This document shows positions 1 through 64,000 of a stretch of 64,000 bases of DNA, in pieces. Below the pieces are notes generated by a model that was not told the origin of the DNA, searched no databases, and saw only the letters and a list, made by a program, of their open reading frames with translations. The stretch spans positions 1,688,001-1,752,000 of the forward strand of contig JAUPFP010000004.1 of the NCBI GenBank assembly GCA_036925085.1, written 5' to 3'. Within the stretch, counting starts at the first letter, position 1; each line of letters begins with the position of its first letter. A program made the translations under genes and the position numbers. This stretch comes from Brachycybe producta (lineage: Eukaryota > Arthropoda > Diplopoda > Playtdesmida > Andrognathidae).

Positions 1-1599
1 TCCAATTCAAATAGATTTTTACTTTGGTTTACGAATGCACCAGATATTATGTACTGTATTGTATATGTAGCAAGGAAGCAAGCAAACTGGCTAGAAAAAG
101 TATAAAAATGCAATATGGTGCCATGATGGCAACAGATGGATAGACAACTTTAAGAGCTTGTTATATTTGGCTCCTCTAACTTTTTTTTCTCTCTATTCCA
201 TAAGTTCCAATAACCCTCCAAAAAACACAAAACTCGATATTTCTTTAACCCTTATTGGGCAACAATTTCAGCGGTGCCACAACTGACGTCAGCTGAGAAA
301 ATACAAAAAAAAACCTCAGAAGAGAGAAAAATGAGTAACATTTTTGTTTCAATCTTTTTTATTATTGTTTCTTTCCACTCTCTCCATTGGAAAAGATAAG
401 CTTTTTTTTTCTACTGACACATATCGATCCAACTTATCCTTTACAAATCAGAAATGTTGTTGTTGTTGTTGTTAGTTTTCTCATGCAGAGACCTCAAAGA
501 TATACAAGCTTTTTTTATATACAAAAAAAATGTCAACTTATGATCAGGTTAATTAATTTTGGCAACAATGTTCAATTTGAAGATGTTGCTATTTTTTTGT
601 GTGACCCAAGAACTTGATATTCATGAAGGTGAACTCAATTCCGGATATTTAATAATATGTATGACACATGTTTACTACAAAGTAGAAATCTATTGTTAAC
701 CATTTGTTTGATGCTTTAGGCCTATTAAAGGAACGAAATTCGTTATGTGTTTAAGGTTTACTACTTTTACTAAAGTATATATTATTGTATTGTTCATAGT
801 ATAGAGAGAATGGCATAAAAGAGAATAGAACACACAATGTCACGATGTGCACAGATGGCCCCATAACCACCTCCACCCTCAACAATCAACCAACCAAACC
901 GTTTTATGTGTTTGTATCACTTTAGTCCCCCCCCCCTCTGTATTATGATGTGTTTTGATGACGTTTCATAATTTCAAAATTCAATGTTTCTTTTAGTAAT
1001 TTGTCATTTTCTATTATGAACAATTTAAATTTAGTTTTAGTACTTGTTTTTTTAGTTATTGTAAATATGTAGCCTGATGATGGTTTTTGGTGACTTATTA
1101 ATGCATTATGTAAATTTGTTAAAAAATAATTAAGTTTATTAGAAAGTAAAATAAAATAAGTAATTACATGATGATGTTTATAAAAAAAATAAACATTTTG
1201 TGACAATTTGAAAATCGTTTTTTCAACATATTTTATAAAATAGATGAAATGTAATGTTAACTAATAAATGAACAATTCCAAACTGTCATAAAACGTTTAT
1301 TGTTCAAGCATCATTAATGAGACCTAATGTTTGCATAAATTACATAATGTTTGGAAATTTACATAAAGTCATACAATTTTACAAATTTCGTTTTTCTACA
1401 AAACGTTTCTTAAACAAATAAATTGCTTTGATTTTGCATTTTCAAATATTGCTTCAGACATTCCATTATTTTTTTGTTTTTTTATTTTGCTTATATTTTG
1501 CATTTTATTTTTTAGATATTTCTCAATTTGCATTCCAAACACAATATCTAAAAACAATTTGCAAATTACTAAATTTTTATTTCCATAAATGTTTTGGCA
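1..1599. other. Gene-free AT-rich stretch
   Basis: No convincing coding sequence. It holds T- and A-runs, a short GTT microsatellite near 456-473 and a perfect CRE-like palindrome CTGACGTCAG at 283-292. The short open frames are the kind expected by chance in T-rich DNA. Probably intron or intergenic DNA. Confidence 0.6.
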
Positions 1600-1938
1600 T
1601 TAAGTTGTTTTTTGAACAGCTGATTTTCGAACTCTTGGTTATTAAAATATTGCAGGAGCAGCAACACTAAAGCAAAACTGAAAGTGTCTTAGAAACTAGA
1701 ACAGTAGCCGAATCACTTAATGTTTTCATGTTGATATAATTCAAAATAAACTTTTTTTTTTACTTAAAATGGGTCATTTTCAAACTGCCATAAAAAGAAA
1801 ATATCAATAAGAAATTACAATTAAATGATTGTGCTACCCTTCTAGTTTCTAAACACTTACAAAGTTATTTTTAATTTTGATCCAGAAAGACAGAATAACT
1901 AGAGTTGGAGTGGCATTTATGCTTTAAAACCAGCTTAA
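1600..1938 (+). mobile_element. Fold-back MITE, copy A (type II to type I)
   Basis: Near-complete copy of the commonest repeat in the window. The left end is type II (TTAAG, then CAGCTGATTTTCGAACTCTT). The left arm contains TTAGAAACTAGAA and a segment reading towards TTTCATGTTGAT. The right arm repeats these in inverted order (GCTACCCTTCTAGTTTCTAA) and finishes with the type I end (GCTTTAAAACCAGCTTAA). The arms are about 150 bp and separated by a short loop. There is no coding capacity, so this is a non-autonomous DNA element. The superfamily is not clear; termini TTAAG and CTTAA could reflect a TTAA or TA target. Confidence 0.8.
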
Positions 1939-2741
1939 TCGAGAACCTCCTTGTATATAAAAAAAAAGTTTACATACATGGTCATCTACATGAACCCTTT
2001 CGACGTCATAAGCTTCTTCTTACAATGAAGCATGTATACAGTAATAGGTCACTTGTAAACTATTTGCGGACTCTTCTAATTTATAACCACTGATGATCTT
2101 ATTCAAATGTAGTCTTTTTTATTATGTGTAGAAGTCCGGACGTTATGAAATTTAAGTAATTGCCTTGGAAACAAGTATATTTTAATTTGGGTTGTTATTC
2201 TCGTTGATGATGATGATGATGATGCCAAGTGCCAAAACATTTGAAATCGAATTCACCCCCCCCCCACCCCCAAATAATAATATCGAATTGACATTGTAAA
2301 TGACATTCACATACACATGTTTTAAAAACATGGTTTGAGCAAGAGTTACATACATGTATACAAAAAAAAATAATATGCACCCTTTTATTAACTTTGACGT
2401 ATTTGCTGCTGTTGTGGAATAGAGAGAAAAACAGCACACAATACGTGTAGAAAGTCATTCAAACAATGATGATATATCATTGACGCAATAATGAAACGCA
2501 CTATCAAATGCCTGAGAGCTATTATGTGCTTTTATTATATAATGTTGGACGTTTTTAATTGTTTACGTTTTCTATTTGATCAAAATATATTTTTATGAGG
2601 TGAAATTTAGAAGAAGAAAAAAATATACGACAGAGAAGATTAACAAAAAAAAAACACTCAACAGTGTTAAGACATTCACCTCTTTTGGACAAAAGATTGA
2701 AGTGAAAGTGATTGATTTTAGTTAAATAAAGTGAATATATT
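1939..2741. other. Gene-free stretch with GAT repeat and poly-C
   Basis: Non-coding. A (GAT)n microsatellite lies near 2205-2224 and a C-rich run near 2264-2280; these create two overlapping spurious reading frames on the minus strand. Nothing else recognised. Confidence 0.5.
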
Positions 2742-2972
2742 GTTGTCTCACTGCAAGATGAAGTTTATGATGTCAGAAGGGTTTGACAACAAAAATTAGG
2801 CTTCTCATTATGTCTGATTTATAAAAGGGGTAATAACAAAAGAATGCAATAATCCTTTTGTTTAAACAGTTGAACTTGATCGTATCCCTTTTCTATTAGT
2901 CTAAATGACACAATCCTTAATTTTTTGTCAACTTATCTGACGTCACAATCATCGTTTTACTTTTGATTCAAC
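2742..2972 (+). mobile_element. TIR element with CRE core, copy a
   Basis: Short element starting GTTGTCTCACTGCAAGATGA and ending, inverted, in CATCGTTTTAC...TTCAAC followed by TA. Both sides also share an inner inverted block (TTTGACAACAAAAATTAGG against CCTTAATTTTTTGTCAA). The right terminal repeat holds TGACGTCA at 2938-2945; the left has decayed to TGATGTCA. It is related to the copy at 21412-21762, which has a TA duplication. A Tc1/mariner-like MITE is the best guess. Confidence 0.65.
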
Positions 2973-3043
2973 TATAACCTTTTTTTTTTCAGAAGCAACA
3001 TTCTGTGTTAATCTACTCAAGCTCTGGTTATGGAGGCAACTGA

Positions 3044-3580
3044 TTAAGACGGTTAATGAACAGTTAAATTTTCGAACTTTTTGATTATTGTGTATTTCAG
3101 GAGTAAATTTAAGAGGAACTACAAAGTCGTTTAGAAACTAGAAAGAAAGTTAGGGAAGAATCACACATAGATCTACATAATAAAATCCCACAGAATTTCA
3201 CTTTGTAAGGAATTTAACATAAGCGCCATTATATCTTTCAGGTGCAAAGGACCATAAAATGAATTCTGATTTTTTATTTTTATTTCTAATTTCTGCTGGT
3301 TTTTCAGCATGTGTACTTCTTTAAATGTGAACCTGAAACTCAGAATAAGTAAAGTTGAAAAGTGTTTTAGAAACTAGAAAGGTATCTTCAACCACTTAAA
3401 GAGTATTTTCATGTTGATATATCTTTCAAAATAAACTTTTTGAAAGATATCACAACATGAAAAGACTATTTAAGTGATTGAACTACCCTTCTAATTTATA
3501 AAACAATCAAGTTATCTTCAATTTTGCACCTGAAAGACAAGACTAATGAGTTTGAAGGACGTTTACGCTTTAAAAATTGA
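3044..3580 (+). mobile_element. Fold-back MITE, copy B, interrupted
   Basis: Type II end at the left (TTAAGACGGTTAATGAACAG) and type I end at the right (GAAGGACGTTTACGCTTTAAAA). The left arm is broken near 3146 by a second small element (3151-3323). The arm sequence TTTAGAAACTAGAAAG appears on both sides of the break, at 3130-3145 and 3366-3381, as would a target duplication or a repeated arm. The central part is compact: the two AAATAAACTTTTTGAAAGATAT segments nearly meet. Confidence 0.75.
3151..3323. mobile_element. Small TIR element (GGGAAGAATCACACA), copy 1
   Basis: Begins TAGGGAAGAATCACACA and ends with the approximate inverse around CAGCATGTGTACTTCTT. The interior contains CACTTTGTAAGGAATTT, shared with copies at 8563-8660 and 37837-37994. 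No coding capacity. It is nested in fold-back copy B, so it is younger than that copy. Confidence 0.6.
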
Positions 3581-3656
3581 ACAAACTCTGGCCAATTTGT
3601 CACTCAAATCAGTTTGTAGGGTTATTTTTCAATTGGAGCTTGATCAGCGCCACCCT

Positions 3657-3747
3657 GGTTATTCTTTCTGTCTTTCAGAACCAAAACACTTTATGTTGTT
3701 ATATTTTAAAATAAGCTTTTTTATGTCAGTTTGAAATTGATTCAAGT
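3657..3747 (+). repeat. Fold-back MITE fragment
   Basis: Partial left arm only: GGTTATTCTTTCTGTCTTTCAG, then AAAATAAGC and TTTTTTATGTCAGTTTGAAA, in the order seen in complete copies. No matching right arm follows. Confidence 0.55.
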
Positions 3748-5217
3748 ACAAGTGTTAGTAAAACATTAACTTGTGAGCCACCAAATTATAAGTGATGTAT
3801 CATTTTGAGACTACAGGTGTTAGAAGAAGAAAGAAAAACTTATCAACACCATGTGTGGCCCACAAACAACATGATACACCAAAAAAAAAGAAGACTAAAA
3901 ATTCCAAAGAACACCTGAAATATATTGTGCAAGAAAGAAAAAGAGGGAGAGGAGAAATTTTGTATTTGGTGAACACAAACTTAAATAGGATATTTTTACA
4001 AATGGTGTTCTCTGAAATATACTGGAGTTGATTTTTCAACCTTGGAATTTGAACAAAAGAAAAGAAGAAGAAAAAATAATACTGAACAAGAGCAAGGTGG
4101 CGCGGCGCGGCAGACTTTTGAAATGTAAACTACCTCATCTTACTACTCCACCCTCTTGACCCTCAATACATTTCCACCTCTACCTCTTGACCTCTTAACA
4201 TACGTCGTTGTTTTTTACAACAACAAGTGGCTTAATAAGTTTCAGAAAAAAAAGACAAGCCTCAATTTACATTAAATGTTTTAAAAATCACTTTTTTCTT
4301 ATTTGCTTGTTTATATATGTTGAATGTGTGGGATTAAGTGGTAAGATCCTTTATGTTGCTTACTGCTGCTGTTGGTTGGTCAGTATTTTTTTTTTCGGTC
4401 TGTGTCCATCGATCGAATCGATTAATCAACACAAGTGACTTCCTTTGGCACGCGAACAAAACGAATGGCAAAAAGGTGGTCACTTTTTTTTTATTTCAAG
4501 GTAATGGATACCGCAATGCGTAAATCATTTTCTTGTTGCCCCTACTCACACACATACACACAAAAAAAGTATTGCCTCATTTCCGCTACTCATCATCATC
4601 GTAAGATTCTCTCTTTTCGCCGCCCTGACAACTAATCTATGATGATTAACCTTTACCAGAAAGACTGACTTATTTGAGGAGGCCCTTTCCCCTTCTCTTA
4701 GCCTCTCTCATCCCCTTCAATAACGTTAACCCCTTCTTTCTTTATGTCTTTTGATGAAATAAACGTCCCATTCTCTCTTGATTAAAGGGAGAGAGAGAGA
4801 AAGAGAGAGAGAGAGAGAAGAAAAAGAACAATTGATCGCAATCGATCTTTTTTTTTGTGTGTGTCCTTAGTTACAAATTTAACAAAAACACACAACTCTC
4901 TTCAATTCAATCCATCATTTCATTCTTTTTTTATTATAGATTTTACTTATCCAATAAAAGAGGAAAACTTACAACATTTTTTTAATATACCTTATTTTTC
5001 TGTGTTGTTGTTACTAGAGCTGTGGAACTGAAATTTTAATAAACTAAAATGACTAATTAGTCGAATTAGACAACACAAATAACTCCTTATTCACTAATTG
5101 AAAATTTATTTTAATACTAGTGGGGTAACCCGTCATAAATGACTGGAGCAAAATTCACAGGCAATTGTGCGCATGCGCGACGTTTTTTCCTTTTTTTACT
5201 CCTTTCATTTCAATTTC
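3748..5217. other. Gene-free stretch with simple repeats
   Basis: Non-coding. A short GC-rich island TGGCGCGGCGCGGC sits near 4098-4111 and a (GA)n tract near 4790-4819. Near 5121 is GTGGGGTAACCCGTC, which I treated only as a short unexplained motif. Confidence 0.5.
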
Positions 5218-5333
5218 AGTCACCCCCTCCCACTTTTCTCTCTCTCTCCCCTTCTACACTTTCCAACCTTTTCCCCTCACCCCCTCCCACTTTTCTCTCT
5301 CTTCCCCCCTTCTACACTTTCCAAAGGTTAGAG
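5218..5333. repeat. Tandem duplication of a C/T-rich unit
   Basis: A unit of about 57 bp (starting TCACCCCCTCCCACTTTTCT and ending in CTACACTTTCCAA) occurs twice in a row with small length differences. Spurious proline/serine-rich reading frames here come from this C/T-rich DNA. Confidence 0.85.
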
Positions 5334-5539
5334 TTCAACATATGTTGACCTTGAGAAAAAAAAACGGTTCATTTATTCAAATTTATATAAATTCCGACGT
5401 GCTTCAATGGTTTTGTACAGTTGTTACTCCACACACACACACACACATACACACAGACCTGGGATATTATATATATAAAATAATAAGGCATAATTAATAA
5501 TAAAAGGTAGTTTTTAGTTTATTCTATTAGTTTTATATT

Positions 5540-5985
5540 TTTAGGCAACCAAAAAAAATTTGTCAACTAAAATAATTACAGTCGACAAAAAAAAAGCTGA
5601 CTAAAAAGATATTAGTTGACTAAAAAATTTAGTTGACTTAAAAAAGTTTAGCTGACTTAAAAAAATTAGTGACTGAAAACCTACACGAAACTAATGTTTC
5701 TGCAATGCCCACATTATTTTTGGGAAATCTTCCCTACTTGAAGTTCCAGTGGTGATTGAATGACTAATTAATAGAATTATTTAAAGCAAATTAACTGCTC
5801 TTTCACTAATCATAGAAATATCCCTCGTTAATATTCAGATGTAAGGCATAGACTAACTAAAACTAAAAGGGTTTTTTAGTTTAGTTGACTAATTTTATAT
5901 TTTTAGTCACTGAATTTCTAGTCGACTAAAAATTTTAGTTGACGAATTACACAATTATTAGTTAACTAACTTGCACGACTAGTTG
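5540..5985. repeat. Cluster of GTTGACTAAAA-type short repeats
   Basis: Many degenerate copies of GTTGACTAAAA and its complement occur in two blocks (about 5560-5670 and 5865-5980). The pattern of GTCGACTAA-like motifs resembles subterminal repeats of some hAT-like elements, and AATTAGTCGAATTAG near 5050 may be the matching left side. Ends and target duplication were not resolved. Confidence 0.4.
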
Positions 5986-8000
5986 TCATTAATCCTAAAA
6001 CATGACAACATAATAAATAAAATTTGAGCAAAATCTATATCAATATACAAATGTATATCATCACCCTTGTCATATTAATTTAATAATTACACTGATGGGT
6101 TTACAGAATAACAGGAAGTAGTAATAATAATAATAATAATGATAATATTTCTGCATGTTTACTAGAAAAATATGGATGATGGAACAAAGTAGAAAAAAAA
6201 ATCACTTGCATAATTATGAGTAGAAGAAGACAGAAAAAAAAAAACACCTATTATTTGTATTTGAAACCGGAATCATTAAATTGGTACAATAGAAATACGA
6301 ACGTGTAATCAATATAGAAATTTGTAAAGAAATCAATTTCAAGGTGCTTTTTATAGGTTTGCAAATTGCAATGTATTCATATGGCTGTTGTTCGTTGTGT
6401 TGTGTCACATTCAATATTAGAATAGAACAATGAAATGATAAGAAATTTGAATGAAGATAATATGATGATGTCATTTTTTTTTTTCATATTTAATATTATA
6501 ACTCATTGCCAATGTACATGACACAATTAAAATTAATTACTCTCTTTTCAAAGAAGATTCTAATAATAATAAGGAAAAGTAGCATTTGCACAATTTGTCT
6601 TCAGAATTTTTTTACTTTCAACTTCGAAATTGACATACTTTAAATGTCAGGGTTAATTTATACTTCATTATTTGCAAGATTTCAAAATTGCAAATGTTGG
6701 GTGCAATTGCAAACTGAAAACTTATTTCTTTATGTTGTATAGAATCTAGAAGAGCGATTGCTCCCAACGATAGACTTGACCGAATGTGCTTGATTTTGAC
6801 ATTTTCTGCTACAATATGAGGCCATAAAAAGCAACATAAATATAAGGAAGCCCCATTTTGGAAACATGTCATTTACATTCACAGTACGCATTCTGACCTT
6901 CACAGTGAAGTTCGCCATCATGGGCGCTGGTAGCATGGAGCAAGTGCGCCAACTTTGGATTTTGAAGTCATACATAATTTTTTAATATTTTTTTAGAATT
7001 TACTGAAACATTACAGTGAATATTGCTTTAATTATTGCCAATGTGATCGCCACTTTACGTTGATTAATTAGATGATTGCTTTCTTGAGAATGCTAGGCGG
7101 AGCTAGCATGGTTCCTGGATACAAATCTGTCACAGGCATTCCACACACATGTGGTTTCTGGAAGCTCCTTTTCTCTGGTGTCTTTACATACATAAAATAG
7201 CTTTTTCTTCAGTTTCCCAATTGCATCTATTATCTTTCTAGAGATGCCAGCTTTCTTTACAAACAAATAATAAATGTGACACTTGTTAAGAGATACTTGT
7301 GTTGAAATTCCTTTAAACCAATTTTGTTTATCATACGTTGCTTATTGTTGCAGGTATGAGAGAGAGAGAGAGAGAGAGAGACAGAGCATGTTGTATGTTT
7401 CAGAAGTTTGCAAAAATATTTGTATGTTCCGTTCCACTCAAATATTTGCATCTCGAGCCTTTTAATTTACCTTTGTTAGGAATCAATACACAGTAGGAAC
7501 CATTTATTTATATACCTATAATAATGTGTTAACTACATTTTAATAACAAGCTTTCATGTTGAATGATCAATGATCATTGCGAAAGGTGTAATCAAAACCA
7601 TAAAAGCTCTAATTCAGTGGTCACTTACAAACATTGTTAACTTTATAAAAGGTTCTTTCTTATCTTCTAATCTTAATGAAAATTATGAAACCACTTTATA
7701 ATTTATGATAAATTGTACTGGTTTTTCCTACAAAGAGGGAGGAAATCAAGAGTAAATTTAGTAAAAACAGATTGTTAAAAGGAGACAATTACAATATTAT
7801 GTAGTTATTTTAGACCACTAATTTCTATAGAAATAATTTCTGAAATAAATTGAGATATTTTTAAAAAAAAAACTTAAGAGTGTAAAAAAATAATTAAGAT
7901 AAATTTTAATTATCAAAGTTTGAAAAATATATTTTTTTTATTTTTAAATGGCAATTTTAAACTTAAAAAAAAAAACAATAATGCAAGTTTATTTTCAAAT
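5986..8000. other. Gene-free stretch
   Basis: Non-coding. Contains a TAA microsatellite near 6122-6139 and a (GA)n tract at 7358-7381. The open frames near 6214-6975 are AT-rich, lack splice-site support and match nothing I recognise. Confidence 0.5.
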
Positions 8001-8440
8001 AATTGAAAACGTTTAACACGAAAACGGATAACAGAGAAAATCGGACAACGCGAAATGTATGTTTGATCCGGTCCCTTATACTTCGTTTTCACTACAAAAA
8101 TTAACTGGAATTAAATAAACGAAGGTTATAGTTAACTGCAGGTAAGCTAGAAGTGGTACGTTTGTGTGTTGCCATTGAAAAGACACCTGTGGTTAATGAT
8201 TTTGTCTCACTTGAGTCAGCTGAATTAACTCCATTATTCAGTAACTTAAACCATGTAAGTGGTAACCACATTTATTACCACTAGAAAATTAACTGTGGTT
8301 AACTTCATACCTGCAGTTAATATTTGTAGTGGAAAGGAGGATTTAGAATAGCATAAAAATTCTTTCTTTTAACACAAAACTTGTTTAAAACCAAAAAAAA
8401 AATTCTCATCCTTCTATTTCGTGTTAAGCAGTTTCTACTG
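8001..8440. mobile_element. Pogo/Tigger-like element, copy 1, interrupted
   Basis: The right end reads, inverted, CAGTAGAAACTGCTTAACAC and is followed by TA; the left end is GAAAACGTTTAACACG. Such CAGT-starting inverted repeats next to TA are typical of pogo/Tigger (Tc1/mariner) non-autonomous elements. The interior is split by a CCTCG-type MITE at 8081-8340. No transposase remains. Confidence 0.65.
8081..8340 (-). mobile_element. CCTCG-type TIR element, copy 1 (shortened)
   Basis: Left TIR CTTCGTTTTCACTACAAAAA, right TIR ending GTAGTGGAAAGGAGG. The internal landmark AAGCTAGAAGTGGTAC and the paired TTAACTG(C/G)AGTTA motifs match copies at 32126, 36061 and 37298. This copy lacks the middle part, which contains AGGAAGTGACACAAAAT in copies 2 and 3. 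It is inserted in a pogo-like element. Confidence 0.75.
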
Positions 8441-8562
8441 TATATCATTAAAAAGCCTCATGAGATCTTAACAAATTCTTAACTCTAGGTTTTTTTTTTA
8501 ATTTATTGATTTTCTTCTAAATGTTGCTTCTAAAAAGCTGAGAAATAGAATTTCTCTGAAAG

Positions 8563-8660
8563 AAAGAGAAGAATCACAAAAGCGTAAAAAAATTCCACTG
8601 AATTTCATTTTGTAAGGTATTTAGCAGAAGCGCGCCATGTTTCTTTCAGAATTACAGAAA
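8563..8660. repeat. Small TIR element (GAAGAATCACA), fragment
   Basis: Shares GAGAAGAATCACA, CACTGAATTTCATTTTGTAAGG and the following segment with the copies at 3151 and 37837. The right end is replaced by an unrelated hairpin. Confidence 0.5.
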
Positions 8661-8669
8661 TAGAATATC

Positions 8670-8696
8670 TCTATGGTGCTTGCAAAGCACCATAGA
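8670..8696. repeat. Perfect hairpin, 12-bp stem and 3-base loop
   Basis: TCTATGGTGCTT, then GCA, then AAGCACCATAGA. Weaker pairing continues outward to about 8655-8709 (CAGAAAT against ATTTCTG). Could be a small fold-back element or a structured RNA; nothing indicates transcription. Confidence 0.7.
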
Positions 8697-8709
8697 TTGT
8701 AATTTCTGC

Positions 8710-10104
8710 AGTTTTTTTCCCTCCTCATAGACACCCTAAAATGGTAAAACTTTTATAGTACTGTATAGCTTAGAACACACATGCAAAATACATTTTCTTT
8801 TTCTGTGTTGCTTGTATTAGCACACATATAACAGAAACGGGACTGTAGAAAAAAATCGTGTACCCTCTATTGAACAGAAAAAGAAACACTGCACAAATTA
8901 AATTACCCACAGAAATTACTAATATGAATTCATTCCATTGTGATATATGTTTCAGGGTGAACGGAAAATTTTACAAAGGAAAAAGTTGAGATTTGTTCAA
9001 AATCATTTTTCAACATATTTTCTCATTCACTTTTAGAATAAAAATATTCTATTTTTTCATTTTAATATTCTGTGATAATTTTAAAAGCGGAATTTTAAGC
9101 AGAATTCCATGCTTATGAGTTTAATTTCAACCATTCCAGATGGCGTTACTTTTAGTATGCCTATAAGGTTCTATAAACAATATTCACTGTATATAAGAGA
9201 ACTTTACCTATAAAGTAATACAAGATAGAAAACACACGCAACACTTTGTCAAAAGAGAGAGAGAGAGAAAGAGAGAGAAAGAGAAAAAAAAAGATAATAC
9301 TTTTGTAATGTAATTACTAATTATTGATTTTTTTCTATCTCTGTCTCTCTCAACTAGTAAAGTGGTATCCCACCTGAAAAATGAAATAAATGGGTTCTAA
9401 ATGTAGGTCAACACTCAACAAGGTTCCTCTTTTTGTATCAAAAATTTTAATACTTTGGCATCACCACCACCTCCAACTAAACTAAATTTGTTAACTAACC
9501 ACCCACCATACGTGGAATTGTCCAATATACAAATGTGTCCCCAATTGTATTCACATTTTATTCGAACAAAAAATAATAAGCAACTGATGATTGTGACTGT
9601 AATTGATGTTTGTCTGATGAATACAAACGTCATCACATGAGTTTCAAAATGAGCTAAAACAATACCAATAGAATGATGATGATGACAAGAGACAACAATT
9701 GACAAAGGTGGTGAATGAATTTCCAAATATACTGTAGAGGTGAGGTAGAGGCTAGCCCCCCTCTCCCCTCCCAACTCCAATATACGACGACCTTCTTCTG
9801 TTATTCCAACTGTGTTGAGGTGGTGATGTAATATGTCTCTGTATCCCTCTGTTTGTGTTGCAAGTGTTATTGTTCTTTACCATCCCCTCCTACCTTCCAC
9901 TTTTTCAACAATTCTGTTCTGTCCCTCTCTATCTGTGTCTTTGTCAGAAGAAAAACTATAAAACGTAAATGGAGCCACAAGAAACCGACCTTGACCCAAA
10001 CACTTTTTTTTTCTTCTTCTGACTGACTGTTGGGGGGTAGCTTCTTCTTTTCCAGTAACTGGTTTGTTTGTTAGTGTAGTTATTATTACTATATTTATTA
10101 TTAG

Positions 10105-10105
<1 letters not shown>
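8710..10105. other. Gene-free stretch
   Basis: Non-coding. A (GA)n tract lies near 9254-9291. The 121-codon minus-strand open frame at 9415-9780 has no recognisable domain or splice context. Confidence 0.5.

Positions 10106-10165
<60 letters not shown>
10106..10165. repeat. (TA)n microsatellite
   Basis: About 30 uninterrupted TA units. Confidence 0.97.
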
Positions 10166-10166
<1 letters not shown>

Positions 10167-10574
10167 CTAACCCTCCTTCAAATCTATATTATTTATTGCT
10201 CCACATTTTGACTGACTGACTGGTTTTTGCGTTGTTTGTCTTTGTCTCTCTGTCTCTAGGTGACCTAACCAAAATCAACAAAAAATTGTTTTTAAGATAA
10301 AATCATGCAACTAAGGCCACATTCCTAAAACGCAACGTTCTACAACGTTAGTAATTCTCGGTTATGGCGTTATTACAGATATACCATAAGGATGCTATGA
10401 CCCCCTTCAATTAGGTTTGTATTATCAATGACTGCTTTATCAAAAGTAGTGCTAAAGTCATGACTCATGAGACATCCTATATTAGAAGTTGATGATGAGT
10501 TTAATTAACACTACCTTTGACTTAGCAAGCATTAAGAATATGAACTTCAGAATTTAGGTAGTGGTCTAAATGTG

Positions 10575-10950
10575 AGGCTGCATATTTGCTTTAAAGCTCC
10601 TGTTTACTGCTGATTTCTTTAGCAGCAAAATTTAAAGCAATGAAGACTCAATACTGAATATTTGCTTATAAATCGAACCTCTAGCATGCTCGAAAAGTGC
10701 TATGTAGCTGCTAAGTCATAACTAGCTGACCTGTCGTCTTTTCCTTTTTCATAGAATCTGATTGTTTAGTTAGTATTTTAACGTTATGACCTGCAGCAAA
10801 TGGAAACTTCAAAAGGCAAGCAAGCAGTAGCAGCAGTTTGCCTTTTAAAGATGCAATAAAACGCAAATATGCAGTAACAGGAAAAGCTACAAAAAGCAAC
10901 GCAAAACTTTGCTTTGCTTTGCTTTGATTTTGAAGCCATATGTAGTCTGA
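10575..10950 (+). repeat. Dispersed repeat AGGCTGCATATTTGC, copy a
   Basis: Matches 51531-51893 through shared blocks: AGGCTGCATATTTGCTTT, TTCTTTAGCAGCAAAATTTA, CTCGAAAAGTGCTA, GCTGACCTGTC and ATCTGATTGTTTA. The right end carries several GCTTT units that are inverse to the left end, suggesting a TIR element of unknown class. Confidence 0.65.
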
Positions 10951-13860
10951 CCTTATGTTTGTTAGCAACTACGGATAGTAGGTGAATGTACTATTCGTAT
11001 TTTCATGACGCTATATTTAAAAATAAACTTTCTACAGCATTGCAATTCTAAAATAATTTCTTACTAAACCTTGATGCCATAACAAGTTTATTTTAAAAGA
11101 TGTATAATATATTATTGTTGGTACCGATTTTTAACACCTTCATTTTTAATATGGCTTATTTTGCAAATTCCCTTCATGCTTATGAAAAAAGTTGACAATT
11201 CAACTAAAATTTCTATACTTAAAACTTTACTGTTGAGCTAGACACACTATAGACTTGTGCTATCACAGTAAGTTAGGATGAAGTATGTATAAAATGATTA
11301 TCCATTTGCGTTCAGTTCATACACACCTACCATTTCGCAAAGAACTTTTATTATACCACTAAATGAAATCCATACTTAATGAGTTATTAATAATAATAAC
11401 AATATGGCTCTAATTCTAACGTCATGTACACTGTATATTTAGATAAATACAAGTATAAATAATAATGGAACTCTTTGTACAATTGCACCTTATACAACCC
11501 AACCTTATTGGCTAACGAGCATTGTAGTGATTATTATACTGTATACAGTTGCTCTATATTATGATTCACACTATCACTGAGTGGGTGAAATGTGTGTGTG
11601 ACTTGACTATTTGTGTCCACTGACTGAACATCGACCTCAAATAATAAACTTGATGAACTTTCGCTTGTTTCTGCTTACAAATAAAACCTTACGAAATCTA
11701 AAAACAAATGACATATATTATAGAAAAAAAGATGGTAAGTTATAGTATTTCAAGAGTACAAATAATTCGTGGTTTCATATTGTGTTCTTAACTTGTGATA
11801 TGAGTCACTTAAGTTAAATATGAAACACAGTAGCAAACGTTTTTTGGAGGGGGGGTGTCTAGTTAAAAAAGAAAATAGATGATATTCTATTAAACACAGA
11901 CGGAAAGGAAGGAAGGGAGGGATGTGTGCCTATCAGGGATGTCTATAGTAAAAAAAAATGGTTAAAAAGACACCCTCACCCCCCAGAATGTATATATATC
12001 TGTTGTTTGACTTGTGTTTGTTGAGTATTTATTTGGAATGTTCAGTTTTTTTGAGTGTGTGCCAATGCCATCTATGGCACTCTCAACTCTCAACATTCCT
12101 GACATAAAAGTACAAAACAAGAAGAAAAGACTCCAAGTCGACAGTCTTTTTGAATGTATATTTTCTGGTTTTACAACGTTTAAAAGAGTAGCTTTTTTAT
12201 AGTTGTTAACTTGTTGTTATTATTGTGTTGTTTCCCCATAGTTCTTGGATGGTGTTTTTTGTCTTCCTTTTCTACACAAAAGTTACTAACTTACACACAC
12301 AGTTTAATATTTACTCTTTAAAAAATCTATGAACTCCAAAATATCTTACAATGAAGTAAGTTTACTAGAAGGACTACCCCACCACCACCACCACATATAT
12401 ACACATATGGTAGAAAATATAGCTCTCCTAGAAAATGCTGCTAGATTTACTTAGATTTCTCGAGGTAATTGTTGCAGTTTTCCGAGCTTGAAGTTGGACT
12501 TCATAGTGGCGGTCATTAACAGTTTTTTATCTTTGTATTTCGAAAACGTTGATGGAACCTCGCTTTGCTTGTTGGAAACCAACATTATTCTCCTAGGGTA
12601 GGTTTATACTCCCAAACTTTAGTAAGATTTGCATAAGATTGGTTTAGCTTGATTATACAAAACAAGAACCCTTCATCTCCTGGAAGAAAGAAGGTGTGAC
12701 TAACTGACTCCATCTATACATACATTTCATGATTGTTGCTTTCAATGCTTTGATTTGCTAAGCTTTGAAAAGTTGAACAATTTCACAGCTATCTATCTAT
12801 AGGCTCTTGTGAGACTTGTGGATGTAAAAATTTAAATTTCTGACGCCATGTTTGAAGCTTTGTAGGTTGCTGTGCAGCTTAGCTAGGAAGTATAAGCCAA
12901 GCCTACTATTTTGGTAGCTGTAGTAGCTCAAAACTCGGGAGGTCAAAGCTGAAGCTATTGTCTCCAGAAATCACAGCAAATCTAGCTGCAATCCTTTCAG
13001 AACTAGTTTTTGTACTACAGATACATACACATACACACACAAAAAACAGAAAATAAGGACAATGACTTGGAAAGAAGAGAGAAAACAAGAAATATGCGAG
13101 GCTATATACTTGAAAATGAACCACAAAAAAATACCATCTCTAAACTTAGATTGCAACTTTTTCTTTCTTCTAAATTTAGAGTTTAAATGAATGATGTTAG
13201 ATGGGGTTAAGTTGGTTTTTTTTTTTAAATATATATTTATAGATTAGTTACAAGATGACCTTTGTTGGAATTAGTGAAGAAACTTATTACTAAACTGATG
13301 ATAATATCTTTGTTTTTCATCCGTTTTTAAACAAAAAACAACACTTTGGAAATTTCCATTGAAGCAAAGCCAAAAAATATGATGAAGAATATAAAAAACC
13401 ACCTCAAAAGTTACATGTCCAGTTTTTTTTTTATGAAAAAGGACATTTGTCCAATGATATTGATAATTTATTTATCACAATAGAGCTGTGTACATTTTAT
13501 AATAAATGTAATCCCTTTCTTCTTTTTTTTTTTTCCAAACTGTGGTATCTTCTTACATTTGGCACCTTCAAAAGTATATTCAAAACTGGACTCTTTTTTT
13601 CAAATACACAAAGACAAACCACAAAAACTACTTTTTAGATAATAAAAGGAGTTGAGTTTGCAAACCTCAAATAACAGGCTATTACGTTTAACCAAAAGAG
13701 AAACTATTTAAGAGAGATATCCTCGTCCTTCTTGACAATTTATAAACATACTTGGATTGTAATTTACCCAATGGTGGCCACTATAAGTCTTCATTGTGAT
13801 TATAATCGATAGGGATTGACAACCCTAAATGTCCAAAGTTATAATTGTTGTTGCTTCTGG

Positions 13861-13861
<1 letters not shown>
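10951..13861. other. Gene-free stretch
   Basis: Non-coding AT-rich DNA with scattered short runs (for example CCACCACCACCACCAC near 12380). The open frames at 12014-12202 and 12906-13156 are T-rich and unsupported. I found no ZMIZ exon here on the minus strand. Confidence 0.5.
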
Positions 13862-13921
<60 letters not shown>

Positions 13922-13924
13922 TAT
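13862..13924. repeat. (TA)n microsatellite, left of a TIR element
   Basis: About 28 TA units, nearly pure, ending directly at the left terminus of the 121-bp element. Confidence 0.95.
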
Positions 13925-14041
13925 GTCGCATCCATTTGTTTGAAATGTACGTCCATTTCGCGAAATGAACATAAATTGGCCTGATGCAAAACGCGAAATG
14001 GACACACATTTCGTGTAATGGACAATTACACCAAATGGATG

Positions 14042-14045
<4 letters not shown>
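13925..14045. mobile_element. 121-bp TIR element inside a TA microsatellite
   Basis: Left end GTCGCATCCATTTG and right end CAAATGGATGCAAC are inverted repeats (13 of 14 matching). Further inside, CATTTCGCGAAATG and CGCGAAATGGAC pair across the centre, so most of the element is palindromic. Long TA tracts touch both ends. The simplest reading is a MITE that inserts at TA and sits in a TA microsatellite; alternatively its ends promote TA expansion. Confidence 0.75.

Positions 14046-14109
<64 letters not shown>
14046..14109. repeat. (TA)n microsatellite, right of a TIR element
   Basis: About 32 TA units starting immediately after the element terminus at 14045. Confidence 0.95.
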
Positions 14110-14112
<3 letters not shown>

Positions 14113-14442
14113 GCTTTGACCAATTGTAAAATTTTTCATTAAAATAGGCAAACAATTGTAATTTTTATGTGTTAAAATTCTGAAAAATAAAACTGCCAAT
14201 TTTACGATTATTTTTGTGAAACTTCAGTGGCAGTTTTGTGAAATGTTGTGAATATTTTGTGGAAATTTTGGGAAAATATTGTGATAATTGTGTTTATAAG
14301 AATCCTAATGAATTTATTGATGGTTTATATGTTAATTTTAGATAGTTCTATCAATTTTAACAAAAAAGAAGTTGTGATCACAATAAGTTGTAGCCCCAAG
14401 TCCTCATTACTGAAACAATTATCAATTTGCGACGATCGTGCC

Positions 14443-14735
14443 TGAAGATGTCACTCCATGTGCATTATTATTTGGTGATTGTCATATTATGCTGTACACC
14501 AGTCAATGGCAGCCATATGACAATACGTGTCATAATATTTTGTAATTTAGTTTTTGTAACTGTTACAATGTTTTAAACTAGATTTACTGTAACATGACAG
14601 TCTTATTTTCTTTCTATAATGACACCCCTGGTTATTATGCTGACAATTATTTAGACACATTTTAGTATTGTAGTAAAATAGAAAATATTTTAGGTATGTC
14701 ACTGTGTGAAAAAAGTAAAATGAACCACACTGAAT
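14443..14735 (+). repeat. Dispersed repeat with AATGACACCCCT, copy a
   Basis: Matches 55765-56030: GATGTCACT at the start, TTTTTGTAACTGTTA in the middle, ACTAGAT(T/A)TACTGTAACA, then TAATGACACCCCT(G/A)G. Divergence is high, so these are old copies. Class unknown. Confidence 0.6.
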
Positions 14736-14745
14736 CATTGGTCAC

Positions 14746-14873
14746 ACTGTATTTGTCAACTCAACAATACCGGTTGGTTTATTTAAATAAAGAGGAAGAG
14801 GATATGACATCTCTCTTTCTTATTTAAATAATTGAACCAGTAATCTTGAGTTGACAAATGTCTTTGATACAGT
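14746..14873. mobile_element. Small palindromic TIR element
   Basis: Begins ACTGTATTTGTCAACTCAA and ends, inverted, GAGTTGACAAATG...GATACAGT. Inner arms TTTATTTAAATAA and TTATTTAAATAAT also pair. A related right half occurs at 47526-47570. No coding capacity. Confidence 0.65.
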
Positions 14874-17800
14874 CTCTTTAATAAAAACATCTTCATTTTT
14901 GAGAACATAATTCAGCTGATATTTGTGTGGCTCAAGGTAAACGAATAATTTGCAAGACTTCTAAATTTCCTTCCTTTCTAGTTAAGCTTCATTGCATCTT
15001 CATTTAACTTTTGTGTAAATTATTATGGTTGAATTTATATTCTGTGTATGTAGACAAAGAATAGATTTATATATATAAAAAATGTAATTAATTTATATGT
15101 CAAGGCAAAAAAAAGAGCGAGGTGTGTTTTATGTTTCCATAGATTTTTTTTTCGGGTTGGCCAGTGAAAAATCAAAGCAATATGAATGATTCAGCTTTGC
15201 CACTTGCATTGAAAAATAATGACAAAACCATAGTGACACAAGTGTCAACTATGGTGAGAGTACAACTTTATTATTGGGTACTTGAATAATCTATAGTGTG
15301 CCTTTCCCCAATATTCTGTAGAAATTTCAGATCCTGAATCCTGATGACAACAGAAGGCAAAACAGGCTTCTTTTTTTCTCTCCATAGGGTTCTATGTTAT
15401 ATACATAGTCAATATTCTCATTATAATTTTTCTTCTTCCATAGTTGTCATGTCCTGTTTTCATCTTCACACTTTTGTCTTGTGACCCTCCTGTTTTCGGG
15501 TGACCCTCATTCGCCTCCAATTCCCCCTCCTCTCCCTTCTTCTTCCTTAACCAGGACGTTGAGGGTCAGTTACTGACCAAATACAGTACTATATACTAGT
15601 ATACAGCCATGTTGGTGGTAGATACTCTTTGTAGTTGTTCATATGACAATAATTCCCATGGGAAGAGAAAAATCAGGTTGTATCCCTTATAAAAAAAATT
15701 CGCAGGCACACACTGACTGAATGAATATCGAACTAAAATGCTCCATATTGTCACAGTATATGATAGTCTATGTCACCCCAAGTGTTAGCATTTGTATTCA
15801 TTCTCATGGTGTATAATCTCAACTATACATTTGACCTCCCCTCCCCCTCAACTTGAAATATACTAAAAGTTCACAACTTCACATTAGATTTTTTTTCTTC
15901 AAGTGTCTCTTTAAAATTTACCCCTTGAAAACATCTTCGTTTTCCCTCTGACTTTGCAGTGTCACTTTGTGTTTAAAAACCCATGTAATATCTACTGTGA
16001 TCAAAAACAGATGTCAGATTCAGATGAAAATATTGTCTCTATGTCATCAGTGACAAGTTAGTTGTTGTCATAGTAACAAGTCACTTCTGGTTGTCATTAT
16101 TAAAAGTTAATAGTAAAGTTAACTCTAAAGATAGTGGTGTGATACTCTTATGATTAGAAGAAGGTGTTACATTTGTAACCCGTTATTGCATAAATTTTTA
16201 TATTTTTCTAGATGGTATGGATTATTCAAATTTGAATAACATCTAATATTTGGAAATATATTTTAAAACATTTCCTCATTTTATGTGTCAAAAAGAAAAT
16301 GGGATAAAAAAGTAATTTATTGAAAGAAAGAAAGTACAAAAAAGAGCGAAAAATGTCAAGCAAAAATTATTACACAAGAAACATTATTCAGATTTCAGAA
16401 GAAAAGTAAATAAATGATTGATTTCAAAATAATACCACTCATTTTATGAGTAGAAAAAATAACAACATGGGTGTACTTTTTTTTTGGGCGATTTGGGGCC
16501 TATTTATTGGCACTTGAAAAAATTACTGACGAGAATTGAGAAATTCTGAAGAAATATAAATACCATAACATTGTATGTATTATTTCAAAGTTGAAAGAAG
16601 ATGTTAATTCATTTTGAACTTTTTTATTTAACTGAAAAAGAAGCCCACCTTTCATTACATTGCTTACTTGACATAAAATCTGAATTAATATATCTTTGAA
16701 AATTTTGTTTTCTCAACAAATTATACTGGAATCAAGTTTTTTTTACCTGATAAAACCAATCACTCTTATTATGACCTTAATGTCAATCACAGTTTAAACC
16801 TTGCAATAAACATTTTTTTTTTGTTGGTTTTATACAAAATGTTAATTTTTTTAAAATTTATTTTGCAAAAATCATTGTATTCCTTTCGGTTTCTACATTA
16901 CCTGGTAATAATTTTACGACTAAAACCAGTGCTGAGATAATTTAATGAATTACTTGTATATTCTGTAATTAAATTACCTTTTCAAGTAATTAGTAATGTA
17001 ACATACTAGTTTTGAAACTTTGTAATGTGTTATAGTAATTATAGTAGTATTACCTTTAATGTAGACAAATGCAATCACTTTAAATTACTTTTGATTTTGT
17101 ATTTGTATTCTCAAATTACTTTAAAATTTGAGTTAACTATTACTGATAATTGTCAAATAGACTGGGTATAATCATCTATAATGTACATTTGAGTGTGACT
17201 TTTTGCAGTCAAGTTTGCTAAAATTGCTGTTTTTGCATTTCATGATGTCCCCACTCTTGATTTAAAATTGGAGAAAATGAATAAATGTTATTATGCTTAA
17301 TTATTTTTCATTGATGTAATTAAATACATTTAACAATAATTTTCCACACAAGATTGACTAAAATTCATGTAGAAAGTTGGAAATACAGTAGCAGGTACTT
17401 TGTCAATATGTAACGCAAAAAAATGGCATTTTAAGTTTTATCTTTACATAAAAAAAATTGCTTTGAACACTAAAAATTGCACATGCAGACTTAAGTTATC
17501 AACTTATCATCATCCCAAGTTTTTATTCAGTAGAATTATTTGCTTTCTACTTGCTTATCCATATTTTTTGAAAGTCAAACAGCAAATGAAATGACATTAG
17601 GGCAAAGACCCATGACCGTCTTCCTATATATGGTGGTGGTTAACCAAGTTTCACCTTTTATCACCCCTAAACTAGGAGAAAGAAAAACTTTTCTAGATTT
17701 TTTAAGGTGCACAGAAAGTGAAAGTAACTTTTTTTTAAAACGAACATTATTAAAAGTAAATAAATCTAAATATTATTTATTAATTTTTATAATAAATATA

Positions 17801-17907
17801 ATTTTTCTAACCAAAATGTTTTTTTTTCTCTTCTCAAAAGCAGTAAGTGAACTTATACCATTTTTTTCTTCAAAGATTGTGGAATTTGTGCATTTCATGT
17901 ATTTTGT
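14874..17907. other. Gene-free stretch
   Basis: Non-coding. It holds a small palindrome at 15228-15254, an ATTAC/GTAAT-rich segment near 16900-17110 that resembles internal sequence of some hAT-like MITEs, and poly-T runs. Nothing coding recognised. Confidence 0.5.
15228..15254. repeat. Short palindrome CCATAGTGACAC / GTGTCAACTATGG
   Basis: The arms pair over 12 positions with one bulged base and a 2-base centre. Function unknown. Confidence 0.6.
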
Positions 17908-18368
17908 ACTTGTGATTTTGTATTAGGTGCAAAATAAAAAGAAACTTGAAAAGTTGAAAGTGTTTTCGAAACTAGAAGGGTAGCTCAATCACTTAAGGAC
18001 AATTTTCATATTATTATCTTCCAAAATAAGCTTTTTAAGCTTGTTTGGAAATGACCAAACTTTAAAGCAAACTGATATTTTTCAATTATTACTTACAAAA
18101 AGTTTATTTTGAATGATATCAACATGAAAATATGGGTCGTGCTAACTGCCAGTATGATGATACTAGTCTAGTCTGTATCACCATAGAAAATGCACCGATA
18201 ATAGGAATTACTATGCCCTTACAGAGTGGACTCAGTATCAGGCCTAACCCTGAATGTGATTGAGCTACCCTTCTAGTTTCGAAAACACTTTCCAAGTTTC
18301 TCTTCATTTTGTTATTGAAAGATAGAATAATCAATAGTTCGATAATCAGCAGTTCTCATAAACCATCA
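17908..18368 (-). mobile_element. Fold-back MITE, copy C, interrupted
   Basis: The left arm has GAAACTAGAAGGGTAGCTCA and the right arm TTGAGCTACCCTTCTAGTTT. The right end is type II (GATAATCAGCAGTTC, then ATAAACCATCA). An insertion of about 120 bp of unknown origin (18132-18254) breaks the right arm. Confidence 0.75.
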
Positions 18369-19181
18369 GGTTTAACTGTCTATAATTGCCATATATCATG
18401 CTTAATATGGTTAAGAACTTAAGATAATTTTACTCCAAAGGGAGTTTGCAACTGTGGTCATATATATGCCTTTTGTGCATTTTATGCAAACGTTTGGCCT
18501 TAGTTTTTATCATCATATTATTATCTTATGGAAGTTCTTAAGAAGGGAGAGAAATGTTTTGGACAAAAAAAAGCAAATGAACTGAAAACACATGAGCGGA
18601 TACAGTTCACGAATGGGGTGAAGGTGAAAAACTGAGCCTGGGTGAAGGATCTCTCAAATTGAAGAAGAAGAAGAAGATAGAAAAATAAATTGTTTCATGG
18701 GTGGAAAGGGAGTTGAATTTAGAATACTTTTTCTCTCTCTCACTCTTTTTCCTTCTGAATGGCAATGTCCGCTTGGAACAGTGGAAACAAGTTGTGTATT
18801 ATTTTTTTCAACAAAAAAGTGGTAACTTGTTTGTGAAGAAAAAGGAGTGAAGAAACTATAACTCGAAAAAAAAAAGAGTAAATAGTAGGAAGAACTACTT
18901 ATGAATATAATGTGTAATTTGAATAGGGTTTTAAATATGAAGCTCATCGTGTAACATGCTAATTAAACACACTAGTGAAGATGATTTGTGGGGCAATCAA
19001 AACCACCATTCACATCATCATCATCATCAACAACAACAACAACAACAAACACATAAAAATATTATATTTTCTCTTATTGAAATTTATCAGATACATTTAT
19101 TTTTAAGGTGGTTTTTATCATGTAAGTCTTTTTAAGGTGCAAAAAATGTTGAGAAACTTGGTAGAATGGTAGTCCAGTTAC
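18369..19181. other. Gene-free stretch
   Basis: Non-coding. GAA repeats near 18660 and adjoining CAT and CAA repeats near 19012-19048. A fold-back-like motif (TTAAGGTGG) appears near 19105. Confidence 0.5.
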
Positions 19182-19581
19182 ATAAGGTTGTTTTGAAGTG
19201 TAAACCGCCTCTTTAACTCTTGATTCTTTTTGACTTTCAGGTGCAAAGTGAAGAGAAATATTAAAAATGTGTTTTAGAAACTAAAGGGTAGCTCATTCAC
19301 TTAAGGGTATTTTCCTTATTGATGTCTTTCAAAATAAGCTTTTTGTGTCAGTTTGAAAATGATCCGACTTTTACGCAGATGATGTTGCTATTTTGTAATT
19401 TTTGTCTACAAGAAGTTTATTTCGAAAGATAACAATATGAAAAATACTATTAAGTAACTGAGCTACTACTCATTCTAGTTTCTAACGCACTTTTCAATTT
19501 CTCGCGGTAGTGCTGCTCTTCTGAACCACAGAAATAACCAAGAGTTCTTAAAAATCAGCATGTACATAAAACATATCTTAA
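19182..19581 (-). mobile_element. Fold-back MITE, copy D (type I to type II)
   Basis: Complete copy of about 400 bp. The type I left end is TAAGGTTGTTTTGAAGTGTA and the type II right end is AAAATCAGCATGTACATAAA followed by CTTAA. The left arm contains GACTTTCAGGTGCAAAG, which looks like a 3' splice site (pyrimidines plus CAG). The loop carries the GTCAGTTTGAAAATGA motif seen in other copies. Confidence 0.8.
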
Positions 19582-21052
19582 ATAAGTGTGAAAAATAATA
19601 ATATTAATTAGCTATTTTCGACATTTGTTGTTTTGTCACTTTTTTGTGTATTTATTTTTATGGTTTTCTTATTTTTGTGGTAATTTTAAGTGATTGAAAT
19701 CAGTAATATGCATTAGTCGTAATATTCTTTTAAAGAAGAAGAAGAAGAAAAATGTAAGGCTACTAATTAAGTAATCTCTTGATAATTTGATCTTTGTTGT
19801 TGTTGTTATTGTTGTATCTTTCAGAAGAAAGGCAGCAGCAATGAATTTGCATGAAAATGACTATATAATATTAATTAGAAAACTTAGCTATGTGTAGGTT
19901 CAGAAAAGGGGGATTTTTTTATATATACATTTATTAAAACAAAACATAATTAGATTTTTGAACAAGTTTTCTGTTGAAAACCAGTTCGTGAAGAAAAATG
20001 CAACATAAAAAAAATCTAGAAGAAAACAGGTTGCGTTGAATATGACAATGGGAAGAAAAAAAGAGAAAAAGGTAAAAATAGGAGGACAAAAGTGTTGATT
20101 TCATCTAAGAATAAAAATATTTCATAGTAACTTGAACTCGAATATAAGTTCATAACAATAATATTACACATTGTAGCCTTTCAGTCCGCCTACAACACCT
20201 ACAATTCGGAATTTCTCGAAAACTGTTTAACACAAAATGGTAGCGACAGGAATATTGTTTTCGTGTTATAAGAATATTTTTTAAAAACCTACATCTTTTA
20301 AAAGCCTAATTTTTTATATATAAAAATGAGTAAATTTAATTAATTCTGATTTTCGGCCACGGATTTCTTGCTTTTCAGCTCTGAAAACAAAACTGCAATA
20401 GAATAAGTTTGGCCAAAATTTGGACTTATTAAGTTTTGAGAAAAAAAAGCTCCTCTTTTGTCTATAGATCCCTTGATAAACATTTTTAAAAATTAGTTCT
20501 CTTAACTGAAAACGATGGAGTTTTTTGTTGTTGCAAATAACAATAGTGACAAATGACTAATCAGTGTCATCATCATCATTACTATTATTATTGAAATAAA
20601 TGCTAAAAAAGGAGGCGTTGCAATTACTAAACAAATACAAACACACACACAGACATTGCCATTATGCTTAAACATGTTTACTGATTTTCTATTATTTTTC
20701 TTTCTCTCTCTTCTTATTCTGTTGAATTCTAAAACATGATGATGAACACTTTGGTGTACCCAACACAAATGTGTGATTGATATATATTAGCATACTCTTG
20801 TTTTGTTTTTTTAAAGTTTGTTTACATTTGACAACTTGATCCTCTAAAACACTTTTGCTAATATCTAAGACCGAAAAAGAATACATTCAAGATGATGATC
20901 AATATTCTCTCTTTTTGTTTAATTACGTGACATAAGATTGTGAGGGCTGGAGTTCCTTATTTGTTGTCATTGAAATACTGTTATTGATTGCCACTAAAGT
21001 GTGTATGGCCCTATATTACAAGGTTACTTAAAAGTAAAATAAGATACATGGC
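19582..21052. other. Gene-free stretch
   Basis: Non-coding, apart from a pogo-like fragment at 20217-20290. Short GTT and CAT repeats produce small spurious frames. Confidence 0.5.
20217..20290. repeat. Pogo/Tigger-like element fragment
   Basis: GAAAACTGTTTAACACAAAA followed by a GCGACAGG block and TTTTCGTGTTATAAGAAT, the order found in the left part of the copies at 33841 and 40768. No right end seen nearby. Confidence 0.5.
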
Positions 21053-21250
21053 ATGCAGGTAGCTCCACTACAAGTTAAAGAAAAACCTCATATGTGAGTG
21101 GAGCCTCTCTTCAAGGATGCCTTTATAAAGAACTTTGAATTTGCATTTGAAAAATGACTCTGCAAGCAGTCAAGAAGGTCTGTGGCAGAGAGACTAAAGT
21201 CCAATTGTAAAAACCCAATAACAATTGCAACTTGTTCTGGGTGCAGCTGA
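21053..21250 (+). pseudogene. Decayed coding-like fragment, unknown origin
   Basis: One plus-strand frame from the ATG at 21053 to the TGA at 21248 reads as fairly balanced protein sequence, interrupted by two in-frame TGA codons (21095 and 21155). Around the first stop it contains VEPLFKDAFIKNFEFAF. The composition differs from the surrounding T-rich noise, which suggests an old coding fragment, perhaps from a transposon. I do not recognise the family. Confidence 0.25.
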
Positions 21251-21411
21251 AATACAGCATAAAGAAAAATATTTGTATAATCATTGAAATGTGAAGAAAT
21301 TTAGCTCTTAAAAGTATTAAGTGTGCTATCTTTTAGCGCTAAACTCAGCTATGGCACGAATTGCTCCATTAGTTGAGCTACCTCTATTTGTGTATATTAA
21401 GTGCAAGTATA

Positions 21412-21762
21412 GTTGCTTCACTGTAAGATAAAGCCTGTGACGTCAGCAAAGTGCTTGTGTCACTTACAGCCATATTCTAAAACGTTACTTAAGACGAAGT
21501 GAAACTTAAAGCCATACTTAAAAACACTCCATAGACCTACTATAGAGTTTTGTCTTGCACCACAATTTAAGTTTAACTTGATTTTAAGCAACGATTTTGA
21601 ATAGAGAAAGAAAATGATAGTGATTGTTCTGAATAGTTTTAAAACAAAATGGTTCTTGCATCCTTTTTTCTGATTACCCCTTTCTAATCACACAAAATGA
21701 CACAAGCCTAATTTTTTGTCAACCAATCTGACGTCACGAGCTTCGTCTTACAGTGTGGCAAC
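21412..21762 (+). mobile_element. TIR element with CRE core, copy b
   Basis: Left TIR GTTGCTTCACTGTAAGATAA and right TIR, inverted, GTTGCCACACTGTAAGACGA, flanked on both sides by TA. Each TIR contains a perfect TGACGTCA (21438-21445 and 21729-21736). The TA duplication fits a Tc1/mariner-type MITE. A second palindromic element lies inside (21467-21605). The right half shares TAATTTTTTGTCAAC with the copy at 2742. Confidence 0.75.
21467..21605. mobile_element. Palindromic element nested in the CRE-core element
   Basis: The left arm CATATTCTAAAACGTTACTT and the inverse of the right arm (CTATTCAAAATCGTTGCTTA) agree over roughly 40 bp, ending at AAACTTAAA. It is absent from the related copy at 2742, so it is a later insertion. 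Target duplication unclear. Confidence 0.55.
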
Positions 21763-23134
21763 TATTATATTAGGATTAGATGTATGATTTGCAACTGTGA
21801 CGACATAATAAATAACGTCATGATAAAAAAGGTAAGGATAAAATAAGTGTCAAGTGTGGAGGATTTAAACTGCAGTGAACCAGCTTTTTTCAATGTTTTC
21901 ATCATCATATGATCTATCATGATATGGTAGAGAAAATTCTTTAAATGGGTCGGGGAGGGGGGACCAATGACATCATCATCTATTTTATAATATATGTGAA
22001 ATTATGAATGAACACTGTTGTTGTCTGAAGGTCAGAGTTTACAAACAGAATTTTATAATTTACAACATTCAGTAAATCAGAGTTTATTTTATAGTTTTTG
22101 TTGTATGAATAGACCTCATGGGTATGGTGACCTTAATGGGCCAAGTGGACCTTATGAGCTTGGTGGGCTGGGCTCACTATAAAGTTTTGTAGACTAGACA
22201 GGGCCTTGATTTATTTTTACAAAATGTGAATCTGTAACTCTGTATCCTAAGATCAAAAATGAACTTTGTTCATTCTATGAGGTCTTTAATTCAGTTTAAG
22301 AATAGATCTACCTGAAATTCCTTATTGTCTTGAAAGTTACTTTTAGTATTATTCTGTTGCAACATTATTCTAGTTTCTTTACATTCAAGTAAATCTTTGT
22401 CCAAGAAATTTATTTTTAAAATGTTTGTGTGTTATTTTCGACCATACTTGACAGTTATTATTGTGTATAATCGAAAACTTTTTAAAATAAAAAAATTGGT
22501 GTTGAGTTTCCGCACTTAAGTTAGTTGGTAAGTCAGTGACTGATCCGTCATTCTAATTTCATTTTTAAAAAAAAAAAGAAAAATTAATAACACTTTGATC
22601 AAAGAACAAGAAATTGAAATGAGAACAAAGTTTTTGAATAGAGAATGTGTAACATTTGTTTGCTCTAAATAACATAAGCAAATCGTATGGATAGTTTTCT
22701 AATTTACTTGTCATCATTACAACTTTAGGGCTTTAACTCTTCGTTTGCATTAATGATATTCACATAAAAAAAAAGAGCAAGCTTCCATGTTTTTGTATTA
22801 TGTAGAAGATGTCGACAGCCTTAAAACCCCACCTCAATTCACTCAAGTTAACCCAAATTTGCATTCATCTGTGACGTGTGTATGTGTTTTGTGTGTGACA
22901 TACTCAGCACAAAATCCATAATCATTTCATGTTAGAATAACAAATTCAACAATCAGTATTGATGCTGTTCAATCGAATTGATCCATATTTAATATTTGAT
23001 GAAGTTAAACAAAAAATGTGGGCCCGTGCCACTGTCAAAGTGGAAAGTCAATCATTTCACAGAATTGACATTTTGAACAATTCATAATGTTTTAGGCAAT
23101 GTGCAGAATAAATAAAACAACCAGACGACATAAT
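21763..23134. other. Gene-free stretch
   Basis: Non-coding AT-rich DNA. A GGCC/GGGC-rich patch near 22115-22200 is not explained. Confidence 0.5.
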
Positions 23135-23530
23135 GCTGTTTTAAGTCTAGTACACCCCGGAGCAACAATCACCGGGGACACACGTAACCAACGCCTTAAC
23201 ATCTTCATGGGACACAGCAATTTGTAATTTTGTATCTGGGTACATGTGGCCAGTGACGTTGCACGTCCAAACCGAATTCATTATTCATTGTTTAGTTCTG
23301 CAATGGATTTGTTGACCGGCGGTGGTGTTAGTGCTGTATTTGTATTCGCTTCTAAGTACAGACTGAGTGATGTTTTCCATTTGAAGTGGGAAACAGATAA
23401 ACAAGAAACACTTTTTGATGTTAAGTCGACGGATACTCGGGCGATGTGTCTTTGTATCTGCAAAATGTTGCTAGTCGTCAAGAAACATCCCTGGTGATAA
23501 TGTTTCTGGCAATTATTGCCCGATCTGTAC
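23135..23530. other. CpG-rich patch of unknown nature
   Basis: Compared with its surroundings this segment is rich in CpG (for example GTTGACCGGCGGTGG, AAGTCGACGGATACTCGG). It has an 83-codon plus-strand open frame at 23246-23497 that starts with ATG, overlapped by a minus-strand frame. I recognise no domain in either. It could be an unmethylated or recently arrived transposon piece, or a small exon. Low confidence for any gene. Confidence 0.3.
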
Positions 23531-26500
23531 TAGGTTTTTCTAAACATACCAGACATTCCAGCCGAGCTCACAAACCGTTTTAATGTGTCCAGCCCATCAA
23601 GCTTTGATAAGGACCACTAGGCCCATAAAGCATAAAGGCTTTGGCTTTTGCCAAAAACCACGCCAGGCCAATAAGATTTATGCAATTTCCCTACCATGAA
23701 TTATGTTAATTTATAATTCAATTGGTAGTTTTGCCTATTGACTAGCCTATTATTAATATTGTCTATTAATTATGCATCAAGATGAGGTTTTTTTTTCAAA
23801 CTTGGGTGGTAACAACTTTATGAACATAATTGTTCTTATTATTTATTTTGAGATTTGTCATTGTGTGCAATATTTCAAAAGAATTTGTTCGATCAGAAGA
23901 AAAAAAATGAATTTCTTAACAAGATAATTGAGCATGTCGCCAAACAATTTCACAATCTCTGTGTGGCACATTTTTGTTTATTTGAGTCATAGAAATTCTG
24001 TGTAATGTTTGATCCTACTATGTTCCATTGAAGAAGAAACAAACACACAATAACTAAAAAGGGAAATTGGGGAGGAGTTGCATTTGTACATAACTCTTAA
24101 TTAGGACAAAACCATAATTTGCATAAATGTAAAAATGATGTTGACATTTTTCATAAGTTTCATGAAACTCTGCTACGCTTGTAGTTTTCTTATATGCGTG
24201 TCTCATTTAATTCAATTCAACTATGTACTACTATCCAAATATAACAAAAGATTTGGATTTTTAGTATATAAGACTTTAAAAATCAGAAGAAAAAAAACTG
24301 AAATTTGGAGCAAACATCTTTTTTTTTATATCAAAATAAGTAATTTTGGCTTTCAGTGATTCAGCCAAGTGAGAAAATTTGCATAAACAAACTTTGAATA
24401 TTAATATAAATTAAGAGACACACTTCTACACAAATTTATATTTCCTAGATAATAAAAAACCCCAAATGATATAACACTCTTTATAAATTCTTGAGTTGTT
24501 TTAAGTACAACTTTATTTAAATGTGTTTTAGATCAACATAATTAAAAAAACATGTATTTCGAAGTGTTTTTTCAAGAAAGTTGTGTTGATAACTTTGATA
24601 AGCATATTTCTTGCATATAATTAACAACTGTTGTTCCTGTTGCTATTGTTGTGATTATATATTGTATTAAAAGTGCATACATTTTGTATCATGGCTCTCT
24701 AGTTAATATTTTTCTGGCCCATCCCCTTCCCCTCCGGACTTCCCTTAGCTTCCGCATAATTAACACTCACTTTATGGTATGAGCATAAATCACATTCTTT
24801 GGCCAATATGGCTTTATAATAACCTACTACTTAGTGTATAATTAAACCGAAGATACAAACACAAATGTTAACTTTGTTCAACTTAACTGTTGACCACAAT
24901 TGTGTGAAACCTCTTGTGTGTTTATTTTATTTCTTTTAATCACAACATGGTATAAATAACCGAAAATTTAAGGCAAAATCTTGTGTGTGTGTGAAACCAA
25001 ATAGCTTTTGGAATAATCGAATCCCCCCCCCCCCCCCTCTCTCTTATTTCTCATATCAAATATAGAAACTATTGTTATACTTCCAGGGTTGGGAAATTCG
25101 AAAACTTTACAGAAACAGTCAAAGTATCGGAAATGCGGAAATTAAAAGTGCATTAAGATATTTGCATATAATTAAGTTGATTGCGCTCAAAATTAATATT
25201 AATATTACGATTTTCTCGAGAAAAAAAATACTTTATTCCGGAATATTCCCGAAAATGTTGCTTTCATCACGATTGTCAACTTTTTTTTTTAACAATTTCT
25301 CCAGTTTTTTTTTTAACATTTTGAAATTCTTTTTAAATTGTTAAATTTATAACTGCATCAACATAGGCCTATTCGATGTACACAAATATATAACATTTAA
25401 ATAAAATATAAGGAAAGGCTATAAAACAATTTATAAAATAAAAGTGCGCTCGCTGTATGTGAGGCGAGTCAAGTTTTCTTTAAGAAAAAAACATTGAAAA
25501 ACTAATTGTTGTTGAATTTAATTATTTTGATTTTTTTAATAAATAAGTTTAAAAACCCCGAAATCTCGAATTTCTCAGCCCCCCTCATTATTTTCATTAA
25601 CATTTGTCACCAAACAGTAAGTAGTCCGTTAATAATATGACTTGCTGAGTAAACATTAATTATAATTATTAACTGTTAATGTGCGCACATCATAGACAAC
25701 ACCACGAACATAACCTTCCCTCCCCTCCGGTCTCCCCAGATTCCACATTTTTAATTTGTGTTGCTTCCTGTTACTCATATAATACAGATTTATGTTATTA
25801 TTATACATAACAATCATTTGTGGATGATGGAACAATGTCTTCTTAAGTTGTTTTAGTTGGAATGACATTACAATAATTGTAATGACTACACTGTTACAGT
25901 CAACTGAAGAGACATCATTTTTTTTATGTACACAATGAAACATGTAACAAATATACCAGAAATACATTTGGTAACAGTGTACATTTAACTGGCATCCATT
26001 TTTTGTGTTATCCAATTAAGAAATCTTATTACGCTTCATCATCCATAACTGTCAAAAATAACAATAGATGGTATTATTGATTGCTTATTGGTTGATGCGT
26101 GTTAAATTGATCTGTGTGTTAATTGTTATATATGATTTCAGAACTGGTATGGATAGACTATATAATGTGTGAACTACCACAAATTTGACTTTTTATGTTA
26201 ATTATGTTTAACATTTGGTTGTATCAATTATAAAGACAGTTTAATTGAATTTCAACTATGGAATAGTTTTCATTAGAATGTACTGCATAAAATGTTTGAA
26301 TTAGTTCGTTGATCTTGATGTGGCTTATGCAGAGGAATGTGTTTTTTTTTTTGCACATCCAAGGTTCCAGGTTCACTCACTGGCACTTTATACCAGTACA
26401 TTTCTAAGTGGTGAAATTACTATCACAGTATAGAAAAGCACAGTATGTCCACTTCGCATCGGCATCCTTTGATGTAGTTGACTAGAAGAAGAAAATGGAG

Positions 26501-28399
26501 GCGTGAATGGCGACTCCATCTGCTGGTGTTTGTGTTATTGTATACCTTTTGTATCGATAGTCCCAGCTTTCGCAAAATCCATTCGTATTGAGAATGGTAG
26601 ATCAAACCAAGCATTTGCCTCTTTTGCTGCTCTAGGCCGAGGTTTCTGTCCTTGCTGAGCTGGCCTTAGTAAATAAGTGTACGTAACGCTGTCAATGTTT
26701 ATCTACATTGTGCACATTTCTATCTTAAAGTGGCCGCGCATAAGTCATTAATATTCCCTTGCCACATACATTATTTTGGAAAGTGAACGTAGGCCTAAGT
26801 ACTGTGTGTTGCTGTACTGTGGTTACTATAGGCCTTGCAAGAAAAGAAAAATACAGTAAGTCCTCAACTTGAGTGGTTGATTCGTTCTGGAGGTTTCTGG
26901 CTAGTCCCTAACTTGCAGAAGTCAAAAAGCACGTCAGTCGAATGCCATCAAGTACCATGTTTTTGTGGCAATGCAGTTGTCAGGTGAAGTACCACAACCA
27001 CGTATCTACGAAATTCATTGGCGGCGGCGGCGGCTCCCACCTCTATTACTATGACTATGTAATTGTAGTCTAAAGTAGATGGTTTCTGTGATTGGTGAAT
27101 TTGAATTTTGACGTCATTACTTAATATTTTCTTTGCTTGCAACGCCTATACTACTCTCTCTCTCTCACACACACACACTGCCTAATAATTTCCCTAATCA
27201 GTGTATACAGTTTAATGACATTACAGTAGTCTAGTTAGTACTCTTAAAATATTCAATATACACTATTTCGTGCATTACATCATTTGAAGAGGAGGAGAGG
27301 GTAGGCCCTACTGATGAATATAAAACAATTAAATTGTTTTAAATTGCTCTTTACCCATCACTTGTCTACTTACAGTTTTATAGTATGTCTGCAGTTTTAT
27401 GACACATGAGGTTATCATTTATCCAATTCATTATATTATATTAGATAAGAAGAAGGACGACCATTTTATTTGTTAAAGAATGTGATTCTCTCTCTCACTC
27501 TTGTGTGTTGTCGTGATTTACTCAACAGCGTTTTTACAAGAATGGAATGTGACAGGAGCTTCCCCCCCCCCCGCCTCCAACAACAAACATAAAAATCTAA
27601 CCCAACATCAATTTGCCAGTCGGTCAAATGACTGAAATTCTCAAAAATCGAGTTAATCTTATCAGATTAATACAATGTAAACTCTGTAATTTAACACTAA
27701 GCAGGGGTTATTATATAAAAATATATATAAAATAAACATTAGTTTTTATTTATAAAAAAGAAGTAAACTCGGTATATATATTTTTTTATTCTCTTTTGTG
27801 GTCTAAGTGGTCGGTCGGTCATCTTGATTTTTCTGTTTGCTAACAATGTTTAATGTTTGAAAGTGTTTTTTTTTCTATGGAAGAAAAACATGAACAAGAA
27901 AACCAGCCACAAAAAAGCTGATATCCTAAGAATGAAAAAAGGCACATTATTATTCAGTTAAAAAAAAGCTGTCACCGATGAATTATTTAGAAGTTAAGAA
28001 ATTAACCACAAAGTATAATTTATTAGGCAAGACTTTATACTGGTATTATGTTAGTTAATTTCAGATACAACTTTTTTTTCATCATCTTCTTTCATTCAAA
28101 GATGGCGTGACAAAACTAAATTAGAAGAAGAAGAAAAAAATCCCTAGTATCCAAATTATATAGAAAGGCTAAAACTGACTTGACGTTGTTATTATTATTT
28201 GAAAGGATTTCTGACAATAGAAATTTGCTCTTCTTGTTTACTTCTAATAAATAAATCATAAGTTAGTTAAATTTATTATGCCACAAAAGATTTATTGATG
28301 ATTCAATTAACAAAACTTTGTTTTGAATCAATCATTTTTTAAAGAAAAATAACAGCATGTTTTTTTAAATAAAAATGTTGTTTTAAATGAATTGTGGAC
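23531..28399. other. Long gene-free stretch
   Basis: Non-coding. Contents include a GGCCC-rich segment near 23570-23680 resembling hAT-like ends, a run of 15 C at 25023-25037, a pogo-like terminal repeat near 26854, a GGCGGCGGCGGCGG tract near 27020 and a C-run near 27561. No exon of ZMIZ or any other gene was recognised. Confidence 0.5.
26854..26940 (+). repeat. Pogo/Tigger-like terminal repeat
   Basis: TA followed by CAGTAAGTCCTCAACTTGAG and TTCGTTCTGGAGG, the style of Tigger-like termini. The matching right end was not located. Confidence 0.45.
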
Positions 28400-29055
28400 G
28401 CTTATTCTGCATTTTGAGGAGGCAAAATTATGAAAAACTTGAAAAATGTTTTAGAAACTAGAAAAGGTAACAGTTAAGAATATTTTCATAATTATTTATA
28501 GAAAGTTTATTTTGAAAGATATTATCAACATGAAAAATTGTTATTCAGCTACCGTTCCAGTTTCCAACCCACTTGCAGTTTCACTTTTAGTGTTGCTTTT
28601 GTTCAAGGGCGGACTTGGAGAAAAAAATACAGCCTAAGGAAAAAAATATTTACCCGGCTCCAAAGAGTAAAGAACTCCAAAAATGCCTAAAACTACACTT
28701 TTTTTAAATGTTAAGTTTTTAATCAAAATTACAAATAGTTCTCTTATTTGCATTTTTGCCTTCAGTAAAATGTCAACTTTCGCTATTTTGCACAAACGTT
28801 TAACAGGCGTAGCTAGCCAAAAAAATATCTAAAACCAGAAAAAAATGTTCTTTCTAAAATATTTTTCATTCCTTTTCCTCCAAAATGTGTCATTATCTTT
28901 TGTTGGTTTTTCTATTATTTAAAAAAAACAGCAGCTTTCTGGCCTTTCTGATCTTTTTCTTGTTCAAGTTTCATCATCAAATCGGCCCTCAAACTAACAG
29001 GTCCATCAGGCCCGTCCTCCCCTGGTGTAGCTCACTTGTTCATAAAACATCTTAA
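28400..29055 (-). mobile_element. Fold-back MITE, copy E, interrupted by a hAT-like element
   Basis: The left arm includes TTTTAGAAACTAGAAAAGG, the right arm CAGCTACCGTTCCAGTTTCC. The type II end (GTTCATAAAACATCTTAA) lies beyond an insertion at 28614-29024. The loop is shorter than in most copies. Confidence 0.7.
28614..29024. mobile_element. hAT-like non-autonomous element
   Basis: Left end CAAGGGCGGACTTGG; right end, inverted, CAGGGGAGGACGGGCCTGA. This CAGGGGCGGAC type of terminus is common in hAT elements. No transposase frame. The flanking 8 bp do not match, so either the boundaries are shifted or the copy is old. Confidence 0.6.
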
Positions 29056-29202
29056 TTTATTTTTTTTAAAAAAACCTCCAAAATTTAAGTTATGGTGGGA
29101 ATGTGGCAGATGTACTTGTTAATATCTACTCTTTTTGCACTGATTTTCCAGTCTTGACAAAAACTGTATTAGGACGATTTCTATCTATCTACTGTATACA
29201 TG

Positions 29203-29334
<132 letters not shown>

Positions 29335-29888
29335 CACACATACACAATAGTGTCAGTGCCAGTGTATAGAGAACGTCATCATTCATTCCACTGAAGTCAA
29401 TGACTTTAAGAGAGAAAAGGGAGAGAAGAACAAAAGCCAAAGTGAAGTTCTTTACAAAACAGCATTGAATTTAAGTGGTAAACCAGAGTGGCAAAAAAGA
29501 GAAGTAATCATGTTTTTGTACCAAAAAAAAAAGTTATTTAGGTTGTATAGGTTTTTATTTTGTTTAAAATATACGAAAAAACAAAACTGTGGTACAAACA
29601 CGATCATAAATGACACCAAACAAGAACTTCTACATTATCCGCCTCCTTCTCTTCCTACATTCTATATGTACATTTTTATATAAACGTTTACAAACTATAT
29701 ACAAAACAACAAATGAAATTACAACAAAAACTGAAAAAGTAATCTAGAACCCTCGTATTTTATGTTTGTTAAATGAAGTCTAGATATAAACAGGTGTGTT
29801 GTTAATAAATGCTACTTGACAAAGTGTCATTGTGTCATTGGTGTATACGACACTAAAAAGTCGATGAAATTCTTTACTATTTGTCAAA
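29335..29888. other. Gene-free stretch
   Basis: Non-coding AT-rich DNA; nothing recognised. Confidence 0.5.
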
Positions 29889-30041
29889 GTGGAACTGGAA
29901 GTGAAAAGTGACAAATTCGAGATGGTGTTCAACACCATCTCCGATTTGTAATTTGACAAACAAATTTTTAAGGTTCTGTTCAGTGTTCCGTATACTGTGG
30001 TTCTGTTCTAAAATTTACAGTAGTTTCACTTCCAGTTCCAC
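29889..30041. repeat. Long palindrome with nested hairpin
   Basis: Outer arms GTGGAACTGGAAGTGAAA (29889-29906) and TTTCACTTCCAGTTCCAC (30024-30041) are perfectly complementary over 18 bp. A second hairpin, AGATGGTGTT / AACACCATCT with a one-base centre (29920-29940), lies inside, and its stem extends imperfectly to ACAAATTCG / CCGATTTGT. It may be a small fold-back element or a structured transcript. Confidence 0.8.
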
Positions 30042-30078
30042 AGTCAATCTCTAGGTGTTCATTTGAAAAGCAACAACA

Positions 30079-30180
30079 CTTAAGAAAATCATTTTATAGA
30101 AACTAGAATAGTAGTAGAATTAATTATGTTCAAAAGTATTTTTCTAATGATATCATAAAAAACTGAACATTTTATGACAG
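30079..30180. repeat. Fold-back relative (second subfamily), fragment
   Basis: AGAAACTAGAATAGTAGTAG, then ATGATATCAT, and AACATTTTATGACAGCTT. The version with ACTAGAATAGT rather than ACTAGAAGGGT recurs at 58336, 59437 and 62176 and appears to be a sister subfamily. Confidence 0.5.
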
Positions 30181-30321
30181 CTTAAAATTTTTAAAAAATT
30201 TAAAACATTTTGCATAAATGTTAACAAACTCTGATATATAATTAATTCTGTGTTTCAGGACGAAAATGAAAATCAACCAGAAAGTGTTTTAGAAACTTGG
30301 AAGAGATGCTCAATCATTTAA

Positions 30322-30650
30322 AGAAACCACAGTCCAGTGATATTCTTAAAGCACTATACATAGGCAGGGCTGACCACTCTAAGAAAATTAGGGAGATTTT
30401 TGCTAGGACAGATTCATATTATTGGTCTTTTTTTCCTAAGAGTTATAAGACAATAGAACTGTCTTTTTGAGGCAGTGGTGAATGGGGATAACTTGTTTTG
30501 TGGGATTGACATTTGTATATTCATTTTGTTTTGATATATGTGCATGTATATGTGCTTGACAATGCTTAATGCTGCATGTGGACTTTAATGTCCCTCTGCC
30601 ATAGGCCTATTTGGCTGCTAGCAGAGTACTAATTGTAATTGTAAAAAAAA
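30322..30650 (+). mobile_element. 5'-truncated non-LTR retrotransposon (LINE), 3' end
   Basis: Begins with the last 48 codons of a reverse-transcriptase ORF and continues with a short 3' UTR. The UTR contains a hairpin (CTCTGCCATAGG ... GCTAGCAGAG) and ends TTGTAATTGTAAAAAAAA, as in target-primed insertions. The UTR block TGTCCCTCTGCCATAGGC is shared with 41830-41850. It lies within fold-back copy G, so it is younger. Confidence 0.75.
30324..30470 (+). pseudogene. C-terminal tail of LINE reverse-transcriptase polyprotein
   Basis: Open frame of 48 codons ending at the TGA at 30468-30470 with no stop in between. It shows the pattern found at the C-terminus of many CR1/Jockey/L2-like LINE ORF2 proteins: a His-Ser-Lys-Lys motif, then Arg-Thr, then SYYWSFFPKS (compare the family motif SFFPRTI.dWN.LP). 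The usual WN.LP is replaced by IELSF and a stop. The catalytic domains are absent because of 5' truncation, so it is inactive. Confidence 0.65.
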
Positions 30651-30884
30651 GAGTATTTTCATATTGATATACATTTTAAAAATGCTTTTTATGCCTTTTC
30701 AAACATGTCAAAACTTTTTGTCTAAAACGTTTATTTTGAAAGATAGCAACATAAAAACACTCTTCAATTGAACTACCCTTCTAGTTTGTAAAACACATTC
30801 AAGTTTCTCTTCATTTTACATCTGGAAGACAGAATATTCAGTGTTTGAGAGGCGTTTACATTTTAAAATTACTTTAAACATTGC

Positions 30885-30990
30885 CATAAACAGTTTAACT
30901 TTAAAGATATCTGATATTAACACGAAAATTACTTTCAGTAAATTTACCTACTCCTTCTAGCTTTTAAAGAATTTCTGCTTATATAGAAAC
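30885..30990. repeat. Fold-back relative, right-arm fragment
   Basis: GCCATAAACAG, TTTAAAGATATCTGATATTA and CTACTCCTTCTAGCTTTTAA follow the order of a right arm of the fold-back family. It is adjacent to copy G. Confidence 0.5.
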
Positions 30991-32125
30991 CTTTTTACTT
31001 GGTTTAAAGTAGTTAAACTATATTAGTAAATTTACTTAAGAGTATATACTGAACATATTCGCTTATCATTCAACAGTGTATTGTAAAATCTGAAGCTAGA
31101 TTTCAATTATGGACATTGTTGAACCCCAAAGTGGTTTTTCTTCTTTTTTTTTTCTGTCACGCCATTGTATGATGTAGGTATTTTTTAAGAATGAATTTGA
31201 AAACATCTTCGTCTGATGATGATGGTGGGCCATTTTCAAATGATAAAGATTTCAATTCTTTCAAATAATAAAAAGTGAATTTACACGTATGATCAGCCTT
31301 GCAGAACAAAAGTCGCAAAAAGAAACACACAAAAACGACATTTTTTTTATTAAAAACTCACAACCTTATTTTCTTCAAAATTAATCTTTCTTTTTTTAAA
31401 AAATATAATGTAAATTTACCTTTTTATAGATATATAAAAAAGATAGGTAAATTTTGTTTTTAAAAAGACTCTAAAACTTCAAAACGACTAACTAACAAAT
31501 TATTTTAGACGTTTAAAAACATCCTACCCCCCACAAAAATGATGATGCACCTGTGTGCAAAAGAGTGCGTGTAATTTAATTCTATTAAAAATGTTTTTTA
31601 TCCATCTTCTTTTGTTATTGTTTTGAGGTATTTTTATTCGAAGATAAAAACAAAATGCAAAAGCAATGCATCAAATTTAATGTGATTTCTTCTCATTATT
31701 ATTAGTAGAACCTACTACTATTATTATTATACTATATGGAAGTTAAATTAAGTTTTGAAAGTTTTATGTGGATCATTCATTAAATTAAAATCTGTTCCCC
31801 GACTATCAAAATTTATCTTTTCTTGTAAAACGATGAACATGATTAAGCTTTAGTCTATTGTTTGTGTTTTTTATGTCACATCAAACTTCAGAATACTTCC
31901 TCCTTTTATTTAATACTGTTGATAGATTTTAAAACATTTGCTTGTTGTTGTTTCTACTGATATCAAAAGTAAAAATCTACATTAATGTATACTGAAATAC
32001 AGACTCAGTAACATTACAATATCGTTACTTGATAAACCTCTGATGATTACTGCAGTTTAGAACAGTGATTCGCACTGTAAAAGTTACACCAAGTAGTTGA
32101 TTAACACGTTATTCATAGCGTGATA
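30991..32125. other. Gene-free stretch
   Basis: Non-coding AT-rich DNA with short TTA/ATT repeats near 31695-31730. Nothing recognised. Confidence 0.5.
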
Positions 32126-32557
32126 CCTCGTTTCCACTACAAAAATTAACTACAGTTAAAAAAAAGTTTACCACAGTTTATTTTTTAGTGGAAACAAATG
32201 TGGTTACATTAACCATGGCTAAACGACAGAACAATGAAGTTAACTCAACTGTATTGACACAATGTGGTTAACCACATTATCGAATAGTTAAATAACATCA
32301 CTTCCTGTGTTCAAACAAACTTATCCTACAAACAACATGGCGGATAATGAGAGCACTCAATGTTTTTTAACTGAATGAGGAATGAAAATTTCACAAAATG
32401 CACAACAGTTTTAACAGGAAGTGACACAAAATCATTTAACCACAGGTGTCTTTTAAATGGAAACACACATAAGTACAACTTCTAGCTTGTCAATGTCTCC
32501 TGTTAGATATAACCTTGGTTATTGTAACTGCAGTTTACTTTTGTGGTGGAAACGAGG
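32126..32557 (+). mobile_element. CCTCG-type TIR element, copy 2 (most complete)
   Basis: Left TIR CCTCGTTTCCACTACAAAAA and right TIR, inverted, CCTCGTTTCCACCACAAAAG, flanked on both sides by TA. Length 432 bp. The interior carries several TTAACCA/TGGTTAA motifs, CAACATGGCGGATAATGAGA and CAGGAAGTGACACAAAATCA. A non-autonomous element with TA duplication, Tc1/mariner-like by target only. Best reference for the family. Confidence 0.8.
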
Positions 32558-33840
32558 TATTAGTGTTATTAGTGCATATTACCATCAAGTCAGTAACAAA
32601 CCAAAAAAAAAAAAAACTAGGAAGACAAATACTCTCCTCCCACACACACAATATAAAATTAAATGTGTGTGTGCGGGGGAGGATCACAATGAAATAGTAA
32701 TAGACTTATATATATATATATATAAAAAGCATTTCTTAAGGATGTGGATAAAAATCTCTGAGGATTAAAAAACAAGAAGCAAAAATGCAACAGAAGAAAG
32801 AAAAAAAAAACGTTAATAAGAATGTCGTTAATATATACTGACGACATGCTCATTTCCAAGTCAGTAACAACAGTGTTTTTTTCTTCTTCTCAAAAGTCTT
32901 TTAGTTTTCAGGTATAATGAGAAACAAGAAAATCAGTACTGAATGTCTCTGTCTCTCTTCTATATAGGAACCTAAATATATGTAACTAAAGAGTAAAATT
33001 ACCTCAAAAAATGTGCTCTAAAACTGTTGCAAAAAGTGAAGACAAAATTTACTATGGGTATTACACAATGCTGCTTAATATCATTTCTCAGTGAAAATCG
33101 ATTTGTGTTGGTTTAACTACATAAGCACGTCTTCAGTGGCGTTGTTTTCTTGCCTCTTTCTATCTCTAGCTTCCTATCTCTCTCTCTCCCAATCTCTCTT
33201 TTCTTGGGTGTCTTTCACGCTTTTCTTTTTCTCACCATCCACCACCCATCCACCATCCTTTTTCCCATCATCAAGCAACATTCTCCCCGTCCCCCCCACT
33301 CCCTCATTTCTAAACAAAACCCAATTTCTTTCCCCCCTTTTTCTTTTCCAAATGAGATTCAAAGATATAAGCAAATACAGTGGTTTGATGATGGCTGTAT
33401 ACTTCAATGTTGTTGTTCTAACTATGCATATATATATATATATATATACACACCAAAATAAGATTTTCATAGAAGACACCAACCAACCAACTTCTTTGAA
33501 AAAGTCTTCCAACAACAAGTTCAAATGATCTTAAATATATGCCAGTAAGGCGCAGGTAAAAGTCTCTTGCTTAAAGATGGATATCTCAGATTATATTTAT
33601 AAACAGCAACACATTTTGCAATTTTATGTATTTGTTAATAACATGAGAAAATGTATTTCTGCAAAATCTGAAACACATTGGTCAACAAATATATACATTA
33701 TATTTTTAAACATTTTTCAAAGTTAAATAATTTTAGTAATTTTTTGAAGAATAATGTTATTGTACAAGAAAAAAAATGCCATGTTGTTAGGAATTGTACA
33801 AAAAAAACTCAAGTATGTTGCTTTTACAGTTTTTGAAATA
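32558..33840. other. Gene-free stretch with C/T-rich segment
   Basis: Non-coding. A C/T-rich tract near 33160-33350 gives overlapping serine/proline-rich spurious frames on both strands. A short (TA)n lies near 33428-33448. Confidence 0.5.
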
Positions 33841-34286
33841 CAGTGGAAACCGTTTAACACAAAATGGAAGCTACCGAAATCTTATTTCATGTTAAACAAA
33901 TTCATGAAAAGACAAGGGCTGACTGGCATATTGGGTAATCCAGGCATTTTCCCCTAATGGGCTGCTTAGTTTAAGGGCTGGTTTTTACCATTGAGGAGTA
34001 ATTTTATGATGAAGCTCTTATTAGAATTTAAAAAAAAAATGCTCGCTACGCTAACTGAAAGTTAATGCAAAGCAGTAAAAGAACAATTGACTGTAAATTG
34101 TAGGCAAAAATGATGATAGAACCAAGTGAAATTTTAGGGTGGAATTCTAATCATTTTTGAAGTTTTTTACTCTTTCGGAGTCTTGAAAATAATTTTTCTC
34201 GGGCTATTTTTTTTAATCTCAGTCTGCTGCTGAAAAAAAACATTAAGAGGTTATCCGATTTTTCGTGTTAACCGGATTTTCCCTTG
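33841..34286. mobile_element. Pogo/Tigger-like element, copy 2, interrupted
   Basis: Left end CAGTGGAAACCGTTTAACAC preceded by TA; right end, inverted, CAAGGGAAAATCCGGTTAAC, with TA following. The left part continues ATGGAAGCTACCGAAATCTT. Split by a hAT-like element at 33913-34232. No transposase. Confidence 0.65.
33913..34232. mobile_element. hAT-like non-autonomous element
   Basis: Left end CAAGGGCTGACTGGCATATT; right end, inverted, CAGCAGCAGACTGAGATT. This is the same terminus type as at 28614. Internal GCTCGCTACGC and TCTTTCGGAGT patches are CpG-containing. Target duplication not certain. It lies inside pogo-like copy 2. Confidence 0.6.
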
Positions 34287-36040
34287 TATTTAACTTTAAA
34301 ACAGGATGCATTTTACTTGTGCCAACTGCCAACTGATGTACATTATTTCATGTAACGAATTACATGCACTATCAAACTCTTGATTAATACACACACCGTA
34401 TAGAAACACATAAACACGGGCTTTTCATTTGCTGCCATAATTTTTGATATTAATATATACTGTATATATCGTCGTTTAAGAAGTGATACCACGTAACTAA
34501 CAAAATATAAATTTTACAAGAGGAACAAAAAATGTTTTAATGCGTAAGGTTTTGTTACACAATTTTTTTGCTAATAAAATTATTTGGACGTTTTTTTTGA
34601 GCCATAATTAATATAATTATGTTAACGTACATGACATCACAAACAATTTTTTTCTTCTAATTATTTGCAAAATCACATTAAATGGATTTGAACACCCTCT
34701 ACCAGTCAATATCTTTTAAAATAATTGTTTATTTTGCGATATTTTCCAACGGATGTACTTTTTTTTTGCTGATTTTTTTATGTAGAAAGTGTGAACATGT
34801 GCTTTTATAGAAAAAATATACAATATATGAAAACAATTTCTATAGAAACAATGTTTTGAAATTGGGTGTAAGGTATTAGTCTCACGTTCCTCCCCCTCAC
34901 TCTATCCGGAAGAAAAAAAAAATCCGAGAGAACCGAATAAAAAAAAGGTTCTATTTAAATATGGAATGGCGGAGAGAAAGAATGAGAGAGTGAGAAAAAA
35001 AATAACATAAGATCTAGATGATTTTATATATATTTTTCTTATTTTGTGTTTGTGTTGTTAGGAAAAGTTGTCAGTTTTTTTGCCGACTAATATATCATTC
35101 TTTTCCCTGCTGAGTAACAGAAGTGGAAGAAGAAAAGGTAAAAAAAAACCCCTCCTCGATTCAGACTCAAGATTAGACAAACTTTTCTTATATATGTATT
35201 TCTTTTACCCCTTTTTCTCTCTCTCTCTCTCTTCAAGTACACTGGGTAATATATATATTACATATGCATCAATGTAATAAATTCAAATCTTTTTTTTTGA
35301 GGGAAAAAGAAAGAAAAGTCTTATTGTTTTCAAGTGGAATAAGGAAAGGTAAAAGTTTTTTTTTCAACAAACAAACAAACAAAAAACATCCAAAAAAGAA
35401 GAACCAACAAAAAAAATTGTTTTGTATGCACCTTTGCAAGTTTAATATGAATTTTTTTTTGTTAGAAATAACTATATACGAGTTATGAATTCTAATAACT
35501 TTTATTTTCATGTTTTGTTTTAAATAAAACTTCGGTTGTTGTTTTTGTGTGTTATTCAAAAATAAATAAGGTGAAAACTGAAAACCATTTAAAACAAAAA
35601 GAAACAGCGAAAAATATCGGATAACAAGAAATATATTTTCAATTCGGTTTCTTAGAAAATAGCATGGTAATTATAATTACACGAACTCTTTGATTATTCT
35701 GTCTTTCAGATGAAAAATGAAGAGAAACTAATACCTAGTACACACCTGATAATTTAAATGCATTTAAATAATAAACGTGGTCCACAGAGCCCTGTGAAGG
35801 GCAAACAAACAATATATCGAATTCAATTTATTCAGTTAATAATCTGAAAATATTGAGTTAATACTTAAATATAATATATAAACTATTGACATTAAAATAT
35901 TGATTTAGTATTTCAATTTAAAATATTAATAATAAAGTCAATTTTTATTTGGTTCATGTCCTTAACTGGATTCCGTATAATTCTCCTAAACACATTTAAT
36001 TAGAATTGATTTAACTCATGTGTGTACAAGGTATAAAAGG
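34287..36040. other. Gene-free stretch with two repeat fragments
   Basis: Non-coding. A pogo-like fragment lies at 35578-35660 (GAAAACCATTTAAAAC, ATATCGGATAACAAGAAAT) and a type I fold-back arm fragment at 35691-35742 (TGATTATTCTGTCTTTCAGA). The remainder is AT-rich. Confidence 0.55.
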
Positions 36041-36629
36041 GAAACTCAATCACATTTATACCTCGTTTAAAGTTTAAACTACAAAAACTAACTGTAGTTA
36101 AAAAGTTAACCACAGTTAATATTTTCTAGTGTAAACATATTATGTCGTCACAATAACCATGGTTAAATATCTGAACAATGAAGTTATCTCAACTGTATTG
36201 ACACAATTGAATGGTTAAATACGTCACTTCCTGTGTTCGAAAATAAATTTAGACTACAAACAACATGGCGAATAGTGAGAGTACTCAATTTTTGATTGAA
36301 TGAGGAATGAAACCAAACAGGAAGTGACACAAAATCATTTTAAACACAGGTGTTTTTTTTTTAAAAATGGAAACAAAAAAGTAATACTTCTAGCATACCT
36401 ACAGTTAACTATAACCTTGGTTATGTAACTGAGGTTAATTTGCATAGTGAAAACGAGATATTAAGAGTATTTTAATGTTGAGAGCTAGCTACCTTTCTAG
36501 TTTTTAAAACATTTTAGTTAGCTACCTTTCTAGTTTTTAAAACATTTTTAGTTTCACTTCATTTTAACTCCTGAAAGATAGACTAATCGAAGAGTTCGAA
36601 AAATCAGCTGTTCAAAAAACCATTTTAAA
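36041..36629 (-). mobile_element. Fold-back MITE, copy H, interrupted and rearranged
   Basis: A left-arm remnant (GGGAAACTCAATCACATTTA) precedes a CCTCG-type insertion (36061-36458). The right arm resumes at TTAAGAGTATTTTAATGTTG and ends type II (GTTCGAAAAATCAGCTGTTC). A 33-bp piece of the right arm is tandemly duplicated at 36486-36518 and 36519-36551. Confidence 0.7.
36061..36458 (+). mobile_element. CCTCG-type TIR element, copy 3
   Basis: Starts CCTCGTTTAAAGTTTAAACT and ends GTGAAAACGAGA; TA on both sides. Contains CAACATGGCGAATAGTGAGA and CAGGAAGTGACACAAAATCA as in copy 2. Inserted in fold-back copy H. Confidence 0.8.
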
Positions 36630-37019
36630 TTGTTTCCAATGTAATAACTTTTGTTGTGTAAAATATATTGTAGTTAAAACACAAGGTCAACTCTGCAGGT
36701 CTTCATTTTTTCTCCTATGGTTTTAATTGGGTTATATTGGTAAAGGAAGTTATGTTCATCATTATCATCATTATTATTATAAATAGATGTTGACACAAGT
36801 GGCATATTTTGTGTAATGTGTACATGTGCGTTACTTTTTTTTTTTCAAAAGTAAATAGTAGAAGGAGGCCACCATTGTAGCCTTGAAAAAATAACATAAG
36901 AACCATAGGATGAGGAGGCCACTTATTAAGTTATTATCACGTACACAAAAAAGCCATATTCATTCAAAGTAAATGGAGCTCATTTGTTTCTTTAGAAATA
37001 GAAAACCCCGTTCTCGCTT

Positions 37020-37051
<32 letters not shown>

Positions 37052-37116
37052 AGGATGTCGGTTTTTTTTCTGGTGTCATCATCTTCATCATCATCCTTGT
37101 TGAAAATTAACTATGT
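36630..37116. other. Gene-free stretch with (TC)n
   Basis: Non-coding. A (TC)n tract lies at 37025-37052. Nothing else recognised. Confidence 0.5.
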
Positions 37117-37735
37117 TTAAGGTAGTTTGAAAGTGTAAATGTTCCTCCAACTCTGTTTAGTGAGTCTTTTTAACTTTTAGAAGAAAAATGAAGAGAAACT
37201 TGAAAGTTGTTTAGAAACTAGAAGGGTAGCTCAATCACTTAAGGATAATTTCATGTTATCTTTTCTAATAAGCTTTTTATGATCCCACTTTATTTAATAC
37301 TACAAAATTAACTGCAGTTACATAACCAAGGTTATAGTTAACTGCAGACAAGCTAGAAGTGGTACTGTTGTGTGTTTCCATTTTGAAGACACACTTACCT
37401 TTGGTTAAATAATTTTGTGTCACTTCCTGTTTGTGCTCATTTCCTGTTAATTTTTCACTCCACATTCAGTCAAAAATTGTGCGCTCTCACTATCAGCTAT
37501 GTTGTTTGTAGGCTAAATTTGTTTTACCACAGGAAGAAACATATTTAAGAAAACTAATCATGAATTTCACCGTGGTTAATGTAACCACATTTGTTTCCAC
37601 TAGAAAATGAACTATGGTTAACTTTTTAACTGTAGTTAATTTTTGTAGTGGAAAAAAGATGTAAGTGAAAAGTATTTTTCAAATTTTGTCTTAGTCTATA
37701 AAAAGTTTATTTTGAAAGATGTTAACTTAGAATTG
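37117..37735 (-). mobile_element. Fold-back MITE, copy I, interrupted
   Basis: Type I left end TTAAGGTAGTTTGAAAGTGT; left arm GAAACTAGAAGGGTAGCTCA. A CCTCG-type element (37298-37661) sits in the loop. The right side resumes with CTATAAAAAGTTTATTTTGA and then degrades; the type II end is not recognisable. Confidence 0.7.
37298..37661 (-). mobile_element. CCTCG-type TIR element, copy 4
   Basis: Opposite orientation to copies 2 and 3: AAGCTAGAAGTGGTACTG is near the left end and CACTTCCTGTT is in the middle. The left terminus has lost the CCTCGTTTCCA part; the right ends GTAGTGGAAAAAAGATGTA. Nested in fold-back copy I. Confidence 0.75.
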
Positions 37736-37836
37736 TTTTCAATTTATTAGGTTTTCTGTAACATGAAAAAAAAAAATCTGATGTCAAATTGTTAATTTCT
37801 GAATTTATAAGTAAACAAAAGTGCTCAAAATGAATG

Positions 37837-37994
37837 CTAATCACACACACACACTGAATAAATCCCACTGAATTTCCCTTTGTAAGGAATTTACCAAAAG
37901 TGCCGTATATCTTTACGTGTGCAAATAAACACATAAAGTTTATTTTTAATTCTATTTTCGGGATGGTTTTTTCAGCGTGTGTGATTCTTCCCTA
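37837..37994. mobile_element. Small TIR element (GGGAAGAATCACACA), copy 2
   Basis: Left end CTAATCACACACACACACTG; right end, inverted, TAGGGAAGAATCACACACGC. Shares CACTGAATTTC...TTTGTAAGGAATTTA with the copy at 3151. About 160 bp, non-coding. Confidence 0.65.
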
Positions 37995-38905
37995 AAATCC
38001 TCTTTAATTCCTAAAGTATCATCATAAGGCGGTGAACCTCTCTCTTTTTTTGATAAAATGATATAAGAAAACATTTGTCCCACCTACATTACTTCCATAA
38101 TATCGTGACATATGTGTGTGGTGTGCGTGGGCCAACCACTAATTCTACAAGCGCACAAATGCACACACAGAAAAAAGTACCGTTACTTTTCTATTTATGG
38201 GTTTATAAAACTTACATCAATTCATTCATAGAACACATACTATAACCACCATTACCACCTCCACGATTAAAATTAAAATTAGATTACAGACATGAAACCT
38301 CCTCCATTCAATCATATTTTTCTTTTTCTTCAAAATAGATCAACAGGATAGATTGAAATAAGCAATATGATGATGATGATGTTGTTGTGTGTGGGGGTGG
38401 GTTTGCCACAAAATATAACCATTTGAAATGTTTGCAATATTATAGTAAAGGGGGGGGGGAAGGTGATCTAGATTCTAGAAAAAAGATTTTTTAAAGATGA
38501 AAAAAAAGAGTGAACAGTTGAAGGGAAATAAATGTATTTGGACTAAAAATAAGTAGGTCTCTTTATCTGTACCCACAACTGAACTAGTTATCATAAATAT
38601 CTCTTCTTCCATAAATACAACAAAATGTTCAGTGATCAATAGGAAATTCACTAACTTGCATGTTTGTTATTGTTGTATTTAAGCACAAACAACACGAATA
38701 CAAACACATATCAAACACAAAGAAATATTTGAAAAAGAGTAAAAAAAAATGTAGGGCGCAAATGTAATAATGTAACATCCATGTGTTACAATACGAAAAT
38801 TTAATGTAATTATTAACTTCTTCCATATGAATGAATGAAAAATATCATTTAATAATTAAACAGAAATATTGAGATGTGGACATGAGTGATATTAATAAAA
38901 GTAGT
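37995..38905. other. Gene-free stretch
   Basis: Non-coding. A GAT/GTT repeat lies near 38368-38386 and a G-run near 38451-38459. Nothing recognised. Confidence 0.5.
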
Positions 38906-39108
38906 ACCTGCTCTTGGCTAAAGTTTTTGGAGCAGGTTCACGAGTTGGTAGGAATAGAATGCGTGAGTCTACTGTAGTTGTGTAGGAGCCAATTCTAATA
39001 TGTGATAGTGAGCACCTACTCAGATTTCCGGAGTAGGTGCTCGATTTTCTCATGGCAACTTTATTCATATGAAAATTGAGCACGTACTCATTTCTTGAGC
39101 ACCTACTC
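38906..39108. repeat. Cluster of GAGCACCTACTC hairpins
   Basis: The 12-mer GAGCACCTACTC occurs at 39010-39021 and 39097-39108, inverted at 39031-39042, and with one change at 39078-39089. The 39010/39031 pair forms a perfect hairpin with a 9-base loop. CGATTTTCTCAT and ATGAAAATTGAG extend the 39031/39078 pairing. A weaker hairpin, ACCTGCTC / GAGCAGGT, lies at 38906-38937. Possibly subterminal repeats of a transposon; otherwise unexplained. Confidence 0.75.
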
Positions 39109-39197
39109 CACTTCTGTTTGAATAACTGCTCGCGTGTACACATGCTTAACTTTTAGTAATACCATTTTTGCTTAAGTTTGTAATAGATATAGATTTA

Positions 39198-39828
39198 AGG
39201 CCTGCTTCACAAAAGACCACCTTGTGGTGCCACAATATCACACAAGCTACGGCCACCATTTTTTCTGCATTGCATTGGCAAAAAATACAAGTAGCCCGCC
39301 CTGTTAGCAGACCATAGTTTTAAATGAATTTCTTTACACGAGCCACTCAGTGTCGCCACCGAGAGGACCATGTGAAGTAGACCCCTCAGCCATATTTTTT
39401 ACGATTTTCGGCGGTTTTCGGATAAAACTCAGCGGAAGTCATAAAAACTTTATAAAAACTTTAATAAAGAAAGTAATTTCATTTATTAGGGCACTCGACT
39501 AAATTCCAATTTTCAAGTTCCAATAATTGAAACTTATTGTGAATAAAATAAATCCTGTTTAGTTTCTCAAGTCCCAACGAGGAACGACGGCCATTGCATA
39601 AAAGTAAAGTTATGGAGAACATGCTCTCAAGTGCAACTTACCCAGAGCACATTCCCAAATATAATCCTGTAAATTTATTAATATTAAACTTTTTTCGGCT
39701 AAGCTGAAATTATTTTTGTCAGCTAGATAACAAACAGCTAGAGCCATAAAATTATTCGACGGATTTTGGCTGCAATAAAAAAAATTCGGCTAAGGCGGCA
39801 TCTGAAGGGTCTAATGTGAAGCCTGCCT
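39198..39828. mobile_element. PIF/Harbinger-like MITE, copy 1, interrupted
   Basis: Left end AGGCCTGCTTCACAAAAGAC and right end, once the insertion is set aside, ATGTGAAG followed by CCTGCCT, the inverse type. Shares GACCAC(C/T)TTGTG and GTGTCGCCAC with the intact copy at 63304. It is interrupted at 39378-39813 by another element. Its own 3-bp target duplication is not clear. Confidence 0.7.
39378..39813. mobile_element. 436-bp hAT-like element with perfect 8-bp duplication
   Basis: Termini TAGACCCCTCAG and CTGAAGGGTCTA are inverted repeats (11 of 12). The flanks ATGTGAAG (39370-39377) and ATGTGAAG (39814-39821) are identical 8-bp direct repeats. Removing the element and one repeat restores a normal Harbinger-like end, which confirms the boundaries. 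An 8-bp duplication fits hAT (or P-type) transposition. The interior is AT-rich without a transposase; it contains CGGCGG and TCGGCTAAGG patches. Confidence 0.85.
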
Positions 39829-40091
39829 GAAAGACAGGATAATAATGAATAAATTGCCTCAATAATATCAATCATTGACTTATTTAAGTACATGTAATAA
39901 CTGAATGAACTGTTTTTTTTAATTATTATTTGAGTGTTAATGGAAAAAGACAAGAACACAAACACACAACACTTTAAAATTATTGATTGGTTACACAAGT
40001 AAACAGTAGACAAGAATATTTAGCACGTCAATAATGTTTTATTTTCTATAGTAATGACGACAATGATGATGACAAATAAATTTTCTCTTAC
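39829..40091 (-). other. Intron downstream of the ZMIZ-type exon
   Basis: On the minus strand the intron begins at 40091 with GTAAGAG, a good donor. No next exon was recognised on the minus strand down to position 1, so this intron may span the left part of the window. Confidence 0.7.
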
Positions 40092-40341
40092 CTTGTTGGC
40101 ATAGAAGATACTTTGCTTTGAATTTGCTGATGCATGGCGGAAGATTTTCCACCAGCAATTCCTCCTGCGCCGCTGCCGCCTCCTCCTCCTCCTCCTCCAC
40201 CACCAGCACCAGCACTTCCAACACCTCCACCTCCTCCGCCACTTGCAGCAGCCGCAGCAGCAGCTTCAGCAGCTCCTCTTGCTTTTTGATGGCGAAGAAG
40301 TAACAAACGTCCTAATTCTTCACACCACACTGACAATAATG
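40092..40341 (-). CDS. ZMIZ1/2 (Tonalli-like) PIAS-type SUMO ligase, one internal exon
   Basis: Internal exon of 250 nt. The acceptor is TTTCTATTGTAG (AG at 40343-40342) after a clear pyrimidine tract, and the donor is CAACAAG|GTAAGAG. It enters with two bases of a split codon and leaves with two bases of the next (2 + 246 + 2). The protein begins LLSVWCEELGRLLLLRHQKAR, the conserved end of the N-terminal TPR-like domain of ZMIZ1/ZMIZ2 and fly Tonalli; vertebrate ZMIZ1 has a nearly identical WCEELGRLLLLRHQK. The split codon can complete the Ala expected before LLS. About 43 residues of Ala and Gly runs follow (Ala7, Gly6, Gly10), then GKSSAMHQQIQSKVSSMPT, resembling the next conserved stretch of ZMIZ proteins. 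ZMIZ proteins are nuclear coactivators (Notch and nuclear-receptor pathways) with a C-terminal SP-RING; that part is not in this window. The Gly/Ala block is encoded by mixed codons and is longer than the corresponding spacer I know from vertebrates. Confidence 0.9.
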
Positions 40342-40767
40342 CTACAATAGAAACAAGAAACAAAATAAAAATCAATTCTCTCTTTCTCTCTGTATACAAT
40401 AGATCCTTTTAATTGATAAACAACAAGCCATTTTGCAATACTTTTTTGTTAACATGTGACTTACTACATCCACAGTTCAAATTGGTTATATATTTTTTAT
40501 TTCATCTAACTAATACAAAAAATGCGGATTTTGTTTTGATTTGATCAGTTCAGGATGTCAAAAAAAAAAAACTTGTGAAATTTGTTTATATAAAAAAAAC
40601 TGACAAATTCCTTAGAAAGATGTGGACATACTTCCGGTTTATGTCATGTTTTTGCATGTATTGCACGTCTTTAGATGAACATTTAACTTTTTATGCCTAT
40701 CCCTGGCAAACATAAAACATGTATGGACTTTTTATAAGTCCATATATTTATTATAGTATTACTATAT
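40342..40767 (-). other. Intron upstream of the ZMIZ-type exon
   Basis: Non-coding. It ends at 40342 with an AG acceptor on the minus strand. The preceding ZMIZ exon, which should encode the rest of the N-terminal domain, was not found between here and 64000. Confidence 0.65.
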
Positions 40768-41400
40768 ATTGAAACCGTTTAACATGAAATGGAAGAGATC
40801 GAAATATTAAGCTGCGAGAATCACTAGACGGTTATTTGCTGTGGTAGGCTTACAATAGCACTTAAACGAATTTCGTGTTAAAAGAAAGATTTTTGTTATC
40901 ATAAGGCGGCGTTTCCCAAATGGTGTTCCGCGAAGGAAAAGTAAGGGTTCCGCGAGAAAATTAAAAAAACAAAAGACATTAAATTTCACTGTAAAAAATG
41001 TATAATTCTAATAGTTTCTTAAAATAATTAAAATTGTAATTTAAGTAGTTACAGCATGTCCATCTTCAGACATTCCAACACAACTCAAAAATTTAAACGA
41101 GACATAAAATTTGTTGTAATTTGTATGCGATTTTTTTAAAAATATTAATTAAAAGTGAATATGATTCCCTAAATTATTATTTTATTAAGACTATGTGCAT
41201 ATTATTTTTATCCATATCTACTTTTTCTGACATTTTTCTCACTTCCATATAAGGCATTATGTAAAAGTACTTATTGGGGTTCCGTAATATTTTTTTTAGA
41301 AATTATAAAAAGGGTTCTGTAGCCAAATAAAATTGGGAAACGCTGTCATAAAGTACCAAACCAAAAATATATTTCGTTTTATCCTTTTTCGAGTTAAATT
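40768..41400. mobile_element. Pogo/Tigger-like element, copy 3, interrupted
   Basis: Left end TTGAAACCGTTTAACATGAA followed by ATGGAAGAGATCGAAATATT, as in copy 2, and later ACGAATTTCGTGTTAAAAGA. Broken by a hAT-like element (40907-41345). The right end is uncertain (TTCGAGTTAAATTTTTATG). Confidence 0.6.
40907..41345. mobile_element. hAT-like element with 8-bp target duplication
   Basis: Left terminus CGGCGTTTCCCAAATGG and right terminus, inverted, CAGCGTTTCCCAATTTT; the CAGCGTTTCCCAA type is characteristic of hAT elements. Flanks TCATAAGG (40899-40906) and TCATAAAG (41346-41353) match in 7 of 8 positions. Length 439 bp; GGTTCCGCG and GGGTTC(C/T)G patches lie near both ends. No transposase. 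It lies about 570 bp from the ZMIZ-type exon. Confidence 0.85.
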
Positions 41401-41430
41401 TTTATGAATGTAAATAGAAAACTTTACTAG

Positions 41431-41432
<2 letters not shown>

Positions 41433-41478
<46 letters not shown>
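41433..41478. repeat. (GT)n microsatellite
   Basis: 23 uninterrupted GT units. Confidence 0.97.
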
Positions 41479-41482
<4 letters not shown>

Positions 41483-41532
41483 AATGTTGCAATTATATTA
41501 TATTTCTATGTTGTTTATCTTGTAGGTATAGA

Positions 41533-41880
41533 AAAATAGTTGTGTTGACGTCAATCACGAGAGAGCAGCATCATGAACAAAAAGTTATTCAAATGATAAT
41601 AGCAACCAACTTGACAAAGAAAAGAACGTCATACTGGTCTATTTCCATCAATTTTTCTTCCTTCTTTTTGAGAATAGTTATAGATATTCCTCTTATTTAA
41701 CAATAATGGCATATCCATGCTGCATTTCAATTGGGTTTGTATATGTAAGCATGGCGAAATGGGGGTATCTTCATGGTTTACTTGGATTCATTGACAATGC
41801 ATTGCTTATGTTGCTTTTACACAACATTGTCCCTCTGCCATAGGCTCTTTTGTCTGCTTGCAGAGTAATTATTTAAATTC
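41533..41880 (+). mobile_element. LINE 3' end, second copy
   Basis: Carries TTGTCCCTCTGCCATAGGCT and TCTGCTTGCAGAGTAATTA, the same 3' UTR hairpin block as 30322-30650. Upstream, a degraded frame still shows Arg-Thr-Ser-Tyr-Trp-Ser, matching RTDSYYWS of the first copy, and ends at the TAA at 41698. More diverged than copy 1. The 5' limit is uncertain. Confidence 0.6.
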
Positions 41881-42560
41881 AAATTATTTCCCGCACATAG
41901 AAACAACCTCAATGTTGCGATTTAAAAATGGTGTTATTTTTTAATGTTGTGTAGATTTTTCTTTGTAGGACAAGGAATTTACCAAAACTTTGCACTCAGA
42001 AATTAGTTTGACTTACTTTCATAAGACGAGGAGAATCTATCATTAAAGCTATCAAAATTTATTATTCCATATCTGTTTAGTAAGTTACCGAAATATGATT
42101 TTAGAGGACTTTTTGTTTGTAAATATGTGAAATGAAAAAGATTATTGAAAAAATACAGCAAGCCAAAAAAAAAAAACCATTACTGCCTTTAGTAGAAAAG
42201 AAGTGAGAAATTGCATTATTTTCTGGTTCTTATAACCAAGAAAAGAAAGGGCTTCATATTTGCACATACACACAACTTTTAGTTATCTAAAAAAAGACAC
42301 TAAACCCATTTCAGGTACCGGTAATAAAACATTTAGGGTTGTAAAAATACATTGGATATATAAAGCAAGAAAGAGTGAGAAGAGATTTTTCTTTTTTGGA
42401 AGTCATTCACTTCACTAGTGATGACTCTGATGACAGAGTTAAACACTTGCAAATCAAAGAACACATTGTTTTAACAATGTTAAAACAATGTTTTATATAT
42501 ATTATATATACCTAGGTGTAGTCCTAGATAATAAACTTTTTGGACAAAATTTAAGTCAAA
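41881..42560. other. Gene-free stretch
   Basis: Non-coding. Contains a perfect 27-bp palindrome (42464-42490). Nothing else recognised. Confidence 0.5.
42464..42490. repeat. Perfect 27-bp palindrome
   Basis: CATTGTTTTAACA, a central A, then TGTTAAAACAATG. Thirteen-base arms without mismatch. Function unknown. Confidence 0.85.
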
Positions 42561-42913
42561 AGTCAAAATGAGGAGCAAAATTACGACAAACTAGAAAGGG
42601 TTTTAGGAAGGATAACGGTAGCTCAATCACTTACAGATATTTTCATGTTGATATCTTTGAAAATAAACTTTTTATGAACAAAAACTAACTAAATATTGTC
42701 TCTGCTAAGCAACGTCTGCTTAAAGTTGGGTCATTTTGAAACTTGACATAAAAAGCTTATTTTAAAAGAATATCAATATGGAAATTACCCCTAAGTGATT
42801 GCGGCTACTCTTCTAGTTTCTAAAACACTTTCGAATTTCTCTTAATTCTTCACCTTGAAGACAGAATAACGAAGTTTTTTAAAGAGACGTTTTACACTTT
42901 ATAACCACCTTAA
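42561..42913 (+). mobile_element. Fold-back MITE, copy J
   Basis: Left arm AATGAGGAGCAAAATTACGA, GGTAGCTCAATCACTTA; right arm GATTGCGGCTACTCTTCTAG and a type I end (GACGTTTTACACTTTATAAC, then CCTTAA). The loop holds CTGCTAAGCAACGTCTGCTT, also seen in copy K. The extreme left end is missing. Confidence 0.75.
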
Positions 42914-43365
42914 AACTAACTGCTCAATGCTTATATTCCTATCATTGGAAAGCATTACGATTTGAACAAATGTGTATGTTTCCAAACCACAGGATTGTCA
43001 AGCCAGAATTGACTGTCTGTACCCAGTTTTAAAAAACCAAAGTGAAAATGAATGAATGAAATTTTGAGTTAGAAGGAGATGAAAGAAAATAGATTTGATG
43101 CATTGCATTGTACACTAATAATCATTGGTATCAATGATTTAGGGGGAAAACAACGATCTGTAATTAAGGTCACAGGAAATACTATTTCCGGATTGTCCAG
43201 CAGATGTTTATAACTTTATAGGTGAAATTTGTATATAGGTATGATACATGTTTGTATCTACAGTAGCTATTTGCAGAGAGAAAGAGAGAGAGAGAAAAAG
43301 TTTAAAATACTAACTGTAGTGTAACTATCTGAGAGTTATGTTCAAGAATCTGAACAATAAATATG
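42914..43365. other. Gene-free stretch
   Basis: Non-coding; a (GA)n tract lies near 43275-43297. Nothing else recognised. Confidence 0.5.
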
Positions 43366-43516
43366 CAGTCATACCTCCCTTAACGGTTACCTCTTAGAAT
43401 AATACCTCGCAACAACGTAACTGACCATATTATACCTTTGCACAGAAAACACCTTAACATTTGCATTTACTTGATCAACGATACGATTTTCAAGTATCGT
43501 TAAGTGAGGTATGATT
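43366..43516. mobile_element. Pogo/Tigger-like MITE
   Basis: Left end CAGTCATACCTCCCTTAACG and right end CGTTAAGTGAGGTATGATTT are inverted repeats over about 19 bp. CAGTCATACCTC-type termini are typical of Tigger/pogo-like MITEs. About 150 bp, no coding sequence. Confidence 0.7.
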
Positions 43517-46447
43517 TTACTCGCAAATGAAACCATCCTATAACAAGTCACCAGTAATTTTAAATACTTTTAACACTTAATCTAGTTCAAGTGATGAATT
43601 TCTGCATTGAACCAGTATGATCTTGTTGTTTTACTCCTTTTTCTCCTCCAATGAAATATTAGTATTTCACAGTATTTGAAATTGACGTGTTTTATCTGAA
43701 GGTGTGTGGTATATGTGAGTGTATTTGTTGAAAGAGTGAGTGTGTGCAATTGTGCATTTTAATCCTTTTATTTGGCAATGGTAATAAACACACAATTTTT
43801 AAGTAAAAAACGGGTGTTGAAAATAACTTGTACACTCAACTCACACACAATGAGGATAAACTGGTACGAAATTCATACATTATTTCCTCAGGTGAACTCC
43901 TAGAAATGTGGTTTGCTTATGGGCTCAATTGAACAAATGCCAAAGGAGAGTAAGTGCCAACCTGAACAAGCACCAACTTTTAATAGGCGCCATATTTTTT
44001 TGGCAGTAATTACACGTTTCAATTATGGAGCATGTTCAAATTTGTGTGGCCACATCCATCTCACCTTATAGGACCTAATTAAATTTCAAATATGGGTCTC
44101 AAAATCCTTGATTGGCTGGCGTCTTGTTCTGACTTCAGTAGTACCTGTGACTATAAATCTCTATCAGTGAACTTATCAAAGTTATCATATTTTTATAATA
44201 AAAATCATATAACTTCTATAGCTGATCACAGTGATCATCACATCAATATTGATTAGTAAGGAAAATCAGAAGAATGCGTTTTTCTATAAAAAAAAAAAAG
44301 AATACGGTCAGAGGAGGAGAGGCTAAAGATTAAACTAGTATTTAAAACTATTGTTTGCTCACATTAGAACTCTAGCGTCTACTCAGTTTCTTTTACTGAA
44401 AAACGCATTTTTCTAGTCGGATTAGGAAGAGGTTCAGATACCAATTTGACTTCAAAGCCTCTGAATTTTAACCTCTAACAAGGTTCTTTGAGTGAAAAAT
44501 GTTTTTTTTTTGTTTGGTTGCCTTAATGATTTTATTCTATTTCATTATTGGGTTCATACTTTAAATTTGATTTCGGTCACTTCAGGTCAAGTATGATGAC
44601 CATCATCATGTATGTGTGACCCTTGACTTATCTTATTGCTAAAGTGTTGAAAGTGAATCATTGGAATTGTATTTTAAATTGACAATGAAAGAGTATATTA
44701 CAAATTAGGTAGATCATTTTTAAAACTAAGAATTTTATTTTGTTTTGAAAAGTTAAAACCAGAATAAGAAAAATTTGTACCGGAAGAGCTTCCGAAATTG
44801 AGGCCATTGAGGAGGCATAGAAAATACACAACCTCAATTTACTTTCAATTCTTTTCTTTTACTACTTCTCAATTCAAATTGGTCTTGTGCTTTTTTCTTT
44901 CATTTCACACCTTTTTTTCTCTTCTTCTTCTTCCTTTCAATAGCCAAAAAGAAACACTAGAATACAATGAACTTTTTTTTCTTCTTCTTTTCAATCGATT
45001 TTAAAAGATTAGGGGGCTGGTTTGCTTGTGGCCTGTAATGAGGTGTAAACGGTTGTTTTTTTTATCATGGAGAAGTACCTAGTAGAACCAAGCTCATTAG
45101 CATGAAGTTTGGCATGTTATCTTATAGTTAAAGGGCACCAAAAAAAAACCAGGGGAGCAAAAAAAAAATAATACCATCGAACTATTGATGAATAATAAAC
45201 ACGTTTTGAATTTTGAAAACAAAGATAAAGTTCTTTGATTCTTATTTTTTTGGGGATTTTGGCTAAATGGAAATTTAAAACTCATATTTATTTTATTTAC
45301 TTTTATAGTTTTTCTGAAACATGGAAAAAACCTAAAGGAAACACATACAAAAAACCCTCCACAAACATAACAAAGGGAGCAGAAAAAAAAACTGCATTCC
45401 TCAATGTCTACAAAAAAACTTGTCATATGCCACTACTACTTCAGTATTATATTTGGTGGAAGTTCCTCTTTTCTCACTCTCAAATGTGACCTTTTTCTCT
45501 CTCTTTTTACCCTGTCTCTTAAGTTTATCTGACATTTTGTGATAGAGAGAGGGAGACCCCGACATAGATCTCCACCATAGGCCACCATCATCAAAAAACA
45601 CACTGTTGCTTCATTCAATGTTTAGTAAGCTAGAAAAAGAGGAGGGTAAAATAAGTGCCCCCCCCCCCCATTTTTTTTTCTTGAACACGTCGCCTCCAGT
45701 TAAGAACAAGTTCCGATTTCTTATGTTGTACCAACCAAAAAAAGAAAAGTGGTTCACGGGTCAACAAGGTGAAACGAAGGGACTTGTATCATAAAATTTG
45801 TGTGTTTGGTCCCAAAGCTGACGAAAAGAGATTTTTCTTTTTAGAAAGACTGAGAGTGTGGTTTCAAAACAAGACAAGATTCTAGCCTCCTCCTCATCTT
45901 CCCTCCTTTTTTTCCTCCCTTATCCTGAAATGTGTAGGAGCCACAACTAACACACCCCTCTAGTAAGAAATCCCATAAACCCCCCCCCCCCCTATTCCCA
46001 TCTCATTTATCCCTTCTTTTTTGATAAATGTGTTTGTCAGCTGGTAGAGAACCTTAATACACACAGAAACCTCAAAAAAAAACATACCCAACCTACCCTC
46101 AAATCTTTCTCACTTGTACACGTGCTTCCTGTATAGAAGACCCTTCACAAAGTAAATGGTCCTAATTTGAAGGGGAAGAGGAGGGGATGGGGTAGAGTTT
46201 GGGTCATTATGAAGATCTGAACTTCTAAAGGGATGCAAGGAATTTTTTTAAGAAAAACTAAAAAGAGAAAAAAGCCAATAATTGAAATACTACAAAAACA
46301 ACTACATTGTATTGCTTTTTAACTTAAGAGTTAAGAACATAATTTGTTCAATAGTCTTAAAAGTTTTGAAAACTTCGCAATTAGTCAAAATTTTAGTTGA
46401 AATTGGTTGAAAAACTTTAAAGCAGAACTTCTTGAATGAATGAAATA
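43517..46447. other. Gene-free stretch
   Basis: Non-coding. A/T- and C-runs (C-run near 45659-45669, another near 45979-45991) make several low-complexity frames on both strands around 44800-45800; none has domain or splice support. A 10-bp inverted pair TGCGTTTTTC / GAAAAACGCA spans about 44275-44411. Confidence 0.5.
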
Positions 46448-46633
46448 CAGTAGAACGTTGATTATTGGAACTAATGTCAGACATGCGTAGTTCCCATAAT
46501 CAAAAGTTCATATATTCTAACTTCCATTAGAAAAAGTGGAGAAAAAGATAATTGCAAAGAAATCTTTTCATTTCCATAAGAATAAGTAAAAAAAAAATGG
46601 TGCCTATAACTGATGTTCCGATAATCGACACTG
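46448..46633. mobile_element. Pogo/Tigger-like MITE
   Basis: TA then CAGTAGAACGTTGATTATTG at the left; right end, inverted, CAGTGTCGATTATCGGAACA. The shared GATTAT(T/C)GGAAC core supports a TIR. About 186 bp, non-coding. Confidence 0.7.
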
Positions 46634-49600
46634 CTATAATCACTTTCGAAATAGAAAAGGTACAGTGCAAGATTTGTTAAAAGGTAAAATCCATGTATTC
46701 TGACAGTGTAACAACCCTCATGCAGGAGTCATGCTAGATGAACTTCAGTAGGAATCACTAGCAAACCTTAGAGCTGAGCAAAGCAAAGCCTTACCCGTCT
46801 TGAACGTTTGCTAGCTGCAGAGAATAGAGCATTGTTAGATGGAATTCTTGCTAGAAAACCCCATACAAGTTGGTCATTCAATGCTTATTAAAAAATAGCT
46901 AGAACTGATGACTGTGTATTTGTGGTCTTTCTTTCCAAATGTATTTAGACTACTGGAATTTCTTCCAGCACATAGTTAGTTCTGTTTTAGGACGAATTCA
47001 ATTTGACCAAGTTTTGTCTAAATTACTACTACATATGACTGGGAATTGTCTTTCTTGCCACATGACTCTTGAGCTGATTGCAGGTGTACTGAGTTGAATT
47101 TTGTTGTTCCTATAGTGCCACCTGAACATTACTGGTTCGGTGGTTCGTTTGTTTAAAGGATTTACACATCAATTTTTCTTCGAGATTTTCCACATCGGTC
47201 ATGACTCATGAGTGTTGTGAACCACCCAGCTCATTGTGAGCCCTGCAGCTCTCAGTAGTTTTGTTATTTGCTGTGCGTTTTACTTAAAAGCGCAAATAAT
47301 TACTAAATGGTGTATATAGAATGTGAGAGAATTTATCGCAATTGTCATTTATCCATTCAAATGAACCAATCAAGACAAAAGTTAACAAAGTCAGTAAAAG
47401 TTGTAACAAAAAAAACACAACTGCTAAGCAACGTTTGATTGGCTCATGAAAACGCCACTTGAGATAAAATCTCACTATGCGTTGAATAGATACCATTTCT
47501 AAGAAGAAGAAAAACAACTACATTTTAATAACTCAACCAGTAATCTTGAGTTGACAGATGCTTTAGATACTTACTAAATGTTTATAAATGGTGTAGATTG
47601 GCAACTTTGAAAGACAATTTTAGCTTGACATAATGGGTAATACTTATTGCTTGCTATTGTATATGTAATACCACAAATACCTGGTCATTACATTATATAT
47701 ATATATATATATATATTATCAGTATTTGTATTTATGAGGCAAAGTAAAAGCAGAAAGTCAAGCAGGACACAAGATTTGCCTCAAGAAAAAAGAGGCGAAG
47801 TGAATCTGTGCACCACCAAAGAAGGCACCTACCACCCAAGGAGGTTACACAAGATTATTTTGTATATATGGTCAAGAATTGGGGTAGGCGGAGGTCCGAG
47901 CTAAAGTCTCTTCTTAGGTTAGGTAGCCTATGGCAACTGCCACCTAACTCATTTATATTCAATTCTCGTCACGTCTTTTTTTTTGTTAGCTTTTTTTAAT
48001 AGTATTTACGAGACCGAATATAAACTAGGCACGACCATGAAGTCAGCAGCAGTAGGCATGCTAGGCAATTTTTTTTGTTACCAACAATTAAACTATTTCT
48101 TTTGCATTACGGTTGTAAAGGACCATAAAAAGAAAATCAAAAAATAGACTTGATTTCTTCTCCACTTTCAGAATTTTCAATCAAGTCTCAATGTGTCCAT
48201 AAAGGTGCATTGAGAAAAAAAAGCAAACTACAAACAGCAGCGCCACCTTCCTTTTGTATAAAAGGTTATAAAGTTGGGAATTTAAGGTTAGATGGTTTTC
48301 CTGGGTAAAACACTGAGGGAATAGAACTTTTAGCCCCAACAACAGAGGCGAAGAAGAGGGGGGCGACCTTGATAGATGAACAACCCAGACTAGAACAGGG
48401 GAATATTCAATATGGTAGGAAGACCTCAGAAAAAAAGGAGGGAGGATGAATATTTTTGCCAAAAAATGAGAGGAACACAGAAGAGGCTAAAATGAGTCAT
48501 ACAAACTACCATTAAATATCCACCCCCTTATTCTAACCCTGAAGTCCAGATACAGAGAGAAAGAGAGTGAGAGGAATGGATAAAAAAAAAGTTGAAGAGG
48601 GTCTTTTTAGGCAGAAAAATCTGTCTGCTTTTCTCTATCCCTTTTGTGTTAGAAGATGTTGCGTGGGTTTTCCAATACAACATCTCTCCCATGTATTTTT
48701 TATTCCCCTGTCTCTCTCTCTCTCTCTCTCCCCCTCTCCCTCCCTATTCTTCCTCCCTCCCCAACCACATCTCCCTTTTGGCTACCTCCTCTCACATACG
48801 GATTTTTACAAAATTTCACAATGTCAGTGTTCTCAAATGGGACAAGAAAAAGGACCAAGCGAGAAAAGCAGCAAATATACAGTATACATGTATATGCATA
48901 CGAATAATAATACTTTTCAGTATGACACTGGACTGTAATGTTTTAACCGCTTTACTTTGATCAAATTCCTCCTCCCCCTTCCTCCTTTTATCCCCACTAT
49001 ATACCTAAACATCATTTAGAATCTACTCTCTATCCACCCCCTTGAATTCACTACCCCCTAAAACAGCCATCGGGTATTCTCATTTGAATATGGGTTCTTT
49101 TTGCTTCTTCCAGAATTATGGAAGCGCTATAGTTTTGTTCAAGAATTGTTCTCATTGTCGGCGGACATTCGATGTTCTCAGTTCTGAAAAGCTGTTGCAA
49201 ATATTACTTTTTAGAAAGTTGGCCTTACTTGAGAAAGTTCTACGACTTTCTGTAAATACAACAATAAACACCTTTTGGAAATGTAATTCAATATAAAATT
49301 ATTGAATTACATTTCTTAATTTGTAAAACTTTAGTCTGGGGTACAGCCTAATTTGAGATTGCTGTATTGACTATGTCCAAAGGCTTAGAATTCAGCAAGC
49401 TGTCGCTGAACTGCCTTATGAAAGCCGCTTGGAATATTGAGTCGAAGTGAAAGGGGACGGAATTTTATAGATTCATTTCAACTCATTTGTTAAATTGTTT
49501 TCGTTGTTGAAATTGTTGAGCAAATTACTAATTTGTAAATAAAGTCGTTACAAAGTTTGTTATCAGAAAAAATTCTCAAGTCTCAGCTTTCAAACAAAAA

Positions 49601-50083
49601 AAAAATATTGTTAAAAAATATTAACAATTACAGTTATGGCTTAAAACAAGTTATAGCAGAAAAAAACTGCGCCACCCTGTATTTTTAAAAATGATTTTAA
49701 ATCAATTATTGTTTAAGAAAATCAAGGTGTTTTAAAAAAAATCATGATTTAAAATCAATGAGTTCTTCCAAGCACATAACAATCCATATAAATTATATAG
49801 TTTATGCAAATTTCAGTGTATAATGTGGTTTCTGCTTGAGGTGGTAACTAACCACAAACCAATTCAAAACTACTAATAATTAAATAAGAACCTTGTGCTT
49901 TCCGTGTGTTTAACAAAATACAAGATTTGTTACAACTGGTAGAAAAAATATTGAAATATTTACAGTTATGGATTTACCTTTCAATTAAATCTTTTGTATA
50001 GTTTGACAATTTTAGATTAGGGCCTTTGGAATGGAGTAGGGTCGGATGGGGAGAAGAGGGGGGGGGGAGGTTCTTTTGGTTGC
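46634..50083. other. Gene-free stretch
   Basis: Non-coding. Holds the right half of the 14746-type element at 47526-47570 (ACCAGTAATCTTGAGTTGAC), a (TA)n tract near 47693-47716 and a C/T-rich segment near 48710-48780 that produces three overlapping spurious frames. AGTAATTACAT-type inverted sequence near 49285-49315 forms a small palindrome. Confidence 0.5.
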
Positions 50084-50228
50084 TTAAGTTTTCAATTCTC
50101 CTTTTATTTGGCATGAGTACGACACCAAGTTAGACTTCACATGCCCACTAGTGGCCATCAGGGTTTCCTCCCTCAACTCAATTGTTCCAAAAAGTTCCAG
50201 ATTTAACCTCCCTGTTTTTAGGTAGCTT
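50084..50228 (-). other. Possible terminal exon, unrecognised
   Basis: On the minus strand a strong acceptor (CTCCATTTTTTTTCTTTTAG, AG at 50230-50229) is followed by an open frame of 47 codons to the TAA at 50086-50084. The frame includes TGRLNLELFGTIELREET. I recognise no family, and the acceptor could be a by-product of the polypurine tract on the other strand. Confidence 0.2.
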
Positions 50229-51530
50229 CTAAAAGAAAAAAAATGGAGGGAGTGGGAGGTCATTTTAAAGTTTATCGTCTCCTTCTCCTCCTCCTTATTT
50301 GACAAACGATAACTGTTCAATTCATAAGCTACAAACCAAAAAATGGGGAATACTTTGGATATAATGGGGAGAAGGGGAGTTTAAATGAGGAAAAAAGAAG
50401 GAGGAGGAGGAGGAGGAGGAGGAGGGAAGGATCTATACTGAACTCCAAAGCTAACCCAGGTTCAAGCCTATGATTCAATTTCTTGTTTGAAAGATGGGGA
50501 GGGAGCTCCTTGGTCTATGCATATTGTACACACTCATATACACAATACATAAAGTTTTTTTAAAAATACATAACAATGTATGCAAAAAGTTTGATGGAGC
50601 ATTTTCTTATTTGTATATCTTTTTACCATGTATTTCGGGTCGTTAACCTAGGGGTAACATTCTCCACTCCCCCTTCTACTACCACTACTAATACATGGGA
50701 GGGGGAGATTTTGTAAGAAGAACCTAAGAATTGCTTTTTAATTAACATGCTTCATTTATTTGGTATCTTTTTCAATGATTGTTTTGAAGTAAAGAATCTT
50801 TTCTCTCTTCATTCATATATTATAAATAAAAGACAAATGAATCAATTTGAGAATAAGTGTTTATGATATGCCATGCCATGGTGTGGCACTGATCAACACC
50901 AAAGTGAATAATTGCCCAAACCACATCAGGGTATTGAATTTGGTGAATTTAACTGGATTGAATCAAATCAAAATCCTCATTGGACAAATCCAACTTTCAC
51001 ACAGCTTCTTAAATCCAAATCCAAACATAACATTTGTCATGTAAATCCAAATCCAATAATTTGTTGTCATTATTTTTTTAAAATTTGTTTTCCTAGGTAA
51101 AACGATAATTGCTCTTAATGAACAGCAGTTTTTCAAATATTTTTGGTTTTAAATTTGACCGTTGTTCACTAAGTATATGCCCAGTGGTTGAAAACGCCCT
51201 TTCCACACTTCTAAATGAGACAGGAATGCAAAATACTTATTGTGCAATATTTTGCAATATTGTGTGTGTATACAACTAAATTAATAAAACAGAATAAATC
51301 CAAATCTTTTCATTTACATTACACAGAAATCCAAATTCAAATCTACTACATTTGTTCAAAATCCAAATCAAATCCCAAATCCAATATACAGAATGAAATA
51401 CATACATTAAAACAATATATAAAAGATGAAAGGCTGCACATAGAGGCTAATATGAACTGAGATCTTTTCTAACATCCTCCTGACTCTATCATCCTCCATG
51501 ACTCCTCAATAATAAGCATCATTTAAAGGG
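50229..51530. other. Gene-free stretch
   Basis: Non-coding. (GGA)n at 50400-50425. A run of CAAATCCAAAT-type repeats near 50990-51055 and 51295-51385 forms a loose AAATCCAAAT array. Confidence 0.5.
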
Positions 51531-51893
51531 CAGGCTGCATATTTGCTTTTTGCAGCTTTAAAGCAACTACTGCTTGCTGCTGTTTTCTTCAGCAGCAAAA
51601 TTTAAAGCAATAAAGTCAAGACTGCGTATCTGCAGCAAAATCTAACCTCTAGCCAGCTCAAAAAGTGCTACGAATTAATCAGCTGACCTGTCTTTTAGTT
51701 TTCATTAGATCTGATTGTTTAATTAGTATTTCAACACTATATGATCTACTTCCAATATCAAACCAAATAAAAATAAATGAAAGCAACACAGCAGCAGTTT
51801 TTTGTTGTAAATGGATTAAAACACAAATGTGAAATAATAACTACAAGAAGCAATTTTGTCAAAGCTTAAGCTTTAAAGCTGCAGAAATCAAAC
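51531..51893 (+). repeat. Dispersed repeat AGGCTGCATATTTGC, copy b
   Basis: Second copy of the repeat at 10575. Left end AGGCTGCATATTTGCTTTTT, right end GCTTTAAAGCTGCAGAAATC; the two ends pair through GCAGCTTTAAAGC. This suggests a TIR element. Confidence 0.65.
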
Positions 51894-51925
51894 ATGAAGT
51901 TTAACTTTAAATTAAACGCCATATT

Positions 51926-51975
51926 GAACAAACGCCAAACTGAATAACCAACCATGAAGTTTTTGGCGTTTGTTC
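51926..51975. repeat. Perfect 13-bp inverted repeat
   Basis: GAACAAACGCCAA (51926-51938) and TTGGCGTTTGTTC (51963-51975), loop of 24 bases. It lies next to the repeat at 51531 and may be part of the same or another small element. Confidence 0.75.
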
Positions 51976-53010
51976 AGTTCGGCACCTTGATTCTAAAATA
52001 TATTTTCATCTCTATACAATGAATGATACCCTCTTTGTCACCCTCTTATTTCTAATTGATCAAGAGGACCCACCCCCCTCCCTCCCTATCCCTCCTCATC
52101 ATCAATCCTAGGAACATCATCCCCAGAAACATTATTTTCTATTCTAAGAAATTGGTAGTTGGCAACACAATGTCTTCTTACCATGACAACATCAAAAACC
52201 AATCAGAATCATTTTTTTTTCATTCTTTCTATAAATTCTTAACTAAATTTAGAGTTAACCTTCAAAAATTTGATGCAACATAAGTAAAATTCAAGTGTTT
52301 TTTACTAAGGTATTTTAATTCAAGTTCAAATAAAGAAATAATTCTTTAGGTCTAGTAATAAAAGTTCACTGGGTGCAATTTCATATAAAAAAGAGCTCTA
52401 AATTCTATTTTAGTAACTTGGAATCCATTGATTTATTTAAGACTTATATACCAGAAGATAATGGACGTTCTCTTACAGGTATGATGATGTTGATATTAAT
52501 AGAATATGAAAGTAATCGATAGACTCTTTAATTGATCAAATGAGTTTGTATTTCAGTTTATTGGATAATATTCAGAATAAAAAAAAAACAAAGTGAGCCT
52601 TAAATAAACCCTATTGTTACCAGGGTTAATATAATATCTATAAAAATGGGTAGCAAAATTGAAAATGATTATTTGAGATAATGAGATTTTAAAATATCTA
52701 TTCTTGTATATTTTTTAAAGAGAAAATTAGATGCTATTAAATTCAAACAACAGCTCTAAAATGATAATTGACAAATTAGAACCACCTTTTTTAAGTGGTC
52801 ATTAGGTGTTTTTTTTTTCTTTCTTCTGCTTCTTTTGAGTAAGGTAGTTAAAGAAAAATATAAGCTCAAAGAGAGAGGAAAACATGAATTATCTGATAAG
52901 TGGTCACTCTGTTGCTTGGACATGCTCAAATTATTAGCTGACCCTACTCAGTTCGAAATGTGTTTTAGGAATAAAACACGATTTATAATGTAGTTATTAG
53001 ATTATAAGCT
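51976..53010. other. Gene-free stretch
   Basis: Non-coding AT-rich DNA; nothing recognised. Confidence 0.5.
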
Positions 53011-53340
53011 TTAAGATGGTTTATGAACAGCTAATTTTCGAACTCTTGAGGAAGATTTTTTTTTTAAAAACTAGAAAGTGTTTTAGAAATTAAAATGGTA
53101 GCGGTTGATATCTTTGAAAATAAACTTGTTATAGACAAAAATTAAAAAAATTACTGTCTGCTAAGCATTTGACTGCTAAAAAGTTAAGTCATTTCCAAAC
53201 TTATTTTGAAAGATATCAAGATGAAATGATTGAACTACTCTTCTAGTTTCTAAAACACAAGTTTCTCTTTTTATTTTGCGCCTGAAAGTTGAATAATCAA
53301 GATTTCTAGGGAGGTTGTTTATACTTTAAAACCATCTTAT
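53011..53340 (+). mobile_element. Fold-back MITE, copy K (type II to type I)
   Basis: Type II left end TTAAGATGGTTTATGAACAG, type I right end TTATACTTTAAAACCATCTT. The right arm has GAACTACTCTTCTAGTTTCT. The left arm has lost part of its GGGTAGCTCAATCAC segment. Loop with CTGTCTGCTAAGCA. Confidence 0.8.
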
Positions 53341-53436
53341 CAGTATATTAATTTAATATTATCAGTGAAGAGGAAGGATATCACAAAATTGCAGCTATTT
53401 TTGATGTTCCTGTTTGTAAATTAATTACGTAATAAA

Positions 53437-53545
53437 ACCACCTTCAAGAAAATTGCTCTATTAAGTTTATTTTAAAACTGAAAAGGCATTTATTTATTCA
53501 ACTACATTGCCATTCTAGTTTCTAACAATTTGAATTTCTTCTTCA
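53437..53545. repeat. Fold-back MITE right-arm fragment
   Basis: TTAAGTTTATTTTAAAACTG, CATTGCCATTCTAGTTTCTA and TTTGAATTTCTTCTTC follow the right-arm order. Confidence 0.5.
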
Positions 53546-54153
53546 AGCTGTATTTCTACAAATTGTAACTTGTAATATGGTAGCATTTTCTTTATCTACA
53601 TCAGTTTTGGAGGTTTTATCAATAATAATATTAAAAAAAACTCGTGAAATTCTAAACCTTGTGTCAAAATATAATATAAAAAAACTTCCCATGTCCACGA
53701 TAAAAAAAAAGATGGACACTCCCGTTCTAAAATGAACCCTATCACCCTGAAAATTCCTGTTATCACCCAGGTCTAGATATACGACAACCAAAAGAGAGAA
53801 TTTTTAGTTTATTTAAACACATCTATTGGCATATCAAATGCCATGTTGTTGTATTGTTAATAAACAAGTCTTTTTCTACACAGAAAGAAATATTTTTCTT
53901 GCTAACTTTAACCCCTCCACCTCATTCAACCTTTTTCCTTCCCTCTCTCTCTCCACCCCCCCCCCCCCAAGTCCCAATTTCCCTTCCTTTCTTCAAGTCA
54001 CAAACTCCGCCTTTCAAACGTCTTGAGTTAAAAAAAAAGGTGTGTTGAGGTCGATTTCTTCTTATATGTGAATGCCACATACAGTAGATACAGGTATACG
54101 AAGAAGAAGAAAAATACAGGTATTCTGGTCAGTCTTTCTTGTATGGTATGGAT

Positions 54154-54779
54154 CAGGCCTGGCCAACCAATGGCCCGTAACATTATTTTTTCACGGCCCG
54201 CCCAAACTCTAGCTTCAATAACAGACGAAAATCTGGAAAATTAATTAAAACTAGTAAACCTGTCGTGCAACTTGCACGAAAGAAAAAGGGACTATAACCA
54301 CAAATAGCATGGATTACTATAGAGAGTATATAAGTATTCTTTGCTGCTGTACAATGTACATACATTACAATATATAATGAATGCATGTAGAATTAGGTAC
54401 ACGCTTTTGAAGCAATTAAGCAATATGCACAGTGTTTGGACGCCATAATGGTTCACCAATATAATACTGCAAAGAAACCCTCAGCCAGTGCTTCATTATT
54501 TTTTCTTTAATAAGTTATGTCCTTTTTTTTTTTATATAACTTTTGCGATTTTCTTTTGAAAACTTTAAATTGGAATGTATTTCATGTCGAAGTTCGTTTT
54601 TATATATGCACAATTGAAATGTGCAACTATTAATACTGAAATAATTTTTAGAAAATGGAATATTTGGAAAGAAATGAGAATATCTCATTGATTGATTTTT
54701 GTTTCATTTTTAATGTGGCCCGTGGAAAATGGTAGTTCGTCAAGGTGGCCCGCAGAACGATTTGAGTTGGCCAGGTCTG
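54154..54779. mobile_element. hAT-like non-autonomous element (CAGGCCTGGCCAAC)
   Basis: Left end CAGGCCTGGCCAACCAATGG and right end, inverted, CAGACCTGGCCAACTCAAAT. Both sides contain GGCCCG(T/C) motifs just inside the ends (ATGGCCCGTAA; AATGTGGCCCGTGG; GGTGGCCCGCAG). Such termini are usual for hAT elements. About 626 bp. The flanking 8 bp do not match well, so the copy is probably old. Confidence 0.7.
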
Positions 54780-55764
54780 AAATAGACCAACAACTACAAC
54801 AATTGGAATGAAGTATGAGAAAGAAAAAAATCTGTGGTGGAATTATTAAGTGCGAGTGGCAAATATAAAGAAAAATAGAAAACAACAGAAAAAAGGGGGG
54901 AATAGAAAAAGAGAGAGAAACAAAAACCTCCCAAAGCCCAGCGGGGTAAAATGCCGCTGACTGAATGTTTCCCAAATAACAATACACCTGTATTAGTCGG
55001 TCAGAGATAGAAAAGAGAAATAGAAAAATGAAAAAAAAAACTGGGGGCAAGAAGAAGGGCGGGTAAAATACAGAAGAAGAAGAAGAAAAAGGTGGGGAGT
55101 CTGACCAGGTGACAAACAAATCCTCGTCAGAAACATGGCATTCTGTGTGTGTATATAAAAAAATAGCCCTGAAAAGAAAATATGGGAGGAATATTGGGGG
55201 GATGGGACGGATGCTGACTGGACTGTAAACAAAACTGGTTACTTGGCATGAAACAAGCCAACAAGGCCATTTTACCGACAAAAATACTAAGACACACTAT
55301 GTGTCATTAGGATCTTGTGGGTCCTTTAAGAAAGGAAGATAGGAACCACTAAAAAATGTCGGCCTAATTGACAATGTTCCATCTGAAATAGCGCCGATCG
55401 TATCAGATTTTTTTTTTTTTTGCATTCAAAACAAGAACTATTTATTTTGTTTTGCTGCTCAAAAGTCAGGTACAAATTATTCCCCTTTGACCTCTGTACG
55501 ATATGCTGGCGTGCTGAACTTTTGAGGTCAAAATTTGAAGATTACTATCTAGAGACTAGAACAAACAAGAGTTTTTATATAACATTGGCACGCAAGTATA
55601 ATTTTTTTTTTTTTGCAAGGAGCAACATTCAAAACAAGTATTAAGTTTTGAATAAACTAGAATAGTAATGATTACAGCAGTCACAAATTAACAAAATACT
55701 TTTTTTATAATCAAAAAGACTTGTTAATTGTTGTTAGTTTATATCTGAAGACTGTAACAATCAT
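54780..55764. other. Purine-rich gene-free stretch
   Basis: Plus strand rich in GAAGAAG and GAGAAA, giving a 198-codon Phe/Leu/Ser/Pro-rich frame on the minus strand (54685-55281). That frame overlaps the hAT-like terminus and looks like low-complexity read-through, not a gene. Confidence 0.5.
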
Positions 55765-56030
55765 ACCTTATGATGTCACTGCTTGTGTTCTGTCATTATT
55801 TTGTACAACAGTTTAGTGAAAGTTATAGGATGATATTTGTCATAATGATATTTTTGTAATTATATTTTTGTGACTGTTAAAGTATTATGAACTAGATATA
55901 TACTGTAACAATTAATTGTCTTATGTGGTAGTGTCTTAATACCTTTGTGTAATGACACCCCTAGATAATAACTATCAAACTATAGCCAGTCTTTTCAGTT
56001 GGAAATGTGGTAATGCATAAAAATGTAAAA
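55765..56030 (+). repeat. Dispersed repeat with AATGACACCCCT, copy b
   Basis: Second copy of the repeat at 14443: GATGTCACT, ACTAGATATATACTGTAACA, GTAATGACACCCCTAGATAA. Diverged; class unknown. Confidence 0.6.
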
Positions 56031-56228
56031 TGTATGCAACACCAAAATAACTTATTCAGCCATAAATAAAAGGCATTGTTGTTGTATTAATTTCCAAAAC
56101 TATAAAATATTTTGTTTCATTTATATATTTTTTTTAAAAAAATACACAAGTTCTTGTTGGATATTAAAATGGTTAAACATGTTTCAACTTTCAAGCATGG
56201 AAGAGTAGATTTCATTGAATTTGAACAG

Positions 56229-56379
56229 CAAAATCAGTGGTGAAATCACACTCTTACCACCAGGTCCACCACCCATGATATGCAGTCCTTACTTTAAGTG
56301 CTCTCTAAAGTTCCCTGCTGAGAACCACATCCACCCATTCCAACCTCCACTAAGTGAGGAGGAATGCTTGCAAAAACAG
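56229..56379 (+). CDS. Candidate coding exon, unrecognised
   Basis: 151 nt starting after a possible acceptor (GAATTTGAACAG, weak pyrimidine tract) and ending at a good donor CAAAAACAG|GTAAAG. The frame is open over 50 codons and looks protein-like: an LPPGPPP stretch, SPYFKCSLKFPAENHIHPFQ, then PLSEEECLQKQ. Base composition is clearly less AT-rich than the surroundings. If real it is on the opposite strand to the ZMIZ-type exon, so it would belong to a nested or neighbouring gene. I do not recognise the family; no other exon of it was found. Confidence 0.35.
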
Positions 56380-56838
56380 GTAAAGGTTCTAATATGATAA
56401 TATGCTGTATATTGTATAAAAAGGGCCATTCGTTCTGCTTTGAGAATCATACAGAACAACAACAACCACTTTATGGAGGGAAAAAAGGGGCAGAAAGAAG
56501 AGATTTCAAGTTTTTGATTCATAGCTTTTTACTTTTTCTTCTCCAAGTAACCATTAAGAAAGAATAAACGCAACCAACAGGTGTCGCTCGTTTGCTTGTC
56601 TGTGTGTGGCTGCATGCCTCTGATTTACTACACAATTTAAAATATAATCCATTATATCTATTAAATTTTCCATATATGAGTGTTGCCTATTATATTGCAA
56701 TCATATGATCTCTAAACTTTTTCTTTTGCGGTTTCAACGCTTATTTAGTCTTTTTCGTTCCCTCTCCCCTCTGTCCATTTCACTTAATCCAAATTTTAAT
56801 AACAAAAATGACCTCAAAACTTTTTAATTTTCTTTTAA
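56380..56838. other. Gene-free stretch
   Basis: Non-coding; nothing recognised. Confidence 0.5.
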
Positions 56839-57147
56839 TAAGGTGGTTTTAAAGTGTAAAACGCATCTCTCGAACTCTTGATTATTCTGTTTTTTAGGTT
56901 GCAGAAACTGTGTTTTAGAAACTAGAAGGGTAGCTCAATCACTTAGGGTATTTTTCATGCTGATAGCTTTCAAAATAAGCTTTTTATGTGAGTTTGAAAA
57001 TGACTCAACTTTTAAGCAGACAACATTTTATTAAATTTTTGTCAATTTTGAAAGTTCCATTCTAGTTTCACCCCTGTATTCTGTCCATCAGGAGCAAAAA
57101 TTGTCAAGAGTTCGTAAGTAAATTAGCTGTTTAATAAACCAACTTAA
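56839..57147 (-). mobile_element. Fold-back MITE, copy M (type I to type II)
   Basis: Type I left end TAAGGTGGTTTTAAAGTGTA, left arm GAAACTAGAAGGGTAGCTCA, type II right end GAGTTCGTAAGTAAATTAGC, then CTTAA. The right arm is shortened: it jumps from the loop to CCATTCTAGTTTCAC. Confidence 0.8.
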
Positions 57148-57960
57148 GACTTTCGTGTAGCCTACTGGTGTTTTTGTTTTTTCCAGTCAAAACCTTAAAA
57201 GTGTAATTACAACCACGTCCAATTGTAAATCCTTAATAATCGCCTGATAAAAAGTGAGGTGTTTTGCATCAGTAAAAAAAGGTTGAATATTTGCTAAAGG
57301 ATTACCCCATTTTTTTTCTCTAGATATTATTTGATTTTGAACTGCTGAAGCCATTACATAGGTTGTTCAGTATTACTTGAGTTAAAGCTCCCTCCCCCCC
57401 CCCCCCCCCCCCCCCTTCTTCTAAATATAATAGTTAGTTCATCTTAACTGTTGTTGAGGCACAAGCACGATTTAAAAATGCGGAAAATTGAACTTGAAAC
57501 CAAACCAACCAACCAACCAACCAATTGACCCTCACACTCGCCCATATTGCCTCCTCTTTTTTTTTTCCTTTGAAAATTAAGTAGGGCTCTTGCTTTAAAC
57601 TACGTTTAAAAAAAGTTTAAACATCTATCAGGTTTCTACATTTGTCAAAAGTAAACCTAAAACCTGCATTCAACATACGAAGCAATTGTTATTTATTATT
57701 CCCTCCATTGCTCATTTATTCGATTCTTATGACTTCATATTATTATAAAGGGCAACCAAACCCTCCTCCCCCCACCTCCTCCTCTACATGGTTGTGATTG
57801 AAGTCAAAAAGTGACTTTGAACCACTTTTTTTTTTCTTTTAATGTATTTTCTATCATTTTTTATTGATGTTGAACTGACCACAGAATTGTGGTTAAAATT
57901 GTCTAATAAGTCTAATTTTAAAGATGGGATGAAAAGTTATTTTTTGGGGAGTTAACTTGG
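57148..57960. other. Gene-free stretch with C22 run
   Basis: Non-coding. A run of 22 C lies at 57394-57415 and (CCAA)n near 57503-57523. Nothing coding. Confidence 0.5.
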
Positions 57961-58308
57961 TTAAGATGGTTTATGCACAGCTGATTTTCGAACTATTGAT
58001 TAATTCTTCTTCTGACTTTCAGGAACAAAATTAAAATAAATTAGAAAGTGTTTCAGAAACTAGAAAAATGTAGCTGGAATCACTTAAAAATACTTTCATG
58101 TCGATATTTTTTCAAAATATTATCTACCTAAAGTTTCAAAATTCACATAAAAAAGCTTATTTTGAAAGATATCAACATGAAAATACCCTTAAGTTATTGA
58201 GCTACCCTTCTAGTTTATAAAACATATTTAAATTTCTCATCAGTTTGGCACTTGAAGAAAAGAATAATCAAGTGTTTGAGAGGCGTTTACACTTTAAAAC
58301 AAACTTAA
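57961..58308 (+). mobile_element. Fold-back MITE, copy N (type II to type I)
   Basis: Well-preserved copy of 348 bp: TTAAGATGGTTTATGCACAG, then a CTGATTTTCGAACT segment at the left; GTTTGAGAGGCGTTTACACT, then AACTTAA at the right. The right arm reads ATATCAACATGAAAATACCC and TTGAGCTACCCTTCTAG. A good reference copy for the family. Confidence 0.85.
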
Positions 58309-58335
58309 TTAAGTTTCAAAACCAACAAATTCAAA

Positions 58336-58595
58336 GTTTGTTAGAAACTAGTAGATGTAAACTATATCTTAATGATAATAAAAGTGAAAAGGGGGGGGGG
58401 GGATATCTTTAAAATTAAACATTTTATGAGCAATAAGCCTAAAATTTCAAAAGAAACTTGATGAACTCTCTAACAGGGTTTCAACAAAGAAATTTCGTTT
58501 TAAAAGTTTTTCTTTCTTGAATTTTGGTCTCAATAGGCTGAAAAATGATTTCAAGTTGCCATAAAAAGTTTATTTTTAAAGATATCGTCATAAAA
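58336..58595. repeat. Fold-back relative (second subfamily)
   Basis: Left TTAGAAACTAGTAGATG, ATAAACATTTTATGAGCAA; right GTTGCCATAAAAAGTTTATT, AAAGATATCGTCATAAAA. A G-run interrupts the left arm near 58391-58402. Confidence 0.5.
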
Positions 58596-59436
58596 AAACC
58601 GTTGTGGGTCACTTTTGAATTATTGTTCAGGGCCCCAACTGGCCCCAAACCAACCTTTATTTTACTATGTCCTTCTAAATAAATTTGAACAAAACTACAT
58701 TTTTATGGAAACAACACAAAAACAACACAGGATCACGATGGAATTTTTTTTACCTCCCCAAGGTTCTTGCTCAATTTGTACAAAAGTTTCAATAACACAC
58801 CTGACATGATTTCGATACATTTGTACAAAAAAAGATTACGTGACTTTTTTTAGATTTATATATATAAAATTGTACTCTTTTTTCTTCTCCACCCACTGAA
58901 ACACCGTGTTTTAACAATTGACCTTGGTCCAATTGTCGTATTCATTACAATTTCATCAAACAACAAGCAACACAATTATAAAAAAAAATCTGTTCATCCC
59001 TTATAAGAACTGAACTGAAACCGTGTTATTTGGAACAAAATGTTTATAATTGACCCCCTTCGGCCACTTAATATTTATAGAAAATGTGTATCACTTTTGA
59101 TTCTGACCATGTCTCAAGGACACACATCTTCAGTTTAGTGTAAAATGGTATAATATTACACAAAAAAAGGACCAATGTTTAGGAGAGACAAGATCAGTAT
59201 TTCCAGTATTATTAACTTTTTATTTAACAGGTGTGATGACAGGTGTTGTTACATGACGGGTGGACATTATTTATTTCATTCGAATTTAAGGTGGCTGACT
59301 AGATATTTATTGCGTTTTTGTCCCTCTGGGATGACGCCACTGGAATGGATGTTATATAGATGTTTTTTTTTGAAAAACCTGGACGCAAAAACGTCAAAGC
59401 GAATTTTTTTTAGAAATAGTACGAAAAAATTCATAT
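58596..59436. other. Gene-free stretch
   Basis: Non-coding. The open frame from 59175 runs into the next fold-back copy and is not supported. Confidence 0.5.
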
Positions 59437-59700
59437 TGTTTTCAAAACTAGAATGGCAAATGGTTATGTTCAGGTCTTTTCATGGCAATATCTTAAAAAA
59501 TAAACATTTTATAGCAGTTTGAAAATGACCTGTTTCTTATTTTTCCGTTCACATTTCATGAAAAACCATTTTCGCCTTTTTCAAACAGGCATAAAATGTT
59601 ATTTTGAAAGATACCATCATGAAATAACTTTTAGCATTATCATCAACTATTCTAGTCTCTAAAATACTTTGAATTTTTTCGTAATGTTTCTCCTGAAAAA
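59437..59700. repeat. Fold-back relative (second subfamily)
   Basis: Left ACTAGAATGGCAAATGGTTA, AAATAAACATTTTATAGCAG; right GGCATAAAATGTTATTTTGA, AAGATACCATCATGAAATAA, CAACTATTCTAGTCTCTAAA. The arms pair around a central TTTCATG. Confidence 0.6.
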
Positions 59701-59925
59701 AAAAACGTTCGCTTGAAAGACAAAAACCTTCTCAAAGCTGCGGCATTTGAGAAAGAGACCTCCTATAGAACACCACTAAAGTGGCGCCATCTAGTAAAGA
59801 CAAAAATTAAATATCTATTCTGCCACCTTAAAATGATTTTTTCCTGAACAACATAAGAAAAATTCTTTGCTGTCGTTTTGAGTTTCCAACAAAATTCGTC
59901 TTTTTATCCCTTAAGATTCCCCTCT

Positions 59926-59994
59926 TGTGACACTAGAAAAATTCTCTTCAAAATAAGTAGGAACTTCTTGAGAGCAAAAATTTCTAGTGTCACA
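59926..59994. repeat. 69-base hairpin, precursor-microRNA-like size
   Basis: TGTGACACTAGAAA (59926-59939) pairs perfectly with TTTCTAGTGTCACA (59981-59994). Pairing continues inward with TTCTCTTCAA / TTGAGAG. Size and shape resemble a pre-miRNA, but a small fold-back element is equally possible; no sequence match to a known miRNA is claimed. Confidence 0.6.
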
Positions 59995-61834
59995 GTCTCT
60001 CATAGGAAGAAGAGGAGATTTTGACAAGTAACAAACATTCAGCCCATCACTTTCTATATTTATAAGGGAAAGAAAAACTTTTCCTTTTGGGGTCGATTTT
60101 GCTGCAATTTCTTGTTTTTTTGTGTCTCCAAAGACCCCTAAGAAGAATATATATTTTCGAGGAACTTCTATGAGTTAAATACCCTCACTTTTAACAATCC
60201 CTTTATCCCTCCCCTCATAGTTAAAAGACCCCCCTCCATGCATCAAAATACCGCCTCATCTTTATTTCTAAACCCCAAAATACACCCACAACAATTGTTA
60301 ACCTTAAGGTCCTAGTAGTGTCCTTCCAACCCCCTTGTTATGTCCTTTTTCCATTCTTCTGAACATTTTTCTCAAAAGAAAAAAAAGGACCTCGACTTTG
60401 TGAACATATTTCCCCACCTTCCCCCCCCCCTCCCTCCATTTCTATCCCCTTTTTTTTCCTTTGAAAAATGTGACAAGACGTTTTATTTAAAGCAACTTGT
60501 TGATGCCCCCACATCATCAACCCAAACAACATACAAGAGATCTCTATGGAGATTGAACCCCAATAAGAAAAGGACCCAAAACGAGAGAATAGATAAAAGT
60601 ATTTCTTTAAAAGTATACGGGGAGGGGGGGGGGGGAGAGGGTGTGATAGAAGATGGTGGTTCACTGTGTTGAAGAGTTTTTTTTCTCTCTCTCTTTTATC
60701 AATTCTCCATTAAAACTCACCCTTGTTTGTCAGCCATTGAAGTATTGACTGACCAGTGAGTGAGGTGACCACTGTCTCCATATTTAGCTCTCTTTTTCTA
60801 TCTTATATCTCACTCCCCTGAAATCTCATTTTAGTCAACTTGACACATTTTTAGTTGGCCAATTCTTCCCCCCTCCCCCAACACTACAAAAAAGTAATTC
60901 AAAATAAACAAGTTTCTTAACTGTGTTTATTTCAAAACTTTCCCTCCCCCCCCCAAAAAAATGGGCAATTTGCTGCTAGTTAGCTTTTTATCCGGAAAAA
61001 AACACCTCATGGCTAATATTTATTTAAAACACCCCTTTTCCTCTCTCTTTTTTATCCACTTCAAAAAATATAAATGACTTCATTGGGTCACTTCAATGTT
61101 GTGAAGTATAATAAAATGATGACTTCAGAAATAAATAAGAGAAATATCTAAAAAAAAAAAATAAAAGAGAGGTTTTTATAACTGCACCTTAATATTTTTT
61201 TTGTGCATAAAAAGGTAAATTTTGAACAAAGGAAATGTGGAAGGTACAAATCATACAATGTATAATTCTTCGCACGGGATGATGGTATTGGAACAGGATG
61301 TCGGTTGTTATTAATTTCATAATGTTGCCTTGAAGTTGACCCTCTCTCTATCTTTCTTTCATTCACTCAATACACGTCCTGCAGAAAAATGTGTATTGCC
61401 CGCTTCAGGTGACAGACCATCCATGACCACCACTACTACTAAACCTACTACTACAGTACTACTAATTCCATCATCATACAAAGACAATTATTGGAGTAGA
61501 GATACAAAGACCCCTTCTTCATTTGGGACAATAATAAGAGATAGACTCTTCTAAATTTTTTCACCAGTTGCCACAGTGTTTTTATTTAATTGTCTAATTG
61601 TAACAACATTAATAAATAGATTCTTTGGTTTCCTGTCTATTGTTGGTTATTTTAACATCCATTCATATAAGATATATTTGAACTCCCCCCTCCTCCTCCC
61701 TCTCAAGAGACTTTTTTTTTAGTTTGAATTAATTAAAAGCGTTTGATAGCGTAATTTCAAAAATAGATATACCTTTAGTAAAAGTTAAGATTTCCAGTTT
61801 TAGTAAACAACTTCATGAAAATAAATTAAAAATA
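59995..61834. other. Gene-free stretch
   Basis: Non-coding. C- and T-rich segments near 60180-60460 and 60860-60960 and G-runs near 60620 give spurious frames on both strands. An ACT/CTA repeat lies near 61426-61460. Confidence 0.5.
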
Positions 61835-62120
61835 GGGCTCGGATTTTTTTATTTATTGTAAAATCAAGCAAATGTTTCTCAAGTTGCAGCCTCAAGCACC
61901 AATTGTAAGGTAACAATTCCGTTTAGATCAACCAACAATTACGTTTTTTTAAAATCAAAAACACTGGTTAGAGGCTAGAACTCTTAACTTGACAATTGAT
62001 AGTAACCAGACATTTAGCCTCTCTTAACAATCTTTTTGATTAGAAAAAGCATTATTGCAGTTGCCATAATGATGATAATTACTTCACAATTGGCACTTTG
62101 GTCCATGAAAATCCGAGCCA
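61835..62120. mobile_element. TIR element GGCTCGGATTTT
   Basis: GGCTCGGATTTT (61836-61847) and AAAATCCGAGCC (62108-62119) are perfect inverted repeats. Inside, AGAGGCTA and TAGCCTCT form a second inverted pair around 61971-62023. About 286 bp and non-coding. Superfamily unknown. Confidence 0.7.
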
Positions 62121-62175
62121 CTAATTATAACCATGTTAGAGAAAATTAATTAAATGCTAATGATACTTTATTATG

Positions 62176-62400
62176 ATTGCTATCGTTAAAAAAAATAAAC
62201 ATTTTAGGACAAGTTTGAAAATAAGCTCACTTTTCATTTTTTTTGGGGAAAATATTCAAGTTGGTCATTTTCAAACTTCTATGTAAAGTTTAAATTTAAC
62301 AAAAGATATCATCAACAGGAAAACTTCATAATCTTGATGAATTTACTATTCTAGTATGTAACCTCTGCTTTTTAAATTTTAGAATAATCAAAAATTCTAA
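62176..62400. repeat. Fold-back relative (second subfamily)
   Basis: AAATAAACATTTTAGGACAA, AAGATATCATCAACAGGAAA and ACTATTCTAGTATGTAAC occur in family order. Diverged. Confidence 0.5.
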
Positions 62401-62814
62401 TGTAGCCTTCTCCTTTGTTATATTAGGTAAATAAAGTGTTATTTCGATTTTTGATATCAATATATGCATATATGTCATTATATTTTGTAAAATAAAATAG
62501 GGTGGGTTGAGTGTATAAAGGGGGGAGGAGGGTTATGTACCTTATTGTTTCTCATGAATGAACACATAAAGAGCGGGGAAGAGAAAAAGGAGTGGCTGAG
62601 CCCCCCCCCCCCCCCCCGCCCCTCTCCCCATTTCTAATTTGGTAAATTTCCACCGAAATACAATAAGTATACTACATACATGTATATATAAAAAAAATTG
62701 CTGGTGTATGTAACTCTTACTTCACTCCCACTTTACCCCCCCCCTCCCTTATCATTCTGTCCATCCCGCTGGTCTGGTCGTCACGGTCGTACACCCTAAC
62801 CGTGCCTTTAACTT
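62401..62814. other. Gene-free stretch with C17 run
   Basis: Non-coding. A run of 17 C lies at 62601-62617. Nothing else recognised. Confidence 0.5.
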
Positions 62815-62828
62815 GTTACCATGGTAAC
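62815..62828. promoter_or_regulatory. Perfect RFX X-box palindrome
   Basis: GTTACCATGGTAAC matches the consensus for RFX-family transcription factors (GTNRCC..RGYAAC) on both half-sites. The flanking 500 bp are less AT-rich and contain CAGCTGACTG and CRE-like sites, which suggests a regulatory segment. Binding is inferred from the motif only. Confidence 0.5.
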
Positions 62829-63160
62829 CAAACTCTCTAGACAGGCGTTTTCAAACTAATCAGCTGACTGTAATATGTGCTTGTCGCTTTTTTTTATATA
62901 TATAATAGAATCTACCACCCACCCACTCAATCTTCTCTTTTTTTTTGTGATTTACTCTGATGACGTAACTTTTGGTCATGGATTTTGATGAATTAGTTGA
63001 GCCAAGGGGTTGAATTCCTATTTGTATTTTCTCCCCCTAACCATTTTTTTTTCGTTCATCAAGAGGTGACATCTCCCTGAGTCTGAGATCTTATTCACTC
63101 ATCTCCATGCTCCTATTTCTCCCCTAAATCTCCCTCTCATTTTTTGTTACTGCTGCTCAC

Positions 63161-63233
63161 CGTAGCGCGCTCTATTGACGATAATAAAAACAGCAAAAAC
63201 ATTGATCTCAATGACCCGAGTAATGACGTCATT
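63161..63233 (-). promoter_or_regulatory. Possible promoter / 5' exon with CRE
   Basis: AATGACGTCATT (63222-63233) is a perfect CREB/ATF site. Reading on the minus strand, about 60 bp further lies GAGCGCGCTACG|GTGAGC, a fair splice donor at 63160, with local CpG. A non-coding first exon of the ZMIZ-type gene would sit in this direction, but the link is conjecture. Confidence 0.2.
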
Positions 63234-63303
63234 CGAATGTCTCTTTTTGTAGTTTGTTGTTGCTAATTTAAAATCTTAACACCTCAAAATTAAAAGTTTC
63301 TAA

Positions 63304-63593
63304 AGCCTGCTTCACACGGACCACTTTGTGTCGCCACGTAAAGTGGTCCTTTTTAGGTTTCCATTAATTACATGGGAGGGGTGTTCACACGAGCTACTCC
63401 CACCGGGGTTTTTTTTTTGGCACAGCGGTAGTGAACAGTGGGCAAGTCCAGCCACGAGTGGCGACCACCGCCAGCATGTTTGTCTGTGGTAATCTAGGTC
63501 ATACCAATGGAATGTACTAACAGCATTCTATTTTCAATGGTAGTTTATGAGTTTCTTTGTGGTGACACAAAGTTGTTCGTGTGAGGCGGGCCT
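63304..63593. mobile_element. PIF/Harbinger-like MITE, copy 2, intact
   Basis: Left TIR AGCCTGCTTCACACGGACCA and right TIR, inverted, AGGCCCGCCTCACACGAACA. Both continue with ACTTTGTGTC(G/A)CCAC. Flanked by TAA at 63301-63303 and 63594-63596, the 3-bp TWA duplication expected for PIF/Harbinger. Length 290 bp, no transposase. Confidence 0.85.
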
Positions 63594-63730
63594 TAAAAAA
63601 AAGGTGCGCCAGTACCTACATCATTATTTTATCAGACTAGATTTATAAAATATAGCCAACTCGAGAATACTGTTAGAATTATTTAAAATAAATGATTAAC
63701 CTGTTTTATTAATTTAATTATAGAAACAGT

Positions 63731-64000
63731 TTAAGATGGTTTATGAACAACTAACTGATTTCAGAACTTACAATTATTCTGAATTTCAGAAGCAATACTA
63801 AAAAGAAATTTAAAGTGTGCTAAAAACTAGATGGATCCCTTAATAGTGTTTTCATGTTCATATCTTTCAAAATAAACTTTTTATAGACAAAAACTAAAAT
63901 AATATAATTTTCTCAAAGTTGGGTCAATCATCAAACTGACATAACAATCTCACTTTAAAAGATATTACTACCCTTCTAGTTTCTAACAGACTTTCAATTT
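63731..64000 (+). mobile_element. Fold-back MITE, copy R, cut by window edge
   Basis: Type II left end TTAAGATGGTTTATGAACAA, arm segments CTAAAAACTAGATGG and TTTCAAAATAAACTTTTTAT, right arm CTACCCTTCTAGTTTCTAA. The right end lies beyond 64000. Confidence 0.75.

Follow-up and report, generated by a model that had tools for sequence, protein, structure and literature searches.

A large TTAA-flanked family of non-coding fold-back elements in the millipede Brachycybe producta, most of them probably descended from a single unlike-ended ancestor

Of the systems closest to the repeat described here, three are covered by papers, each cited from the parts available to us. In Kolobok elements the terminus is 'RR' next to TTAA, and these elements and the T2-MITEs of Xenopus resemble our repeat in their TTAA target, the adjoining purines and the presence of non-autonomous copies (PMC6004289). 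KolobokP, of the Kolobok lineage, is alike in occurring as solo units and as multimers of terminal units (PMC9587614). The piggyBac superfamily and its MITEs share the TTAA target and have asymmetric functional ends, and structural work together with assays in cells is the basis for saying that piggyBac needs them (PMC7351741).

The window, meaning the whole 64,000-nucleotide stretch of B. producta DNA that was analysed (contig JAUPFP010000004.1, positions 1,688,001 to 1,752,000), carries many copies of a non-coding, TTAA-flanked fold-back MITE family with a copy length of about 340 bp. Each copy has two long inverted arms, with a core hairpin of about 130 bp each and short end modules outermost. 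The tips share TTAAGRTGG, where TTAA is followed by GA in tip II and by GG in tips I and III, and the next 20 bp or so differ between types I and II. At up to 3 mismatches, tip II was found at 6 sites in the window and tip I at 7, against 0.03 expected for each. Genome-wide, at up to 2 mismatches, there were 3618 sites for tip II (3 in the reversed control) and 5161 for tip I (22 in the reversed control). Mitochondrial COX1, COX2 and ND1, which read through under genetic code 5 and of which COX1 and COX2 are neighbours, indicate an invertebrate host. The elements are short, non-coding, of similar length, numerous and inverted at their ends, as MITEs are, and the proposal of a fold-back MITE family in the earlier note was thus supported by the inverted arms and the thousands of tips. 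Fold energies, computed for nine copies, added no information beyond the inverted arms. Our preferred reading, which we consider likely, is that of a large non-autonomous (MITE-like) DNA-transposon family, inserting at TTAA with the help of a TTAA-specific transposase supplied in trans and derived mainly from one unlike-ended ancestor. Such a transposase would cut both ends and then insert the copy into a TTAA.

Because an nhmmer consensus of the whole palindrome blended both tips, with either strand fitting, searches were made with half-elements (arms). The profile search recognised 24 arms in the window, corresponding to 16-19 or so full or partial copies (the number varies with the way fragments are assigned to one another), in agreement with the previous count of about 18. 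Taking the direction from II to I as the plus strand, copies with tip II on the left and tip I on the right lie at 1600-1938 (a full copy with TTAA at both ends), 53011-53340 (tip II exact) and 57961-58308 (a full copy of 348 bp, again with TTAA at both ends), all on the plus strand. The copy at 19182-19574 has tip I on the left and tip II on the right and is on the minus strand, as is the copy at 17912-18367, which has a truncated left arm, tip II on the right and, by eye, an insert near 18136-18256. The compound copy at 3044-3580 (plus), comprising a tip II arm (3045-3147), a truncated arm (3353-3441) and a tip I right arm (3574-3438), may represent two copies. Interruptions were also seen at 30243-30876 (plus), where by eye about 330 bp of other sequence breaks up a copy with tip I on the right, and in the fragmentary minus-strand copy at 28424-29055, in which the core arms (28424-28586) are followed by other sequence and then by tip II (29055-29036). 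We are unsure whether the truncated left arm at 35680-35729 and the tip II right arm at 36518-36623, spanning 35680-36623 with no strand assigned, belong to one copy. The remaining pieces of the I/II family, all on the plus strand, are a single tip I arm (37117-37280), a copy with a truncated left arm and a tip I right end (42570-42913), a tip I left arm with its loop, whose right arm was not found in the search (56838-57060), and a tip II left arm that continues to the end of the window (63731-64000).

Arms cover 3.1 of the 64 kb in the window. In 20 loci chosen by position they take up 6.9 of 195 kb, or about 3.5%, and with such similar cover the window is no hotspot. Copies differ from the consensus by a mean of about 11%, which is a lower bound from local alignments; they are therefore old, and activity is not visible. 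In the 13 well-tipped pairs, which were selected for near-complete tips and span 278-400 bp, TTAA was present at both ends in nine, and two of the 13 (L037 and L038) seem to represent a single locus that was duplicated. When flanks were used in BLAST to look for empty sites, most of the matches listed were to the element, and the empty-site evidence is a single diverged case, the nested copy L057. When its flanks were joined at one 4-mer and aligned to six sister-type arms, this 4-mer was matched without a gap in five and with a gap in one, at identities of only about 71-75%; the 4-mer reads TTAA in none of the six relatives, and the right-hand 4-mer of the copy itself is CTAA.

The earlier note had seen no copy with two identical ends. 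All four fully typed pairs of the I/II family in the window are indeed mixed, but like-ended copies occur genome-wide: 40 copies with exact tip patterns were divided into 29 with II and I, eight with I at both ends and three with II at both ends, so that a strict two-end rule is broken by 11 of the 40. Like-ended pairs were also present in the sample, where 19 of 23 fully typed pairs (one duplicate dropped) were mixed, three were II/II and one was I/I; when 32 sequences had been paired by looser rules at an earlier stage, eight were mixed, four II/II and one I/I. Equal frequency of like-ended copies had been named as the result that would speak against a single master element. Like-ended copies do exist, yet mixed pairs exceed random pairing (29 of 40 against 19.7 expected, permutation p ~0.004). 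Of 113 arms that were typed, moreover, 95 have a sequence that agrees with their tip (leave-one-out). Both this linkage and the mixed excess are predicted by descent from one asymmetric ancestor, and the idea of one master with unlike ends is therefore upheld as a tendency and dropped as an exclusive rule.

The mixed ends were probably inherited mostly from one lopsided ancestor. The I/II family would stem mainly from it, and copies with two like ends would have arisen by recombination or through use of a different end. A functional need for unlike ends would go beyond the observed mixed excess. It is quite plausible that the excess has no functional meaning at all, the copies having inherited the halves of an asymmetric founder and the transposase accepting any pair, and this is compatible with our preferred reading. 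The linkage of tip and arm types is what simple descent predicts, copies with two type I or two type II ends occur, and like-ended copies are also found in a sister subfamily. We found nothing decisive against it; the pairing data alone cannot split descent from functional need.

The sister subfamily, whose existence had also been suggested before and is confirmed here, has tips of a third type (III), one on each side. Its example within the window, at 59286-59831 (no strand assigned), has core arms homologous to those of the I/II family and is itself a copy with the same tip type at both ends. Tip III (TTAAGGTGGCWGAnTAGATATTTA) was found at 1770 sites genome-wide and at none in the reversed control. 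At 218 exact sites the tip string is accompanied, 18-48 bp beyond, by TGGCGCCAC (none in the control), a predicted CTCF-like motif just inside the III ends, which in some copies would form an inverted pair. If this motif is bound, the sister subfamily would be a source of chromatin-boundary-like sites.

Copies were also found to adjoin across one common TTAA. In some cases this TTAA lies within the arm (S) and is used like an end. Tip-to-tip junctions over one TTAA numbered 31 exact sites, against roughly 6 expected from random TTAA insertion, and 111 at up to one mismatch, for which the random-insertion figure is about 56 when tips that each deviate at one position are included. As this figure depends on how mismatches are counted, the excess lies between about 2-fold and 5-fold. 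Tandem arrays were read directly in loci L032 and L048. We infer that S is a true cleavage end; some copies would then terminate at S, giving head-to-tail runs with one TTAA per junction.

The abutting copies and S junctions could instead be plain nested insertions into TTAA inside older copies, an explanation that is possible but which we regard as doubtful. TTAA is frequent inside the arms, and the arms are a target for insertion, since a piggyBac element of family C sits in an arm piece (L077, by eye). However, nesting predicts equal numbers of tip-to-S junctions and of the reciprocal outer-to-tip junctions, whereas 70 and 13 were seen (17 and 0 when exact only). Part of this gap is a base rate, half-pattern matches over all sequences gathered being 61:35 at up to one mismatch and 16:4 exact, but the excess after correction stays at p ~5e-5 (exact only, p 0.03). 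In L032, furthermore, nesting would have left an outer piece behind, and none is present in the 66 bases past the last tip. A much bolder proposal, that one conserved hairpin core carries interchangeable end modules (I, II and III, plus S as a cryptic internal end), that the transposase prefers unlike pairs and fires at S, that arrays arise by transposition rather than unequal crossing-over, and that the III branch spread the CTCF-like motif, is improbable as a whole.

The analysis turned up no autonomous partner that carries these tips. By eye, no transposase-like frame was seen among the 17 ORFs of at least 110 codons in the window, and none of the 30 longest ORFs of at least 140 aa in the sampled loci was tied to a tip. 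Window scans with Rfam (gathering thresholds) and for tRNA gave no match. In the sampled loci, inspection by eye picked out repeats of satellite type, frames resembling those of retroelements and, in L014, one resembling an integrase.

The family could also be the MITEs of a host piggyBac transposon, mobilised by its transposase, which we judge unlikely. The TTAA target fits, piggyBac matches number 93 in the genome and at least four groups of them have long open frames (one with four identically scoring copies), and the reported need for asymmetric ends would explain the mixed ends (PMC7351741). In our family, mixed ends are over-represented and not exclusive, and descent could explain them. 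Against a piggyBac source, host families A, B and C, where readable, have GGG before TTAA or CCC after it (D is unclear), in contrast to GRTGG here; these boundaries were set by motif, not by copy comparison, in eight pieces of 551 bp from four copies, and three left ends were not found. Among the six best-scoring matches listed, the four C1 copies have no exact tip I or II within 3 kb. With readable ends that mismatch the TTAAGRTGG tips, piggyBac was rejected as the source. The Microuli of Aedes are likewise TTAA-targeting and have subterminal inverted repeats but, unlike this family, are not known to have terminal inverted repeats.

The chance that the repeats are random AT-rich palindromes or simple-sequence hairpins is practically negligible. 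TA-type palindromes do occur in the window (for example 13862-14108), but this reading is refuted by specific 20-mers that occur thousands of times, compared with 3 and 22 times in the reversed controls.

A literature search brought up no family that we recognised as this one, and neither of the two longest tip strings occurs in the 12 papers listed out of 340. Judged against the literature rather than Repbase or Dfam, this is likely a new family of an already known kind, not a new kind of element. With its thousands of copies acting as replicates, it offers a natural experiment on the end pairs accepted by a TTAA transposase.

From TTAA and the adjoining RR, the transposase would be Kolobok-like, as both parts of that rule (PMC6004289), the TTAA target and an RR terminus (GA or GG), are present here. 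In KolobokP, according to the part of PMC9587614 available, the coding region is flanked by long terminal direct repeats, whereas the copies we read are non-coding inverted-arm hairpins in which no coding interior was seen. The available part of PMC6004289 does not describe, for Kolobok or T2-MITEs, hairpins whose arms are long and whose two tips differ, and gives the terminal motif of T2-MITEs as AGGRR, as compared with GRTGG in the present family.

The repeat described in the earlier note is borne out, as tips I and II, two end modules that share a terminal TTAAGRTGG and are unlike over the next ~20 bp, occurred seven and six times in the window, C4:1688001-1752000, with up to three mismatches, against an expectation of 0.03 apiece. 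Pattern searches of the 295-Mb assembly (442 contigs), allowing two mismatches, returned 2606 + 2555 sites for tip I and 1802 + 1816 for tip II, compared with 13 + 9 and 1 + 2 for the reversed-pattern controls. The window is somewhat rich in arms but nothing exceptional, because an arm profile search gave 24 arms there, while 20 loci of 10 kb each, picked by position and amounting to 195 kb once masked, held 55, with nine of these loci armless. In an alignment of typed tips, the consensus was TTAA-GGTGGTTTTAAAGTGTAAACGGCCTCT for tip I (19 tips) and TTAA-GATGGTTTATGAACAGCTGATTTT for tip II (21 tips), both followed by a common arm start, CGAACTCTTGATTATTCTGTCTTTCA. Thirteen pairs picked for near-complete tips were 278-400 bp long, with TTAA flanking both sides in 9; two of the thirteen, L037 and L038, resemble one duplicated locus by their flanks. 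None of the window's 17 ORFs of at least 110 codons was recognisable by eye as a transposase. Elsewhere, a 490-aa open frame at L014:1312-2781 appeared integrase-like by eye, and a 15.4-kb contig carried mitochondrial genes, read with code 5, which points to an invertebrate host. Mitochondrial COX1 copies were also present on nuclear contigs (C1:12697416-12698753 and C17:4027703-4029047), one of them almost complete, with a single TAA besides its TGA codons.

It had been claimed that no copy has two identical ends, which fails, although the direction of the claim was right. Across the genome, exact inner tips of 13 bases at a spacing of 297-357 bp formed 29 II..I, 3 II..II and 8 I..I pairs (like-ended hits, being palindromic and counted double, were halved), where random pairing of the 80 ends expects 19.7, 7.7 and 12.7, respectively (permutation p 0.004). 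A set of 72 sequences totalling 356 kb, made up of the window and 71 loci, contained 59 hairpin pairs, of which 20 were I/II, 3 II/II and 1 I/I, while 32 had at least one truncated arm (14 + 11 + 7) and 3 an undecided arm. After removal of L037 or L038, 19 of 23 fully typed pairs were mixed (p 0.003 against one half). Of the 71 loci, 48 were taken around a tip match and 20 were picked by position; the latter together with the window gave 7 mixed, 1 II/II and no I/I pairs; a looser, earlier pairing in 32 sequences gave 8, 4 and 1. The arm sequence past the tip also differs by tip type, with leave-one-out scoring correct for 49 of 57 arms of type I and 46 of 56 of type II. The mixed-end excess and the tip-linked arms are what one asymmetric founder predicts. 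The transposase may, in addition to such descent, require unlike ends.

Copies also abut one another. L032 holds three head-to-tail units of ~310-330 bp, each joined to the preceding one at S, a TTAA inside the preceding unit's arm (TTAAGAGAAACT) that apparently serves as an end, and in L048 units run from S to tip I. Nested insertion should make tip-S and reciprocal outer-tip junctions equally frequent, but 70 (17 exact) and 13 (none exact) were counted genome-wide, with no control hits for either. The half-patterns themselves were unequally abundant in the sequences fetched (61 vs 35 with up to one mismatch), yet the bias towards tip-S persists after base-rate correction (p 5e-5; p 0.03 with exact junctions only). 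By eye, S and tip I appear to share TTAAG followed, after 8-9 bases, by AAAGTGT. Tip-tip junctions with one common TTAA numbered 111 (31 exact, control 0). With 3.4 million TTAA sites (itself an estimate), random insertion would give ~6 counting exact tips and ~56 allowing one mismatch per tip, figures based on 8 and 24 tips, respectively, within 259 kb, and the excess is therefore about 2-fold to 5-fold.

The sequence ACTAGAATAGT, by which the earlier note set apart a second subfamily, lies at 59646 within a sister element of the I/II family. Both ends of this copy (59286-59831) read TTAAGGTGGCWGAnTAGATATTTA, or tip III, and its arms align to the consensus of the I/II arms at 71% (91 bp) and 76% (111 bp). 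Tip III occurred at 901 + 869 sites genome-wide with up to one mismatch (control 0), including at least five inward-facing pairs spaced 490-881 bp among the exact matches listed. Two of these pairs (C1:4292580-4293458 and C1:10056703-10057583) span 879 and 881 bp, and could possibly be a longer form of the element. ACTAGAATAGT was also seen in arm-like surroundings at 30102, 55656 and 62345 of the window, which probably represent diverged members of this subfamily.

One copy, in L057, sits inside a sister-type arm. When its flanks were fused at one TTAA and aligned with six sister-type arms (L010, L023 twice, L008, L002 and L022), the 4-mer was ungapped in five (TTTC, TTTA, TTTC, TCAA, TTTA) and gapped in one, TTAA was in none, and the right-hand 4-mer of the copy itself was CTAA. 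This case weakly favours a 4-bp target duplication.

The CTCF consensus is CCASYAGRKGGCRSY. Motifs resembling it were borne by type III ends at window 59782, L008:2523 (CCCACTAGATGGCGCCAC), L023:4025 and 4504, L026:7613 and L021:9818. TGGCGCCA occurred 15 times in 360.5 kb, against ~0.9 expected by base composition; 7 of the 15 had a III-like tip no more than 110 bp away, one of them (L010:7948) lying just outside its tip. Exact tip III with TGGCGCCAC was present at 218 sites genome-wide (control 0). TGGCGCCA was also seen in an apparently different repeat (ACATTTCTATGGGAGG..GTGGCGCCAT) at L008:1089, L018:1199 and L022:74.

Among the papers listed in literature searches, none was recognisable as a description of the I/II family, and the 12 listed of 340 papers for the tip strings contained 9-base strings only and neither of the two longest. 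The family is filed here as a TTAA fold-back MITE, probably not described before. For its superfamily, piggyBac is the weaker candidate. Of 93 piggyBac matches in the host, four (C1:6141124, C1:12714159, C1:13384735 and C26:525118) score identically and have 620-codon frames that are open, which suggests that they were active recently. Ends were read from eight 551-bp pieces of four piggyBac families (A-D), and those assigned, namely the right ends of A and C (both AAAGGG followed by TTAA) and the ends of B (TTAA followed by CCCATTTT, and TTAATGGG followed by TTAA), are unlike the GRTGG of the I/II family. One piggyBac copy with a 624-codon frame was seen by eye inside an arm of the MITE family described here (L077, C13:4304250-4304800; AAAGGG followed by TTAATCACTTAAGAG...). 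No Kolobok transposase came to light, but Kolobok elements combine a TTAA target with an RR terminus (PMC6004289). Because the I/II ends conform to this rule, Kolobok appears to be the better lead.
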